A DNA stretch of 64,000 nt from Epinephelus fuscoguttatus (Eukaryota; Chordata; Actinopteri; Perciformes; Serranidae): NCBI RefSeq assembly GCF_011397635.1, contig NC_064760.1:25121356-25185355 (forward strand), read 5' to 3'. Shown one piece after another: positions 1-64,000 of this stretch. The notes beneath the pieces were generated by a model. That model was given only the letters and a program-made list of their open reading frames with translations, had not been told where the DNA came from and searched no databases. Every line of letters starts with the position of its first letter. The stretch's first letter is position 1. The position numbers and the translations under genes are program-made.

Positions 1-1057
1 CTCTCTCTCTGATGCCCTGTCTCTCGTAGCTAGATCAAATGAATGATTAATTATTGATATGTTATCTGAAGCCTGATGTCTACACAAGTCTTATTCATAC
101 TGCTTTAAATAAACAATTTAATTGTATTTCCCCATGTTTACAGAGCAACAGTTTTGTGTGAAAGGACTTAAAGGCCTGTCCCATATAGACGCCTGTCCCA
201 AATATAGGCCTATTGATTTCAGTGATTTAAGCAAATAATAGCCCAGCCTATTAATTGAAGTTTTATGGTGCATTCAAAACTAGTATTGGTAAGAATAAAT
301 TAGGATACTAAAGGAATATTGCACCGTTCAATAATAATCAACCTGAGATGTAAAAATGGTAAAAGGAATCTGTAGGGAATTTACAGAAACATGAGGATGG
401 GTGCTCAAAATGCAGGCTACTATTCTGAAGTAGGCCTACAAATCTGAGGTACTTGTACTTTACTTGAGTATTTCTGTTCAATGCAATAACACAAGGCTAT
501 ATAATAGTATGACACTCACATTAATAATTATTAATAGGTATATTGTAGTGATAATATCCCTCTTTTTTAATGAGTGACATTTTCAACAGACACGGTGTAA
601 AAAGCTCTGTTGAAAGTAAAAGAGAAGGAGCATCACCATTCAGACATTTAAAAATAAGCTTTTTAGTTAGAATAGGTCATGAAGCTTTCAAGGCTGAGCA
701 TATTGTGTTTTTTGGGGGATTGTAACAGTGGTATAATCTCATTGGTTTTTCATCCATGATTTTTAGTGGACCCTCAAAGCGGATAAGGAAAAACTCCCCC
801 CAGAAAAAAGTCTTTAACAGGGGAAAAAAAACAACATTTAATGATGGAAAAACCCTTTAAAAATTACTTTGGGTATGATTATGAGCAACCCATCCCAAGA
901 GTGATTTTGCCTTTTTGAACTGTTTAATTTTAAGGATTTTAAGCGGCCTGCAGAGGTTGAAGAAGCTGGATTTCACAAGGAAATTGAAATAATTAAAAAT
1001 CAACTAGGCCTAATATATTTAATCACACTGTGACCTTTGTTGGGAACCACTGCCTGG
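1..1057. other. Non-coding flank upstream of array gene 1
   Basis: No gene is seen here. The segment around 860-970 resembles sequence upstream of genes 3 (about 22550-22740) and 4 (about 29700-29860), so the duplicated unit began several hundred bases before the promoter block. The stretch around 600-770 resembles 9095-9200 in the gene 1 3' UTR and is probably an old LINE remnant. The rest is AT-rich with no structure I can name. Confidence 0.5.
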
Positions 1058-1191
1058 TATGCGCATTTTGCGCACATATGGCGCAGCTATGACGCAAACA
1101 GAGTGTGAGGGAAGCCTCGCCTAGTTCAGTTGTCTGCACAGAGAAAAAAACACAACTCGAGCGTAGGAACAAATTTAACGTCCCCTTCACA
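1058..1191 (+). promoter_or_regulatory. Gene 1 promoter block and non-coding first exon
   Basis: A GC-richer block starting with TGCGCATTTTGCGCA and containing ATGACGCAAAC is repeated upstream of genes 2, 3 and 4 at the same relative place. It runs into a short non-coding exon ending at a GTAAGT donor (1192). The signal-peptide exon about 150 bases on is preceded by a clean acceptor (ctctctgcag, ending 1340). TTGCGCA resembles a C/EBP half-site and TGACGCAA a CRE/C-EBP composite; factor assignment is inference. No TATA box is obvious. Confidence 0.55.
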
Positions 1192-1343
1192 GTAAGTAGA
1201 CAACATGTTCCCTGCCAGCTTTACCCATCTTGTGCTCCATTTCTGCTCTCTGTGTTTAAGAAAAACGATGTGAACATATTAGAAGTTAATATGGTGCTGT
1301 AGGTAAAAAGAAAAAAGAAAAACGTCTTCTCTCTCTGCAGGGC

Positions 1344-4300
1344 ATGCTGTTGTTATGTGTGACTGTTTCCTGCGTCTTGTTTGGTGAGTATAAATCACAC
1401 AGGCCCCCAGAAGGAATACTACTATGCAGGTTTAACCCGTTTACTATTTAACAATACAGTTATTTTTATTTCATGTGTGAAGTCCACGTCATCTCACTGT
1501 GGGCTTTGCACAGCTACAAATATGCCTTTAATGTGAACTGGGTCAACTGACCTGCGTTAAGTCCCGCCCCTCGGTCACAGACTGGCCAATCACAGCGTAG
1601 CAGGGGCCAGCTCCGGCCAGGGTCCGACAGCTCCAGGCCTGTGCTCCATTGAGTGCAGTTCATTCAGATTTTCTCCGCCTGCAGGTTGGCAGTGTGGGTT
1701 TCAAACCAGACTTTGTTAAATTTTGTGCCAGGGGCAGTTATGTCAACTGTGTCGATAGCGTTTAAAGCAACTGAACAGAACATTATGTTCCCACTATGTC
1801 CTGTGAATAATGTTATTGCCTTACTATCATTGAGATCAAATCCAGCAGAAAAAAGAACAAAAAACAAAACACTAAACAGCCAGCACCACCCCCTCCCTCC
1901 ATTTTTATAGTAGTTGGTGCAACTCAGTTAGATTTGTAGGACTTCCTTTTTATTGCCATTTTTATGATGAAACATAAAAACGAGATGCTATTTCAAGTCT
2001 AAAACTTGCACATTTAAAAGTTCTCAGTGCAGTAAAAGTATGAAACTAATAAATAGCCTAGATAAATGAATAAATTTAAAATAGAAGCTACTAAAAAACC
2101 TAATAAAGTGCAGGGAAAAAGAATGCAGTCAAAAGACTAAGTGAGTTCATGTATGGTACAGGTGAATAATTCAACAGTCTGATCGCTGAAGGATAAAAAC
2201 TGTTTCTCAGATTAGTAGTCCTGCAGCGGATGCTACTGAACTGTCCCCCTGACGGCAGGAGATAGAAGGAACTGTGGGAGGGATGATAGGAGTCCTTGCC
2301 TATGCTGTCTGCTCTGCAGGTGCACCTCTGGCTGTAGCTGTTCAACAGAGATGACAATGATCTTCTCTGCTGTTCTGACAATGCTGTCCAGTTTCTGTCT
2401 CTCTTCTGCAGTTTCAGTACCAGGAAGTAATGGAGTATGTCAGGATACTCTATGGTGCCTCGGTAGAAGACATAGTGGCCGGGTCACAAACTTTCTCATT
2501 TTACAGCTAAACAGTATACTAAAATATTTTTGTGAAAACATCTGAGGCAGGAAAAAGGCAATGCAGTAACACAATCTTGATTCATATTTAACCAGCGCTG
2601 ACTAGTTAAACTGAGCTGTGCTCCTTTGTGTCGAAAGGGGTCAGTTGAGGTAGTACGGGCATCTGATCAGGATGGCTCCTGGGCTCGTTCTTTTGGAGGT
2701 GTTCCGGACATGTCCAACTGGTGGGAGGCCCCAGGGCAGACCCAGAACATGCTGAAGGGATTACATATCTCGTCTGGCCTGGGAACGCCTCTGGGTCCCC
2801 CAGGAGGAGCTGGAAATCGTTGCTGGGGAGAGGGACGTTTGGAATGCTTTGCTCGGCCTGCTTCCCTCGTGACCTGGCTGCTGATGAGCGGCTGTAGATG
2901 GATGGATGACTAGTTAAACTGTTTGACCGCAGTTAACGAGCAGTGATTGACAACTGCGTTCGAGAGAATCCTTGGTTTTGATCGGTTGTTTTTGTTTAGC
3001 CACAGCGAGTTTTTGTAAATGCCATTAGGAACATTAGGAGGCATAGGAGCATGCTTTTCTGATTTGCATTTGTCTAATGCACTTCTGCCAGGATTTAGTA
3101 ACAATATCAGCAAATATAGCAAAAAATTAACCTTAATGAATGTTACCAAACACAGCTTTAGAGAGTTACTTTGCCAATTTTCAACCAATTTTGTTTCATA
3201 ATAATGTGGGTTGTATCTGTGAATGGACTTTGCTAAACCTTCCTCCATCACACCAGCGCCCAGATCTCCCTGCTTATCTCTCATGGATGTTTAAAGTGAA
3301 TGGGATACAGTGGTGGAGGCAGAGTTCATTCCTATTAAAGCTGCTCAGTGGTACATGAAGCCAAAAAAAGTTCATCTGCCGCGTATAAAATTACACAGAT
3401 GATATGTACTGCATCTGCATCATTTGGCCCTAGAGTAAGCACACTAGAGACATCTGCTGACCAAGCTGGCTACTTCTAGTTTTGTGCTGATTAATCGTGT
3501 GACTCTTCTAGACCTTCCAAATGTTATCGGATTGAATTCTGATATTAAAACAACTCATTTTAGCAGAGGTTGTGACACTCAGAAAATGTATCTGCTCATT
3601 TACAGACATCTCTTCCACAAGGTGAGTTTATGGGAAAAAGTTTCGTCGGGCCCAGTGGCATCACATGATCGACTCAGAAGTTGTAATTCCACTGTTTGAC
3701 TGCTACAAAAATTGGCTTGAAAGCCCAGCACACTTCCTGGAGGACTGAGAAAAATAGACAAGTACGCGTTAAGTCACCTGCCAGCTGGAGCGTCTATTGG
3801 TCTGATGTGGCGCAGCGCATACTGGTAGTTTTAGGTTTTCTACCTCTAAAGCAAGAGCGAATGCCACAGCCTTTTTCCTGTTTTCTCTGGTCATATAGCG
3901 CCAATTTTAAAAGTGTATCCTTCTGCTGTATAGACAACCCAGTTTTATGAAAAGACTAGCTTTCCAGCATTAAACTTCTTAATATTCCCTCACATCTGTC
4001 TCTTCTTAACTTGTATCTTTCTCATTGAAGGTTTGTCTGCTGGTTTTAAGAATGAAGAGGTGTGCTATGGAAGAAATTTTAGAATACCATCTTCTTATAC
4101 ACCACCTATTTTCTATGGTCAGTTGTACCATACTCCAATTGGGAGACCCGAGAAACTAGTGATGGATAATGGGGAGGTGAGCAGCTATTTGCATTTAAAC
4201 TATCACTGTGGCATCCATGCATTGCAGGATCTGTAATATGACAAAGTCAGAGCAAACCAGGTTTTAAATGAACAGAATCTATTCTCTGTCCTGAATAAAT

Positions 4301-7300
4301 GTATGTGTGATGTCCTCCAAATCAGGCAAAGGATCCACGCCTCAAAGTTTCCAGTACCTCAGTTGAGTTAACAGATGTGACAGAAAGTGATGATGGATAT
4401 TTTTCCATCTCAGATGGTAGTGATACACTTCAAGATGTCATCAGACTGATAATTTTGGGTGAGAATATTACATTACACTGGATATTTAAGTACTCTATTC
4501 CATCACAGAACTTATTTGAAAATATATTTTCCTATAAAGCATGAAGAAAGTCAACCTTTTTTTTTCTCTGTTTTTTTTTTTTTCAGAATGTGCTGAAACA
4601 GAAACAAAGTATTACGGGGAAATGTTCTCCTTTGACATTCCTAGAGAGGCTGAATCCCTGGAGTGTAATTTCCTTACATTTACAGGCCAGCCAAAGGTCC
4701 TGTGGAATCGCTCTGACCGTGACAACAATAAGGGAGACAGAGGGCAGGTGAAGGGTAATGTCTGGGAGATTAGGAGCGTCAGTCAGCGACACATGGGCTC
4801 CTACAACTTCAGACGAAAAGACAAGACTGTACTGTCGAGGATAAAGCTCATAGTTAAAGGTGACGTTCGGTAGTTAATTAAAGTTGCATGTGAGCTTTAA
4901 GACTGCTGCATATCTGATGACATGTTCTGATACAATATACTCTTTATCACACACAGAGCGCTTTAGAAGATATGATACATATGTGAATGAGCAGCTCCTC
5001 ATCAAAAATCCTCTAGTTGACACCATGTGGACTGTGACTTTTAAACGTGAAGGTGCAATTCATTCAAAAACCTTGATGCAAGCAGGCCGTCTGGTTGAAC
5101 AAGATGACTGGGACTTCAATTGGAATTTTGCTGAGAGGATTCAAGTGGTGCGTGACGGTATAAACATTGATCCTGTGGAAAGCACAGACGCTGGTCTCTA
5201 TGAATTCAGAGACCCGGAAGGTCACCTGGCCCAGTTGGTGGATGTGGTGGTATACAATGGTGAGCAACAGCACTTTATTTTTGGAGAAATGTATGAAGCA
5301 ACTGTGACTGATCGTGATTCTAATTAACATATCCACCCCCTTCTGCTCTTACAGAACGACCTCCTACCTTTATTTATGTTGGTATTACTTTCGGGATTAT
5401 ATTTGCGGTGATTGTCATCTGTTGCTGTGTGAGAAAGTTCTGTCGTGAACAGAGCTCTTCTATAAAGGACGAGTCTGCTCCTCAGACTGTAGCTGCACCT
5501 GCACCTGCACCTGCACCTGCACCTGTACCTGTACCTGCACCTGCACGTGGACCTGCTGTGTATTACCATGTCAGTACTTCTTCAAATCAGCATTCAAGTA
5601 TTTATAACATGTTGCTATTTTTACTTCAATATCCTCCTTCCAATTGCAGGATTTGAATCAACCTGGAGCCCCGACTTACACACTTCCACCTGGTTCAGAT
5701 TACTTTAATCAGCCATTGAATTCTCTCATCTCTACAGAACCTACATCTACCTCACCTGAGCCACCGGTAGGTGTTATACAAAAGTTTTCAAACAAAGGAG
5801 AGATACTCATCATCCATCAGTTAACCACTGAGATCATTTTTGACAGGTTACGCTTGTTGGTCTTTAGGATGCTACCATTTAGTTTACTGCACACTGGGCA
5901 TCAACCAGGTCTGGTGAGTGCTAGCTAGCAGCACTACTCATATGGATATTACTGCTAATAACGTTATCCTGACTCAACATCGTTGCTGTTGAAACGTGCC
6001 TGCCTTCCATTTGAATAAGTGGCTTCATTTTAACTATGTAAACACTAAGCAGCACTAACAGAGCTGGGAGCGTGCCTATGTTCCCACAGCCCTATGTTCC
6101 CACAGCTCTATGTTCCCACATTTCCTTTTTCATAAATTTGTATTAGATTTTATCCCCCTTTCTCCCAGTTTGGTAGCCAATTACACCCATCCTATTATCC
6201 CCCCCTACCCTAACCTAACCCTTGTGGGATAATTTTGAAATTTTGTCCTAGAAATGTGGGAACATAGGGTTTAATTTTGAGAAAAATCTTAGAAATATGG
6301 GAACTGTGGGGCCTAATTTTAAGAAAAAATCTTAGAAATGTGGGAACATAGGGCTGTGGGAACATAGGGCCTAATTTTCAGTGAAAAAAAATTCTTAGAA
6401 ATGTGGGAACATAGGGCTGACCCCACAGAGGTAACAGTGATAACAAAGTTAGCTTCGTTAACACCATTAGCAGTGTCAGCATGGATACTGGGGCTAAACA
6501 ATGTTAAAGGAGTTTTGAGGGTCAAAATAAAGTTGCTTATTCACCGTGGTGACCTGGGGGAGGGTGTAGAGTGGCCACCATGTTTCCAAAGCAGTCATTT
6601 CTACACAAGCGGCTAGCTCCCACCTGATGAGGGTGGTGCGCAGTGCAGGGTGGCTAAGGCTAACATTAGCTAACCAGTGAAGACTGGGCAGTGGGGCCTT
6701 TTATTTTAAAAATAGAATAAAAGGATTTCCTGGTTGCATCAGCAGTTGTTCTTGCCCAGACCCCAGCTGCCCTTGACAAAAGGAGTAAGCTAGTAAGTTA
6801 GTTAGCCCTAAATAATGGACCCAGAGATTGTTATTACTTATATGTATATTTTATTTAATACTTGAGGAGACGATTCATTGCTGGAGACACTGTCGTTTGA
6901 TATATTTCAGGCTGATGGAGGACCGTTTACAGGCAAACTTATTGAATTAAGATTGTTAAAGCCGCGTGCTTCTAGGTAATAGTAATGTTAGTAACAGTTA
7001 ACCGTTAGCAAGTTAGCAACTGTTAGTTAACTTAATATATAATCATCGCGCAATGTGTCTTGGGATAGGCTAGGCCACAAATGATTCATCCGTTGCATCC
7101 TCCAAATTCTAAGAAAGAAGGCCACATTTCTCAGCCGCATTTCAAGGAGCCCTCGAGATGGGACAGCCTTGGTCACACCGATGTGACGCAATTGGTCTCC
7201 AAATCTAGCCTTCGAAGGCTGCAGCCCCTGAATTGAGACACAGCTATTATTTCCATTGTTACGTCTATGGCGAATAAACGTCCATGAATCCACGAGAAAA

Positions 7301-8390
7301 TCCTCGTAAAGACAAACTCCTTTTAACTCCAGACCTTGCTTGAAAATTGTCACATTTTTAAGTTTTCTTATATGAAAGTAATCCAGTGGTAGCTGGTTGT
7401 ACATGGGTACATTTCAAACAGAAACTGGTAATAGCTAATTCTGCATATTTGTGATGGTGCCAATTTGCCAAAATGTGCAAATATAGGTGAAGGAACTAAG
7501 CCTATTACTTGTAGCTTCACGGATGTTTCACTCGGCCTGACCTGGCTGATGCGCTTTCCACAGTTGATGCCAGCTTCCTTGGTTGTGTTGAGTTCAAACA
7601 ATAAACTGCAGATTCCAGTTGCAGAAGAGTCACTTTATTTATTCATACCACCAAACAAACATTGAATGAATGTTCATTTCTTTATCTTTTATCCACAGCG
7701 AACACACAACTTTCAGCACGTTGCACAATCCATACCACAGTGTCAAAAACCTTTTGCCCTTCTGGGGCGAAACACCTGATGTCAGCAATATTGTTCCTAC
7801 CATTATACACTAATGCTCCAAATATTAATACAGCCCCACCCAGTGTACACACATGAGCTAAAGAACACAGGGTTCAAGTTGTAGCCTACGCATTGCATCC
7901 ATGCTAACATGATACAACCTGTTTACTTTTTCCAAAGCACTGTAAAATTCCTGCAGTATGTTCTCCTATTTTGACTTGCATGCATTTGTTTTACCTGACA
8001 GGTATACAACCCAGTGGATATCCATGTGAGCTCCCCTCAGCCTGAGGTACACACACAAACATACAGAATTCCCTGTAAATGCATTAAATGTTGGTTATTA
8101 TGATAATAAACAGCAAGAGAGTCCTCATTCTCGGACTGATTTTTGGCAGACTCTTGCATCAAACTTACCAAAACTGTTTTATTAACACGCACATTTGACT
8201 TTTCTTTCACCTCTCTCTCCAGGTTGCACCTCTAGGAGGGCAGGAAGCCGATCCAGCTCCTTTACTCGGTGCTGATTGTCTCTCGTTGGACCCTGAGCCA
8301 AAGTTTGAACTGAAAGGACTGCCCTCTGCCCCCCCTCTCAGTTTAGACTCCAGTTGTGTTTACAACTCAGAAAAACTCAACTTTCTGTAA
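1344..8390 (+). CDS. Array gene 1: three-domain Ig-like type I membrane protein
   Basis: Nine coding exons join in frame to 479 codons: 1344-1383, 4031-4176, 4326-4458, 4587-4859, 4957-5259, 5355-5569, 5650-5766, 8002-8046, 8223-8390. Every junction has GT and AG. Residues 1-13 start a signal peptide. Residues 14-106 (two exons), 107-197 and 198-298 are three Ig-like domains on phase 1-1 exons with D-x-G-x-Y F-strand signatures but no following cysteine. Domain 2 has an NRS glycosylation sequon. Residues 299-370 hold the membrane helix, a CCC juxtamembrane cluster and an Ala-Pro repeat. The tail is Pro/Ser/Thr rich and ends KLNFL. The start is the first ATG after the acceptor and matches the paralogues. 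The family is not recognised; a cell-surface receptor role is inferred from architecture only. Confidence 0.75.
2090..2420 (-). mobile_element. LINE reverse-transcriptase C-terminal fragment in gene 1 intron 1
   Basis: The minus strand encodes a peptide with LLPSGGQFSSIRCRTTNLRN followed by SFYPSAIRLLN. This is the basic C-terminal tail typical of fish CR1/L2/Rex1-group LINE polymerases. Only the tail is left, inside the first coding intron of gene 1. No target-site duplication was found. Confidence 0.5.
2614..2907 (+). mobile_element. 5'-truncated RTE/Rex3-like LINE end with target-site duplication
   Basis: The sequence matches the well-known 3' end of fish RTE-type LINEs, with coding remnants resembling FGG-VPDMSNWWEAPGQTQ and a terminal GATGGATGGATG repeat. 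It is bracketed by a 14-bp direct repeat, GACTAGTTAAACTG, at 2600-2613 and 2908-2921. The copy is a short 3' fragment and cannot move itself. Assignment to Rex3 rather than another RTE line is from memory of the family. Confidence 0.6.
3330..3760. repeat. Unclassified interspersed repeat, copy A
   Basis: About 400 bp here is recognisably related to 57060-57460: both run from 'cagtggYacatgaa' through 'gcatcattgggccc'-like and 'ggcatcacRtga'-like stretches to 'cccagYacacttcctgg'. Several translated fragments are short and unconvincing, so this is likely a non-autonomous repeat rather than a gene. It lies in intron 1 of gene 1. Confidence 0.45.
5485..5551 (+). repeat. In-frame hexanucleotide repeat coding for Ala-Pro
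   Basis: A GCACCT-like hexamer is repeated about ten times inside exon 6 of gene 1, giving an APAPAPAPAP-VPVP-APA run just after the transmembrane segment. Gene 4 has a shorter APAPAPA version at the same place, while genes 2 and 3 do not. Because it is a multiple of three, length change would not shift the frame. Confidence 0.8.
5767..8001. other. Expanded intron 7 of gene 1 with repeat insertions
   Basis: This intron is about 2.2 kb; the same intron is about 0.5 kb in gene 3 and 0.7 kb in gene 4, so gene 1 has gained repeats. At 6072-6425 there are inverted and direct copies of GTGGGAACATAGG, giving a palindrome-rich block. The stretch 7030-7600 has moderate minus-strand reading frames of no recognisable family. 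No exon was identified in it. Confidence 0.45.
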
Positions 8391-10071
8391 ACAGCACACA
8401 GAAAATTCAAGCCATGCAGTTGTGGATTCAGCATTTTACCTCGTGACTAGTGGGAACACAGCCATTTGAGTCCATGATTGTATTGTGTGAAATTTGTTCC
8501 TGCAAACCTGTGAAGTCATGGTGATAGGTGCACAGGAAAAGGATCCTGTAGACAAGACACAATATACCATTCACACTATACTGACATGCATGTGATCAGA
8601 CTTATTGCAGTTTAGTTTCGTTTTTAGTTTAGTTTAGCTGATATGGAAATCACAGCAGTATTAGAATTGTACATTTATGCACAAGGACCAGATGAGCTGT
8701 GTTTAGTGTTTGTAGTGAACACTGTCCACAGGATGCTTTTTGAAGGTTAAAATAGTACAAAGAGAAGAAAATACACTCACAAGCTCATGCACGAAATTAC
8801 ATCAGCAAGTCTATACATATAAATACAGCCACAAATACGCCCACACGAAATACATCCACACGCAGAGAGAACTACATCCACACAAAATACAGGTGTGTCT
8901 ACAGGGTTGTTTCTTTCTTAGCCATGATTTAATACCTCTATTAAAGACATTAAAACTGTGCTGCATTTTCAGTTCAGTGGTAGACAGTTTCATAGTTTTG
9001 CTCCTTTAACAGAAAAGACAGATGGTCCAAATGAGGCTCTGCATAATGCAGTGCAACAGTTAACGTTTGTTGAGGCCTTGTGTGTTGACGTTGTCTTTGA
9101 CTTTGGCATTTAAAAAGCTCATGAAGCTTTCAAAGCTGAACATCGTGTTGCTACCTCTTTTTTTAATCCATGATTTTTATTGTCTGTTTATACAGTGATA
9201 TGATAGAATTTATAGTTGATTGTGAGGCTTGTGACCAGGTAGTGATCCAGTATGAAATGTGTGAGAAGTTTGGCTGTGCTAAGTGGGAGACATGTTACAT
9301 TTGCTTTAACTTTTTTGCAGGTATTACACACTTGTTTATCAAATCTTAGATGTGAGTCTAAGATGATTCCCGAGTACTTGACACTGTCAACCTCACTGAT
9401 TACCTCTTTTTTTTCTTTTTTTTTTACACCATGAATCTTGATTTTCATGTGGGATGTCCTCTTTCTTTTAATATAAATACAAACACTAATGTGGTATGGT
9501 CAAAGAAGTCCGAGGCTCAGTAACTCTTGATAACTCACAGCAGCAGAGGCTAGGAGTAATACAGAGACATAGATTAATTTAGGTTGATTCCTACAAGTAA
9601 TATAGGTTTTTTTTTTTTTCAGGTAAGGAAGAACAAAGCTCACTCACTGGAGCGCCAGAGCTTTTGTAGACTTAACGGTCATGATCAGGATTTCTGTTTA
9701 ATATGAAATGTAAATGTGTGTGCTAGATTCAGGTTTTGTATTGAATGCATAACTTTGCCTTTCTCCTGTTGCCACGGGTATCGTAAGTAGGAGAGATGAT
9801 GTTACAGTGAGGTCTGTAAGTGAGTCTTTGTAGCAGATTTTAGAAATTAAGGACTCAAACTGACCTCAACACTCATGGAGATCAAACCACTCCACTCCAC
9901 GCAATTTAAGCCACTGTTACCAGCTTATATAGTATTTTTATATGGTTGTTTCTCATGTGCCTTCAGTCTCTTATATCAAAGTGTCTGTGTAGTTTTTATC
10001 ATTACATTCTGAGAAATTATATGTGGTATTTTACTTTGTTTTATGCTTTGTAAATATGAAAATCAAATAAA
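8391..10071 (+). other. Gene 1 3' untranslated region
   Basis: About 1.7 kb from the stop codon to an AATAAA at 10066-10071. Long blocks are shared with the 3' UTRs of genes 2 (17009-17838) and 3 (27259-28060) and partly gene 4. Gene 1 carries an extra segment of about 0.85 kb (around 8600-9445) that genes 2 and 3 lack; it includes a LINE fragment, and part of it recurs in gene 4 near 34400-34490. Confidence 0.6.
9095..9448 (-). mobile_element. LINE reverse-transcriptase fragment in gene 1 3' UTR
   Basis: Minus-strand reading gives VKYSGIILDSHLRFDKQV and LPLSTAKLLTHFILDHYL, matching the region after the catalytic core of fish LINE polymerases (usual form 'KYLGI.LD..L.F..HV'). It is a short relic. 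The related stretch at 34400-34490 in the gene 4 3' UTR suggests the insertion predates at least one duplication of the array. Confidence 0.55.
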
Positions 10072-10079
10072 AATGTAAT

Positions 10080-11110
10080 CGTTCATGGTTGTCTGCCTCC
10101 GCCAACAAGTCAAGTTCCAGTTAACATTCATGTTTGTTCAGACTCATATGTAGCCATGACAGTAGACAATGCTTCCAGTATGGATGTTGCTGCAAAGAAG
10201 CTGTACATTTCAAAGGTGGATGTTTCACACACATATGGCAAGCCGTTTTAACATTTAATCGCTAGGTTTGACTATCCGGAATTACCATTAAAGATATCAA
10301 CAACGTCATTTTGACTAGTAGTAATGTCATTGTGACTAGTATGAATTTTAATTGAAGATATCTATAATGTCATTCTGACTAGTCAAAACTACAGTTACAG
10401 ATATCTGTAATTCAGTTTTGACTGGTAAGATTCAAACTATTTTTGCCATTCATGTGTATGGGGTTTGTTATTATAGATATCTACAATTACATTATGACTA
10501 TCTATAATTCCAGTTTGAGATATCTACAACGTCATTTTGGCTAGTCATAATTCAGTTGTAGATATCTACAACGTCATTTTGACTAGTCATAATTCAGTTG
10601 CAGATATCTACAACGTCATTTTGACTAGTCATAATTCAGATGCAGATATCTATAACGTAATTTTCACTAGTCATAATTCGAATTCAGGATATCTACAACG
10701 TCATTTTGACTATCTGAAACTCAATTCAAGATATCTAGAAAGGACCATGTAGATATCTTCAATTGATGATAATTAAAGATATCTTGAACTTGAATTATGA
10801 CTAGTCAAAATTAAATTGTAGATATCTCAAACTGGAATTATAGATATCCACAATTCATATCTTCCCCCAGTAGCACAGAAGATCAATACAATCACCACAG
10901 TTTCAAGGTGGGCACCCAAGAGTATGTCACCAATTCACTATCTAACCAAATGACTTCCCTTTTCCTGAGGTGTGGACTTGTGAAGTGAAGGTGACCTTTT
11001 ATCTTTGGATTTAAAATGTTATGACTTGATCATTTTATTTTGTTGTGTGTGTAAAATGTGTTTTGTGAGGTTACAGTGACTTTTGACTACCAAAATCAAA
11101 TCAGTTTATC
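10080..11110. repeat. Downstream interspersed repeat with internal foldback minisatellite (copy after gene 1)
   Basis: The block beginning 'catggttgtctgcctccgcc' follows genes 1, 2 (17860-18240) and 3 (28080 onwards) at the same distance from the poly(A) signal. In this copy it is split between about 10233 and 10858 by a block made of GATATC and ACTAGT palindromes. Part of that (about 10500-10700) is a 42-bp tandem repeat that reads as a 14-residue periodic peptide with SHNS and DIYNVI. The peptide is a by-product of the repeat, not a gene. Confidence 0.6.
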
Positions 11111-11148
11111 CTTAAATTAAAGTGGAAGTCTGTGCCAAATTTGCTCGA

Positions 11149-11273
11149 CATGCGCAGTTTGCGCACACAAGGCGCAGTAATGACGCAAACAGTAAGGTAA
11201 GCCTCGCCCAGACCAGTTTCCTACACTGAGGCGAAATACAACTAGATCTTAAGGAGTTTAACGTTGCTTCGCA
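11149..11273 (+). promoter_or_regulatory. Gene 2 promoter block and non-coding first exon
   Basis: This matches the gene 1 block: TGCGCAGTTTGCGCAC, GGCGCAG and AATGACGCAAAC followed by 'taagcctcgcccag'. The non-coding exon ends at a GTAAGT donor at 11274, and an acceptor (ctctctgcag) ends at 11392 just before the start codon exon. Confidence 0.55.
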
Positions 11274-11395
11274 GTAAGTAGACAACACATTGCCCATCAG
11301 CTTTTCAAATCTTGTGTTCCATGATCAAGTTTCTGCTCTTTAAGAAACTTTGTGATCGAATTTAAAGTAAACAACGTCTCCTCTCTCTGCAGGAC

Positions 11396-14300
11396 ATGAT
11401 ACTGTTGCTTGTGACTGTGTCCTGCGTCTTGTTTGGTGAGTATAAATCCTTTATCCTCACGGAAGATATGTTACGATGCAGGTTTAACCCATTTAACTTT
11501 ACGGTGTTTATTTATTTCGCAAGCGAAGTCTCGGCTCCACAGTGTTATCTGTGCGCGCTATGCAGCTACAAATATGCCAATAATGTGACCTATGCCAACT
11601 GTGCCACTTGCGTTTGAAGCAACTGCGGTGTGTTAAGTGTGTTCCCATATATAAATGTACTTTGTTAGTTGTTATGTTTGTAGTAATTTTCAATATTTTT
11701 GTTTTTGCTATCAATATGTAAATATACATAGTCCTTAGTCTCGCGCAAACCTATAACATACTCACATATCCCCTCGGATTATGCTGCAGACCTAAAGAGA
11801 AGAAAAAGTGTCTGACATGAATCTTACTATAAATGACGAAAACTCTGTCTGTGTGTGTGTCTGTGTTTTTCTCCTCACTGACTTGGTCAATCCATGTGAA
11901 ATTTGGCACAGTGGTAGAGGGTCATGGGAGGATGCGAATGAAGCAATATTACATCAATTGGCCAAAGGGGGGCGCTATAGCAACCGATTGAATGGGCATA
12001 TCTCATGCCCCGTATATCGTAGAGACATACTTTGCACAGAGATGCCTCTCCTCATGAGGAACAAATTTGCCTCAAGAACCCATAACTTCCCGTTATATAG
12101 ATTTTCCATTTTGAATTTTTTGAAAAACACTTAAAATTGATCTCTTCCTAGGAAGTTTGACCGATCTGCATGAAACTCGGTGAACATGCTTAGGAATTTT
12201 TGGGATGACATTTTCATTTGTACAGTGATATAGCAAACAGTTGATTCCTGACAGTCTCCTGATAATACTGGGCTGCTCCAACTTCTCTCTCACTCTTCCC
12301 TTATCACTTCAACAAGCCCTCATGTTTGGTATGGTTGTAGCAAAACGGGTTATTCTGAGAGAGTGGAAATCAGTTTCCCCTCCTTGTTTCAAAGAATGGT
12401 TGAATGACATGGTTTCTTGTATATATTTGGAAGAAATTCGATATACTCTGTCAGACACTCATCACAAGTTCCTTGATGTTTGGGGTCCCTTTATTGAGTA
12501 TATTCGAAGGGATAGGCAGCATCCTCAGAACTAACTATACTGGACTGTATCACTTTGAACGGTATTGACTGCACCGTGCTTTGAACAGTCAAGCTTCTAG
12601 TCTCCTTGACCTCACTTGGTCTCGGTTTTGTGGACTCTGTCTCGGACTGTATAATCCACTTCTGGACTCTTGAATCAGTGTGTAAACTCACATGCATATT
12701 TGTATTTTTGTATACATTTCTGTGGGCGGGCAGCTTGTTTTGTTTTGTTTTGTTTATTTTCGTCTGTGTGTTTTGTATGTGGTTTAAACTTGAAAAACTA
12801 TAAATAAAGTATTAAAAAAACAAAACTCGGTGAACATAATCTAGGGACCAGTATCTAAAGTTCCCTCTTAGCAAAAGTTGGAAAACTTACTAAAACTGAG
12901 CTTCTATAAAGCAATGAATATTGGGGAGGGCGTGGCTCATCACATAAAGGTGTATAACATCTCAAGGGTTTCACCAATCACCACGCAACTTTGTAGGCAT
13001 ATGACCACACATAATCTGAGGGGACCCCTCCATTATTGACCCCATCAAACAAAATGGGGGCGCTAGAGAGCTAATTTCTTATCTAGGCCTAACCACCATA
13101 TCGATTTTTACTAAACTTGGTAGATATGTAGAACAGGACGCCTCAAGGTGACTGGAGAAATTTAACTCTAATTAGCAACTGGGTGGCGCTATAACAACAG
13201 AAAAACGCTTAAAAATGGCTAAAATGCGACCGATCGCTGTGGCTCCCCCTGTGGCCAAATGTTGTTGTTTTTTTTTTTCTTCTAATTTTTGGTGTGATTA
13301 AGTCATGGTATGGTATGCTGTACATATTCACGGAAACTGTCATTGTGTCATTCTGTCAGTCAGTCATTCTGTCTGTCCCTCGTTTTTCTGCTCACTGACG
13401 TGGTCAATCTATGCTTCCCATGTGAAATACCAACGCGCCCCACTTTTAAGCCAGGGGGAGTAATCACTGTCCGAGGGCTGTCGTGGAATGGCAACGAGGA
13501 TGTCAGCCGACCAACACTCGCTACCCGGTCCCTGGTTGCGGCGATTTGCGATGCTGGCCAGCTAGGAGTTAACTAGCAGCCAGTACAGTACAGTCCTCTC
13601 GGCTAGCTAACATTTAGCCATGTTACTTACTGATCCATTAGAAAGAAAGCTAGCTGTACATCAGTTTTGAAGCTTCTTTGGTCACGGAGTTCCCTCCATC
13701 TCTTGAACGCCTGACTGAGGTTTACTCTTGTTTTTCCTCTTCTTTTATCACTCTCCTTTTTGTGCATCCTCGCCTCCTCAGACAGATTAGCTCGTTTTCT
13801 TTTGGGAAGCCGTTTTTCACTCATCTCCAAACTTTGTCCGTCTTTGTGCTCCTGACTCAACTATCTCGTGCCCCGGCCAGTTCCTCATAAGGACCAGCTC
13901 CAGTCCCTGATTGGCTGACCGACCAGTTTGGCAATACATTACGCATTTCCTGCCGTAAAGCAGATTCTTTCCATGAAAATTGCAGAAGCTTATTGCTAAG
14001 TCACTAAGTAACCTATGTAAACGCAGATAGTCTGATTTTACTGTGGCCACTACCCTGTGCAACGCACATTATTTTCATAATGATATATGTAGGCAAAAAT
14101 GATGTCTGTTTCTTCTTTAACTATCTGCCTTTCAATGTGCTACCTCAATTACTAATGTACAGTTTTAGCCCACTAACTATCCCACTATTGGCAATGGTTC
14201 TAATGTACTTTCAATAAAGCAATCGTACCATCAAATTCACAAAAACTCTGTCTGAATACATTGCTCTTCTCAATGGGTTCAGTTGACTATTTAACCTGCA

Positions 14301-17008
14301 ATTTCCTATAACCTGTATCCCAAACACACACCATGTGACACTGTACGTGGGCAACTGTGCACTCAGTGGGTATGGACTAGTTTCATTAAATTCAATAAAT
14401 TCAATAAAATTTATAAAATCAAATATTTGCAGATTCTGAGCTGCCTTCATGTTTCATTAGCTTTACGTTATTTTAAAAAAAAATGAACTCACTTTATACT
14501 TCTTGATACATTTGACCTTTTATCAATTCACTTATTTAATTGATAATTTTATTGTGGATGTTTTGAAGTGATTTAAAGATGAAGAGATTTTTGGTAATTT
14601 CACAAAGTATAATTGAAATCCTGGGATATTGAGGTTGTATCTTTTTTTTCATCATTTTTTAAAATGTGGCTTCATTTGTTCTGATCTTGTGACGCTTCAG
14701 AAATGATTCATGTGACCTTACAGCAGACCTTACACCTGCAGCCATTATTTAAATGGCCCTAAAACATGCAGTGATTAGTCGTGCCTGATGCCAAACTAAC
14801 CACAAAAAGATTGCGTTGGGATTTTTTAAATACTAGTTATTCTTGAGTAAGGTGCATGACACTTTGAAAGATAAATTACCTACTCACCTTACATTCACCC
14901 ATCTACAAAGTAATTCACAAATCTTTTTGTTCTCCTGGTATCAATTGTACTTGAGATGCTTACAGTATGTTTTCCACGTCCTCAGATGTTTAGTAGTGAC
15001 TTATTTTAATATTCCCTCCCGTCTATCTCTTTTTTTACTTGTATCTCTCTGATTGAAGGTTCATCTGCTGGTCTCCAGTATGACACGGAGTGCTATGGCA
15101 AAAATTTTGCATTACCATGGCGTTATACACCACCTGTTTTCCGTGGTCAGTTGTACTTCACTCCAAATAGGGGATCCAGGAGGCTAATGATGGATAATGG
15201 GGAGGTGAGCAGCTTTTGGCACTATCATTTAAACTATAACCAATATTGCTCCTACATCCATGCATTGCAAGATCTGGAATATGACAGAGTCAGAGCAAAC
15301 CAAGTTTTGAATGAACAGAATCTATTCTCTGTCCTGAATAATGTATGTGTGATGTCCTCTGATTCAGGCAAAGGACCCACGCCTTAAAGTTTCCACTATT
15401 TCAGCTAAATTAACAGATTTGACAGAAAAAGACGCCGGAATATTCTCCATCTCATATGATGGTGATAAATTTCAAGATGTCATCAAACTGGAAATTTTGG
15501 GTGAGAATGTTAACTTATACTGTATATCAAAGACTCTATTCCATCAGAAAACATTTTTGGGAATAGATTTTTCTATGTACAATAAGTCTAGTCTGTCTTT
15601 TTTCCTGTATGTGTTTTTTCAGATTGTGCTGACAAGGAATGGAAGACTTACGGGGAAAGGTTCTCCTATCGTATTCCTAGACTGGCTGAATTCCTGGAAT
15701 TCACTCCCCTTGACAGTGACGACCAGCCAAAGGTCCTGTGGAATCACAGCGACCCTCAGACCAATAAGGGAGGCAGAGGACAGGTGAAGGGTACTAAATG
15801 GGAGATTTCATATCTCAATTTTGCAGACGTGGGCTTCTACAACTTCAGAGGAAAAGACAACACTTTGCTGAAGAGGATACAGCTCACAGTAGAAGGTAAT
15901 GTTCGGTAGTTGATTAAAGTTGCATTAGAGTTTTTAGACTGCTGTGAAATTGATGACTTGTTCTGACACAATATACTCTTTATTACACAGCGAAATACAA
16001 AAGCTATCAAACAAAGGTGAACGGTCATCTATTCATCGAAAGTCCTCCAGGCGATGTCCCATGGACTTTGACTTTTACATCTGAAGGTGAATTTCAGAAA
16101 ACATTGGTGAAAGCAGGCCATGTGGTTGTAGATGATGACTGGGACTCCAATTTTAGAGGGAGAATTCAGGTTGTGCGTGGCGGTATAGAGATTGATCCTG
16201 TGAAAATCAAAGACGCTGGCACCTACGAGTTCAGAGACCCGCAAGGTCGCCAGACCAGGTCTGTGGATGTGATGGTAAAATATGGTGAGCAACAGCACTT
16301 TATTTTTGGCAAAATTTATGAACAAACTGTGACTGATCGTGATTCTAATTAACATAAACCTTTTCCCTTCTTCTGCTTTTGCAGACCCAGTTACTATCGT
16401 TACTTATGTTGGTATTGCTGTTGGGGTACTATTTGCGGTGATTGTCTGCTGTTGCTGTGTGAAGAAATGCTGTTGTCAAAAGAGCTCTTCGAAGAGGGCC
16501 GAATCTGCTCCTCAGGCCACAGCCACACCTGCTGTGTATTACCATGTGAGTACTTTCTCAAATAGACATTCAACTGCTTTAAACACATGTTGCTATTTTT
16601 ACTACAATATCCTTTTTTCCAATTGCAGGATTCAAATCAACCTGGAGCCCTAGTTTACTCTGTTGCACCTGGTCCAGATTCCTCTCATCAGCCATTGAAT
16701 GCTCTAGTTTCTAGAGAACCTACATCTACCTCACCTGAGCCATTGGTACGTGTTATGCAAAGGTTTTTAAAAGAGGATGAGATACTAACCGCACTGCTTT
16801 TCATGTATCTATTTATCTTTTTCACTTCTTTCTCCAGGTTGCACCTTTAGGAGGGCAGGAAGCTGATCCAGCTCCTTCACTCGGCTATGATTATCTCTCC
16901 TCGGACCCAGAGCCAAAGTTTGAGCTCAAACTGCCCTCTGCTCTCCCCCTCAGTTCAGACTCAACTTTCTGTGATGTTTACACCTCAGATAAACTCAACT
17001 TTCTTTAA
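11396..17008 (+). CDS. Array gene 2: three-domain Ig-like type I membrane protein lacking one tail exon
   Basis: Eight coding exons give 444 codons: 11396-11435, 15059-15204, 15368-15500, 15623-15895, 15991-16284, 16385-16545, 16629-16745, 16838-17008. Exon phases equal those of gene 1. Residues 14-106, 107-197 and 198-295 are the Ig-like domains. The ectodomain has only two cysteines, one at the start of domain 1 (ECYG) and one at the start of domain 2 (DCAD). Domain 2 keeps an NHS sequon. The helix is followed by VCCCCVKKCCCQ. The 15-codon micro-exon present in genes 1, 3 and 4 is absent: the intron between exon 7 and the last exon is only 92 bases, so the frame is kept but the tail is shorter. 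Function unknown; a cell-surface receptor is inferred. Confidence 0.75.
11810..13250. repeat. Fish interspersed repeat split by a LINE insertion
   Basis: Flanking pieces 11810-12187 and 12823-13250 read as one repeat with stretches such as 'gggggcgctatag' and 'tgaaactcggtgaacat', a type common in teleost introns and 3' UTRs. It is interrupted by the L1-like element described separately. It lies in intron 1 of gene 2. Confidence 0.5.
12188..12822 (+). mobile_element. 5'-truncated L1-like LINE with 15-bp target-site duplication
   Basis: The element carries the C-terminal end of an L1-type ORF2 (plus-strand peptide with REWKSVSPPCFKEWLNDM and IRYTLSDTHHKFLDVWGPF, 12322-12534), a 3' UTR with AATAAA, and a short A-rich tail. 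AAACTCGGTGAACAT is present on both sides (12173-12187 and 12823-12837), which is the signature of target-primed reverse transcription. Only the last part of the polymerase ORF is present. Confidence 0.75.
13300..14110 (-). mobile_element. Probable transposon-derived fragment with a basic ORF
   Basis: The minus-strand ORF 13627-13860 (77 codons) is highly charged, with KRLPKRKRANLSEEAR, HKKESDKRRGKTRVNL and FKRWRELRDQ. Similar peptides are, as far as I recall, repeated in fish genomes, so I treat it as part of a mobile element rather than a host gene. I cannot name the superfamily and saw no terminal repeats. It lies inside intron 1 of gene 2 on the opposite strand. Confidence 0.3.
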
Positions 17009-17832
17009 GCGCACAGGAAATTCAAGTGATACAGAGTTGCATTTGGCATTCTACCTCAGGACTAGTGGGAACACAGCCATTTCAGGCTGTGACTGTAATA
17101 TGTTATATACACACATGGAAAATTAAGCAAGCCTTCAGTGTCATGGTGATAGGTGCACAGGATAAACATTATTCACACTACACTGACACATGACCAGACC
17201 TGTCGCAGGTTAAAATGTGGGATATCCTCTTTCTTTTAATTTAAACACTAATGTGGTGTGATCAAAGACGTTTGAGGCCAGTACTCCAGTAACTCTTGAT
17301 AACTCACAGCAGCAGAGGGTAGGAGTAATACAGAGACATAAATCAATTTTAGGTCAATTTCTACGTATGATTACGTATTTTTTCTCAGGTACGGAAGAAC
17401 TCAGTGGAGCTCCGTAGCTTTTGTAGACTTAACTGCCGTGATCAGGATTTCTGAGTTGAAATGTAAATATGTGTGCCATAAATTCAGGTTTTGCACTGAA
17501 TGCATAACTTTGCCTTTCTCCTGCCGCCATGGGTATCATAGGTAGGAGAGATGATGTTACAGTGAGGTTGAAAAGTCAGTTTTTTCAGCAGATTTTAGAA
17601 ATTAAGGACTCACACTGACCTCAACACTCATGGAGATCAAATCACTCCACTCAGCAATTTAAGCCACTGTTACCAGCTTTACTTGTATAGTATTTCTATA
17701 TGGTTGTTTCAGAGTGATATCATGTGCCTTCAGCCTCTTATATCAAAGTGTCTGTGTGGTTTTTATAATTACATAATGTTGAATTATATATGATATTTTT
17801 ATTTGCTTTATGCTTTGTAAATATGAAAATCA

Positions 17833-17838
17833 AATAAA
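17833..17838 (+). other. Gene 2 polyadenylation signal
   Basis: AATAAA about 0.8 kb after the stop codon, in a context (gaaaatcaaataaaaatg) shared with gene 1 at 10066-10071. Confidence 0.6.
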
Positions 17839-17859
17839 AATGTAATCAAAGTAAAACTA

Positions 17860-18240
17860 GAATTACCGCCTCATGGTTGTCTGCCTCCGCCAACAAGTCA
17901 GGTTCCATCCATGTCTGTTCACACTCATATGTAGCCACGACAGTAGTCAATGCTTCCAATATGGAGGAGCTATAAATTTTAAAAGGTGGATGTTTCACAC
18001 ACATCTTCAACCCGGCAGTACAGAAGATCAATACAATCACTACAGTTTCAAGGTGGGCACCCAAGATTATTGTCACCAACTCAGACCACATGCTTCCCCT
18101 TCAGTCCCTGTATTGAGGCATTAAATGACCAGAGTGCAAAGTGTTTTTGCAGAACATTATGATGTCACAGTGCAGTTGACCTTTGACCTTTTGGATATAA
18201 AATGTCATCACTTAATCATTGTATTCTATTACACATTTAA
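17860..18240. repeat. Downstream interspersed repeat (copy after gene 2)
   Basis: The same repeat family as at 10080 and 28080, beginning 'ctcatggttgtctgcctccgcc' and containing 'aggtggatgtttcacacacat'. Its constant place after each gene shows that it was carried along in the tandem duplications. Confidence 0.6.
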
Positions 18241-18243
18241 ATC

Positions 18244-18390
18244 CCCCAGGGAATCCACTTCAAAATCCTCCTCGTAACATGCAAAGCCCTCAATAACCAG
18301 GCCCCACCCTACCTGTCTGAGCTCCTCCATCATTACACTCCCACCCGCACACTTCGCTCTGCCGATGCCAACCTCCCAGTTCAGTGTTGC
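18244..18390 (+). mobile_element. LINE reverse-transcriptase fragment
   Basis: Plus-strand reading gives IHFKILLVTCKALNNQAPP and YLSELLHHYTPTRTLRSADA, the segment typical of L2/Rex1-group polymerases just before the C-terminal tail. It is a short relic without recognisable ends. Confidence 0.55.
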
Positions 18391-18681
18391 AGCTGTATAC
18401 CATGAAACTGTCTGCTGTGATACGAACATTGACAGTTATCTTGTTTTTGGGGGGTTTATCAATTATATTTATTGAGCCATACACCATATTGTTATGTCAC
18501 CGATCATTTCAATTTACATAAATGAGTTTTAAATTATAAATTCACAGAAATAAAACAGATGATGGAGAGGACAGGATTGCATTCTGTAATTAGATTTAAA
18601 AAACAGTCAAAAACACAAACTTTTTTTTTTGAAAGCAGAGGACAAAATAAATCTAAGTATAGATGTGTGGAAGCAGAACTT

Positions 18682-19904
18682 TTTTTTTTTAATTTTTTTT
18701 TTTTTTATTGATCTTTCAACAACATAATAAAACAAGGCAAAAGGAATGACAAGTTTGCTGCATAGCACTGCAATGAAAATATCCAACCATACCTCTCACC
18801 AATGCACACACACACACGGGGGGGTACGCTGGTGTATTACATTATAGCGTTTAACTTAATGTTAATAAACAAACACAAAATTAAAAAAAAAACATAGGTT
18901 GCAGGACAATATAGACGACTTTACAAAAGCATATTGGTATAGTGCTGATCTTTTTCCATGAATGTCCGTGCAATGTCCCAGTGTCCTTGAGTGTTCGTGT
19001 CATTGTCAAAGAGCAAGTTGGAGACACGTTCCATGCTTAGCAGGTTCAGATAGTCTCTGATCCATTCCGATAGTGCAAAGCATGAGGGCTTGTGTTGCTT
19101 CCAGTTCATAAGGATGATTCTCTTTGTAGAGAGAAAGCCTAAATTCATAAAATAGTGTGTGGAGCTTGATTTGACATGTTCCAGTGATTGTCCAAGAAGG
19201 CATGTGATGGGGCAGGCAGGTACATGAACCTTAAACATATCTGTTAGCACCTTTGTGCCAAGCCAGAATATCTTGACTGCGGGGCAGTCCCATAGAAGAT
19301 GTAATAATGATCCATGCCCCCCACTGTTATGCCAACATTGATCTGACAGATCTTTATTTATTGTGGATATAAGAGAGGGTGTCATATAAGCTCTGCATAA
19401 TATCTTAAATTGTATAATCCGGTACCGAACACACCTGGATGACACAATACCCTTCTTCCATATAGCATTCCACTGTTCTGGAGTCAGTGACACACCAAGA
19501 TCCTTCTCCCATGCCTGTTGAGTGGGTATAAATGGATTAGGTGAGGCAAGTAACAAGATCTTATAAATACTCGAAGTTGTGCCTCTTTTTGTAATGGCTG
19601 ACATTAAGTTATTATCTAGTTCTGTTTTATGTGTGAGGGTAAATTTACCAGTAATTGATTTAATTTGTAGATAGGCCAGGAACGCTGCTTCTGGTAGTCC
19701 AAATTCTGCTTTCACATCAGAGAAAGGATGGATACCATTTTCATTGCAGAGCTGGCCTATGGTGAAAACGCCTTTATATTGCCATAATATATTGTTTAAT
19801 GGCTTACCCCCAGCAGTCAGTAATGTATTAAGCCAAACAGGGCATGATGGTAACATTAGTCCATTTATACCCAACCTTTTGTGAAATAGTTTGGCAATAG
19901 AGCA
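18682..19904 (-). mobile_element. 5'-truncated L1-like LINE with uninterrupted ORF2 C-terminus
   Basis: A minus-strand frame open from 19904 to 18921 encodes about 327 residues of an L1/Tx1-type ORF2 C-terminal region, including the zinc-knuckle-like CWHNSGGHGSLLHLLWDCP. The A-tail appears as the T-runs at 18682-18707. A 12-bp repeat, GAAGCAGAACTT, lies at 18670-18681 and 19905-19916, marking the insertion. The computed frame extends to 19958, but its first 18 or so codons lie in flanking DNA beyond the duplication. No stop interrupts the kept part, suggesting a fairly young copy; endonuclease and most of the polymerase are missing. Confidence 0.75.
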
Positions 19905-19916
19905 GAAGCAGAACTT

Positions 19917-22770
19917 GAAACAGTGATTCCCTGCTTTTATCTTCCCCCTTTGTCGCACTTATCTTCCTCTTTTCCCCTGTCCTCTACCATTGCCTCACTT
20001 ATTGACTCATAATTGAAATGAAACACTAGAAACACCATTGTTCTTTTCCATGACATAAGCAGTAGTTTTATGGCTGTTATGATGCAATAGGAGAGGAACT
20101 GTTGTTCATAAAAGATCTGGTTCTAGTGAAATATTAATTATGTCTGAGATGTTGAAGATACTGGACCATAAAGATGCAACCTTGGTGCATAATGTAAAGC
20201 TATGAAAAACAGTTGCCTCTTAGAAATAAAATGAATCACAGGTGTGTGATGTGTTTGGATATATGCTGTGTATTTTGACTTTTGACACCATGGGTACTGA
20301 GCCACTCCGTGTTCAGAAGGTTTCATTTTAAAAGGTTGGGATGAACGTGACTAACTATGGTCCACTTCTGTGACACAGCCTGCCCGAAGACTTGAGGGCT
20401 GCAGAGAGTGTTGACCTTTTAAATTTTGTATTTATTATTATTTTATTGACTTAATGAATTATTTTAACGTATTCATTTACTTATTTATTAACTAATTTTA
20501 AACAGTTTTCTATTTTGAGTTTTTATCCTGCTTCTGGTGATAGTGTTTCCTCAGTTCTCATTTGAATTTTAATCTTTACCATTACAGTCCTTGCTTTATG
20601 TGTACGTGTATGTGTGTGTGTATGAAAAGTGCTATTTAAATAAAGTTGAATTGACTGACTGAATGAATGTGGGTTTTTTTTGTGATGGGTAGGGAGAGAA
20701 ATATTATCTTAAGACTGAAGTAGAATTTAATTTGTTACCATGTACGTGTTAAGTTATGCATGATAGGATTATAGCTGTAAATTGATTTAGATTTAAATTG
20801 AGGTATCTCATACCATGTCACTACATTGGCTTATCTACAGTAGGGGAGTATGGGCACAACCTAACAGGGGCAGGGTAAATTTTACCATGGACTTTTGATG
20901 TGGTTACATAGAGTCGATCCTTTTGTGCTTCTGGCCAGTTGACCACAGTGACCTGCAAATTTCCACAGAGGCTGGATGTGTTTCAGTGGAGTTCAGTGAG
21001 TGTGAGAGACAGTATTTTCTTTCATTCATTCATTTTCCATAACAGACATTTATATCAGCTGCCCAATGTCAGCTGATATAGGCCCAATGTCAGCGAGAGG
21101 CAGGGTACACCCTGGTGTTACAACTAATCCTCCTATAGCTCATTTTCTCTATTTTTGCACTTCAAACTCATGTTCAGTTTGAAATAATGTCCTTAATTAA
21201 ATGAGATATACTTTGTATTTTAATATGTCAGACGCAGAGTTTCACAGTCTTGTCAATATTCATTTATTCAAAACTCGTTTTTTGACATGTGGATCTAGGT
21301 TACCCATTCAGTGTACATCTATTGGTCAAACCACTGAATATCGATGATAGACTAACTTCGTCCTTTTCAGCCCTCTAAACAGACTGAGAGCAGTGACTTG
21401 GCATTTTTTGGGCATATGTGAACACTCCAAAAGAACTCAGACCCCTCTGAAGCAAACCATACTCAGACCACCTGAGTGAGATGGCCTGAGTATGGTTCGC
21501 TTCAAGTCTGCGGTGCGGTTCACTCAACCTGCGCACTGTGAACACAGAGTGCTCCAGGTCGGCTTTGCTTTTTGCTGATGTATTTAGCCTTTCAGATCAC
21601 ATGCTATTGCACTGGGACGCTTGAAAAACCAGATGAAACCACGTCGACCTGAAACAATTGCAAGGATGCAGGGTGAGGAGTAGTTTGGTCCACAATCTGC
21701 ACGTCTCCAGATGTGGAATGTAGAATACATCAACTCCAATTTTAAGTTCATATGAAAGCGAGCACTGCAGTGCCACGTCAAAGTAAAACCAGAACTACAT
21801 CAATATATATTATATACACACTATAGTGTGAACAAAAAGAGGACTGAGAGGTCCCATCAGAGATGAAGCTGACTAGAAAGAGAACTGAATCCTCTTTCGA
21901 ATGAACTGACAACGTGAACACAAAAGAACTGAGTCTCTCTTCACTTGGTCCACTTTTTGGTGCACTATAAAAAAACTAAGTTCAGTTTGTTTTGAAAGTA
22001 CTATATGTGAAAACACCCTAACAGATGCATGGATGCCTGTACAAATACCTATCCTTCCCCTGCTGTAGATGGAGACCTGTGGTATATAGATAGGGTTGGA
22101 CTGACTCAATTGTGTTAAACAGACTTTTCCAACAAGTGTTGCAGCGAACCCTCTGCCTTTCACTTTCACCACTTCTTGGTGCAATTGTAGAAGAAAGGTA
22201 AGGTCTAGAAGAAAATCAATAACTGTTTATTTGTGACAGAGATGTGCATGTCGCTAGAATAATTAAAAAAAAAATCCTTCCCAAACAGTTTTAATAACAT
22301 TCAGCTCAAACTACAGTGTATTAGGTTGTAGCCCAATCTCCCCCCATACTTCCATCAAAAAATGTTTCCAGTTTGAATTATAATAAAGAGTTTGTTTAAC
22401 CAATTTCCTCAAATGTCCTTGTTACAGATCAGAACAATAGGCTGTATACTGTCAAAACATAATACTATTTTCTGAGAGAGTTATCACACCGTGAAACTGT
22501 CATAAAGTTGCAGCCCTACTTTCACTTTAATACCCTGACCTCTTTGACATGCGACCCCTTAAAATGCAGTAATGTCTGTGCTGGTTCCATATCACAGGTG
22601 ATGCCATTATTTTTGGCATAATTATGATTAACCCAACCAAAGAGGGATTTTGCCTTTTTATAGTGTTTAATTTGAATATTTTATAGTGGCCCGAAGAGGT
22701 GACAGATTCCATATTTCACAAGACATAATAAAAAGAAGTAATACCATCTCATACAGCGGAAACGCCCGCC
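19917..22770. other. Intergenic DNA between genes 2 and 3
   Basis: No gene is seen. The stretch about 21400-22025 has palindromic pieces ('ccatactcagaccacctgagtg...ggcctgagtatgg') and ends near 'tatatgtgaaaacacc', resembling a MITE, but I could not match its termini. The part from 22545 resembles the upstream regions of genes 1 and 4. Confidence 0.4.
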
Positions 22771-22903
22771 TGATATGCGTATCTTGCACACACATGGAGC
22801 AGGCATGACGCAAAGAGTGTAGAAGCCTCGCCCAGTCGACTGTTGGGGAAATAAAGTAGGCTACAACTCGTCCGTAACACAGAAAGGAAGTAACTTGTAC
22901 ACT
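22771..22903 (+). promoter_or_regulatory. Gene 3 promoter block and non-coding first exon (diverged)
   Basis: Same block as in genes 1, 2 and 4, but TTGCGCAC has become TTGCACAC and GGCGCAG has become GGAGCAG; CATGACGCAAA is kept. The exon-end donor is GTAGGA rather than GTAAGT, so splicing of this leader may be weaker or use another site. Confidence 0.45.
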
Positions 22904-23050
22904 GTAGGAAGTAGACTACGCAACATACTTGTCAAGTCTCGTGCTCGGTGTTCAGTTTGGTGCCCTTTGCGTTTAGAGGAACGTTGTGAGCGGATCAAAA
23001 GTTAACCTGGTTCCGCCGATATAAACAAACGTCTCTTCTCTGTGAAGGAC

Positions 23051-26000
23051 ATGATACTGTTATATGTGACCGTTTCCTGCCTCTTGCTTGGTGAGTATAC
23101 ATTATTTATAATCACGGAAGAAATGCTACGATGCAGGTTTAACCTATATATAACTTTACAGTTTTACTTTATTTCATAAGCGAAGTCTCGGCTCCACAGT
23201 CTTACCTGTGCGCTCTGTGCAGCTGCAAATATGCCAGTTGTATGCCAACTGTGCCACTTGCGTTAAAAGCCACTGTGTAAAATATGTTCCCAGTATGTTC
23301 TGTGAATATATGTGATTGTATACATGTAAGTTGTACCGAATTAACGTCCAGCAACAGGCCAGCACCGCACCCCTCCATTTTTGTAGTACCCAGCTTGGAA
23401 TTTCCAATGTATTTAGTGCAAATGCGCATTTGTCTTTGGTCCCACGAAAACGTACATAACATACTCAGCTACCCCCCACAACCACCCAAAAAATAAATAA
23501 ATAAATAAATAAATAATAAATAAATAAATTTAAAAAAAATCAATGATTGCATTTAGATATTAATTTAATTAAAGTAAATTAATTCAGTGGAATTTAATAA
23601 AAAAAAAACACACATGTACTGATTCTGAGCACCCATCTTGTTTTATTGGCTTTAAATTCATTTTTAAATTGTATTCATTTGTATAATTTTTGACACATTT
23701 GACCATTTAATTATTTATTTTGGGTGTTCTGAAGTGATTTAAAGGTAAACAGATTTTTGGTCATTACTCCGAGTTGTATCATTTTCGCATCTTTTTTTTT
23801 TTTTGTTTGTTTTGATATTGGTTTGGAAGGCTCGGTACATGACATACATATATTATTTTCCATGTATACAAGAATACAAGGCAAGTATAATATGGAGGTG
23901 GACTCCAGCACATAAAGCAAAATTATAAATAAAGCATAGAAGGAAAGAGAAGAAGAGCAAGCAGGCTTATCTTCCATTTTTATAGGAGTCCATAAACTGT
24001 CCCAAGGAGACACTCCTTTCTCCTGATCGCCATTTTTCCTACTGAGCATACATTCATATGATGCTATTTCCACCACTGCATTAACCCCTTCTTTCAGTTC
24101 CAGGGACTTATATTGTTTTCCAGTGTCTGTATCATTTTTTTAAATGTGGCCTCATTTGTTCTGATTTTGTGATACTTCAAAAATGACTCATGTGACCTTA
24201 CAGCAGATATTGATTCAATAGTGCCCTCAAACATATTGGTTTACGCCTGCAGCCATTATTTAAATGGCCCCAAAACTTGCAATACGTGGTGACATGGGAT
24301 GGGAGACATGTGAAATGCAGCACAATGGTGACATGTTGCAACTGTGGGATAAATTAATCAACATGCCTGATAACAGACTTACCAAACAAATTTTATATTA
24401 TGATTTTTCAAATAATTATTCTTGAGTCAGGTGCATGTCACTTTGAAAAATGAATTACCTACTAACCTTACATTCACCCATCTACATAGTAATTCAGTTT
24501 TTTTTTTCTCTGTGGTATCTAATGGACTTGAGATGCTTACAGTATGTTTTCCACGTGTCCTCAGATGTTTAGTATCTGACTTATTTTTTTGATATCTCCT
24601 CCCGTCTATCTCTTTTTACTTGTATCTCTCTGATTGAAGGTTCATCTGCTGGTCTCCAGCATGAAACGGAGTGCTATGGCAGAAATTTTGCATTACCATC
24701 TTCTTATACACCACCTGTTTTCCGTGGTCAGTTGTACTTCACTCCAAATGGGGGATCCAGGAGGCTAATGATGGATAATGGGGAGGTGAGCAGTTTTTGG
24801 CACTGTCATTTAAACTATAACCAATATTGCTCCGACATCCATGCACTGCAACATCTAAAATATGACAAAGGAGCAAACCCGGTTTTGAATGAAAAGAATC
24901 TATTCTCTGCCCTGAGTAATGTATTTGTGATGTCCTCTGAATCAGGCAAAGGATCCACGCCTTAAAGTTTCCACTATTTCAGCTAAATTAACAGATTTGA
25001 CAGAAAAAGATGCCGGAATATTCTCCATCTCATTTGATGATAAACTTCAGGATGTCATCAAACTGGAAATTTTGGGTGAGAATATTACATTACACTGTAT
25101 ATTTAAAGACTCTATTCCATCAGAAAACATTTTTGGGAATAGATTTTTCTATGAAGTGTGCAGTAAGTCCATCCTGTTTTTTTCCTGAATGTGTTTTTTC
25201 AGATTGTGCTGTAGAGGAGACGAGGACTTACGGGGATAGGTTCTCCTATCATATTCCTAGAGAGGCTGCATTTTTGGAGTTCACTCCCCTTGACAGTGAG
25301 GACCAGCCAAAGGTCCTGTGGAACCACACCGACCCTCAGACCAATAAGGGAGGCAGGGGACAGGTGAAGGGTAATGTGTGGGAGATTATGAACGTAAATC
25401 AGGGAGACATGGGCCACTACAACTTCAGAAGAAAAGACAACACTTTGCAGTCGAGGATACAGCTCACAGTACAAGGTGATTTTCGGTAGTTAATAAAAGG
25501 TGCATCTGAGCTTTTAGACTGCTGCGTATCTGATGACATGTTCTTATACAAAAAACTCTTTATCACACACAGAGGAACATAGACACTATGATGCAAAGGA
25601 CGACAAGCAGCTCTTCATCAAATATCCTTCAGGCAATGTCCCATGGACTGTTACTTTTACACCTAAAGGGGAAATGAAAGGATACACATTGGTAAATGCA
25701 GGCCATCTGGTTGAAGAAGATGACTGGAACAACCCGCTTTCGAATTTTCGAGGGAGGATTGAGGTGGTGCATTATGGCATAGAGATTGATCCTGTGAAAA
25801 TCAAAGACTCTGGCACCTACGAGTTCAGAGACCCGCAAGGTCACCTGGCCCAGACTGCGGATGTGGTGGTAAACATTGGTGAGCAACAGCACTTTATTTT
25901 TGGAAAAATGTATGAACAAACTGTGACTGATCACGATTCTAATTAACAATAAAAACCCTCCCCCTTCTTCTGCTCTTATAGAACTAGTTCCTGCCATGAT

Positions 26001-27258
26001 TTATGTTATTGCTGTCGGGGTTTTATTTGCGGTGATTGCTTTCTGTTGCTGTGTGAAGAAATGCTGGTCGAAAAGAAGCTCTTCTAAAAAGGCCAAATCT
26101 ACTCGTCAGGCTACAGCTGCACTTGCTGGGTATTACCAAGTAAGTGCTTCCTCAAATAGACGTTCAACTGTTTTTAACACGTGTTGCTATTTTTACTTCA
26201 ATATCATTTCTCCAATTACAGGATTCAAATCAGTCTGGAGGCCAAATTTACTCTGCTGCGCCTGATCCCTCTCATCAGCCACTGAATTCTCTTGTTTCCA
26301 GAGAACCTACATCTACCTCACCTGAGCCATCGGTAGGTGTTATACAAAGGATTTCAAACGAGGATGAGATACTAACCGCAGAGAATATTGGGTGGACTAT
26401 GTTGCTGCATAATACAGCCAGCTGGTTGTCTGTCAGCAAAGCCAAACATCATGAGATCACTACCTCCAACACTAAAGCTCAATGAGTCAATGGAGTGCTG
26501 GACTAAAAGAAAAGGCCTTGTGTATGTAACGCCATTAAGATGGGTTTTTTTTTTGTCTTAAAAATTAACCAGTTAGTTACACATTAAGTGGGTTTTGGGG
26601 GCTTATCAGTGCAAAATTAACCTAAACTGATCCCTAATTCAATGTGACTCACACTTTCGGACATCATTATCTCCATCATGTCCATAAATGTCCCTGATTC
26701 AGCTCGGGACTCATAGTAAAAACACACTCCTTCTAACACCAAAACTCATCATACATTATACTTCCTGTGTACAGTACATCCCCCAAAGCAATATGTTCTC
26801 CTTTTTTCTGACTTGCATGTATTTGTTTTACCTTACAGGTGTACACCCCAGTGAATATCCATGTGAGCTCCCCTCAGCCTGAGGTACACACACAAACATA
26901 CAGAACTCCCTGTAAATGCATTAAATGCTGATTGTTGTCTTAACAAACAGCAAGAGAGTCCTCATTCTCACACTGATTTTTGGCCCTTCAAAGGCAGACT
27001 CTTTTCTGATATTGAACTTACCGACACTGTTTGATTAACACATACATTTGCTTGTCATTTATTTATTTATTTATCTCTCTCCAGGTTGCACCTCTAGGAG
27101 GGCAGGGAGATGATCCAGCTCCAACACTTGGCTCTGATTGCCTCTCGTCGGACCCTGAGCCGAGGTTTGAACTGAAAGGACTGCCCTCTGCTCCCCCCCT
27201 CAGTTCAGATGCAACTTTAAGTGATGTTTACACCTCAGATAAACTCAACTCTCTGTAA
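23051..27258 (+). CDS. Array gene 3: three-domain Ig-like type I membrane protein
   Basis: Nine exons give 460 codons: 23051-23090, 24640-24785, 24946-25075, 25203-25475, 25573-25878, 25982-26139, 26222-26332, 26839-26883, 27085-27258. The signal peptide starts MILLYVTVSCLLL. Ig-like domains span residues 14-105, 106-196 and 197-298; each has D-x-G-x-Y/F without the following cysteine, and the ectodomain has just two cysteines (TECYG and DCAV). Domain 2 has an NHT sequon. The membrane segment runs into FCCCVKKC. The tail carries the TSTSPEP motif, the 15-codon micro-exon (VYTPVNIHVSSPQPE) and the C-terminus SDVYTSDKLNSL. Exon 4 is almost identical to that of gene 4. Ligand and pathway are unknown. 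Confidence 0.75.
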
Positions 27259-28060
27259 GGAGCCCACAGAAAATTCAAACGATGTGGTGTTGTATTTAGC
27301 TTTGTACTGCGTGATTAGCAGGAACACAGCTATTTCAGCCCTTGATTGTACGTCTTGCGTATACGGATACAGAAAATTAAGTTCTTATAAACCTGCAAAG
27401 GTGCACAAAATAAGTACTATGTAGAGGAAGAAAATATCATTCACACTATATTGACACGTGACCAGACCTATTGCAGGTTAAAATGTGGGATGTCCTCTTT
27501 CTTTTAATATAAATACAAACACTAATGTGGTGTGATCAAAGAAGTCTGTGGCTAGTACTCCAGGAACTCTTGATAACCCACAGCAGCAGAGGGTAGGAGT
27601 AATACAGAGACATAAATCAATTTTAGATCAATTCCTACAAATGATTAAGGTATTTTTTTTATCAGTTAATGAAGAACAAAGTTCATAGGAGCTCTGTAGC
27701 TTTTGCAGAGTTAACTGTCATAATCAGGATTTCTGTTTTATATGGAATATAAATGTGTGCTGTAAATTCAGGTTTTGTATTGAATGCATAGCTCTGCCTT
27801 TTTCTTGCTGCCAAGGGTATCATAGATAGGAGAGATGATGTTTCTAGAAAACACTCATGGAGATCAAATCACTCCACTCAGCAATTTACGCCACTGTTAC
27901 CAGCTTTACTTGTATAGTATTTTTATATGGTTGTTTCAGAGTGATATCATGTGCCTTCAGCCTTTTATATCAGAGTGTCTGTGTGTTTTTTATCATTTCA
28001 TTCTAAGAAATTATATGTGATTTTTTTTATTTTTTTATGCTCTGTACAGATTACAATAAA
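27259..28060 (+). other. Gene 3 3' untranslated region with poly(A) signal
   Basis: About 0.8 kb of sequence collinear with the gene 2 3' UTR, ending in AATAAA at 28055-28060. It lacks the LINE-bearing segment present in gene 1. Confidence 0.6.
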
Positions 28061-28079
28061 AATGAAATTGTAGTAAAAC

Positions 28080-29420
28080 TAGAATTACCGCCTCATGGTT
28101 GTCTGCCTCTGCCAACAGGTCAAGTTCCAGTTAACATCCATGTCTGTTCAGACTCATATGTAGCCATGACAGTAGTCAATGTTTCCAGTATGGATGTTGC
28201 TGCAAAGGTGCTATAAATTCTAAAAGGTGGATGTTTCACATAATCCTCAACCTGACAGAATGGAAGATCAATGCAATCACTGCAGTTTTAAGGTCGACAC
28301 CCAAGATTATTGTCACCAACTCAGATCAAATGTCTCCCCCTCTGTTCCTGAGTTATGTTGTAATATGAACAGAAAGGTGTTTTTGCCAAACATTACTACG
28401 TCACAGTGAAGTTCACCTTTGACCTTTTGGATCTAAAATGTCCTCACTTGATCATTTTATCCTATTAGACATTTATGTGAAATGTCATAATTAGCATATG
28501 GATTTTTGAGTTACAGCCAGAAATGTGTTTTGTGAGGTCACAGTGACCTTGACCTTTGACAACCAAAATCTAATCATTAAATCCTTGATGTAAAGTGGAC
28601 ATTTGTGCCAATTTGAAAAGAAATCCCTCAAAACCGTTGTGAGAAATTACATTCTCAAGAATGAGATGAACTCAAGGTTGTAGTGACATATGAACATCAG
28701 ACTCTAATCAGTTCATCAAATGGACGTTTGTGCTAAATTTGAGAAAATTTCCTCAAGGTTATCTTTAAATATCCTGATGTGGTCTCACATTATTTTACCT
28801 GTTCTTGCACTGGCATGATGGTTTTGTTAAACAAAGAGGCTGAGTGTTGGCTCCGATATTTTCTGTTGACCGTTATCTCATTTTACTTAAGTTCGTCAGG
28901 TGTTTGTTTAAGAAATGATCATAAAAATGCAATGTTGGACTTCGACATGAATTTCTTTCAATGAGTCGCAGTTAAGAGCTAGACTCCGCCTCTCAGTGGC
29001 TTTTGTATTGATAGTGGTCGCTACAGTGACCATGGACTTAAATCTATGACCCCCACAATCGAATCATGCATTGTTGAGCTCAAGTGGATGTTTGTGCCAT
29101 ATTTGAAAAATAAAAAATCCCTCATGGCATTCTTAAGATGTCAGCTTCACGAGAAGGGGACAAATGCAAGGTCACAGTTTCCTTGACCTTTAATCACCAA
29201 AATTGAATTTATTCATCAAGTCAATGTCAGTGCCAAATTTGAAAAAATTCCCTCAAGGTGTTTTTGAGATATTGCACTCACAAGAATTAGACAGACAAGG
29301 TCACGCTGACCTTGAACTTTGATTTATGACCACTAATATATATCCTTAATTGTTTAGACCAAGTGAATATTTATACCAAATTTGAAGAAATCCCCCCAAG
29401 GCTTTCTTTCAGCATGAAAT
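28080..29420. repeat. Long copy of the downstream repeat with nuclear-receptor-like sites
   Basis: This is the longest copy of the repeat that follows each gene. It is built from loosely repeated units of roughly 100-150 bp ('aggtcacagtgacctt', 'tgtgccaaatttgaaaaa', 'ccctcaaggY'). Two units contain perfect 6-3-6 palindromes, AGGTCACAGTGACCT (28535-28549) and AGGTCACGCTGACCT (29298-29312), matching the oestrogen-response-element consensus. No coding sequence is evident. Confidence 0.6.
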
Positions 29421-29918
29421 TGACATCATATACATTTGCTTATCTGCAGTATTTTCTTTTTAAAAATGCAACCATACGCAGAATTTCACCTGCACATGTA
29501 CCTATTCTTCCGCTACTGCACAATAATAATTGTGTAACACTGTATAGGCTACTGTGAAACCATGATATTTTCATAGATGGTTATTAAACCATGAAAATCT
29601 CAAACCATTGCAGCCTCAATTTTATTTAAATACCACCAGGCTAACTATATTTACAGTGGTTATGTGTACCATAGACTTATGTTACTGACCTTTTTGGCAT
29701 GTGACCGATGTAAATGAAGGAATGTCTCTGCTGGTCCCTACATTTATTTTGGCATGATTATGAGCAGTCCAACCAAAGAGTGATTTTGCCTTTTTAGAGT
29801 GTTTAAATCTCAGGATTTTAGTTGCATGAAGAGGTGAAATTCCAATTCCACTTCCAAAAAATAATCAAGAAACATCTAATGCATTTAATCACGGTGGTCT
29901 GTGTTGGGAGCCACCGCC

Positions 29919-30055
29919 TGATATGCGCATTTTGCGCACACATGGCGCAGCTATGACGCAAACAGAGTGTGAGGGAAGCCTCGCCCAGTCCAGTGTTTTG
30001 TCCATGGATGAAACACAACTCGACCGTAAGATATAAAATGAAAATCAACACTGCA
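29919..30055 (+). promoter_or_regulatory. Gene 4 promoter block and non-coding first exon
   Basis: TATGCGCATTTTGCGCACA, GGCGCAG and CTATGACGCAAAC followed by 'gggaagcctcgcccag' match gene 1 nearly base for base. The non-coding exon ends before a GTAAGT donor at 30056, and a TCTCTCTGCAG acceptor ends at 30185, three bases before the start codon. Confidence 0.55.
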
Positions 30056-30188
30056 GTAAGTTGACAACATATTGCCTGTCGGCTTTTCAGATCTGTTCAG
30101 TTTTGTGCTCTCTATGTTTAGAGAAACGTTAACCTGATACTGTTGGTAAAAAAAAACAAAAAAAAAACGTCTCTTCTCTCTGCAGGAC

Positions 30189-33100
30189 ATGCTATTGTTG
30201 CACGCCACTGTTCTGTGCATCTTGTATGGTGAGTTTAAATCACACAGCCTCACAGAGGAAATGCCACCATGCAGGTTCAACACATCTGACATTTCACTTA
30301 ACGGTTTTTTCTGTCTTTAATTAGCGAAGTCTCGGATCCACACAGTCTATATGTGGGCTCTGCACAGCTGCAAATACGCCAATTATGTGACCTATGTCAG
30401 CTGCGTTTAAAGCAACTATAAATGTATAAAGTTATATAGCTGGGCTACTGAATACATGTTTGTTAAAAGATCAAATCAAACAAGAGAAAAAAACAGCCAT
30501 CACCGCCCTCCTCCTTCCGATTTTATAGTATTTGGCTCAACTTTGTTATATTAGTAGTAATTTCATTGTATTTATTTTTTGCTATCAATATGTAAATTTA
30601 CATAGTCTTTAGTGCCAAGCAAACCTACATAGCATAGGCCTACTACTCATCTATCCTCACCGATTATGCTGGAAACTTCATTAAAAAGAAGAGAAAGTGT
30701 CTGACATTGATTTAATTGAATAAATAAAATAAAATATTTTCTTTTCTTTTTTTTTTTTTTTTTTTTTACAGATTCTGAGCCACTTGGCACTGAATTAGCC
30801 TAATGTCTTTAAATTGTATACTTATCGACACATTTGATCTTTTTATGGATTTACTTAATTAGTTTTTATTTCGGATGTTCTGAAGTGATTTAAAGGTGAC
30901 TAGATTTTTGGTCACTAATTTGACAATTCAGGGATATTGAGGCTGTATCATTTCTGTAATTCTTTTTTAAATGTGGCTTCATTTGTTCTGATTTTGTGAT
31001 ACTTCAAAAATGACTCATGTGACCTTACAGCAGATGCTGATTCAATAGTGCCCTCAAACATGTTGGTTTACGCCTGCAGCCATTGTTTAAATGGCCCCAA
31101 AACTTGCAATACGTGGTGACATGGGATGGGAGACATGTGAAATGCAGCACAATGGTGACATGTTGCAACTGTGGGATAAATTAATCAACATGCCTGATAA
31201 CAGACTTACCAAACAAATTTTATATTATGATTTTTCAAATAATTATTCTTTGTATTCTATGTAAGATAAATTACTCACTTACCTTACATTCACCTACCTA
31301 CATAGTAATTAAGTTTTTTTTTTTTTGTTCTCCTGGTATCAGATGTGTTCAAATGTTTTCCGCATGTCCTCAGATGTTTAGTATCTGACTTATCTTAATA
31401 TTCCCTCCCATCTATCTTTTTTTTTTAACTATTTCTCTCATTGAAGGTTCATCTGCTGGTCTCAAGCATAAAACGGTGTGCTATGGCAAAAATTATGAAA
31501 TACCATTTTCTTATGCACCACCTCTTTTCCATGGTCCATTGTACTTCACTCCAAATGGGGGATCCAGGAGGCTAATGATGGATAATGGGGAGGTGAGCAG
31601 TTTTTGGCACTGTCATTTAAACTATAACCAATATCACTATGATATCATGCATTGCAGGATCTGGAATATGATAAAAGTCAGAGCAAACCAAGTTTTGAAT
31701 GAACAGAATCTGTTCTCTGTCCTGAGTAAATGAATCTGTGATGTCCTCCCAATCAGGCAAAGGATCCACGCTTTAAAGTTTCATATATCTCAGCTGTATT
31801 CAAAGATTTGACAGAAAGAGATGATGGATTTTTTTCTGTCTCAGATGATAATGGCATGTTTCACGATGTCATCAAACTGGAAATTTTGGGTGAGAATATT
31901 ACATTATACTGTATATTCAAAGACTCTATTCCATCAGAAAACATTTTTGGGAATAGATTTTTCTATAAAGTGTGCAATTAGTCCATCCTGTCTTTTTTCC
32001 GGTATGTGTTTTTTCAGATTGTGCTGAAAAGGAAACAAGGTATTACGGGGATAGGTTCTCCTATCATATTCCTAGAGAGGCTGCATTTTTGGAGTTCACT
32101 CCCCTTGACAGTGAGGACCAGCCAAAGGTCCTGTGGAACCACACCAACCGTCACACCAATAGGGGAGGCAGGGGACAGGTGAAGGGTAATGTGTGGGAGA
32201 TTATGAACGTAAATCAGGGAGACATGGGCCACTACAACTTCAGAAGAAAAGACAACACTTTGCTGTTGAGGATACAGCTCACAGTACAAGGTGATGTTCT
32301 GTAGATTATTAAAGTTGCATCTGAGCTTTTACACTGCTGCGTATCTGATGACATATTCTTATACAATATACTCTTTATCACACACAGAGGGATTTAGACA
32401 GTATGATACAAAGGTGGACAAGCGGCTCCTCATTCAAAATCCTCTAGGTGATGTGCCGATGACTGTGACTTTTACACCTGAGGGGGAAATGAAACACTAC
32501 ACATTGATGAAAGCAGGCCTTCTGGTTGAAGATGAGATGGACTCTATGCCTTGGACTTTTACACGGAGGATTTTGGTTGTGCAAGATGGCATAGAGATTG
32601 ATCCTGTGGAAAGCACAGACTCTGGGACCTACGAGTTCAGAGACCCGCAAGGTCACCTGGCCCTGACTGCGCAGGTGGTGGTAAAACGTGGTGAGCAGCA
32701 GCACTTTATTTTTGGAAAAATGTATGAACAAACTGTGACTGATCACGATTCTAATTAACATATCCCCCTTCCCCCTTCTTCAGTTGTTATATCTCCAGCC
32801 GTTGGTTATGGTACTTCTATTTTTGGGATTTTGTTTGCGGGTATTATCTGCCGTTGCTGTGTGAAAAGCTGCTCTAAAGAGAGCTCTTCTAAAAGGAACA
32901 AGTCTGCTCCTCGGACTGCAGGTGCACATGCACGGGCACCTGCACCTGCACCTGCTGTCTATAGCCATGTAAGTGCTTCCTTAAATAGATATTCAACTAT
33001 TTTTAACACATGTTGCAATTTTTATTCCAATATCCTCCTTCCAATTGCAGGATTCGGATCGATCTGGAGGCCCAATTTACTCTGCTGCACCTGGTTCAGG

Positions 33101-34309
33101 TTACTCTCATCAGCCATTGAATTCTGGAGGACGAACATCTATCTTAACTGAGCCAATGGTAGGTGTTATACAGAGGTTTTCAAACAAGGGAGAGATACTA
33201 ACTATCAGTCAGTTAACAGCTGAGAATAATTTTAACTGGTTATACATGTTGGTCTGTAGGTTAACTTTAATTTTTGTCCTGTGGCCACTCGCGGTATTGT
33301 TGGGAAAAAAAATCCCCTGTGACCCAAATACCATTTTCCTTATAGACCACATTGTAAAAGGTCGCGTCTCTAGAAAAAGCAACTTAAAAATCTGAGACAT
33401 CATCACAATGTAAAGTCTATGACCTGAGTGGGAACTCATGGATGGGGCCAGCGGGAGAAACACTACTGTGCATATTCAGATGGCTGCATGCCGTGGAGGT
33501 AAAATCGAAAGCTATAGAACTTTTTTTGATGTGTGGGCAAAGTGAGCAATTCTATTGGAATGAACAGGCACCACCACCATTTGGCCTGGTGTCTATTATT
33601 AAAGTCTATGGGTGCGCATAGAGCTAACCATTGGAGACAATGGTGGAGACTGGAGGGTGGGCAAACAGGACTTGGCTATAGCTAATTCACATTGTGTATA
33701 CAAATATGTACACAAATGTAAATGTATACAAATAGAGGATCAAAAAACAAGCTTTAATTTGTAACAGACAGCATAATGCATTGAATTCATGCTAACAATC
33801 TACTTCCTGTTTACCTTCTCAAAGCATTATGAGCTCCTGCAGTATGTTCTCCTGTTTTGACTTGCATGCATTTGTTTTACCTTACAGGTACACAACCCAT
33901 TGCAAATCCATGTGAGCTCCCCTCAGCCTGAGGTACACACACAAACATACAGAGTTCCCTTTGAATGCATTCAATTTTGGTTATTATCTTAACAAACAGC
34001 AAGAGTCCCCATTCTCACACTGATTTTTGGCCCTTCAAAGGCAGACTGTTTTCTTACATTGACCTTATCAACACTGCTTGATCAACACATACATGTAGTT
34101 TTTATTTATTTATCTATCTTTTTCACTTCTCTCTCCAGGTTGACCCTCTAGGAGTGCAGACAGACGATCCAGCTCCAACACTCGGCTTTGATTGTCTCTC
34201 GTCGGACCCTGAGCCAAAGTTTGAGCTGAAACTGCCCTCTGCTCCCCCCCTCAGTTCAGATGCAACTTTCAGTGATGTTTACACCTCAGATAAACTCAAC
34301 TTTCTGTAA
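30189..34309 (+). CDS. Array gene 4: three-domain Ig-like type I membrane protein
   Basis: Nine exons give 467 codons: 30189-30228, 31447-31592, 31757-31889, 32018-32290, 32388-32690, 32784-32968, 33051-33158, 33888-33932, 34139-34309. Domains lie at residues 14-106, 107-197 and 198-298. As in genes 2 and 3 the ectodomain has two cysteines (TVCYG and DCAE), and the F-strand motifs are ERDDGFFSVS, GDMGHYNFRR and STDSGTYEFRD. Domain 2 has an NHT sequon. The transmembrane exon begins VVISPAV and runs into CRCCVKSCS; a second acceptor 16 bases downstream (tctccag) would not keep the frame, so I chose the first. The tail has a short Ala-Pro run and ends SDVYTSDKLNFL. Function unknown. Confidence 0.75.
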
Positions 34310-37300
34310 GTGCACAGAAAGTTTGAGAGTTGCATTGAGCATTCTACCTCTACTGACAGCCATTTCAGTCTTTAATTGAAATGTGTGGTATGCACACATA
34401 AAAAGTCTAAGATGATTCCTGAGTACTTGACAATGCCAACCTCACTGATTACCTCTTTTTTTTTTTTAAATTTTTTTACCTTGAATCTGCACTGTGTATC
34501 TCATAGCAGCAGAGAGTAGGAGTAATACAGAGACATGAATCAACTTAGGTTGAGTCTTGCGTATGATGAAGGTATTTTTTCTCAGGTAAGGAAGAAGAAA
34601 GCTCACTCAGAGCGCCATAGCTACTGTAGAGTTAATTGTCATGATCAGGATTTCTGTGTAATATAAATGTGTGCTATACATTCAGGTAATATTGAATGTA
34701 TCATGTACACTGAGCCTTTCTCCTGTTGCTAAGGTTACCATAGGTAGGAGAGATGATGTCACAATGAGGTCTAAAAGCTAGTCTTTGTAGCAGATTTTAG
34801 AAATTAAGGATTCAAACTGACACCAACACTCATGGAGATCAAACCACTCCAGCTTCTTACCTGAAAGTCTCTGTGTAGTTTTTATCATTACATTGTGAGA
34901 AATTATATATGATGTTTCTATTTTCTTTTATTCTGTAATAATGTAAGTTCTACATCTGGAATCTTTTTTTTAAATGATCTTTTGTGTCTTATTAGATTTT
35001 TACTTATAATATCCACTTTTGGGATCTTGCAGGGTCCCTAATTTAACACTAAGTTTGACTAAAACATTTAGCTAAAGGTACATACATGTACTTTTACTCA
35101 AGCAGAATTTGACTGCATGGATGTTTACTTTAATGAAGTGTTTCTGCATTGTGGTATTGCTGCATTTACTTGAGAAGAAGATCTGTACATGAATTATGAA
35201 AGGCATCTCTAGTAGTGTGAACGTATAGTTAGCACAGAAGATATTATGATTATATCCTGTATATGTCCATGTTTATTGGGCCTTCTTACTCACCTCACGT
35301 ACTTGCAAAATGATTAGACATTTTAATGTACTTTAGTCAAAGAAACGTAATCATGCTAGAATATAAAATGTATAGATGCATGTTTAAATAATGGAAGTGT
35401 CCTACATTTGGAAACTGTTACACACTGTATCTTTGGGTGCATATTTGTAGATAAGCTCTGCTTGTGGCTTCAAGACACTGCCCCAATCATTACACCAAGA
35501 AATCTATGAGTAATTGTGGTATTAGTTACAAATATTTGTCTACATTATATGTAAAGATATGTAACTGTGTGTTGACTTTGAAACGTTTTTTGAAAGCTAA
35601 ATAATTTGCTTCACTGGACTGTTAAATCCCTGAGCTAAACTGCATTTGTATGAAATGGCATATTAAATCTAATCTGAACCACAACATTTAGCATCAGCAT
35701 ACCATGAATACCACAACATTTGTCTGTATGACAATAGAAACATATGTAGGCAATAACGTGAAAGCATTGTCATAATGCAAAAACAATCTGTATTTAAGGA
35801 ATGATTAGATCATGAGTTTATTCTAGTAATTTTACACCTTTTTCCTCAAAATACTGGAGAAGGAGGACACTAGGACCCAGGCAAAGTTTGGTCTGTTAAG
35901 GTGAGAGCGTCTCATGGAGCACAGGTGTGTGTGTGAGCCTTATTCTTGATCTGAGATCACTCCTGTGCACATGCCTGCCTGGTGAGCCAAACAAACTTTG
36001 TGTTTGAAATATGATTATTTTATTGTTAAGTTACTGTGGGGGTGCAAACACATCCTGAGGTATTGTTTTTTAAGTGTTAATATTGAATTTGTTGTATTTC
36101 TTATTGCAAAAATGATTGAATAATAAAAAAAAATGTATGGGTGTCTTTAATATGCATTCATGTCTTTAGTATGTGTTGTGTTCAATTCACAGGCAAAGTG
36201 CCGGTTGCTGTTTATTTTACATAATACTTTACGTTATTTATTCTAAATTGTTTAACTTGTATTCTAGTAATTTGAACTTAATAATGTATGGCTTTGTCTT
36301 TTAGTGCTGCAGTTGCTTTTGGCCTCTGGTCGTGGGAGCAGCTGGTGCAGTGGGAGTTCATCTTGTGGTGATATAATTTAAGGTTTGATGTGGTGCTGGT
36401 CATAGTTTGGGTGTTTTTCTGTTGGAAATGGCATTTATTTTGTGTGTAATTTTGATTATCCACGTATAGTATACTTCCACTGCATCTGCTTATAGATTGG
36501 TGTGTCACACCCCTGCAGCAAGACACTTTTTAACTTTTTAATTGTAATTGTAATATAGCTGTTGGGGACCCTGAGTGAAATAAAGGCCTGTTATGGCATT
36601 TTGACCCACACTATTGGCTTTGTTACTGAAGTTCACCTGTAGTTATATGAAAGTTAAGTTGGGTGTTACAATATTCAGTTCTCAAAATCACAGAACACAT
36701 ATGCTTTGAATGTATACAACGTTTTGAATAAACCACAAATATTGCTGAAGCACATATGAGCTATTGAAGTCAAGGGGACGAATTAATTCGTCACTGACAC
36801 CAGACACAAATGTGGATGACAGAGTAAATCATGCCTCCATGTGCTTTCCACTCACCAGGGATAACATTAAATGAGTGACTTAACACTGTTCTACATTATT
36901 TCACTATATTCCTTAGGCTAAAGTTTTAACTGTCTCCTTTTTGATGTTTCCTGTTGTCTTTAAGATAAAGTCATTTCCTGCATAAAATGGTGCATTAAAA
37001 AAACTCCAGAATGTGGGAAAATATTTGTTTGAGGCTCATATTTTCTTGAGGGAGCACCTCAGAACTCCCACTGAAAATGTGCCTCCCCAATGTTGAAATA
37101 AACCCTACGCCCTTGATGCAACCTACTGCAGCAGCCTTCAGCTTAAGCTAGCTATCCATCACTTGTAACTGTCACCAGCATCACTTTGCGCTTAATCACA
37201 CTGACAGTGAGTATTCACGTATCTTGTGTGCCTTAAATCTATATTTACGTTTGTTTCACCACTCGCTACACAATAGTTTGCCTACATTTTCTTATTTATC

Positions 37301-37757
37301 TCCTTATGTGATTAATATATAAGCCTTTCTTAGTGTTACATGGGCGCAGCTTGATGACGTCATGTAGACCCTCGAAATTTTTATTAGATGAAAATGTCAA
37401 CGCTAAATGGCCCCTCAAATAACCTAACTGTCTCCATATAATTCACATTTTACCGACTCTTGAGCGCTTTACCATAGTATGAAGCTTTATTAGTGGTTAA
37501 TAGAGCTCACGGGCGGCCTGACAAGATTTATCTCCGATGTACCTAAACGCATCATGTCAACACCCATAGCAACGCCCTTCAGGGTTGGTCAAGACCAAAT
37601 CCAATAACGGTGCAGTACGGAGCATGTCCACTGCACTGCTCCTACCTTAATGTTGTGACTACATTGAGATGTTTTGGGTCAGTTAAGTCTCGAAAACAAT
37701 AAACTGGTCGGCGACGGTTTACACTAGACTGGGGTTTCGTGTTTTGAATCACGGAAG
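34310..37757. other. Gene 4 3' UTR and intergenic DNA
   Basis: The first 600 bases match the other 3' UTRs, but the poly(A) context at about 34930 is degraded (taataatg). The next AATAAA candidates are 36122-36127 and near 36577, so the transcript may be longer than those of its paralogues. The rest is AT-rich, without a recognisable gene up to the first exon of gene 5. Confidence 0.45.
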
Positions 37758-39950
37758 ATGATGTTTGTGTGGTTGTTGCTGGGTGCCTTTGTTTGCATGG
37801 GTAAGTGTAAACATTATTAGTCCTACTTTAGCGAGACTGCTAAATGCTAAAATGCTGCTTTACACTCTTACTTAACCACATTTCAAAGGAGATAATCGTA
37901 CCTTTTACTTAAGTAATATTTATTTGACAGCTACAGTCTCTTTTTGCTTTAATTTTATACACTAAATTGCATTATTGTAGATTAAATGTGCTGTGAACAA
38001 ATCATGTGCTAACATTAATAACACATTTCTAACTTGGCCTGCAATACTAATAGGTTCATTATGTTTTGTGTCTTACAAAATTTATATTTATATACAGTTT
38101 TTTTTTAAGTATGTTGCACAATTTTACAAAAAAAGTGCACTCAAGTTATAATATCCACTTTTTATCTTAGGGAGTCAATGCTTTAACGTTAAGTTTAGCT
38201 TAAAACATTTACTCAGAAGTACCTCTTGCTAGATTTATATAAGTAAAAGATTTGAATATGATTGGCATTTGTAGTAGTGTAAACGTAGAGTCACTACATA
38301 TAATATTATGGTTATATACTGTATATGTCCAGGTTTGTTAGGTTTAAATTATTTGATGTTTTAATATTTGTTTCCGTCAGACACAAATAAATAAAATCAT
38401 GCAAAAATATGTAGATGCATGTTAAGATAATGTGGAAAAATGCAATGCAAACAATGGTGGTGGTGGGTGTCTGGTAAATCAATAATGTTTCTGTTGGACT
38501 GTCTCTTACAAGGCCAATCACAGGTCATTTATCAGCAATATGGGAGCATTTACAACCTTTGGACGCTCAGAAGGACTCACTTCATCGAGTTCAACCCCAA
38601 AAACAGCTCAGATGTGAGGACCTTGTGGAAATCAGGAGACCCTGAAATCAGCGAGGACAAGAAGTATGTAAGGACGTACGTCTCCTATGTGATGAAGAAT
38701 TTAACTCCGAGAGACAGTGGTCACTACATCCTGAGAGACAAAGATATGAGAGAATTGACCACTCATACCCTTGAGGTAGAAGGTGAATATTCTTCTTAAT
38801 TTTCTGTTTCTCTAATTTCCTATTCTGGCACCCCTTTTTTTTCAAAACACTGTGGCTGTCACACTCTTCTCTTGGGCCATTTGGATTTAAGCATCCCAAG
38901 TGTAATATGTTATTGACTGTATGTTAGTGTAATGTTATGGCTGCATGGCAGTGTGGGTCAAGATAATACTTGGTTTATCAAAAGCATCACTCAAACATGC
39001 ACAATGATCAAGCTAAAAAGAAGATAGCATTTTATTTTCTTGCGATATTAAAGTGTATACTCAACCTTCATATTCATAAACCAAGACTGTATGGGAGGAG
39101 TGTTTGATACTTACACAATTTTTGGATGGAGACTCAATTTAATATCCTCTCTCTTGCACTCCCTGTCTTCCAGCCATCACAAAAGACTTTAAACGGCAAC
39201 CTGGTGAACGCCTCAGCTTTACTATTGCTCTGGAACCGAGCTCCTGCAACATTTACTTCTTCCCAGAAAGCAACGGTCAGCCATTAACTATTGACATTGT
39301 TCGTCAAGGCAAACTGCAGGGGGGACTGGATCAGTATAAATGCGTAGGGTTTGAGCTGTACGGGTCATGTGGAATTTTAAATAAGGCCCTCCAAATGGCA
39401 TGCAGAGGACGCTTTGAGGTCAGAGATCAGAATGGCGACACGGCCTTAAAGGTGTCACTGGAAATGAGTCGTAAGTAACTTCTGTGTTTTTTTTTTTTAG
39501 TGTCAGACTGTGTTATTGAATTATTGCCTTGTCTTAAAAGCCTCATTTGGCTTCATGTGTGTAAGTGCCAATGTTCAAAGTTAGGACTCAACAATCTCAT
39601 GTTTTTATAACATGAATGAAATGAATACTCCAGAATCAACTGGTAAACTTACTTGAAATAGCTGCAAACCTCGAGTGTTTGTAGTTTTGTCCTTTGCAGA
39701 ATTCAGCAGCTGTGGTTATCTTGGAGTCATTAGAAACCAGTCCTGCGGCATAATCCATTTATTATTTAAAATTTATTAAGGATAAAACCCTTGAGATGCA
39801 TCATCTCATTTTCGAGGGGGTCCGATACAACAACGAAAAACAGATGAAATTACAAAACAATACACGAAACATTTCACAAATAACTGCCCAAAACAGGCCA
39901 GTTACAACAAAGACAGGACAATACAAGGATAACACCCAACAATACAGGTA

Positions 39951-40015
<65 letters not shown>

Positions 40016-43000
40016 TCACCTGAAGCATGTGCAGTTCAACTTAAAATAAGAAAACAAACTGCTTTTGAACATGTGAAAGGATGTCAGGGAGCGAATATGT
40101 GGTGATAATTTATTCCAGTGTGATGGGGCCATAAATCTAAAAGCTCTCTTTCCAATTAGTTTATGAACAGAAGGTACAGTGGAGTAGGATTGTTCTGAAA
40201 GTCTTAGTTAATATCTTGATGAATACTCGACTAGATATTGTTTTAGATAATGAGGATAGTCTAAATGTATGCATTTGAAAATCAGTTGAAGCCAGTGAAT
40301 ATGTCTTCTTGTTTCAAGTGATGACCAGTTAAGTGAACTATACATGGAACAGTGATGGTTCATTAATAAGTTGTGTCATATGCAGACTCTCAAAATTATT
40401 TCTGTCTTTAGCAGAGGATCTGTATAACCAGTTTTTATTAAAATCCCTTAAGATGATCATTTCATTTTTGGAGGTAATAGAATTTATGGTGGAAATTAAA
40501 CAGGTAGAAGACTCAATGAGGAGAGAGGGGGTTCTATAGACATTTCCAATGGTTAGATATTTGTTTTGATGAAGAGTAATTTTAACAAATAGGCTTTCGA
40601 AGTATAATGGTTCAGTTACAGGTAGAATTAACTCAGACACTAAGTTAGATGAAACATATGTAACCAAGCCACCACCTCTGGAGCCCCTCTCGGATCTATA
40701 AAATACACAATTTGCAAGATTAATTTCACTGTCTTGAATTCTGTTGCTGAGCCATGTTTCAGATAGCGTTATAATGTGTGGATTATGCTGCATCACCCAT
40801 GCACGGAGTAAGTCACTTTTGGGCAAAAGACTTCTGATGTTAAGATATATAATTTTTAAACCTTTACAGTGATCCATTTTTGAAGACAGGAGTTAGTGGA
40901 GATAGGCTACCATCACTAATAGAAAAAGACTGCGTCTCTAGCTGCAGGCTAAGTGAAAACGTTGCAGACGATTGTACTAATGTCATTGAAGAGATGTATG
41001 AGATGCATACACACAAAACAGACAACAGTAAAGACAACACACAAAAAACGAAAACAAAAACAGGCCCAGCAGCCACAGCCATCACGAGCCAGGGCACACC
41101 AATCAATGGGCCAAAAAAGTGAACAAATCAAAAAGCATTAGGCAATTCCCAAGCCAAATGTTCAACAGTCACCAAGCAAGGCCGAGAGAAATAACTAAGA
41201 ATTAAAATAGTACAAGTAAGACATGAAATAATTTTGGCATGGTGAGTCTGGATATACAGTTGAGAGACCAGCGGTACAGAAGGCAGCGTTGCTGCGTTGT
41301 CATAGCGATGACGGTTGCAACGATGACGTCATTGACATGTGCTAGTGTTTGAAAACATGAGCAGGAAAAATTTCTCTGCTGTTCATCAGTATGCTCACTC
41401 ATTGACTGCAAACCACTGCACCTAAAGTGGAAGGAGTGTATGTTGCCGTATGTCGACATACTTTGGAATGTGAGCATATGGATGAAAACTTATCATCATT
41501 GAAGTTCATAGTAACTGACATGAATTAAAAGGTCCAGTGAGTAGGATTTTGTGGCATCTAGCCATGAAGTTACAGATTGTGACCAGCTCTACTCACTCCT
41601 TCCTTTCCAAGTGTGTATGAGAACCATAAACTGTATAAAATAAGGGACGCAGCCACCATACGTCACTTGTTGGTTTGTGGACACCTGCTTTCATCATCTT
41701 GGTTTTTTGGTCTAACCATATTCAAAAGAGAGGCTCGCAATGGGGAAAAGTGAGGGGTGGATCTCACTGATAAGCTGAGGACACTGTCTGCAGACAGCTT
41801 GTCGCAGAGCGTCCCACCCTCAGCCATGCATAAGTGTAAGCCTTAATAAAATGTAAATGGTGGAGTTATATAAAAATACACCCCCCAAATAGTTGTCATG
41901 GATGTTGAAGTAAGATTTAGAGACTAAAACTTTTTTCTGTAGCAGACCGTAAACATGTTTGTTTCTGCTGTAAAGTTGGGCACTTTAACATGAGGTCTAT
42001 CAGAGGACTGATTTGCTCTTGAAGACAGCCTCAAGTGGCCGTTCATGAAACTGCAGTTCTTGGCATATATGCACTGGCTTCGATTTTCAGTCCCTGATGT
42101 TGTCATTTCTAAACTACCAAAAACACAATTATTCTTAGTTACAGGTGAAAGTACACTAATAAAAACATAGTTATGCATATCATATTCCACTTCTGCCAAT
42201 AGATCCCTCTAAATCCTACACACTGGTCCTTTAACGGACAAGTTCCTCATGTTGGGAACTTTGGTTCTTCACTTTCTTGCTGGGAGTTAGATGAAAAGAT
42301 GGATAGCACTCTCATGTCTGTACAGTAAATATTAAGACACAGAAGACACTGGAACACAGGAAATGGGTGAAAAGCTACAAAGCCTACGAACAAGTTGCAG
42401 TTTTAGGGGGAGTTATGTGCTGAATGAGGTGCTCGTGGTTGGAGTGGGTTACCTTTGGAGTAAAAGTATCACTTTGTTAATAAATGGATGACCAACATGT
42501 TTTGACCTCAATAGTCTTTATCAGGGTATATCCAGAGTGGTACTGATCTTCTCATCTAACTGTTGGCAAGAAAGTGAATGCCAAAAAATCCCAAAATGTA
42601 GAACTGCTCCTTTTTAAACTGATCACAGCTGCAATGTTATGTGCAAGACAAAACTAGAAACCAAGAACCAAGACTGTACAGGAGGAGTGTGTGATACTCA
42701 TATGATTTTGGGTCTTGTGCATCTTGTCTTTCAGCATCTACAGAGACCCATGAACGGAAATCTGGTGAATTCCTCAGCGTCAGTTTTGATCTGAAACAAG
42801 GCTCCTGCAATGTTTTCTTCTTCCCAGAAAGGACAGGTGAAAAGAGAGAAGTGATGGTTGAGATTGTACGTCACGGCTGGATGCAGCCTGTTTCGGATGA
42901 ATATGGTTGCCGAGGGTTTGACCTGTTAAAGCCATGTGGGATTGTAAATGAGGCCCTCCAGTCATCATGCAGCGGACACTTCGAGATCAGAGATCATAAT

Positions 43001-44132
43001 GGCGACACGGCCTTTGAGATGTCACTGGCAGTGGAGTGTAAGTGTTTTCTAAGTGTCAGATGACTATATTATCAAATTATCTTACCTTGTCATATTTGCT
43101 ACTTTATTCTGGCATCTTTGTTTTTGATGTCCAATTTACAAGATTTACAGAAGGACAGATACTGATGATGATGATACTCATGATACATGATACTACTAAT
43201 ACAAATCAGAGTAAAGCAGGATATCCTCACATTTGAGAGACTCTAATTAAAGTAACATATTAACATTCTTGCAAATTACAGGGTCAGTTATCAAAACTGT
43301 TAGTGGTACATTTTCTGCCCATTGACTAATTGACTCGTTGTTTCAGCCGAACCTTATGTGCCATCTGACTGGGCTTTTGGTGCTGGTGTAGCCCTCACCT
43401 CGCTTTTCTTCTGCTGTGTGAGGTACTGCTGCTGTGGGGGGAGCCCTGCCAAAGAGGACGGTCCTGAGACTGATGCTGCTGAACCTGCTAAGCATTACCA
43501 AGAGGTGGACACACTCTGCATTAAAGCTGCCTTACCTGTGTGTACAATACTGTATAGTTAAAAGTCCTGCTGTTATAGTTACCCATTGTGGTTCTGTTTA
43601 CTCCAAATTCAGAATGACAGTGAGCCTTCTAGATGGAGGCCACACTACCTCAGTCAGCCCTCTGAGACACCAAAACTAGTCTTCTCACAGCGTAGTCTGA
43701 CTCGCCCACTGGTTAGTGTGTGTTGCCTTTCATAGAAAGAACTTCTCCTGCTCTTGTTGGCTCAACACTTGTGATATGTTTACGCTCTTCCCTCTCCACT
43801 GCTAATATGTTGTGTTGCTCCGCTCTGCAGATAAACCAGCCTTCTACAGCGAATGTGCCGCCAGCTTCTCCTCAGGTATAAAATACTTGAGTACAGTTGT
43901 ATTTTTTTCAACGTCTGTTTGCATTTCAAATTTAGTTTTTAAGCTGTGACCAGCAACTCTATAAGTGGGTCAGTCCACGAAAATTTCCTCACCCTTTGAC
44001 TGACAGTTTTTGCCCTGAAATTGGGGATGGAGGTCAAGTGTGTGTGTGAAAGTGTATGTTTGGTGCGGGGCAGTGGAAGTGGCCTACAATAACAAATGGA
44101 TTCATGTAACATGACCACAATTTATAGAAATT

Positions 44133-44170
<38 letters not shown>

Positions 44171-46873
44171 GAGGTAGACAGACATACACATCATTTTGCT
44201 ACGTCCTCTTTCGTAACTCATGGAGCAGTTGTTAGAGGGAGTAACACAGTATGAGTTATGAGTGTTTGTGAGGTGTGTGTGTAAAATGCATGGATGCATG
44301 TGTGCAATTTTCCTTCCTATAAAGTATTCCATAGATTTCCCATGTTATCTGACTGAGCAGCACACATCGCAAAATATGATAAAGCTTCTAAACATGGAGT
44401 TACGTCTTGATACCATGAAGTCCATTTATTAGCTGTAGTGGGGCTCTTTGGTTTTCTTATTTGTCATGGAATTTAAATTTTCCTGAACCCTCTGAGACAC
44501 TACAACCAATCGTCTTACGGCGTAGTCCGACTCTCCTGCTGGTTAGTGTGTGTTGCCTTCTCTGCTCTTGTTGGCTCAACACTTGTGATATGTTTACGCT
44601 CTTCCCTCTCCACTGCTAATATGTTGTGTTGCTCCGCTCTGCAGATAAACCAGCCTTCTACAGCCGCCAGCTTCTCTGAGGTATAAAATACTTGAGTACA
44701 GTTGTATTTTTTCAACGTCTGTTTGCATTTCAAATTTAGTTTTTAAGCTGTGACCAGCAACTCTATAAGTGGGTCAGTCCATGAAAATTTCCCCACCCTT
44801 TGGCTGACAGTTTTGCCCTGAAATTGGGGATGGAGGTCAAGTGTGTGTGAAGGTGTATGTTTGGTGCGGGGCAGTGGGAGTGGCCTACAATAACAAATGG
44901 ATTCATGTAACATGACCACAATTTATAGAAATTCACACACACACATACACACACACACAGGTAGACAGACATACACATCATTTTGCTATGTCCTCTTTCG
45001 TAACTCATGGACCAGTTGTTAGAGGGAGTAACACAGTATGAGTTATGAGTGTTTGTGAGGTGTGTGTGTAAAATGTAGGGATGCATGTGTGCAGTTTTCC
45101 TTCCTATAAAGTATTCCGTAGATTTCCCATGTTATCTGACTGAGCAGCACACATCGCAAAATATGATAAAGCTTCTAAACATGGAGTTACGTCTTGATAC
45201 CATGAAGTCCATTTATTAGCTGTAGTGGGGCTCTTTGGTTTTCTTATTTGTCATGGAATTTAAATTTTCCTGAACCCTCTGAGACACTACAACCAATCGT
45301 CTTACGGCGTAGTCCGACTCTCCTGCTGGTTAGTGTGTGTTGCCTTCTCTGCTCTTGTTGGCTCAACACTTGTGATATGTTTACGCTCTTCCCTCTCCAC
45401 TGCTAATATGTTGTGTTGCTCCGCTCTGCAGATAAACCAGCCTTCTACAGCGAATGTGCCGCCAGCTTCTCCGCAGGTATAAAATACTTGAGTACAGTTG
45501 TATTTTTTTCAACGTCTGTTTGCATTTCAAATTTAGTTTTTAAGCTGTGACCAGCAACTCTATAAGTGGGTCAGTCCATGAAAATTTCCCCACCCTTTGG
45601 CTGACAGTTTTTGCCCTGAAATTGGGGATGGAGGTCAAGTGTGTGTGAAGGTGTATGTTTGGTGCGGGGCAGTGGGAGTGGCCTACAATAACAAATGGAT
45701 TCATGTAACATGACCACAATTTATAGAAATTCACACACACACATACACACACACACAGGTAGACAGACATACACATCATTTTGCTATGTCCTCTTTCGTA
45801 ACTCATGGACCAGTTGTTAGAGGGAGTAACACAGTATGAGTTATGAGTGTTTGTGAGGTGTGTGTAAAATGTAGGGATGCATGTGTGCAGTTTTCCTTCC
45901 TATAAAGTATTCCGTAGATTTCCCATGTTATCTGACTGAGCAGCACACATCGCAAAATATGATAAAGCTTCTAAACATGGAGTTACGTCTTGATACCATG
46001 AAGTCCATTTATTAGCTGTAGTGGGGCTCTTTGGTTTTCTTATTTGTCATGGAATTTAAATTTTCCTGAACCCTCTGAGACACTACAACCAATCGTCTTA
46101 CGGCGTAGTCCGACTCTCCTGCTGGTTAGTGTGTGTTGCCTTCTCTGCTCTTGTTGGCTCAACACTTGTGATATGTTTACGCTCTTCCCTCTCCACTGCT
46201 AATATGTTGTGTTGCTCCGCTCTGCAGATAAACCAGCCTTCTACAGTGAATGTGCCGCCAGCTTCTCCTCAGGTATAAAATACTTGAGTACAGTTGTATT
46301 TTTTTCAACGTCTGTTTGCATTTCAAATTTAGTTTTTAAGCTGTGACCAGCAACTCTGTAAGTGGGTCAGTCCACGAAAATTTCCCCACCCTTTGACTGA
46401 CAGTTTTTGCCCTGAAATTTGGCATGGGGGTCAAGTGTGTGTGAAGGTGTACATGCTGAGTGCATTTACTCCCTCAAAACATATTTGCAAAGTTGATTTT
46501 TTGGAACATTTGAAGCCTGAAGTCTCTAGACTGTGGGAGGAACATGAGATAACATGCAGACTCCACACCGGAGGGCTCCGGCAGATCGGCGGGTTCTGAC
46601 GTTATAATTTGACATGAGTATTCTCTATGTGGCACATGTAAAACAACAGATGCTAATATTTGTATTTTATACATGAACCCGCTTATGATCGTCTGACACA
46701 TGCTGACCTTTCTATCTTTTTCTCTCCAGGTTTCAGCTCCGGACCCTCCAACTGTCCCTGTCAACTATGACCCTGCTCTACGTTTCGAACTAAAGATGAA
46801 AATTCCCTCTGCTCTCACTTCAGAATCACCTTACTCTGGTGTGTATATCTCAGACAAATTCAACTTCCGCTAA
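37758..46873 (+). CDS. Array gene 5: diverged Ig-like membrane protein with multiplied tail exon
   Basis: Eleven exons join in frame to 494 codons: 37758-37800, 38513-38782, 39174-39470, 42735-43037, 43347-43504, 43613-43711, 43831-43875, 44645-44680, 45432-45476, 46228-46272, 46730-46873. Signal peptide MMFVWLLLGAFVCMG. Residues 15-104 are an Ig-like domain with RDSGHYILRD, no cysteines and two sequons (NSS, NLT). Residues 105-203 and 204-304 are a duplicated pair, each with four cysteines at matching places and FE(V/I)RD(Q/H)NGDTA. The short helix is followed by FFCCVRYCCCGG. The tail has four copies of a micro-exon (INQPSTANVPPASPQ and variants) and ends GVYISDKFNFR, matching genes 1-4. 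The donor after 43504 (GTGGAC) is weak and is the least certain junction. How many micro-exons are used cannot be told from DNA. Confidence 0.65.
39755..41110 (-). mobile_element. Internally deleted CR1/L2/Rex1-group LINE in gene 5 intron
   Basis: Minus strand 40877-40338 encodes an apurinic-type endonuclease (IIYLNIRSLLPKSDLL, ITLSETWLS, GGGLVTYVSSNL, TIGNVYRTP). About 200 bases later (40140-40016) is the polymerase C-terminus (SHWNKLSPHIRSLTSFHMFK) and then a 3' UTR ending near 39755. The catalytic polymerase core, normally about 2 kb, is missing, so the copy is dead. 40878-41110 may be its 5' region. Ends are approximate. Confidence 0.65.
39953..40011. repeat. (AT)n microsatellite
   Basis: An uninterrupted TA dinucleotide run of nearly 60 bases lies within the 3' part of the LINE copy. 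Confidence 0.95.
41529..42230. mobile_element. MITE with TTAA target-site duplication
   Basis: Ends are inverted repeats, AAGGTCCAGTGAGTAGGATT on the left against an inverted AGGACCAGTGTGTAGGATTT-like right end. Each end is bordered by TTAA (41525-41528 and 42231-42234), as for Kolobok or piggyBac-type elements. The 702-bp interior has no recognised protein. It lies in the large intron of gene 5. Confidence 0.65.
43658..46447 (+). repeat. Tandem duplication of an approximately 0.8-kb unit carrying a tail micro-exon
   Basis: Units begin at 43658, 44488, 45275 and 46071 with CCCTCTGAGACAC and recur with spacings of 830, 787 and 796 bp; the fourth is partial. Each contains the 3' part of exon 6 (without a usable acceptor in units 2-4), a GTTAGT donor-like site, the CTCTGCAG acceptor, the micro-exon and a (CA)n stretch. 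Units 2 and 3 are nearly identical, so the last step is recent. Confidence 0.85.
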
Positions 46874-47463
46874 AGCCTTGGTATTGAAGGATGCATCAAA
46901 AGTATTGAATGCATTCATTAGTGTGACTTCAAACATTTTGGGAAATATACTGCTGCTGGTTGCCTGGCAACAGGTTCCAGGCAAGAAGCAGTCAAGCCCA
47001 AAACCCCTCTGCAAAAGATCGTTTTTACTCTTCTTTTAAAGGGATAGTTCGACATTTTGGCAAATTCACCTATTGCCGTAATCCCTATAGTCATATGGGT
47101 AGGTACATTACCTTTAATTGTCAGTGCCTGCAGTTCTGAGATCGGTGGAGCAGAGCTGCCCGCTGAAATGGAGGTGAAAGGTACAGCCCCTTCTCTTCCT
47201 CAAAACTAATCAAATACACCATCAAATGACTCCAAAACACTCTAGTGGTAAACACATGGCTTGCGCATTCCCCACGCTATGAAATAATAATGTATAATTA
47301 AATAACATTACGACATATGAAGCAAATACTCGGAACTACTTTCTTGAGTAAACCACTGGGTGGAGTGACACAGTGCCGTAGTTATTGCTTGTAGCCATTT
47401 GCGGTATTGTCGGCTGGACGCACCAGAAAGTTTGAGGAAAGTTTAGAAGTGTTTTTGTAAATC

Positions 47464-47763
47464 ATGGTTTACACATGCATTGTAAAAGGTTGCGGTAACA
47501 AGCCGAAGACATGGAGCAGAGTGAAGTTTCACGTAGTAGCTACCAACCAAAAATACCGACAGGATAAAACAATGGCTATTTGTGCTGGACATCAACCCCA
47601 ACACGCCTGTGGAAACGGTCTAGAAAATGTTTGTGTGCTCCTGCCATTTTTTACCGGAGGACTACACTGAAAGGATGGAGCGCAGAAGCTCAGGAATGGT
47701 TCAAACTCCTTTCTTGAGGGACACTGCCATACCATCTGTCGGCATCACTAAACGAGCAGACGT
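47464..47763 (+). pseudogene. THAP-domain exon of the Kolobok-like element (frameshifted)
   Basis: MVYTCIVKGCGNKPKTWS and a later VCSCHFLPEDYTERM, in a different frame, are the C-x4-C and C-x2-H parts of a THAP zinc finger. The two parts are separated by a frame change between about 47580 and 47630. A GTAAGT donor follows at 47764, but the downstream transposase exons are not in this element. It would have supplied the DNA-binding part of the transposase. Confidence 0.6.
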
Positions 47764-47921
47764 GGTAAGTGATCGTTGTGTATTTTGCTCAGCAATCTCT
47801 CTGCTGTAATGTTACCTCCATGTTGAGTAACATTAGCCTACAACCCAAGCATGGTTAATAAAGCTAAAATGCAAATGTTGTTGTGGTTATGTTATGGATA
47901 AGTGCTTGCCCAGAGCATATA

Positions 47922-49604
47922 CGGTCCCTGACAAAAGTCTTGTCGCTTATCCAAGTTGTAGGAACAACAAATAATAACTTGACTTGTAGTTGATCAATTG
48001 GAATCAGAAATGGCTTATATGAAAGGCAAAGGCCTCTAGATTATGCTTATTATACCAAAATAAAGTTGTGCATCATTCACTGAGTTTTATCATTTAATTA
48101 GGACAGAAAGGTCAGATCTTGCTTGGACAAAAGTCTTGTCGCATACAAAAATAATGTACTGTAGAAATGATACTTTATTTTGAATACACAAACATGCTCC
48201 AATAACATCAGAACATAAAGTCATGGTGCCTTGGGAAAAAGAATTAATATCGTGTATGACTCCCATGAGCTTGGAGGACTGCATCCATACATCTCGGCAA
48301 TGACTCAAATAACTTATTGATGAAGTCATCTGGAATGGCAAAGAAAGCAGTCTTGCAGGACTCCCAGAGTTCATCAAGATTCTTTGGTTTCATCTTCCAA
48401 GCCCCCTCCTTCATCGTACCCCAGACATGCTCAATAATGTTCATGTCTGGTGATTGGGCTGGCCAATCCTGGAGCACCTTGACCTTCTTCACTTTCAGGA
48501 ACTTTGATGTGGAAGCTGAAGTATGAGAAGGAGCACCGTCCTGCTGAAGAATTTGCCCTCTCTTGTGGTTTGGAATGTAATGGGCAGCGAGAACCTCTTG
48601 ATACCTCAGGCTGTTGATGTTGCCATCCACTCTGCAGATCTCTCGCACACCCCCATACTGGATGTAACCCCAAACCATGATTTTTCCTCCACCAAACTTG
48701 ACTGTTTTCTGGGTGAATCTTGGGTCCATGCGGGTTCCAACAGGTCTTCTGCAGTATTTGCGGCGATTGGGATGCAGCTGAATGGATGATTCATCAGAAA
48801 AATCAACCTTCTGCCACTTTTCCACCGTCCATCCTTTCTGCAAGCTGTGGGCCTTGGCAAGTGCAACACGATTCTTTTGTTGTCTTCTGTTTAATGCTGG
48901 TTTGTGAGCAGTAATTCGGCCATGGAGACCATTGCGTGAGAGAATTCGACAAACTGTTCTGGTAGATACAGGGGTTTCTGGTGACCAATTCTGATGTAGC
49001 TCTGCTGCATTTGAAAAAGGGCTGGCCCTGGACTGCCGAAGCAACAAACAGTCCTCTCTAACAGTTGTCTTACGGGGTCTGCCTGACCTGGGCTTGTCAT
49101 GAACGTCACCAGTTTCTTCAAATCTTTTTTTTATCCTCTCCACTTGACATTTGGATACACTGAAGATGTCTGCCACCTCAGCAGCAGACTTGGTCTTCAG
49201 GCTCTTGATGATCAGCACTTTGGTCTGTGGTTGAATCTTTGGCATGTTGTCAGCGGTCAGGTTGCATTTCACATGAAGGTCTCGTGTGCTGGGGTTCTTT
49301 TTATACACACCTAGGAATGTGTTAATTACAGTATTTGTCACAGGTGGAGCTCTAATCTGTGATTGGTTGAATCGCTTAAAGACACGACAAGACTTTTGTC
49401 CAAGCAAAATCTGACCTTTCTGTCCTAATTAAATGATAAAACTCAGTGAATGACACACAACTTTATTTTGGTATAATAAGCATAATCTAAAGACCTTTGC
49501 CTTTCATATAAGCTATTTCTGATCCCAATTGATCAACTACAAGTCAGGTTATTATTTGTTGTTCCTACAACTAGGATAAGCGATAAGACTTTTGTCAGGG
49601 ACTG
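47922..49604 (-). mobile_element. Tc1/mariner transposon with TA duplication
   Basis: A 1683-bp element between TA dinucleotides (47920-47921 and 49605-49606). Its ends are long inverted repeats of about 200 bp starting C(A/G)GTCCCTGACAAAAGTC. The left terminus has CGG where the right has CAG. It sits inside the Kolobok-like element and so is younger than it. Confidence 0.85.
48244..49245 (-). CDS. Tc1-like transposase, uninterrupted
   Basis: 333 codons from MPKIQPQTK, close to the usual 340 residues; an upstream in-frame ATG at 49407 lies near the terminal repeat and is unlikely to be used. The N-terminal part has paired helix-turn-helix motifs (SAAEVADIFSVSKCQVERI) and the GRPRKT linker. 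The catalytic residues are present: D in VDFSDESS, D in LQQDGAPSH and E in NIIEHVWG. By my count 35 residues lie between the second D and the E, one more than in classical Tc1 (34). It would cut and paste the element at TA sites. No stop or frameshift was seen, which is unusual for Tc1 copies in fish genomes. Activity cannot be judged from sequence alone. Confidence 0.8.
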   Translation of the reverse strand: MPKIQPQTKVLIIKSLKTKSAAEVADIFSVSKCQVERIKKRFEETGDVHDKPRSGRPRKTTVREDCLLLRQSRASPFSNAAELHQNWSPETPVSTRTVCRILSRNGLHGRITAHKPALNRRQQKNRVALAKAHSLQKGWTVEKWQKVDFSDESSIQLHPNRRKYCRRPVGTRMDPRFTQKTVKFGGGKIMVWGYIQYGGVREICRVDGNINSLRYQEVLAAHYIPNHKRGQILQQDGAPSHTSASTSKFLKVKKVKVLQDWPAQSPDMNIIEHVWGTMKEGAWKMKPKNLDELWESCKTAFFAIPDDFINKLFESLPRCMDAVLQAHGSHTRY

Positions 49605-49899
49605 TAGTGAAGTGACTGGCATTACTTCTCATTGTTGGGAATAAACAGACTGCTAGGGAACATTTTATGTTGTTATTCCTTCAGGAGTTGTGGTGATTGA
49701 TGAGTGTGGAGTTAGCATGTTCTCCCCGTGTTCCGGTGATTATTTTGAGGCGTACTCTATATTTATATTGCACAGGTGTACCTAATAAAGTAAGCCCCAC
49801 ATTTACACCACCGGCTCTGGGTCTCCCCTCAGCACCTGGTTGCTCGGCAGCCTCTACCTCTCTTCTTGCTCTCTCTTCTTCCAAAACCTGTAACTCTTA

Positions 49900-50526
49900 C
49901 TGTGCGTTCACACCAAACGCGATGGACGCGATGTCATCACCCATAATGCGAGTATCGCGTCGCTTGATCACAAATGTCACCTTTTTGGTCATCGCTTCAT
50001 CGCTTCAGTCGCAATGACGCAACCCTCCTCCCGCAATTTTCTTCACCTCCCGCAATTTTCTTGTCAACCATGGCTGAGTTAACTACCGTAACAAGCTAAA
50101 TATTCACAACTTACCAGGAAGCTGCACCTCCTCGCTGACCTTCTTCCAGGCCATTTCTTTTCTATTACGGTCCCGGTAAAAAGGTGACGTTGTGTCACAT
50201 AGCTCGGTGTACCCACACACAGCCACAATGATTCTTTCCTCCATTTTTTGAAATGTGCGTCTGACGTAACTACATCGGTGACGTGGTTGGATATCAACGC
50301 TGATTGGATGTCGTGGCACAGCGTCACACGATGTCGCTTGAAAAGTTCAAATTTTTCAACTTCAAACAACACACGCGATGAGGCGATGGACGCGTCATTG
50401 CTTCATCGCGTTGCTCTTATCGCCTGAAACGCGTCGCCTGAAGCGACATTGCGTGTCATTTACATTGATTTTGAACAGAAACTTGTGGCGTTCATCGCAT
50501 CCATCGCGTTTGGTGTGAACGCACAG
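49900..50526. mobile_element. PIF/Harbinger-type MITE with a MADF-domain remnant
   Basis: CTGTGCGTTCACACCAAACG at the left is the inverse of the right end, and both ends are flanked by TTA (49897-49899, 50527-50529), the usual Harbinger target. The minus strand near 50104-50250 encodes MEERIIVAVCGYTELCDTTS and MAWKKVSEEVQLPG, a piece of the MADF/Myb-like accessory protein of these elements. At 627 bp it is non-autonomous. It inserted into the Kolobok-like element. Confidence 0.75.
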
Positions 50527-51004
50527 TTACTCTGTATATTCTGGCTTCTTCTCAACAAACTTGTTGTTTTGATAACGGGAGTAGCTGCAATAAACATACG
50601 CTGTTTGAAATCACTCTGCCGAGCAAGTGCTGTATGTCCTGAATGTAGTTCTGGCTGTGCATTTGGCTTCAAAACAACTCTGTCTCATAATACTACATTA
50701 TTATTTCATAGCGTGGTGAATGTGTAAACTACAAGTTGTCCACAAGAGCGTCTTGGAGTCATTTGATGGTGTATTTGATTAGTTTAGAGGGAGAGAGGGA
50801 CCTGTACCGTTCACCTCCATTCTGTGCGCTCAGCTCTGTTCCACCGATCTCAGAACAGCAGGCACTGACAATTAAAGGTAATGTACCTGCCCATATGACT
50901 ATAGGGATTACGGCAATATACGAATTTGCCAAATTGTCGAACTATCCCTTTAAGGGATTAAACAAACAGTATATAAAGTGGTAATTAGTGGTGCTGAAAG
51001 TTAC

Positions 51005-51165
51005 TTTCCTCTGTACAGAGCCAAGCTAGCTGTGTTTATAAGCTAAGCTAACCAGCTGCTGGCTGTAGCTTTATATTTACTGGGCAGACAGTGAGAGAGA
51101 GTGTTATCAATTCCTCTCATCTGTCGGCAAAAAAATCCCAAAACTAATATATATCCCAAAATGTG
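51005..51165. repeat. Interspersed repeat 'gctaagctaaccagctgctggc', copy A
   Basis: Related to 63540-63690 ('gctaagctaaccagctgcttgc', then a stretch near 'gagagtg' and 'cccaaaatgt'), with a reverse-oriented fragment near 42255-42335. It is a common fish repeat whose class I cannot name. Confidence 0.5.
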
Positions 51166-52016
51166 TGACAGAAAGAGTGAAGACCATATTTTGCATCTAT
51201 TCTCTAAATTGAGAGTGCTTGCATTATTTACAGTAATTCCTACCTCACTTGAGCTCCCTCAAAGAGCTCATCAGTTTCTAATAGTACTGACTAATTCTTG
51301 CAGTCCTGGCAGAGACACATCATTTATTACTGACCAGCTTGACTGTGAACATTTTCAGGAAAAACTAAAACATAAAACAGCCTTATCTCTGCAAAGCTCT
51401 CTGTATTTAAAACTGGTAAACATGTCCTCGTTGTAGTTAAGTGTAGATTCTGAACTGTACAGTAGATGTGTATTATTTCTTTTCCTTAGATGAGTCACAA
51501 ACAAAGATATCTAAATGTGTTGAAGTTATAGTGATTGTTTGATAACTAATAATAGGAGCCTATCATGAGCACCGATTGCCTTTTCCTTGCATATTTTCAG
51601 TGGCATAAAAACACATCTGCGCTCTGTTATAACATTGTACCGCAAGTGCATTACTAATTACTAAAGAAATTACTAATTTTCACTTTACATAAATCAGTAC
51701 ATGTGTGACTTTTACAGGCACACACACACACATACAGGTGCGCCTCATAAACTTGACTACAGCTGCAAACTGCTCATCTCTGCATGTCTTCATTTTATCA
51801 GTATCACTCTCACATGTGCACTTAACACAATACAACACAAGAGCCATATTTTGAAGCTTTAATGTTTTTTTATTAAAGTGTTGTCTGCTGTTTTGATTGT
51901 GATTTGAGAGTTGACAGTTATTTAAATATGTAAATTTGTGTTAATATGGTTTTGTTTTACTAACACACTGGGACCTTTTTGAGAACCAAATATGTTGTAA
52001 AATTCATGTAAAAAAA

Positions 52017-52033
<17 letters not shown>
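51166..52033. other. Intergenic DNA without recognised features
   Basis: AT-rich sequence ending in an A-run (about 52011-52034) next to a TA microsatellite. Short reading frames here have no recognisable family. Confidence 0.5.
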
Positions 52034-52050
<17 letters not shown>

Positions 52051-52063
52051 TCATGTATATATA

Positions 52064-53687
52064 CAGTACAGGCCAAAAGTTTGGACACACCTTCTCATTC
52101 AATGCGTTTTCTTTATTTTCATGACTATTTACATTGTAGATTCTCACTGAAGGCATCAAAACTATGAATGAACACATGTGGAGTTATGTACTTAACAAAA
52201 AAAGGTGAAATAACTGAAAACATGTTTTATATTCTAGTTTCTTCAAAATAGCCACCCTTTGCTCTGATTACTGCTTTGCACACTCTTGGCATTCTCTCCA
52301 TGAGCTTCAAAAGGTAGTCACCTGAAATGGTTTTCCAACAGTCTTGAAGGAGTTCCCAGAGGTGTTTAGCACTTGTTGGCCCCTTTGCCTTCACTCTGCG
52401 GTCCAGCTCACCCCAAACCATCTCGATTGGGTTCAGGTCCGGTGACTGTGGAGGCCAGGTCATCTGCCGCAGCACTCCATCACTCTCCTTCTTGGTCAAA
52501 TAGCCCTTACACAGCCTGGAGGTGTGTTTGGGGTCATTGTCCTGTTGAAAAATAAATGATCGTCCAACTAAACGCAAACCGGATGGGATGGCATGTCGCT
52601 GCAGGATGCTGTGGTAGCCATGCTGGTTCAGTGTGCCTCAATTTTGAATAAACCCCCAACAGTGTCACCAGTAAAATACCCCCACACCATCACACCTCCT
52701 CCTCCATGCTTCACAGTGGGAACCAGGCATGTGGAATCCATCCGTTCACCTTTTCTGCGTCTCACAAAGACACGGCGGTTGGAACCAAAGATCTCAAATT
52801 TGGACTCATCAGACCAAAGCACAGAGTTCCACTGGTCTAATGTCCATTCCTTGTGTTTCTTGGCCCAAACAAATCTCCTCTGCTTGTTGCCTCTCCTTAG
52901 CAGTGGTTTCCTAGCAGCTATTTGACCATGAAGGCCTGATTCGCGCAGTCTCCTCTTAACAGTTGTTCTAGAGATGGGTCTGCTGCTAGAACTCTGTGTG
53001 GCATTCATCTGGTCTCTGATCTGAGCTGCTGTTAACTTGCGATTTCTGAGGCTGGTGACTCGGATGAACTTATCCTCAGAAGCAGAGGTGACTCTTGGTC
53101 TTCCTTTCCTGGGTCGGTCCTCATGTGTGCCAGTTTCGTTGTAGCGCTTGATGGTTTTTGCGACTCCACTTGGGGACACATTTAAAGCTTTTGCAATTTT
53201 CCAGACTGACTGACCTTCATTTCTTAAAGTAATGATGGCCACTCGTTTTTCTTTAGTTAGCTGATTGGTTCTTGCCATAATATGAATTTTAACAGTTGTC
53301 CAATAGGGCTGTCGGCTGTGTATTAACCTGACTTCTGCACAACACAACTGATGGTCCCAACCCCATTGATAAAGCAAGAAATTCCACTAATTAACCCTGA
53401 TAAGGCACACCTGTGAAGTGGAAACCATTTCAGGTGACTACCTCTTGAAGCTCATGGAGAGAATGCCAAGAGTGTGCAAAGCAGTAATCAGAGCAAAGGG
53501 TGGCTATTTTGAAGAAACTAGAATATAAAACATGTTTTCAGTTATTTCACCTTTTTTGTTAAGTACATAACTCCACATGTGTTCATTCATAGTTTTGATG
53601 CCTTCAGTGAGAATCTACAATGTAAATAGTCATGAAAATAAAGAAAACGCATTGAATGAGAAGGTGTGTCCAAACTTTTGGCCTGTA

Positions 53688-53690
<3 letters not shown>
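52064..53690 (-). mobile_element. Second Tc1/mariner transposon (different family)
   Basis: A 1627-bp element with termini CAGTACAGGCCAAAAGTTTG, long inverted repeats of about 200 bp, and TA on both sides (52062-52063, 53691-53692). TA-rich microsatellites lie on both flanks, as expected for insertion at a TA repeat. Its ends and protein are clearly distinct from the element at 47922. Confidence 0.9.
52227..53278 (-). pseudogene. Tc1 transposase broken by one frameshift
   Basis: The N-terminal part (MARTNQLTKEKRVAIITLRN, then GRPRVTS) and first catalytic aspartate (VLWSDESKFEIFG) are in one frame down to about 52630. The rest (FQQDNDPKHTS, SPDLNPIEMVWG) continues in another frame. Comparison with the family suggests a one-base loss around 52628 where FKIE-GTLNQHG is expected. 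The catalytic triad itself is preserved, with the usual 34-residue family layout plus a small loop. The copy cannot make its own transposase. Confidence 0.8.

Positions 53691-53740
<50 letters not shown>
53691..53740. repeat. (TA)n microsatellite at the Tc1 flank
   Basis: A long TA dinucleotide run begins exactly at the TA duplication of the Tc1 element. A shorter run lies at 52034-52051 on the other side, so the element probably split one microsatellite. Confidence 0.9.
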
Positions 53741-53743
<3 letters not shown>

Positions 53744-56700
53744 TGTATGTCTAAACAAGTAAGCAACTTGTCTTTGTATCGTCGTGTATTAAGACTTTGT
53801 GTCAGGTGCAATAAATCCAATACTACTCAACTATGTTTTTTTTCCAACTGTCTCCATGTCTCCACATACAACTTGATTTATTGTAGTTCTGTGACAACAC
53901 CATCCACCCAACATGTCACCACACAGCCAAAAGCTCATCCAAGCATATAAATTCCTTCCCACCTACCAACCAGTTCACAGAGTGAACTGAGCAGAAGTTA
54001 GAGTACGACAGAGGCCTTTGTGTGTCATACTGAGTCATAAATCTGTTCCTTGTATGAGACAATAACCAATTATTTGTAGACACATTTGTCACCCTCAGTG
54101 ATCCTGAAAATCTCAAGTTGACCATGTCACTGTGCTTTAAGTGGGACTGCTGTGGATTAACGCCTCACTGCATATGCTGCAACACGCTTTAAGAAATCTT
54201 TATATAGATATATAACCCTAATTATGAGGGGAAAAAAATGACTCCTGACTTTACCACTGATCTGTACTGCTCCTTTTCACGTTTAAACTAATAGTGGGAA
54301 AATGCTTTTCATAGTTACCTGATAAAAAAAAATATCAACTTGAATCATCCATAGGAATTAAATCTTGTCTCTCTCTTGTCTCTTAGAGTTGATTTTAATC
54401 ATATAATTCATAATCTATCTCTCTCTCTCATTTAAAACCTAAGGTCAGATGTTACAGTCGCATTTAAATCTCTTGACAATCTGCACTGCACATGAACTGA
54501 AGCTGTAGTATGTGTGCCAGTTAGAGACAAAAACTGGACTTTATTAAAAATACTTTTAATCACTGAAGTTTGGGCATCAGAACTGTGAATTCAGCTTAAA
54601 TGAATCAAAGTAGCTGCATAATTTTAATGTGAAATCATGAGTTAAATACAATGTATGGGTGTGTGTTAATGTTTCTTTTGGAAGTTTAGATGAAGACATT
54701 TCATTGAAATTTGCACACAAGTCACTTGGGGGCAGTGGAAACAAGTTGTGAACAGAACACTGACACACAGTATTATATCATGATATGAAGATGGAGGTGG
54801 CAGGGCTGGCAGCTAGCAGCTAATGGTGCTAACAGCACATACAGGACTAACAATGGCAACAGTGCTAACAGAGCTAAGGGTGTTAACATGGTGGTGACCA
54901 GAGGGTGAGTGTTACCCCTCCGTGACGCTGTATGAGCACACTGCAGAGCTGTGGTGATGAGCTAGGTGGTGGGATACACGCACAGGAATCATACACATGT
55001 ATGGGTGGTCGTGGGCTACCACAACAAAAAACAAAGAAGCTCTGATTATAACACAGACACAGGGAGCATGACTTCATGGTCTAACAGGACACCATTATTC
55101 CACTATATCTTTACATGACAAAAAGCTGTTTGCTGCTATATTAATGCTCTGATTATTACAGTTTATTTAAACGTCATAGCAAACTAAATAGATTAAAGTT
55201 GCTTATTTACACTTTCTATAGTCCTGGAATGTTAGCATTTATTTGGAGTTGTGTTTCTGGCCATCTGGTGAGTGTCCGTCCAATATTTGCTCTTGTTTTA
55301 GCTCTGTTTTGTTCTCCACCTTCTCCTGAGGGAAATATCTGGTTCTTTAGCTGCTAGATTCTCCACTATAGGTGCGTTTCCACCTTTTTATATGAATCTT
55401 GAATCTTGAAATACCACAAAAAAACTTTTTTACACAAAAGTTGATCTATGGATAAAAGGTAAATGCGGCTATTTGCAATGGAGATAGAGTCAGCAAATAA
55501 ATGATGCGTACAGTCATGACGCACCATCATTGCACAGGCTACTGTAAGTGCTCTCTGTCGTCACTGAAGGCTTTTAAACATGCTTAAGTTGGCTGAAGTC
55601 TTCCAAGAGCACAGAGCTATGTCCATTTTCCGGTGTTCTCTCCGTTATTACATCCATTGCTGCTTTTATTTATGTCATCTCGTTGCGCTCTCCCCTGCAG
55701 TGGCACCTGACTGGAGAATTAGTGCCATCTACTGCTTATCTTAATAAACCCAATATTCACATAACAGTAGAGGATGAAAAGCAAATAAATGCGCATTTTG
55801 TTTTGCTGATTTTCTGAGAATTTGGTTAAAACTTACTCTACATTTTGATGGAACCCAACTAATTTTCACCACCTTGTTGCTAAGTTTGTTTGTTTGTTTG
55901 TTTGCTATAAGGCTTTTTAGAGCTATTTTATTGAAAATAGATGAGTGCTGCAGCCGAAAATGACGCAGTGAGAGTTAACCTAAACAGTCAAGTTGCTGGC
56001 CAGAAAACAAAAACAGTTAGCTGAAAGAGGCTTTACAGCTCCGTGTAGCTGGGATGAACTGCAGTAAGGTTGTAATTCTCTGTGATTTGACACCTTTTAC
56101 ATTACACAGTCATTTGATCCATTGTTATAAAAATATTAATCAAAGCAGCTTACAAGTCAAAGGCTCCATTTACATAAACATCTGTGTAATCTTCTCATAT
56201 AAGGCATTTTATTTTTACACTAAGATTATATTATATTATTATAACGGTTGCATTTAGGTCTAAAATCAGATTATCATCACTCTCCATCTTTGTCTCAGTG
56301 ATGATGCAGGGAGATGGTAACACTGTGGATTCATATCTGGCCCACTTGGCAATCCACCACAGCGAAGCGTAGGAGTGAAGTGAGTGTGAATGATAACTCT
56401 GGCTCTGAGGTCAGGTTGTTCCACTCGGCTGGAGTGGCAGTGGGGAGGAAGATCGTTGGTGCGAACCTGGAGGATCAAAAATGCTTCCAGCTGACTGAGC
56501 AGCAGGGAACCAACCAGGCAAAGGGACTTAAGAGGCCGTAAACAGGCACGGGGGTCAGTCTGGGTTGAAGATACTAAGTTGGTTGTGGTGAGTTAGAAGT
56601 GAGACATCAAACGATGACTGCTTTATACCGGTTTATTCCAGTTTCCTGATTAAGCAGATCTAAAATACTTTCCACCCACACGTCTGTTTGTCGGTCGACC

Positions 56701-56833
56701 ACTTTGGCTCTCACTAAATTATCTCAGCAACTATGGGAAGGCTTGCCCTGACACAAGTATCAGTAAAGAGTGCTCTTAAGACTTTTCTCCTGACTTTTTA
56801 GCTAAGGCCACCGTCAGGTCACATTTTGGATTT
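53741..56833. other. Gene-poor interval without recognised features
   Basis: About 3 kb of ordinary non-coding DNA. 54780-54900 is rich in 'gctaac/gctaa' repeats. No exon with convincing splice sites or protein similarity was seen on either strand. Confidence 0.5.
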
Positions 56834-57003
56834 GTGGTGCGTCCAGTAGCTCAGTGGGTAGAGCAGGCGTTCCATGTACAAAGGCAATCTCCTTGCCTGC
56901 AGCCTGCAGCCCTTTGCCACATGTCATCCCCTCCCCCCCTTTCAGACTTTACTACTGCCCTGTCAAATAAAGGCAAACAGCCAAAAAATAATATAAAAAA
57001 TGG
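56834..57003 (+). mobile_element. tRNA-derived SINE lacking its B box
   Basis: TAGCTCAGTGGGTAGAGC at 56847-56864 is a tRNA-like pol III A box. The body (tgccacatgtcatcccctcc, then a 'caaataaaggcaaacagcc' tail and A-rich end) matches a SINE common in spiny-rayed fish. The GGTTCGATTCC-type B box expected after 'ttgcctgcag' is missing, so this copy has an internal deletion and should not be transcribed efficiently. Confidence 0.65.
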
Positions 57004-57059
57004 ATTTGTCTGGTACTTTAGTTTATGACCAAACACCCTGGATATAGAAAGAGAACTGG

Positions 57060-57460
57060 ATACAGCATTGGAGGTGAAAGCTGTTCAGTGGCACATGAAA
57101 CCAGAGACATTTGACTCCCAGGGTGTCATATCACCGGGATCTTCTGCATCATTGGGCCCACAGAGCAAGCGTACTTCACCAGCTCAGGTTTAGTCCTCCA
57201 CTAACAATGATTTAATTGTGCGGCTCCTCTAGACTTGTGAAATCGTATCCAACCGGATCAAATCCTGATTGTGAAACTAGTAATTCTGCAGTGGTTGTTC
57301 TGCTCCAAAAAACATCATCCACTGATTTACAGAGGTCTCTTTCACAATGTATTTTTGCACCTAATGGCATCACGTGACGGACCCAGAGGTCATAGTTAAA
57401 TGATTTGTCCACTGTGTCAAATTGGCATCAAAGCCCAGTACACTTCCTGGGGGGCTGCCA
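57060..57460. repeat. Unclassified interspersed repeat, copy B
   Basis: Related to 3330-3760 (see that entry), for example 'cagtggcacatgaaaccaga' and 'cccagtacacttcctggggg'. No coding potential is evident. Confidence 0.45.
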
Positions 57461-57892
57461 AACACCCACAGACCTCATAACATTCCCATCAGCCCCAGCT
57501 GTAATTTGTGTTTAGTGCTTAACACTTAACTAAGATAGTGAACATGGTAATCCTAACCTGCTAAACATCAGCATGTCAGCTTTGTCATTGTGAGGATGTT
57601 GGCATGCTGACATTAGCATGGCTGTGAACTCTGTCTTGTTTTAATTGACTAATTATGTGAAAATTTGCCTTGATTTTTATTTTTACACAATCATGATAAA
57701 GAGAATACAGACAGAGGACAGAATTATCCACTCCTCTGTGCACACTGGTCTTGCTGTTGCAGCCTTTCACTATCTTTGTGTGTCAGTGCTTAGTTATTTA
57801 TTACAGTAAAAATATTTCATGTGCTTTCATTATTTTTGGCATTTCCTCAAGGCAAACAAAAAGCATTTCTGATTAAAAATCCCAGAGATTAC

Positions 57893-57898
57893 TTTATT
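57893..57898 (-). other. tmem109 polyadenylation signal
   Basis: AATAAA on the minus strand, about 115 bases past the tmem109 stop codon. Confidence 0.55.
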
Positions 57899-58011
57899 TC
57901 CCATAATAGATTGACACACACATAGAAACCATCAATGCTTCTGTTTTCTTAGCCAACATTACCATCACCTTTGTCCATCTTAACTCCTTTCCCTCCACCC
58001 ATCTGCGGTCA

Positions 58012-60865
58012 CTACTCCCCTTTTCTCTTCTCTACTGCCTTCACCCGACCCTCGAGGGAGCTCAGCCGGTGCTCCACTGCACAAGCATTCTCGGAGCAGG
58101 AAGTGAGCAGTGTCAACACGACGCATCCCAGCACCAGGCCTCCCAGTCGAACTGCCGTGATGTCCGCCGTGGCATGCTTGTCAGTCACGATGAGTCCGAA
58201 AAGCCAGAGCGCCAAGACGGTTTTCACAACCCAGAACACCCGCCTCAACACACCAATCAACAGACGGAGAACGATGGTCAGCACCCAGTAGCCAATGAGA
58301 GCCACCAGACCCCACTGGGCGATGGCGGTCACGCCTTCTGGAGTGAAGCGGGGCAATCTGTGTGCAACTGTGGAGGGAGGAGATCCAGTTTAGGCTTATT
58401 TTCATCAAGAATAAAGCTTGAAAAAACTTGTCTGTCACTCGGGGAGCAACAGGAGTACACATTAACACATAAAAAGGGAGTGGCAGACAAATTGCCTGAG
58501 GGAGGACAGGCATGCATAGTTTCACTTCAAACTTTCATTGCCACAGATCGTCTCTTACACCACCAGGCAATTTGCAGCGTACAGGGAGGAAAAAGTGGAG
58601 CATGCAGCCAAGCCTAAATAAACATGGGCCATCCTGCTACCCACCATCGAATCCTGTGACCCTGAGAATCTCTGTGACGTAAACAGCGATGACGTTCAGG
58701 CCGCTGGCAGCTCCTTCAGCAAGGAATCGGATCACCATCTCAAAAAACTGTGGGGGAGGGTGGAGACATGTCTTGCTTTGTTATTATACAAAGGTAACAA
58801 TGAGGAAAGGCAGCATTCTGATCATATTAATAATCATGCACAGATACAGATCTGTTTACAGAAACACAGCCTACCAAGACTCACTCTCATGGCTTCGATG
58901 CACAGGCAGATGCAGTGTAATTTATCATTCAGGTATGATTACATTCATAGAGAACTCTTATGGACTGCAAGTGCTACACCTTAAGACAGAAGAAGTGCTG
59001 TATTGTTGACTTGGACAAACAGCTGTGCATGCGAGTGACAGCTGGACCGTGCTCCCTCTCTATTCCTGTACAGCCTCTGCTCACCACCCCCCAAAATCAC
59101 ACCACACACACTGCACTCACACACACAGCGTAGCCTCGTCAAGCAAGGTCAAGGGTAGCCCAGTAAGTTGGACAAGTATCTTATCTGCACCTGTTGCACA
59201 TACGTGGGGACTGTCCAGTATGTCAGAGCAAGAGTCGAGCATCTGTCACTCCATGTCAGCATGCATTTATCATTTGGAACACACTTAATCATTTACTGAT
59301 CTGTTTGGTGTTATAACGCACAATTTCACAACCAACTGTATACTTAAATATTTTAGTGATGACTGATTAGAGTCCACATTCAATGCTGAAGGCAGTGGTG
59401 TAGCCACAGACTTTTTTTTTTTTGAGGGAGCGATGCAGCCCATAAAGAGTGATATAATTTTCAGCTCTGTTATCTTAAACAAATAAGATTTTAAATAAAT
59501 GCAAATTGCATAGTGTCTTTCTGTGGGCGTTCTGTTATTTTACTTAATGCAACCTTGTAAATGCTTTTAAAGCTGATTAACTTTTGAAGATATTGCAGAG
59601 CATGAACATGCAAAAACTTTTACAAGTGGATCAAAAACACACTGGAGGCAAAAGTTAGACAAAAGCTCTGCACACTGTACAAGCAGCTCCCAGGAAATTT
59701 ATCAGAGCAACGTTATCAGGTGATGCCCGTCAAAGACCTTGAGGAAACGTTGCTCTGTTACGTTACTGGGAGCTGTCCGTGCAGTGTGCAGATCTTGTGT
59801 CTGACTTTTGCCTTGGGAATTTAACCTCATAACTAAATTACATAATTCTAAACTGGGATTTCTCACTGGAAACAGAACAACATAAAACCAGATACACACA
59901 GAGTAAGGCTCTATTTAACTTCAGGGACTCATTAAAAAAGTATTCCTCATCCAAGGATCATGTACACACCCTATATTTTGCAGCCTACTTATCAGCTTGA
60001 CAGTGCTTACCACCACAAGCTCACAAACAGGACTACATTCATGCATGAACCACTGTACACTAACACACATAAAGCTTCACTACAGCCATGCTCCTACTCT
60101 CTGCACTAACTATGAGGTGACATGAGCTAAACAGAGCCACATGAGAGGACTCTGTTGGAGGGACCATGTCAGGGCAGGCTAGATGGAGACACCCAGGAGG
60201 TTTCTTACCATGGCCACTGTATAGACGTTCTCCTGACCAAGCATTGACTCAAGAAACAACACTGCACTCTGGGGGAGAGGGAGCCACAGCCGGGTGGAAG
60301 CAGGGAGGCAAGAAAGTGTGTGAATGTGTGTGAGGGGGATGCATGGATATAAGATGATGTGAAATGAGGGCAGAGAAGATGAGGGGATCAGGGGGGAGAT
60401 TAGCAAGTTGAGGGGCATGGGGAGAGGAATGTGTGTGAAGGGTGAGGAAATGGATGGAGAGAGATGACAGGGATGGAGTTGGAAATTAGTGATTAGGCAC
60501 AGTTATTGATCAAGAATAGTGACAGAGCGAACAAGTTAGACCAAACACCAGATAAGATATGTATAAATTAGGAAAGCGAGGAGAGTGTAAAGCCACTTCC
60601 TGGTGGAGAGAAACAGCAGGGATATATCAACCAGTGGTGCACCACCTCTCTGTACCTCAGCAGCTGACCGGATCACACCGCTTCCCACCACTGACTCCGC
60701 GTACCGCTGGATCTCCGAGCAGGTTCCAGTGATCAGAGTCCGGAGGGTGACCGCCGGTGGGTTCTCCCCAGTCGGCTTGGCCTGCTTGGCTTCAGTTTCG
60801 GCTCCAACCAAACCCACCGCCAACGCCAGCACCAACACAAGGCTGGTGAGGAAAAACCGAGCCAT
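58012..60865 (-). CDS. Transmembrane protein 109 (mitsugumin-23), complete
   Basis: Four minus-strand exons join in frame: 60865-60656, 60268-60209, 58747-58645 and 58367-58012, giving 242 codons, against 243 in human TMEM109. The start MARFFLTSLVLVLALAVGLV is a signal peptide in a good GCCATGG context; an upstream in-frame ATG at 60907 would add 14 residues before it. The third exon contributes a first hydrophobic stretch (IRFLAEGAASGLNVIAVYV). The last exon has segments AIAQWGLVALIGYWVLTIVL, WVVKTVLALWLFGLIV and LGGLVLGCVVLTLLTSC, then a short basic coil (LSSLEGRVKAVEKRKGE). TMEM109 is an ER, sarcoplasmic-reticulum and nuclear-membrane cation-channel protein. The exon 1 donor (GAG|GTACAG) is the least canonical junction. 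Upstream to about 61790 is GC-richer, consistent with a promoter. Confidence 0.85.
58748..60208. other. tmem109 intron 2
   Basis: About 1.46 kb intron with no recognised element except a poly-T run at 59411-59421. Short reading frames within it are not supported. Confidence 0.5.
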
Positions 60866-62421
60866 GGCACATCCACCGCGCCCAGAGCCAGACGCACAAA
60901 AACCCATTGTTGGGAATTTGAGATCACTGTGCTAAAAAAAAATATCTGTACACAGGTTAAAGCTGTAGCCCAGATGGGAGGGTTGAGCAGCTCGCGTTCA
61001 ATGACTGTAAATCAAAGAAAAATGGCTTCTGTTGAGAGCAGTCATCGGCTATAGAGCGTTTTTAAGCCAACACGCTGCAGTTCACAATAGGCAGGAAATT
61101 ATGTTTACAGCCGCGCAGCTTCCAAAAACAACACAGGCTGATTCCTATTGGTCCAAACTGCAAATCAGACAAAATGTGCTAGTTAAAAAAACACCCTAAC
61201 ACCTCAAAATGATGTGAAAATTTAATTATAAACTTTGGCAGTGCTGCAAATGTCTAATTTAGGACCGCTCAGCTCCGTCAAGGACACTCCAGCATTAACA
61301 GTGGCTATATTTGGTAAGAAACTGTTAAAGGCTTAAGATCCAGCAGCTCTCTGGATAAATCACCGTCTATCTGAGCAAAGCAGAAAGTGATTAAAAAAAA
61401 GATATAGTGCAGGAATGTCTGCTGAAGTTTTTCCTCTTGCAGCTTTGCGCGTAAAAAGAAAAACGCACAAACGCGGTGACGTTGAGCTGACCACACCACA
61501 CCACGAGTCTCCTAAAGCCTCTTATTTCAGCTCTGAGCTCCACACCAGTCAAGTTTGGGGGGTCCTTTGTCTCGGAGCTTGCATCAAATGCACTGCCGCG
61601 ATGGATTATGTTGCACAACCTTTTATGAAAACCTCCCCTGCTGCCGTCCCCGCATGGCGCTCCCTTCCTTCCAGCGTTTCTAACGACAGTTTCCAGTTTG
61701 CAAACACGTCTGAATCTACAGGGAGGAGGAGGAGGAGGAAGAGGAGGGGTGGAGGAAGGCGCTCTGCACACGGATAAACAGAGATTTGCACACTGGGACT
61801 TGTGGTTTAATGCTCCGGGTCAAATGTTAAGATTATTCACAGGGTTTGGAAACATAATGAAGCGGAAACAGAAGCTGGACAGTTCAGATTTCAGTTTAAT
61901 AACTAACAGAACAGCAATTACACAGAATCAAGTCAGACTGTACACATTTAGGAACAGTTTGGACCGAGAAGTTTTAAAATAAAAAACAACAACAATGACA
62001 CTGTATGTACACAAACACTCACTACACTTTGTGTTCTCACTGAACCATTATTTTTCTTTGTATACTGGATGTGTAATTGCCTGTTCTCACACACACACGC
62101 ACCACAAAACTCAAGTCTGTGATGCAAACTCTTTACATTCTTCCTGCACCAGTATCTGATACACTCTGAAGCACAAGCTGGACTCAGTCATTGTTAAAAA
62201 ATGTAAAGCGTTCAGTTCAGAGCGTCGCTGCCACTCTTTAAGACTGGAATCATCCGTAGAGGTCACACTCATGGTATCCTGTACACACAGGAGCACTGGA
62301 GGTACAGTGTGTGAGCGCAGCGGTGAGTCTCGCTCCCAGCACTGTTTGTACTCATGTAGTTATGTTTGTTCATCTTGTCAACCCTTTCCCCTCACAGGTG
62401 TCCGCGCGGGGAACTGCAGCT
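60866..62421. other. Region between tmem109 and the RING exon
   Basis: 61390-61790 is GC-rich with overlapping open frames on both strands and a (GGA)n stretch. These are most likely composition effects of the tmem109 promoter area; none shows splice sites or a known domain. The rest is the 3' side of the rnf20/rnf40 gene, in which I found no clear AATAAA. Confidence 0.4.
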
Positions 62422-62598
62422 TTAGCCGATGTATATGCGATGGAAATCGTTTGCTCCGAAGGCGGCGTTGCACTTGGGACACTTCCTCTGGCGTGTGTCG
62501 TAGCGGGTCTTGACGCACTCGAAGCAGAAGACGTGGAAGCACTTGGTCAGTACCGCATCCTTCACCCGAGAGTTGCAGCATGGACATGTTAAGCGTGC
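62422..62598 (-). CDS. RNF20/RNF40 (BRE1) C-terminal RING exon, partial gene
   Basis: A 58-residue terminal exon following a polypyrimidine-AG acceptor encodes [20 protein letters not shown], then [20 protein letters not shown], then [18 protein letters not shown] and stop. This is the C3HC4 RING of the BRE1 E3 ligases that monoubiquitinate histone H2B. KTRYDTRQ and the final IYIG match human RNF20 better than human RNF40, but the fish paralogues may not follow this. All zinc-binding residues are present. The upstream exons must lie beyond the window. Confidence 0.85.
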
Positions 62599-63539
62599 CT
62601 GGGGGAGGGAGGGAGGGAGAGAAAGGTTTGAAGAGTAAACCGAGAAGCCAATTTGGTCCTGAGCGGAGAGGTTTGTAATGAGTGGACACAAATATCTTCA
62701 AGCTCAACTGTCCTAAAGCAGGAACACTGATGTCAGGAACACATCACATGATATGACGGCTGATTATAACTCCTATGTGGCCATGACTGATGCTCAAGAC
62801 CATGCAGAGTGCAGAGAGTACAGAGAACAGTTGACCCACAAACCTTTAAGTATGGCAGGATGCATCAAAGCACTCCTCCTGATTACATCGAACCACTTAC
62901 AGGTTTGCGACCAAAAAAATTAGAGCTGCAGAGATCTAAACACTGACTACACACACTAAAATTTGCAAAAGTCATTTAATGTGTGATGTTGAGTCTTTGC
63001 ACAGTTGGTCAGAATTTTAAATGTCCTTGTGTGTTCCTGTTACAACAGTGTGATCACATGTACAGCTGGTCTCATTTGGTGGAAATCAGAGTGACAAAAA
63101 TGACTGGTTCATTCAGTTAAACAGCTTACTTACATGAGAAACAGAGCCTCGGTAGTCACACTTATTTGTTGTCTTTTAGGGAGTTAGATGAGGAAACTGA
63201 TACTGCTCTTCTTCATGATAAATATAAAGTTAACAACCAGCTACAGGCTAGCTTACCTATGCACAAAGGCTAGAGACAGACGGAAACAGCTAGCCTGGCT
63301 CTGTCCAAATGCTAAAAAATTGTGCAAAAACCAAGGTGTAAACACAAGGAATCGCTGTTTTACTGAGGGTTATGTTTGGGACTATTTCTTGGTCTTCCTG
63401 AAGTCTCTGCTTGTTGCCCTGCAGCTGCTCAGACCCAAGAAACAGTCCAGCATTTAACCATTTTATTGATATTTTTACTCTTGTGTTTTCATACAGATTT
63501 AAGAAACAAGATAGCCAGCTGTTATCCTCTCTTTCCAGT
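62599..63539. other. Presumed intron of the rnf20/rnf40 gene
   Basis: No further RING-gene exon (coiled-coil coding) was recognised on the minus strand up to the window end. The plus-strand frame 63188-63457 overlaps a common fish repeat ('aacagctagcctggctctgtcc') and is not supported as a gene. Confidence 0.45.
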
Positions 63540-63690
63540 CTTTGTGCTAAGCTAAGCTAACCAGCTGCTTGCTATAGCTATACCATATTTAGCATACAGG
63601 GATGAGAGTGGTGTAAATCTTCTTATCTTACTCCCAGCAAGAGAGCGAATACGTGTATTTCATGAAATGTGAATGTAGGTGCTCTCAAGC
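63540..63690. repeat. Interspersed repeat 'gctaagctaaccagctgcttgc', copy B
   Basis: Same family as 51005-51165; both continue to a stretch resembling 'gagagtg...atcttctcatct...gcgaata'. Confidence 0.5.
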
Positions 63691-63721
63691 ATGCAACTGT
63701 TAGACAACCAACAACTCTGTA

Positions 63722-64000
63722 GAGGACAGGGGCCTCATTTATAAAGCTTGCTTACGCACAAAACGGGGCTTGAAAGTGGCGTACGCCACTTCCCACGCAA
63801 ACGTGATTTATAAAAATAAACTTGGCGGGAGAATGTGCGCACCTGTAAGCAAACTCTGAGTCATGCGTGCGCACATTTTGGAAGACACTGGGAAGTGGTG
63901 ACGCAGACGGCGAGGTGGAGAAGTGAGAAGTCTAAGTCAGATTTTTATTGATGTCTCACACAAATTTAATGTCATGCTATATCCACCTTAGATCCACGTT
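63722..64000. repeat. Start of an interspersed repeat cut by the window end
   Basis: 'ggggcctcatttataaagc' followed by palindromic 'gtggcgtacgccac' and 'tgcgtgcgcacattttgg' is a repeat type I associate with fish non-autonomous DNA transposons. The far end is outside the window, so no class is given. Confidence 0.4.

Follow-up and report, generated by a model that had tools for sequence, protein, structure and literature searches.

Models of Ig domains appear to lean on a Cys-Trp-Cys core, and the closest described receptor systems differ in how far they keep it. The teleost NITR, DICP and NILT receptors keep the canonical V-domain cysteines, and activating members of receptors of this type have a charged residue in the TM helix. 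The CAR/JAML/CTX-JAM group also has canonical cysteines, and some I-set domains of titin and myomesin lack the disulfide. The ITSM is a tail feature of the SLAM branch of CD2-related receptors. NILT tails carry ITAM or ITIM, according to the available part of the source. The available sections of PMC5990624 describe a V domain without disulfide in CD2 and CD58 of fish and mammals, and those of PMC12051499, which treats the roles of Ig core positions, name CD2 as an exception to the disulfide among Ig domains. In zebrafish, NK-like and T cells were found to express Ig-like membrane proteins that had not been characterised, some of which have no orthologues outside teleosts (PMC5340972, partial text), so a family of fish Ig receptors that has gone unrecognised is, in kind, to be expected. 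Among the literature matches listed, a partial coverage made up of titles and the starts of abstracts, no family such as the one below is described, and the available portions of PMC7472110 and PMC7226832 hold nothing that bears on a family of this kind. Annotated but unnamed orthologues may well exist.

We analysed a window of 64 kb (the whole stretch of DNA under study) from Epinephelus fuscoguttatus, in which five consecutive genes, all on the plus strand, have a CDS span of 1344-46873. These genes probably represent an unrecognised, tandemly expanded IgSF family of recognition or adhesion receptors with three V-type Ig domains that lack the B-F disulfide. The mechanism that we propose is that the array would encode tandemly duplicated type I membrane receptors with an ectodomain of three V-type Ig domains, that both the B-F disulfide and the C-strand Trp are gone from every domain, and that the sandwich would be kept together by packing about the aromatic corner that strand F retains.

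The five genes that the sequence-only reading had proposed were confirmed at CDS positions 1344-8390 (gene 1, 479 aa), 11396-17008 (gene 2, 444 aa), 23051-27258 (gene 3, 460 aa), 30189-34309 (gene 4, 467 aa) and 37758-46873 (gene 5, 419 aa). Splice sites were refined by hand; the introns of all five genes are GT-AG throughout, and the frames are open from ATG to stop in 5/5. Genes 1-4 share a plan of a 40-nt coding leader exon, a two-exon D1, D2, D3, a TM exon and two to three phase-0 tail exons. Gene 1 has its leader at 1344-1383, D1 at 4031-4176 and 4326-4458, D2 at 4587-4859, D3 at 4957-5259, TM at 5355-5569 and tail exons at 5650-5766, 8002-8046 and 8223-8390. In gene 2 the corresponding positions are 11396-11435 (leader), 15059-15204 and 15368-15500 (D1), 15623-15895 (D2), 15991-16284 (D3), 16385-16545 (TM), 16629-16745 and 16838-17008 (tail). 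For gene 3 they are 23051-23090, 24640-24785 and 24946-25075 (D1), 25203-25475 (D2), 25573-25878 (D3), 25982-26139 (TM), 26222-26332, 26839-26883 and 27085-27258, and for gene 4 30189-30228, 31447-31592 and 31757-31889 (D1), 32018-32290 (D2), 32388-32690 (D3), 32784-32968 (TM), 33051-33158, 33888-33932 and 34139-34309. Genes 1, 3 and 4 have a 45-nt tail exon; a search for it showed that it is missing from gene 2, whose intron there, 16746-16837, is only 92 nt long.

In gene 5 each of the three domains is a single exon, and a TM exon and tail exons follow: the leader lies at 37758-37800, D1 at 38513-38782, D2 at 39174-39470, D3 at 42735-43037, TM at 43347-43504 and the tail at 46228-46272 and 46730-46873. 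The earlier proposal that the domains lie on phase 1-1 exons thus applies to D2, D3 and all gene 5 domains, which are single exons, but not to D1 of genes 1-4, which an internal phase-0 intron divides into two exons. The unsplit D2 and D3 differ from the CAR/JAML/CTX-JAM group, to which we found no sequence-level match.

Searches with tblastn placed the likeness of the gene 1 D1-D3 exons to those of genes 2-4 far beyond chance (E 2e-13 to 5e-35). Gene 5 had been read as a like member of the array; its colinearity with the other genes did not stand, as its first domain resembles D2 (E 3.9e-7 for gene 2, 2.9e-7 for gene 3, 1.7e-5 for gene 4 and 0.022 for gene 1), and its second and third domains, which carry four Cys each, match one another at E 5.9e-28. 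Ahead of gene 1, on the plus strand, a block at 1060..1130 reads GCGCATTTTGCGCACA..GGCGCAGCTATGACGCAAACAG..GAAGCCTCGCC and aligns before genes 2-4 with some substitutions. This block and its counterparts contain GCGCATTTTGCGC and ATGACGCAAA and form, by eye, the best-conserved upstream part; it looks like a shared promoter element.

The absence of the canonical cysteines, the central claim of the sequence-only reading, was borne out in all 15 domains, where Cys is missing from both the F-strand motif and the B-strand position. We assigned the core positions manually, guided by models and alignments, with the B position taken as a fixed offset from the A'-B turn. At the F-strand Cys position every domain has a hydrophobic residue (I, V, F or L). 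The B-strand position holds S, W, S and F in D1 of genes 1-4, I in all four D2 domains, N, S, Y and N in D3, and T, I and F in the gene 5 domains. It is thus hydrophobic or aromatic in nine domains and polar (S, N or T) in six, so 'hydrophobic replacement' is incomplete. None of the 15 C-strand motifs has a Trp in the V register; D3 of genes 1-3 has one four residues upstream of the C-strand motif Phe, and in D2 of genes 1-4 a Trp, W40, falls on C' in the model and on strand C in an I-set register. The F-strand aromatic corner (Tyr corner) is Tyr in 9/15 domains and Phe in 6/15. The missing cysteines might have been carried by other exons; however, a six-frame scan of the 64-kb window found no exon with a canonical F-strand motif. 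The pattern [DE]x[GA]x[YF]xC matched once, on the minus strand and outside the gene models, whereas 20 first-order Markov sequences gave 2.1 matches on average.

The core had also been called cysteine-free, which is too strong: no domain has both Cys of the canonical pair, in either the V or the I-set register, but other Cys are present. D1 of genes 1-4 has exactly one, which precedes the G of the A'-B turn by two residues (..CYG[RK]N.., 4/4), and at the D1/D2 junction of the same genes a Cys opens the D2 exon directly after D1 strand G (..IL[DE]C, 4/4). D3 of these genes has none (4/4), and D2 of gene 1 has an extra Cys in LECNF, within the segment formerly called the B strand. In gene 5, D1 has no Cys, and D2 and D3 have four each, non-canonical and at matching places.

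A non-Ig fold had been named as a finding that would count against the claim; the predicted folds are Ig for the two of the 15 domains that were modelled. Gene 4 D2 (32017..32289, plus strand) was predicted by AlphaFold2 as a V-type Ig domain with pLDDT 88.8 and pTM 0.80 and with strands at residues 3-8, 14-17, 24-29, 37-41, 54-56, 59-62, 71-76 and 82-90. Gene 5 D2 (39173..39469, plus strand), with its four non-canonical Cys, was likewise predicted as V-type (pLDDT 91.9, pTM 0.84). A V-type Ig sandwich without the canonical disulfide is thus supported by prediction for these 2/15 domains. The same models overturned the earlier assignment of LEFTP and VTFTP to strand B, since the AlphaFold2 model puts LEFTP of gene 4 D2 on strand C, and VTFTP aligns with the same strand in the model of gene 5 D2; strand B is the stretch upstream of each (GDRFSYHI, GERLSFTI). 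An I-set reading of D2, with LEF as strand B and W40 as strand C, was also considered. It fits the sequence profile alignment to PDB chains, and its register would make the gene 1 LEC Cys a lone B-strand Cys, but it disagrees with the models in the order of strands and in the ranges matched, and we rejected it and kept the V reading. Compared with BFVD, the gene 5 D2 model found viral Ig-like proteins, with TMq 0.43-0.78 among the 50 matches listed, a likeness of the model that is one of shared fold only.

Profile searches, which had been suggested as a check of Ig homology, did return Ig chains in PDB, but weakly. The best single stretches for the D2 profile were Robo1 (E 0.57), titin (2.7) and contactin-4 (3.2). 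Titin and myomesin resemble the array in having Ig domains and were matched at whole-chain E-values of 7.3e-6 and 1.6e-4, which sum several weak stretches; they are, however, cytoplasmic muscle proteins, whereas the hydrophobic leader and TM-like run here point to a surface receptor. The D1 profile matched one unrelated chain only in PDB (E 1.7), the D3 profile gave 10 weak matches there, the best of them unrelated (E 0.31), and by single sequence the only PDB match was hemolin (E 0.19). The match of D1 to the D2 profile alone was weak (probability 23%, E 0.00088). Among curated Pfam Ig families, none of the five full-length proteins scored above the gathering cut-off; the best scores were 21.1 bits for Ig_CD22 (cut-off 27) and 20.0 for I-set (cut-off 23.7), and gene 5 had no match. 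A whole family without the Cys-Trp-Cys core and without a Pfam match above cut-off indicates that immune-gene inventories can overlook families of this kind. A homologue search with the D2 profile gave 81 viral and 45 prokaryotic pattern matches, none confirmed, in contig collections that are viral or prokaryotic, so this null result says little about fish.

The remaining cysteines suggest how stability might be rebuilt. In our alignment, the invariant Cys of D1 in genes 1-4 is close to where strand A' ends, and the junction Cys comes just past strand G. The ends of strands A' and G adjoin in V domains, and a bridge probably forms between these two residues; in the proposed mechanism D1 would be re-stapled in this way. 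In zebrafish Cd2, strands A and G are joined at their ends by a disulfide (PMC5990624, available part); it presumably lies in the IgC2 domain, since the same text gives the IgV as lacking a disulfide and the IgC2 as having two, while one sentence says IgV-like. By DSSP, the gene 5 D2 cysteines (model residues) fall at 25 before strand C, 57 before D, 66 before E and 77 between E and F, and topology suggests pairs 25-66 at one end of the sandwich and 57-77 at the other. Two replacement disulfides each are probable in gene 5 D2 and D3, and would hold these domains. If the alternative staples are real, the array is a natural test of exchangeable Ig-core parts in extracellular receptors, beyond the single-domain CD2 exception.

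These features invite comparison with CD2, CD58 and SLAM, which are also type I surface adhesion receptors with a V-type Ig domain that lacks the B-F disulfide. The zebrafish Cd2 A-G disulfide (PMC5990624, partial text) parallels the D1 staple that we infer here. The earlier claim that loss of the Cys pair is unusual holds for loss in every domain, but V-domain loss has a precedent in CD2/CD58 (PMC5990624, PMC12051499, both in part). The array might accordingly be a derived CD2/CD58/SLAM branch, in which the V domain lacks the disulfide by descent and the membrane-proximal domains were replaced by V-type duplicates. Such a descent would agree with the lack of a B-F disulfide in CD2-type V domains across fish and mammals, with the A-G end disulfide of Cd2 (available text of PMC5990624) and with the naming of CD2 as exceptional among Ig domains (available text of PMC12051499). 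However, all three domains here lack the canonical pair, and there is no C2 domain with a canonical disulfide, a feature of CD2 and SLAM, since D2 and D3 lack a B or F Cys in 5/5 genes, so that the membrane-proximal domains are all without it. The ITSM is found in 0/5 tails, no sequence match was found, and no CD2- or 2B4-type model appears among the Pfam matches reported. We consider this descent improbable. CD2 was absent among the 50 structural matches listed for either domain model, which is not evidence of absence. What we could not match to known systems, within the partial literature covered, is the loss of the pair in every domain of a multi-domain receptor.

The signal peptide and TM helix of the five genes were judged from hydrophobic runs; the TM-like run is an uncharged stretch of 17-24 residues in all five proteins, defined by excluding charged residues. 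At its end lies a Cys cluster (5/5), which we guess to be palmitoylated. Neither ITAM nor ITSM (TxYxxV/I) occurs in any of the five tails, and there is no conserved ITIM: loose ITIM-like matches are present in 4/5 tails, never at a shared alignment position. The lack of a conserved ITIM or ITAM, together with the absent V-domain Cys, distinguishes the array from the NITR, DICP and NILT receptors. The tails had been called related, and a C-terminal motif common to all five genes agrees with this; it was kept while the ectodomains diverged, as ~DPEPKFELK..PSA..VYTSDKLNFL in genes 1-4 and DPALRFELK..PSA..VYISDKFNFR in gene 5. As none of ITIM, ITAM and ITSM is conserved, the juxtamembrane Cys cluster and this motif would serve for signalling or anchoring.

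A gene 5 tail exon, absent from the earlier reading in this number, occurs as four tandem copies on the plus strand (43831-43875, 44645-44680, 45432-45476 and 46228-46272), spaced by 787-814 bp and 45 nt long, one being 36 nt. Each of the four keeps the reading frame and has AG/GT sites, and splicing could therefore include as many as four copies of an INQPST... peptide. Around copies 2-4 the sequence is about 95-99% similar over a length of about 790 bp, of which copy 1 has only the last 180 bp in common with them.

Divergence among genes 1-4 varies by domain: dS is 0.059 for D1 of genes 2/3, 0.038 for D2 of genes 3/4 and 0.226-0.427 across the six D3 pairs. Sliding identity showed the same discordant blocks as the per-domain distances, and this discordance fits gene conversion or unequal exchange. 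In 6/6 pairs, D3 exons are more divergent (JC 0.23-0.35) than the preceding intron (0.11-0.26) and the following intron (0.06-0.13). As a sign of selection, exons evolving faster than introns holds for D3 in all six pairs but is not general, since other non-coding sequence is as divergent as exons (D1b-D2 intron, JC up to 0.39 for genes 1/2; 3' flank, taken as 400 nt after the stop, 0.25-0.76). In most pairs D3 also has a dS above the divergence found in its adjoining introns, so intron homogenisation may contribute to the exon-intron contrast.

One-ratio omega was 1.31 for D1, 0.91 for D2, 1.31 for D3 and 0.86 for the tail, none different from 1, which also fits relaxed constraint. Comparison of M2a with M1a over D1-D3 gave 2dlnL 20.55, with 68% of sites at omega 2.08 and 32% at 0.04; these models were run in our own code on four sequences with likely exchange, with M0-scaled branch lengths and a recombination-free model, and the signal for diversifying selection is supportive, not proof. 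The genes could instead be decaying duplicates under relaxed constraint, in which cysteines were lost as good folding was no longer needed, and the omega values of 0.86-1.31, in none of the four segments different from 1, speak for this. The persistence of all five open frames and their splice sites at dS values that reach about 0.4, Cys loss common to all copies including the divergent gene 5, confident predicted folds for both domains tried, the 32% of ectodomain sites at omega 0.04 and a C-terminal motif kept between gene 5 and genes 1-4 all argue against decay, and we regard it as very improbable.

In the receptor family that we favour, the array would be a set of recognition or adhesion receptors in which domain segments are exchanged between copies and ectodomain residues diversify. 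A recognition role, perhaps an immune one, is likely but unproven; ligand recognition together with an immune role is our working interpretation. The discordance in similarity between domains and the selection signal are both in keeping with the earlier idea of an immune-like expansion, but no conserved immune signalling motif accompanies them. Fast-evolving non-immune adhesion proteins, of epithelial or gamete recognition, could diversify in a similar way under sexual or species-recognition conflict. We consider such an origin unlikely, as immune receptor clusters typically form tandem arrays that exchange sequence and nothing positive points to gonad or epithelium. A narrower form of the favoured interpretation is possible, and we hold it tentatively: the genes would be fish-specific immune-type receptors that abandoned the B-F disulfide and core Trp in every one of their Ig domains and rebuilt stability elsewhere, which left the core free to diversify quickly through gene conversion and positive selection. 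The rebuilt sites would be the A'-G staple in D1 and staples at both sandwich ends in gene 5 D2 and D3.

Several other elements lie in the window, all on the minus strand. An Exo_endo_phos endonuclease-like, LINE-like fragment (40338-40892) sits within the gene 5 D2-D3 intron. A long open frame at 48244-49428 has Tc1-type transposase domains (DDE_3, HTH_Tnp_Tc3_2), and a second Tc1/Sleeping Beauty-like transposase, split over two frames, is found at 52227-53386. Downstream of the array are a BRI3BP-family protein (58012-58389; PF14965, E 6.6e-35) and the end of a RING finger (62422-62697), which resembles that of RNF20/RNF40.
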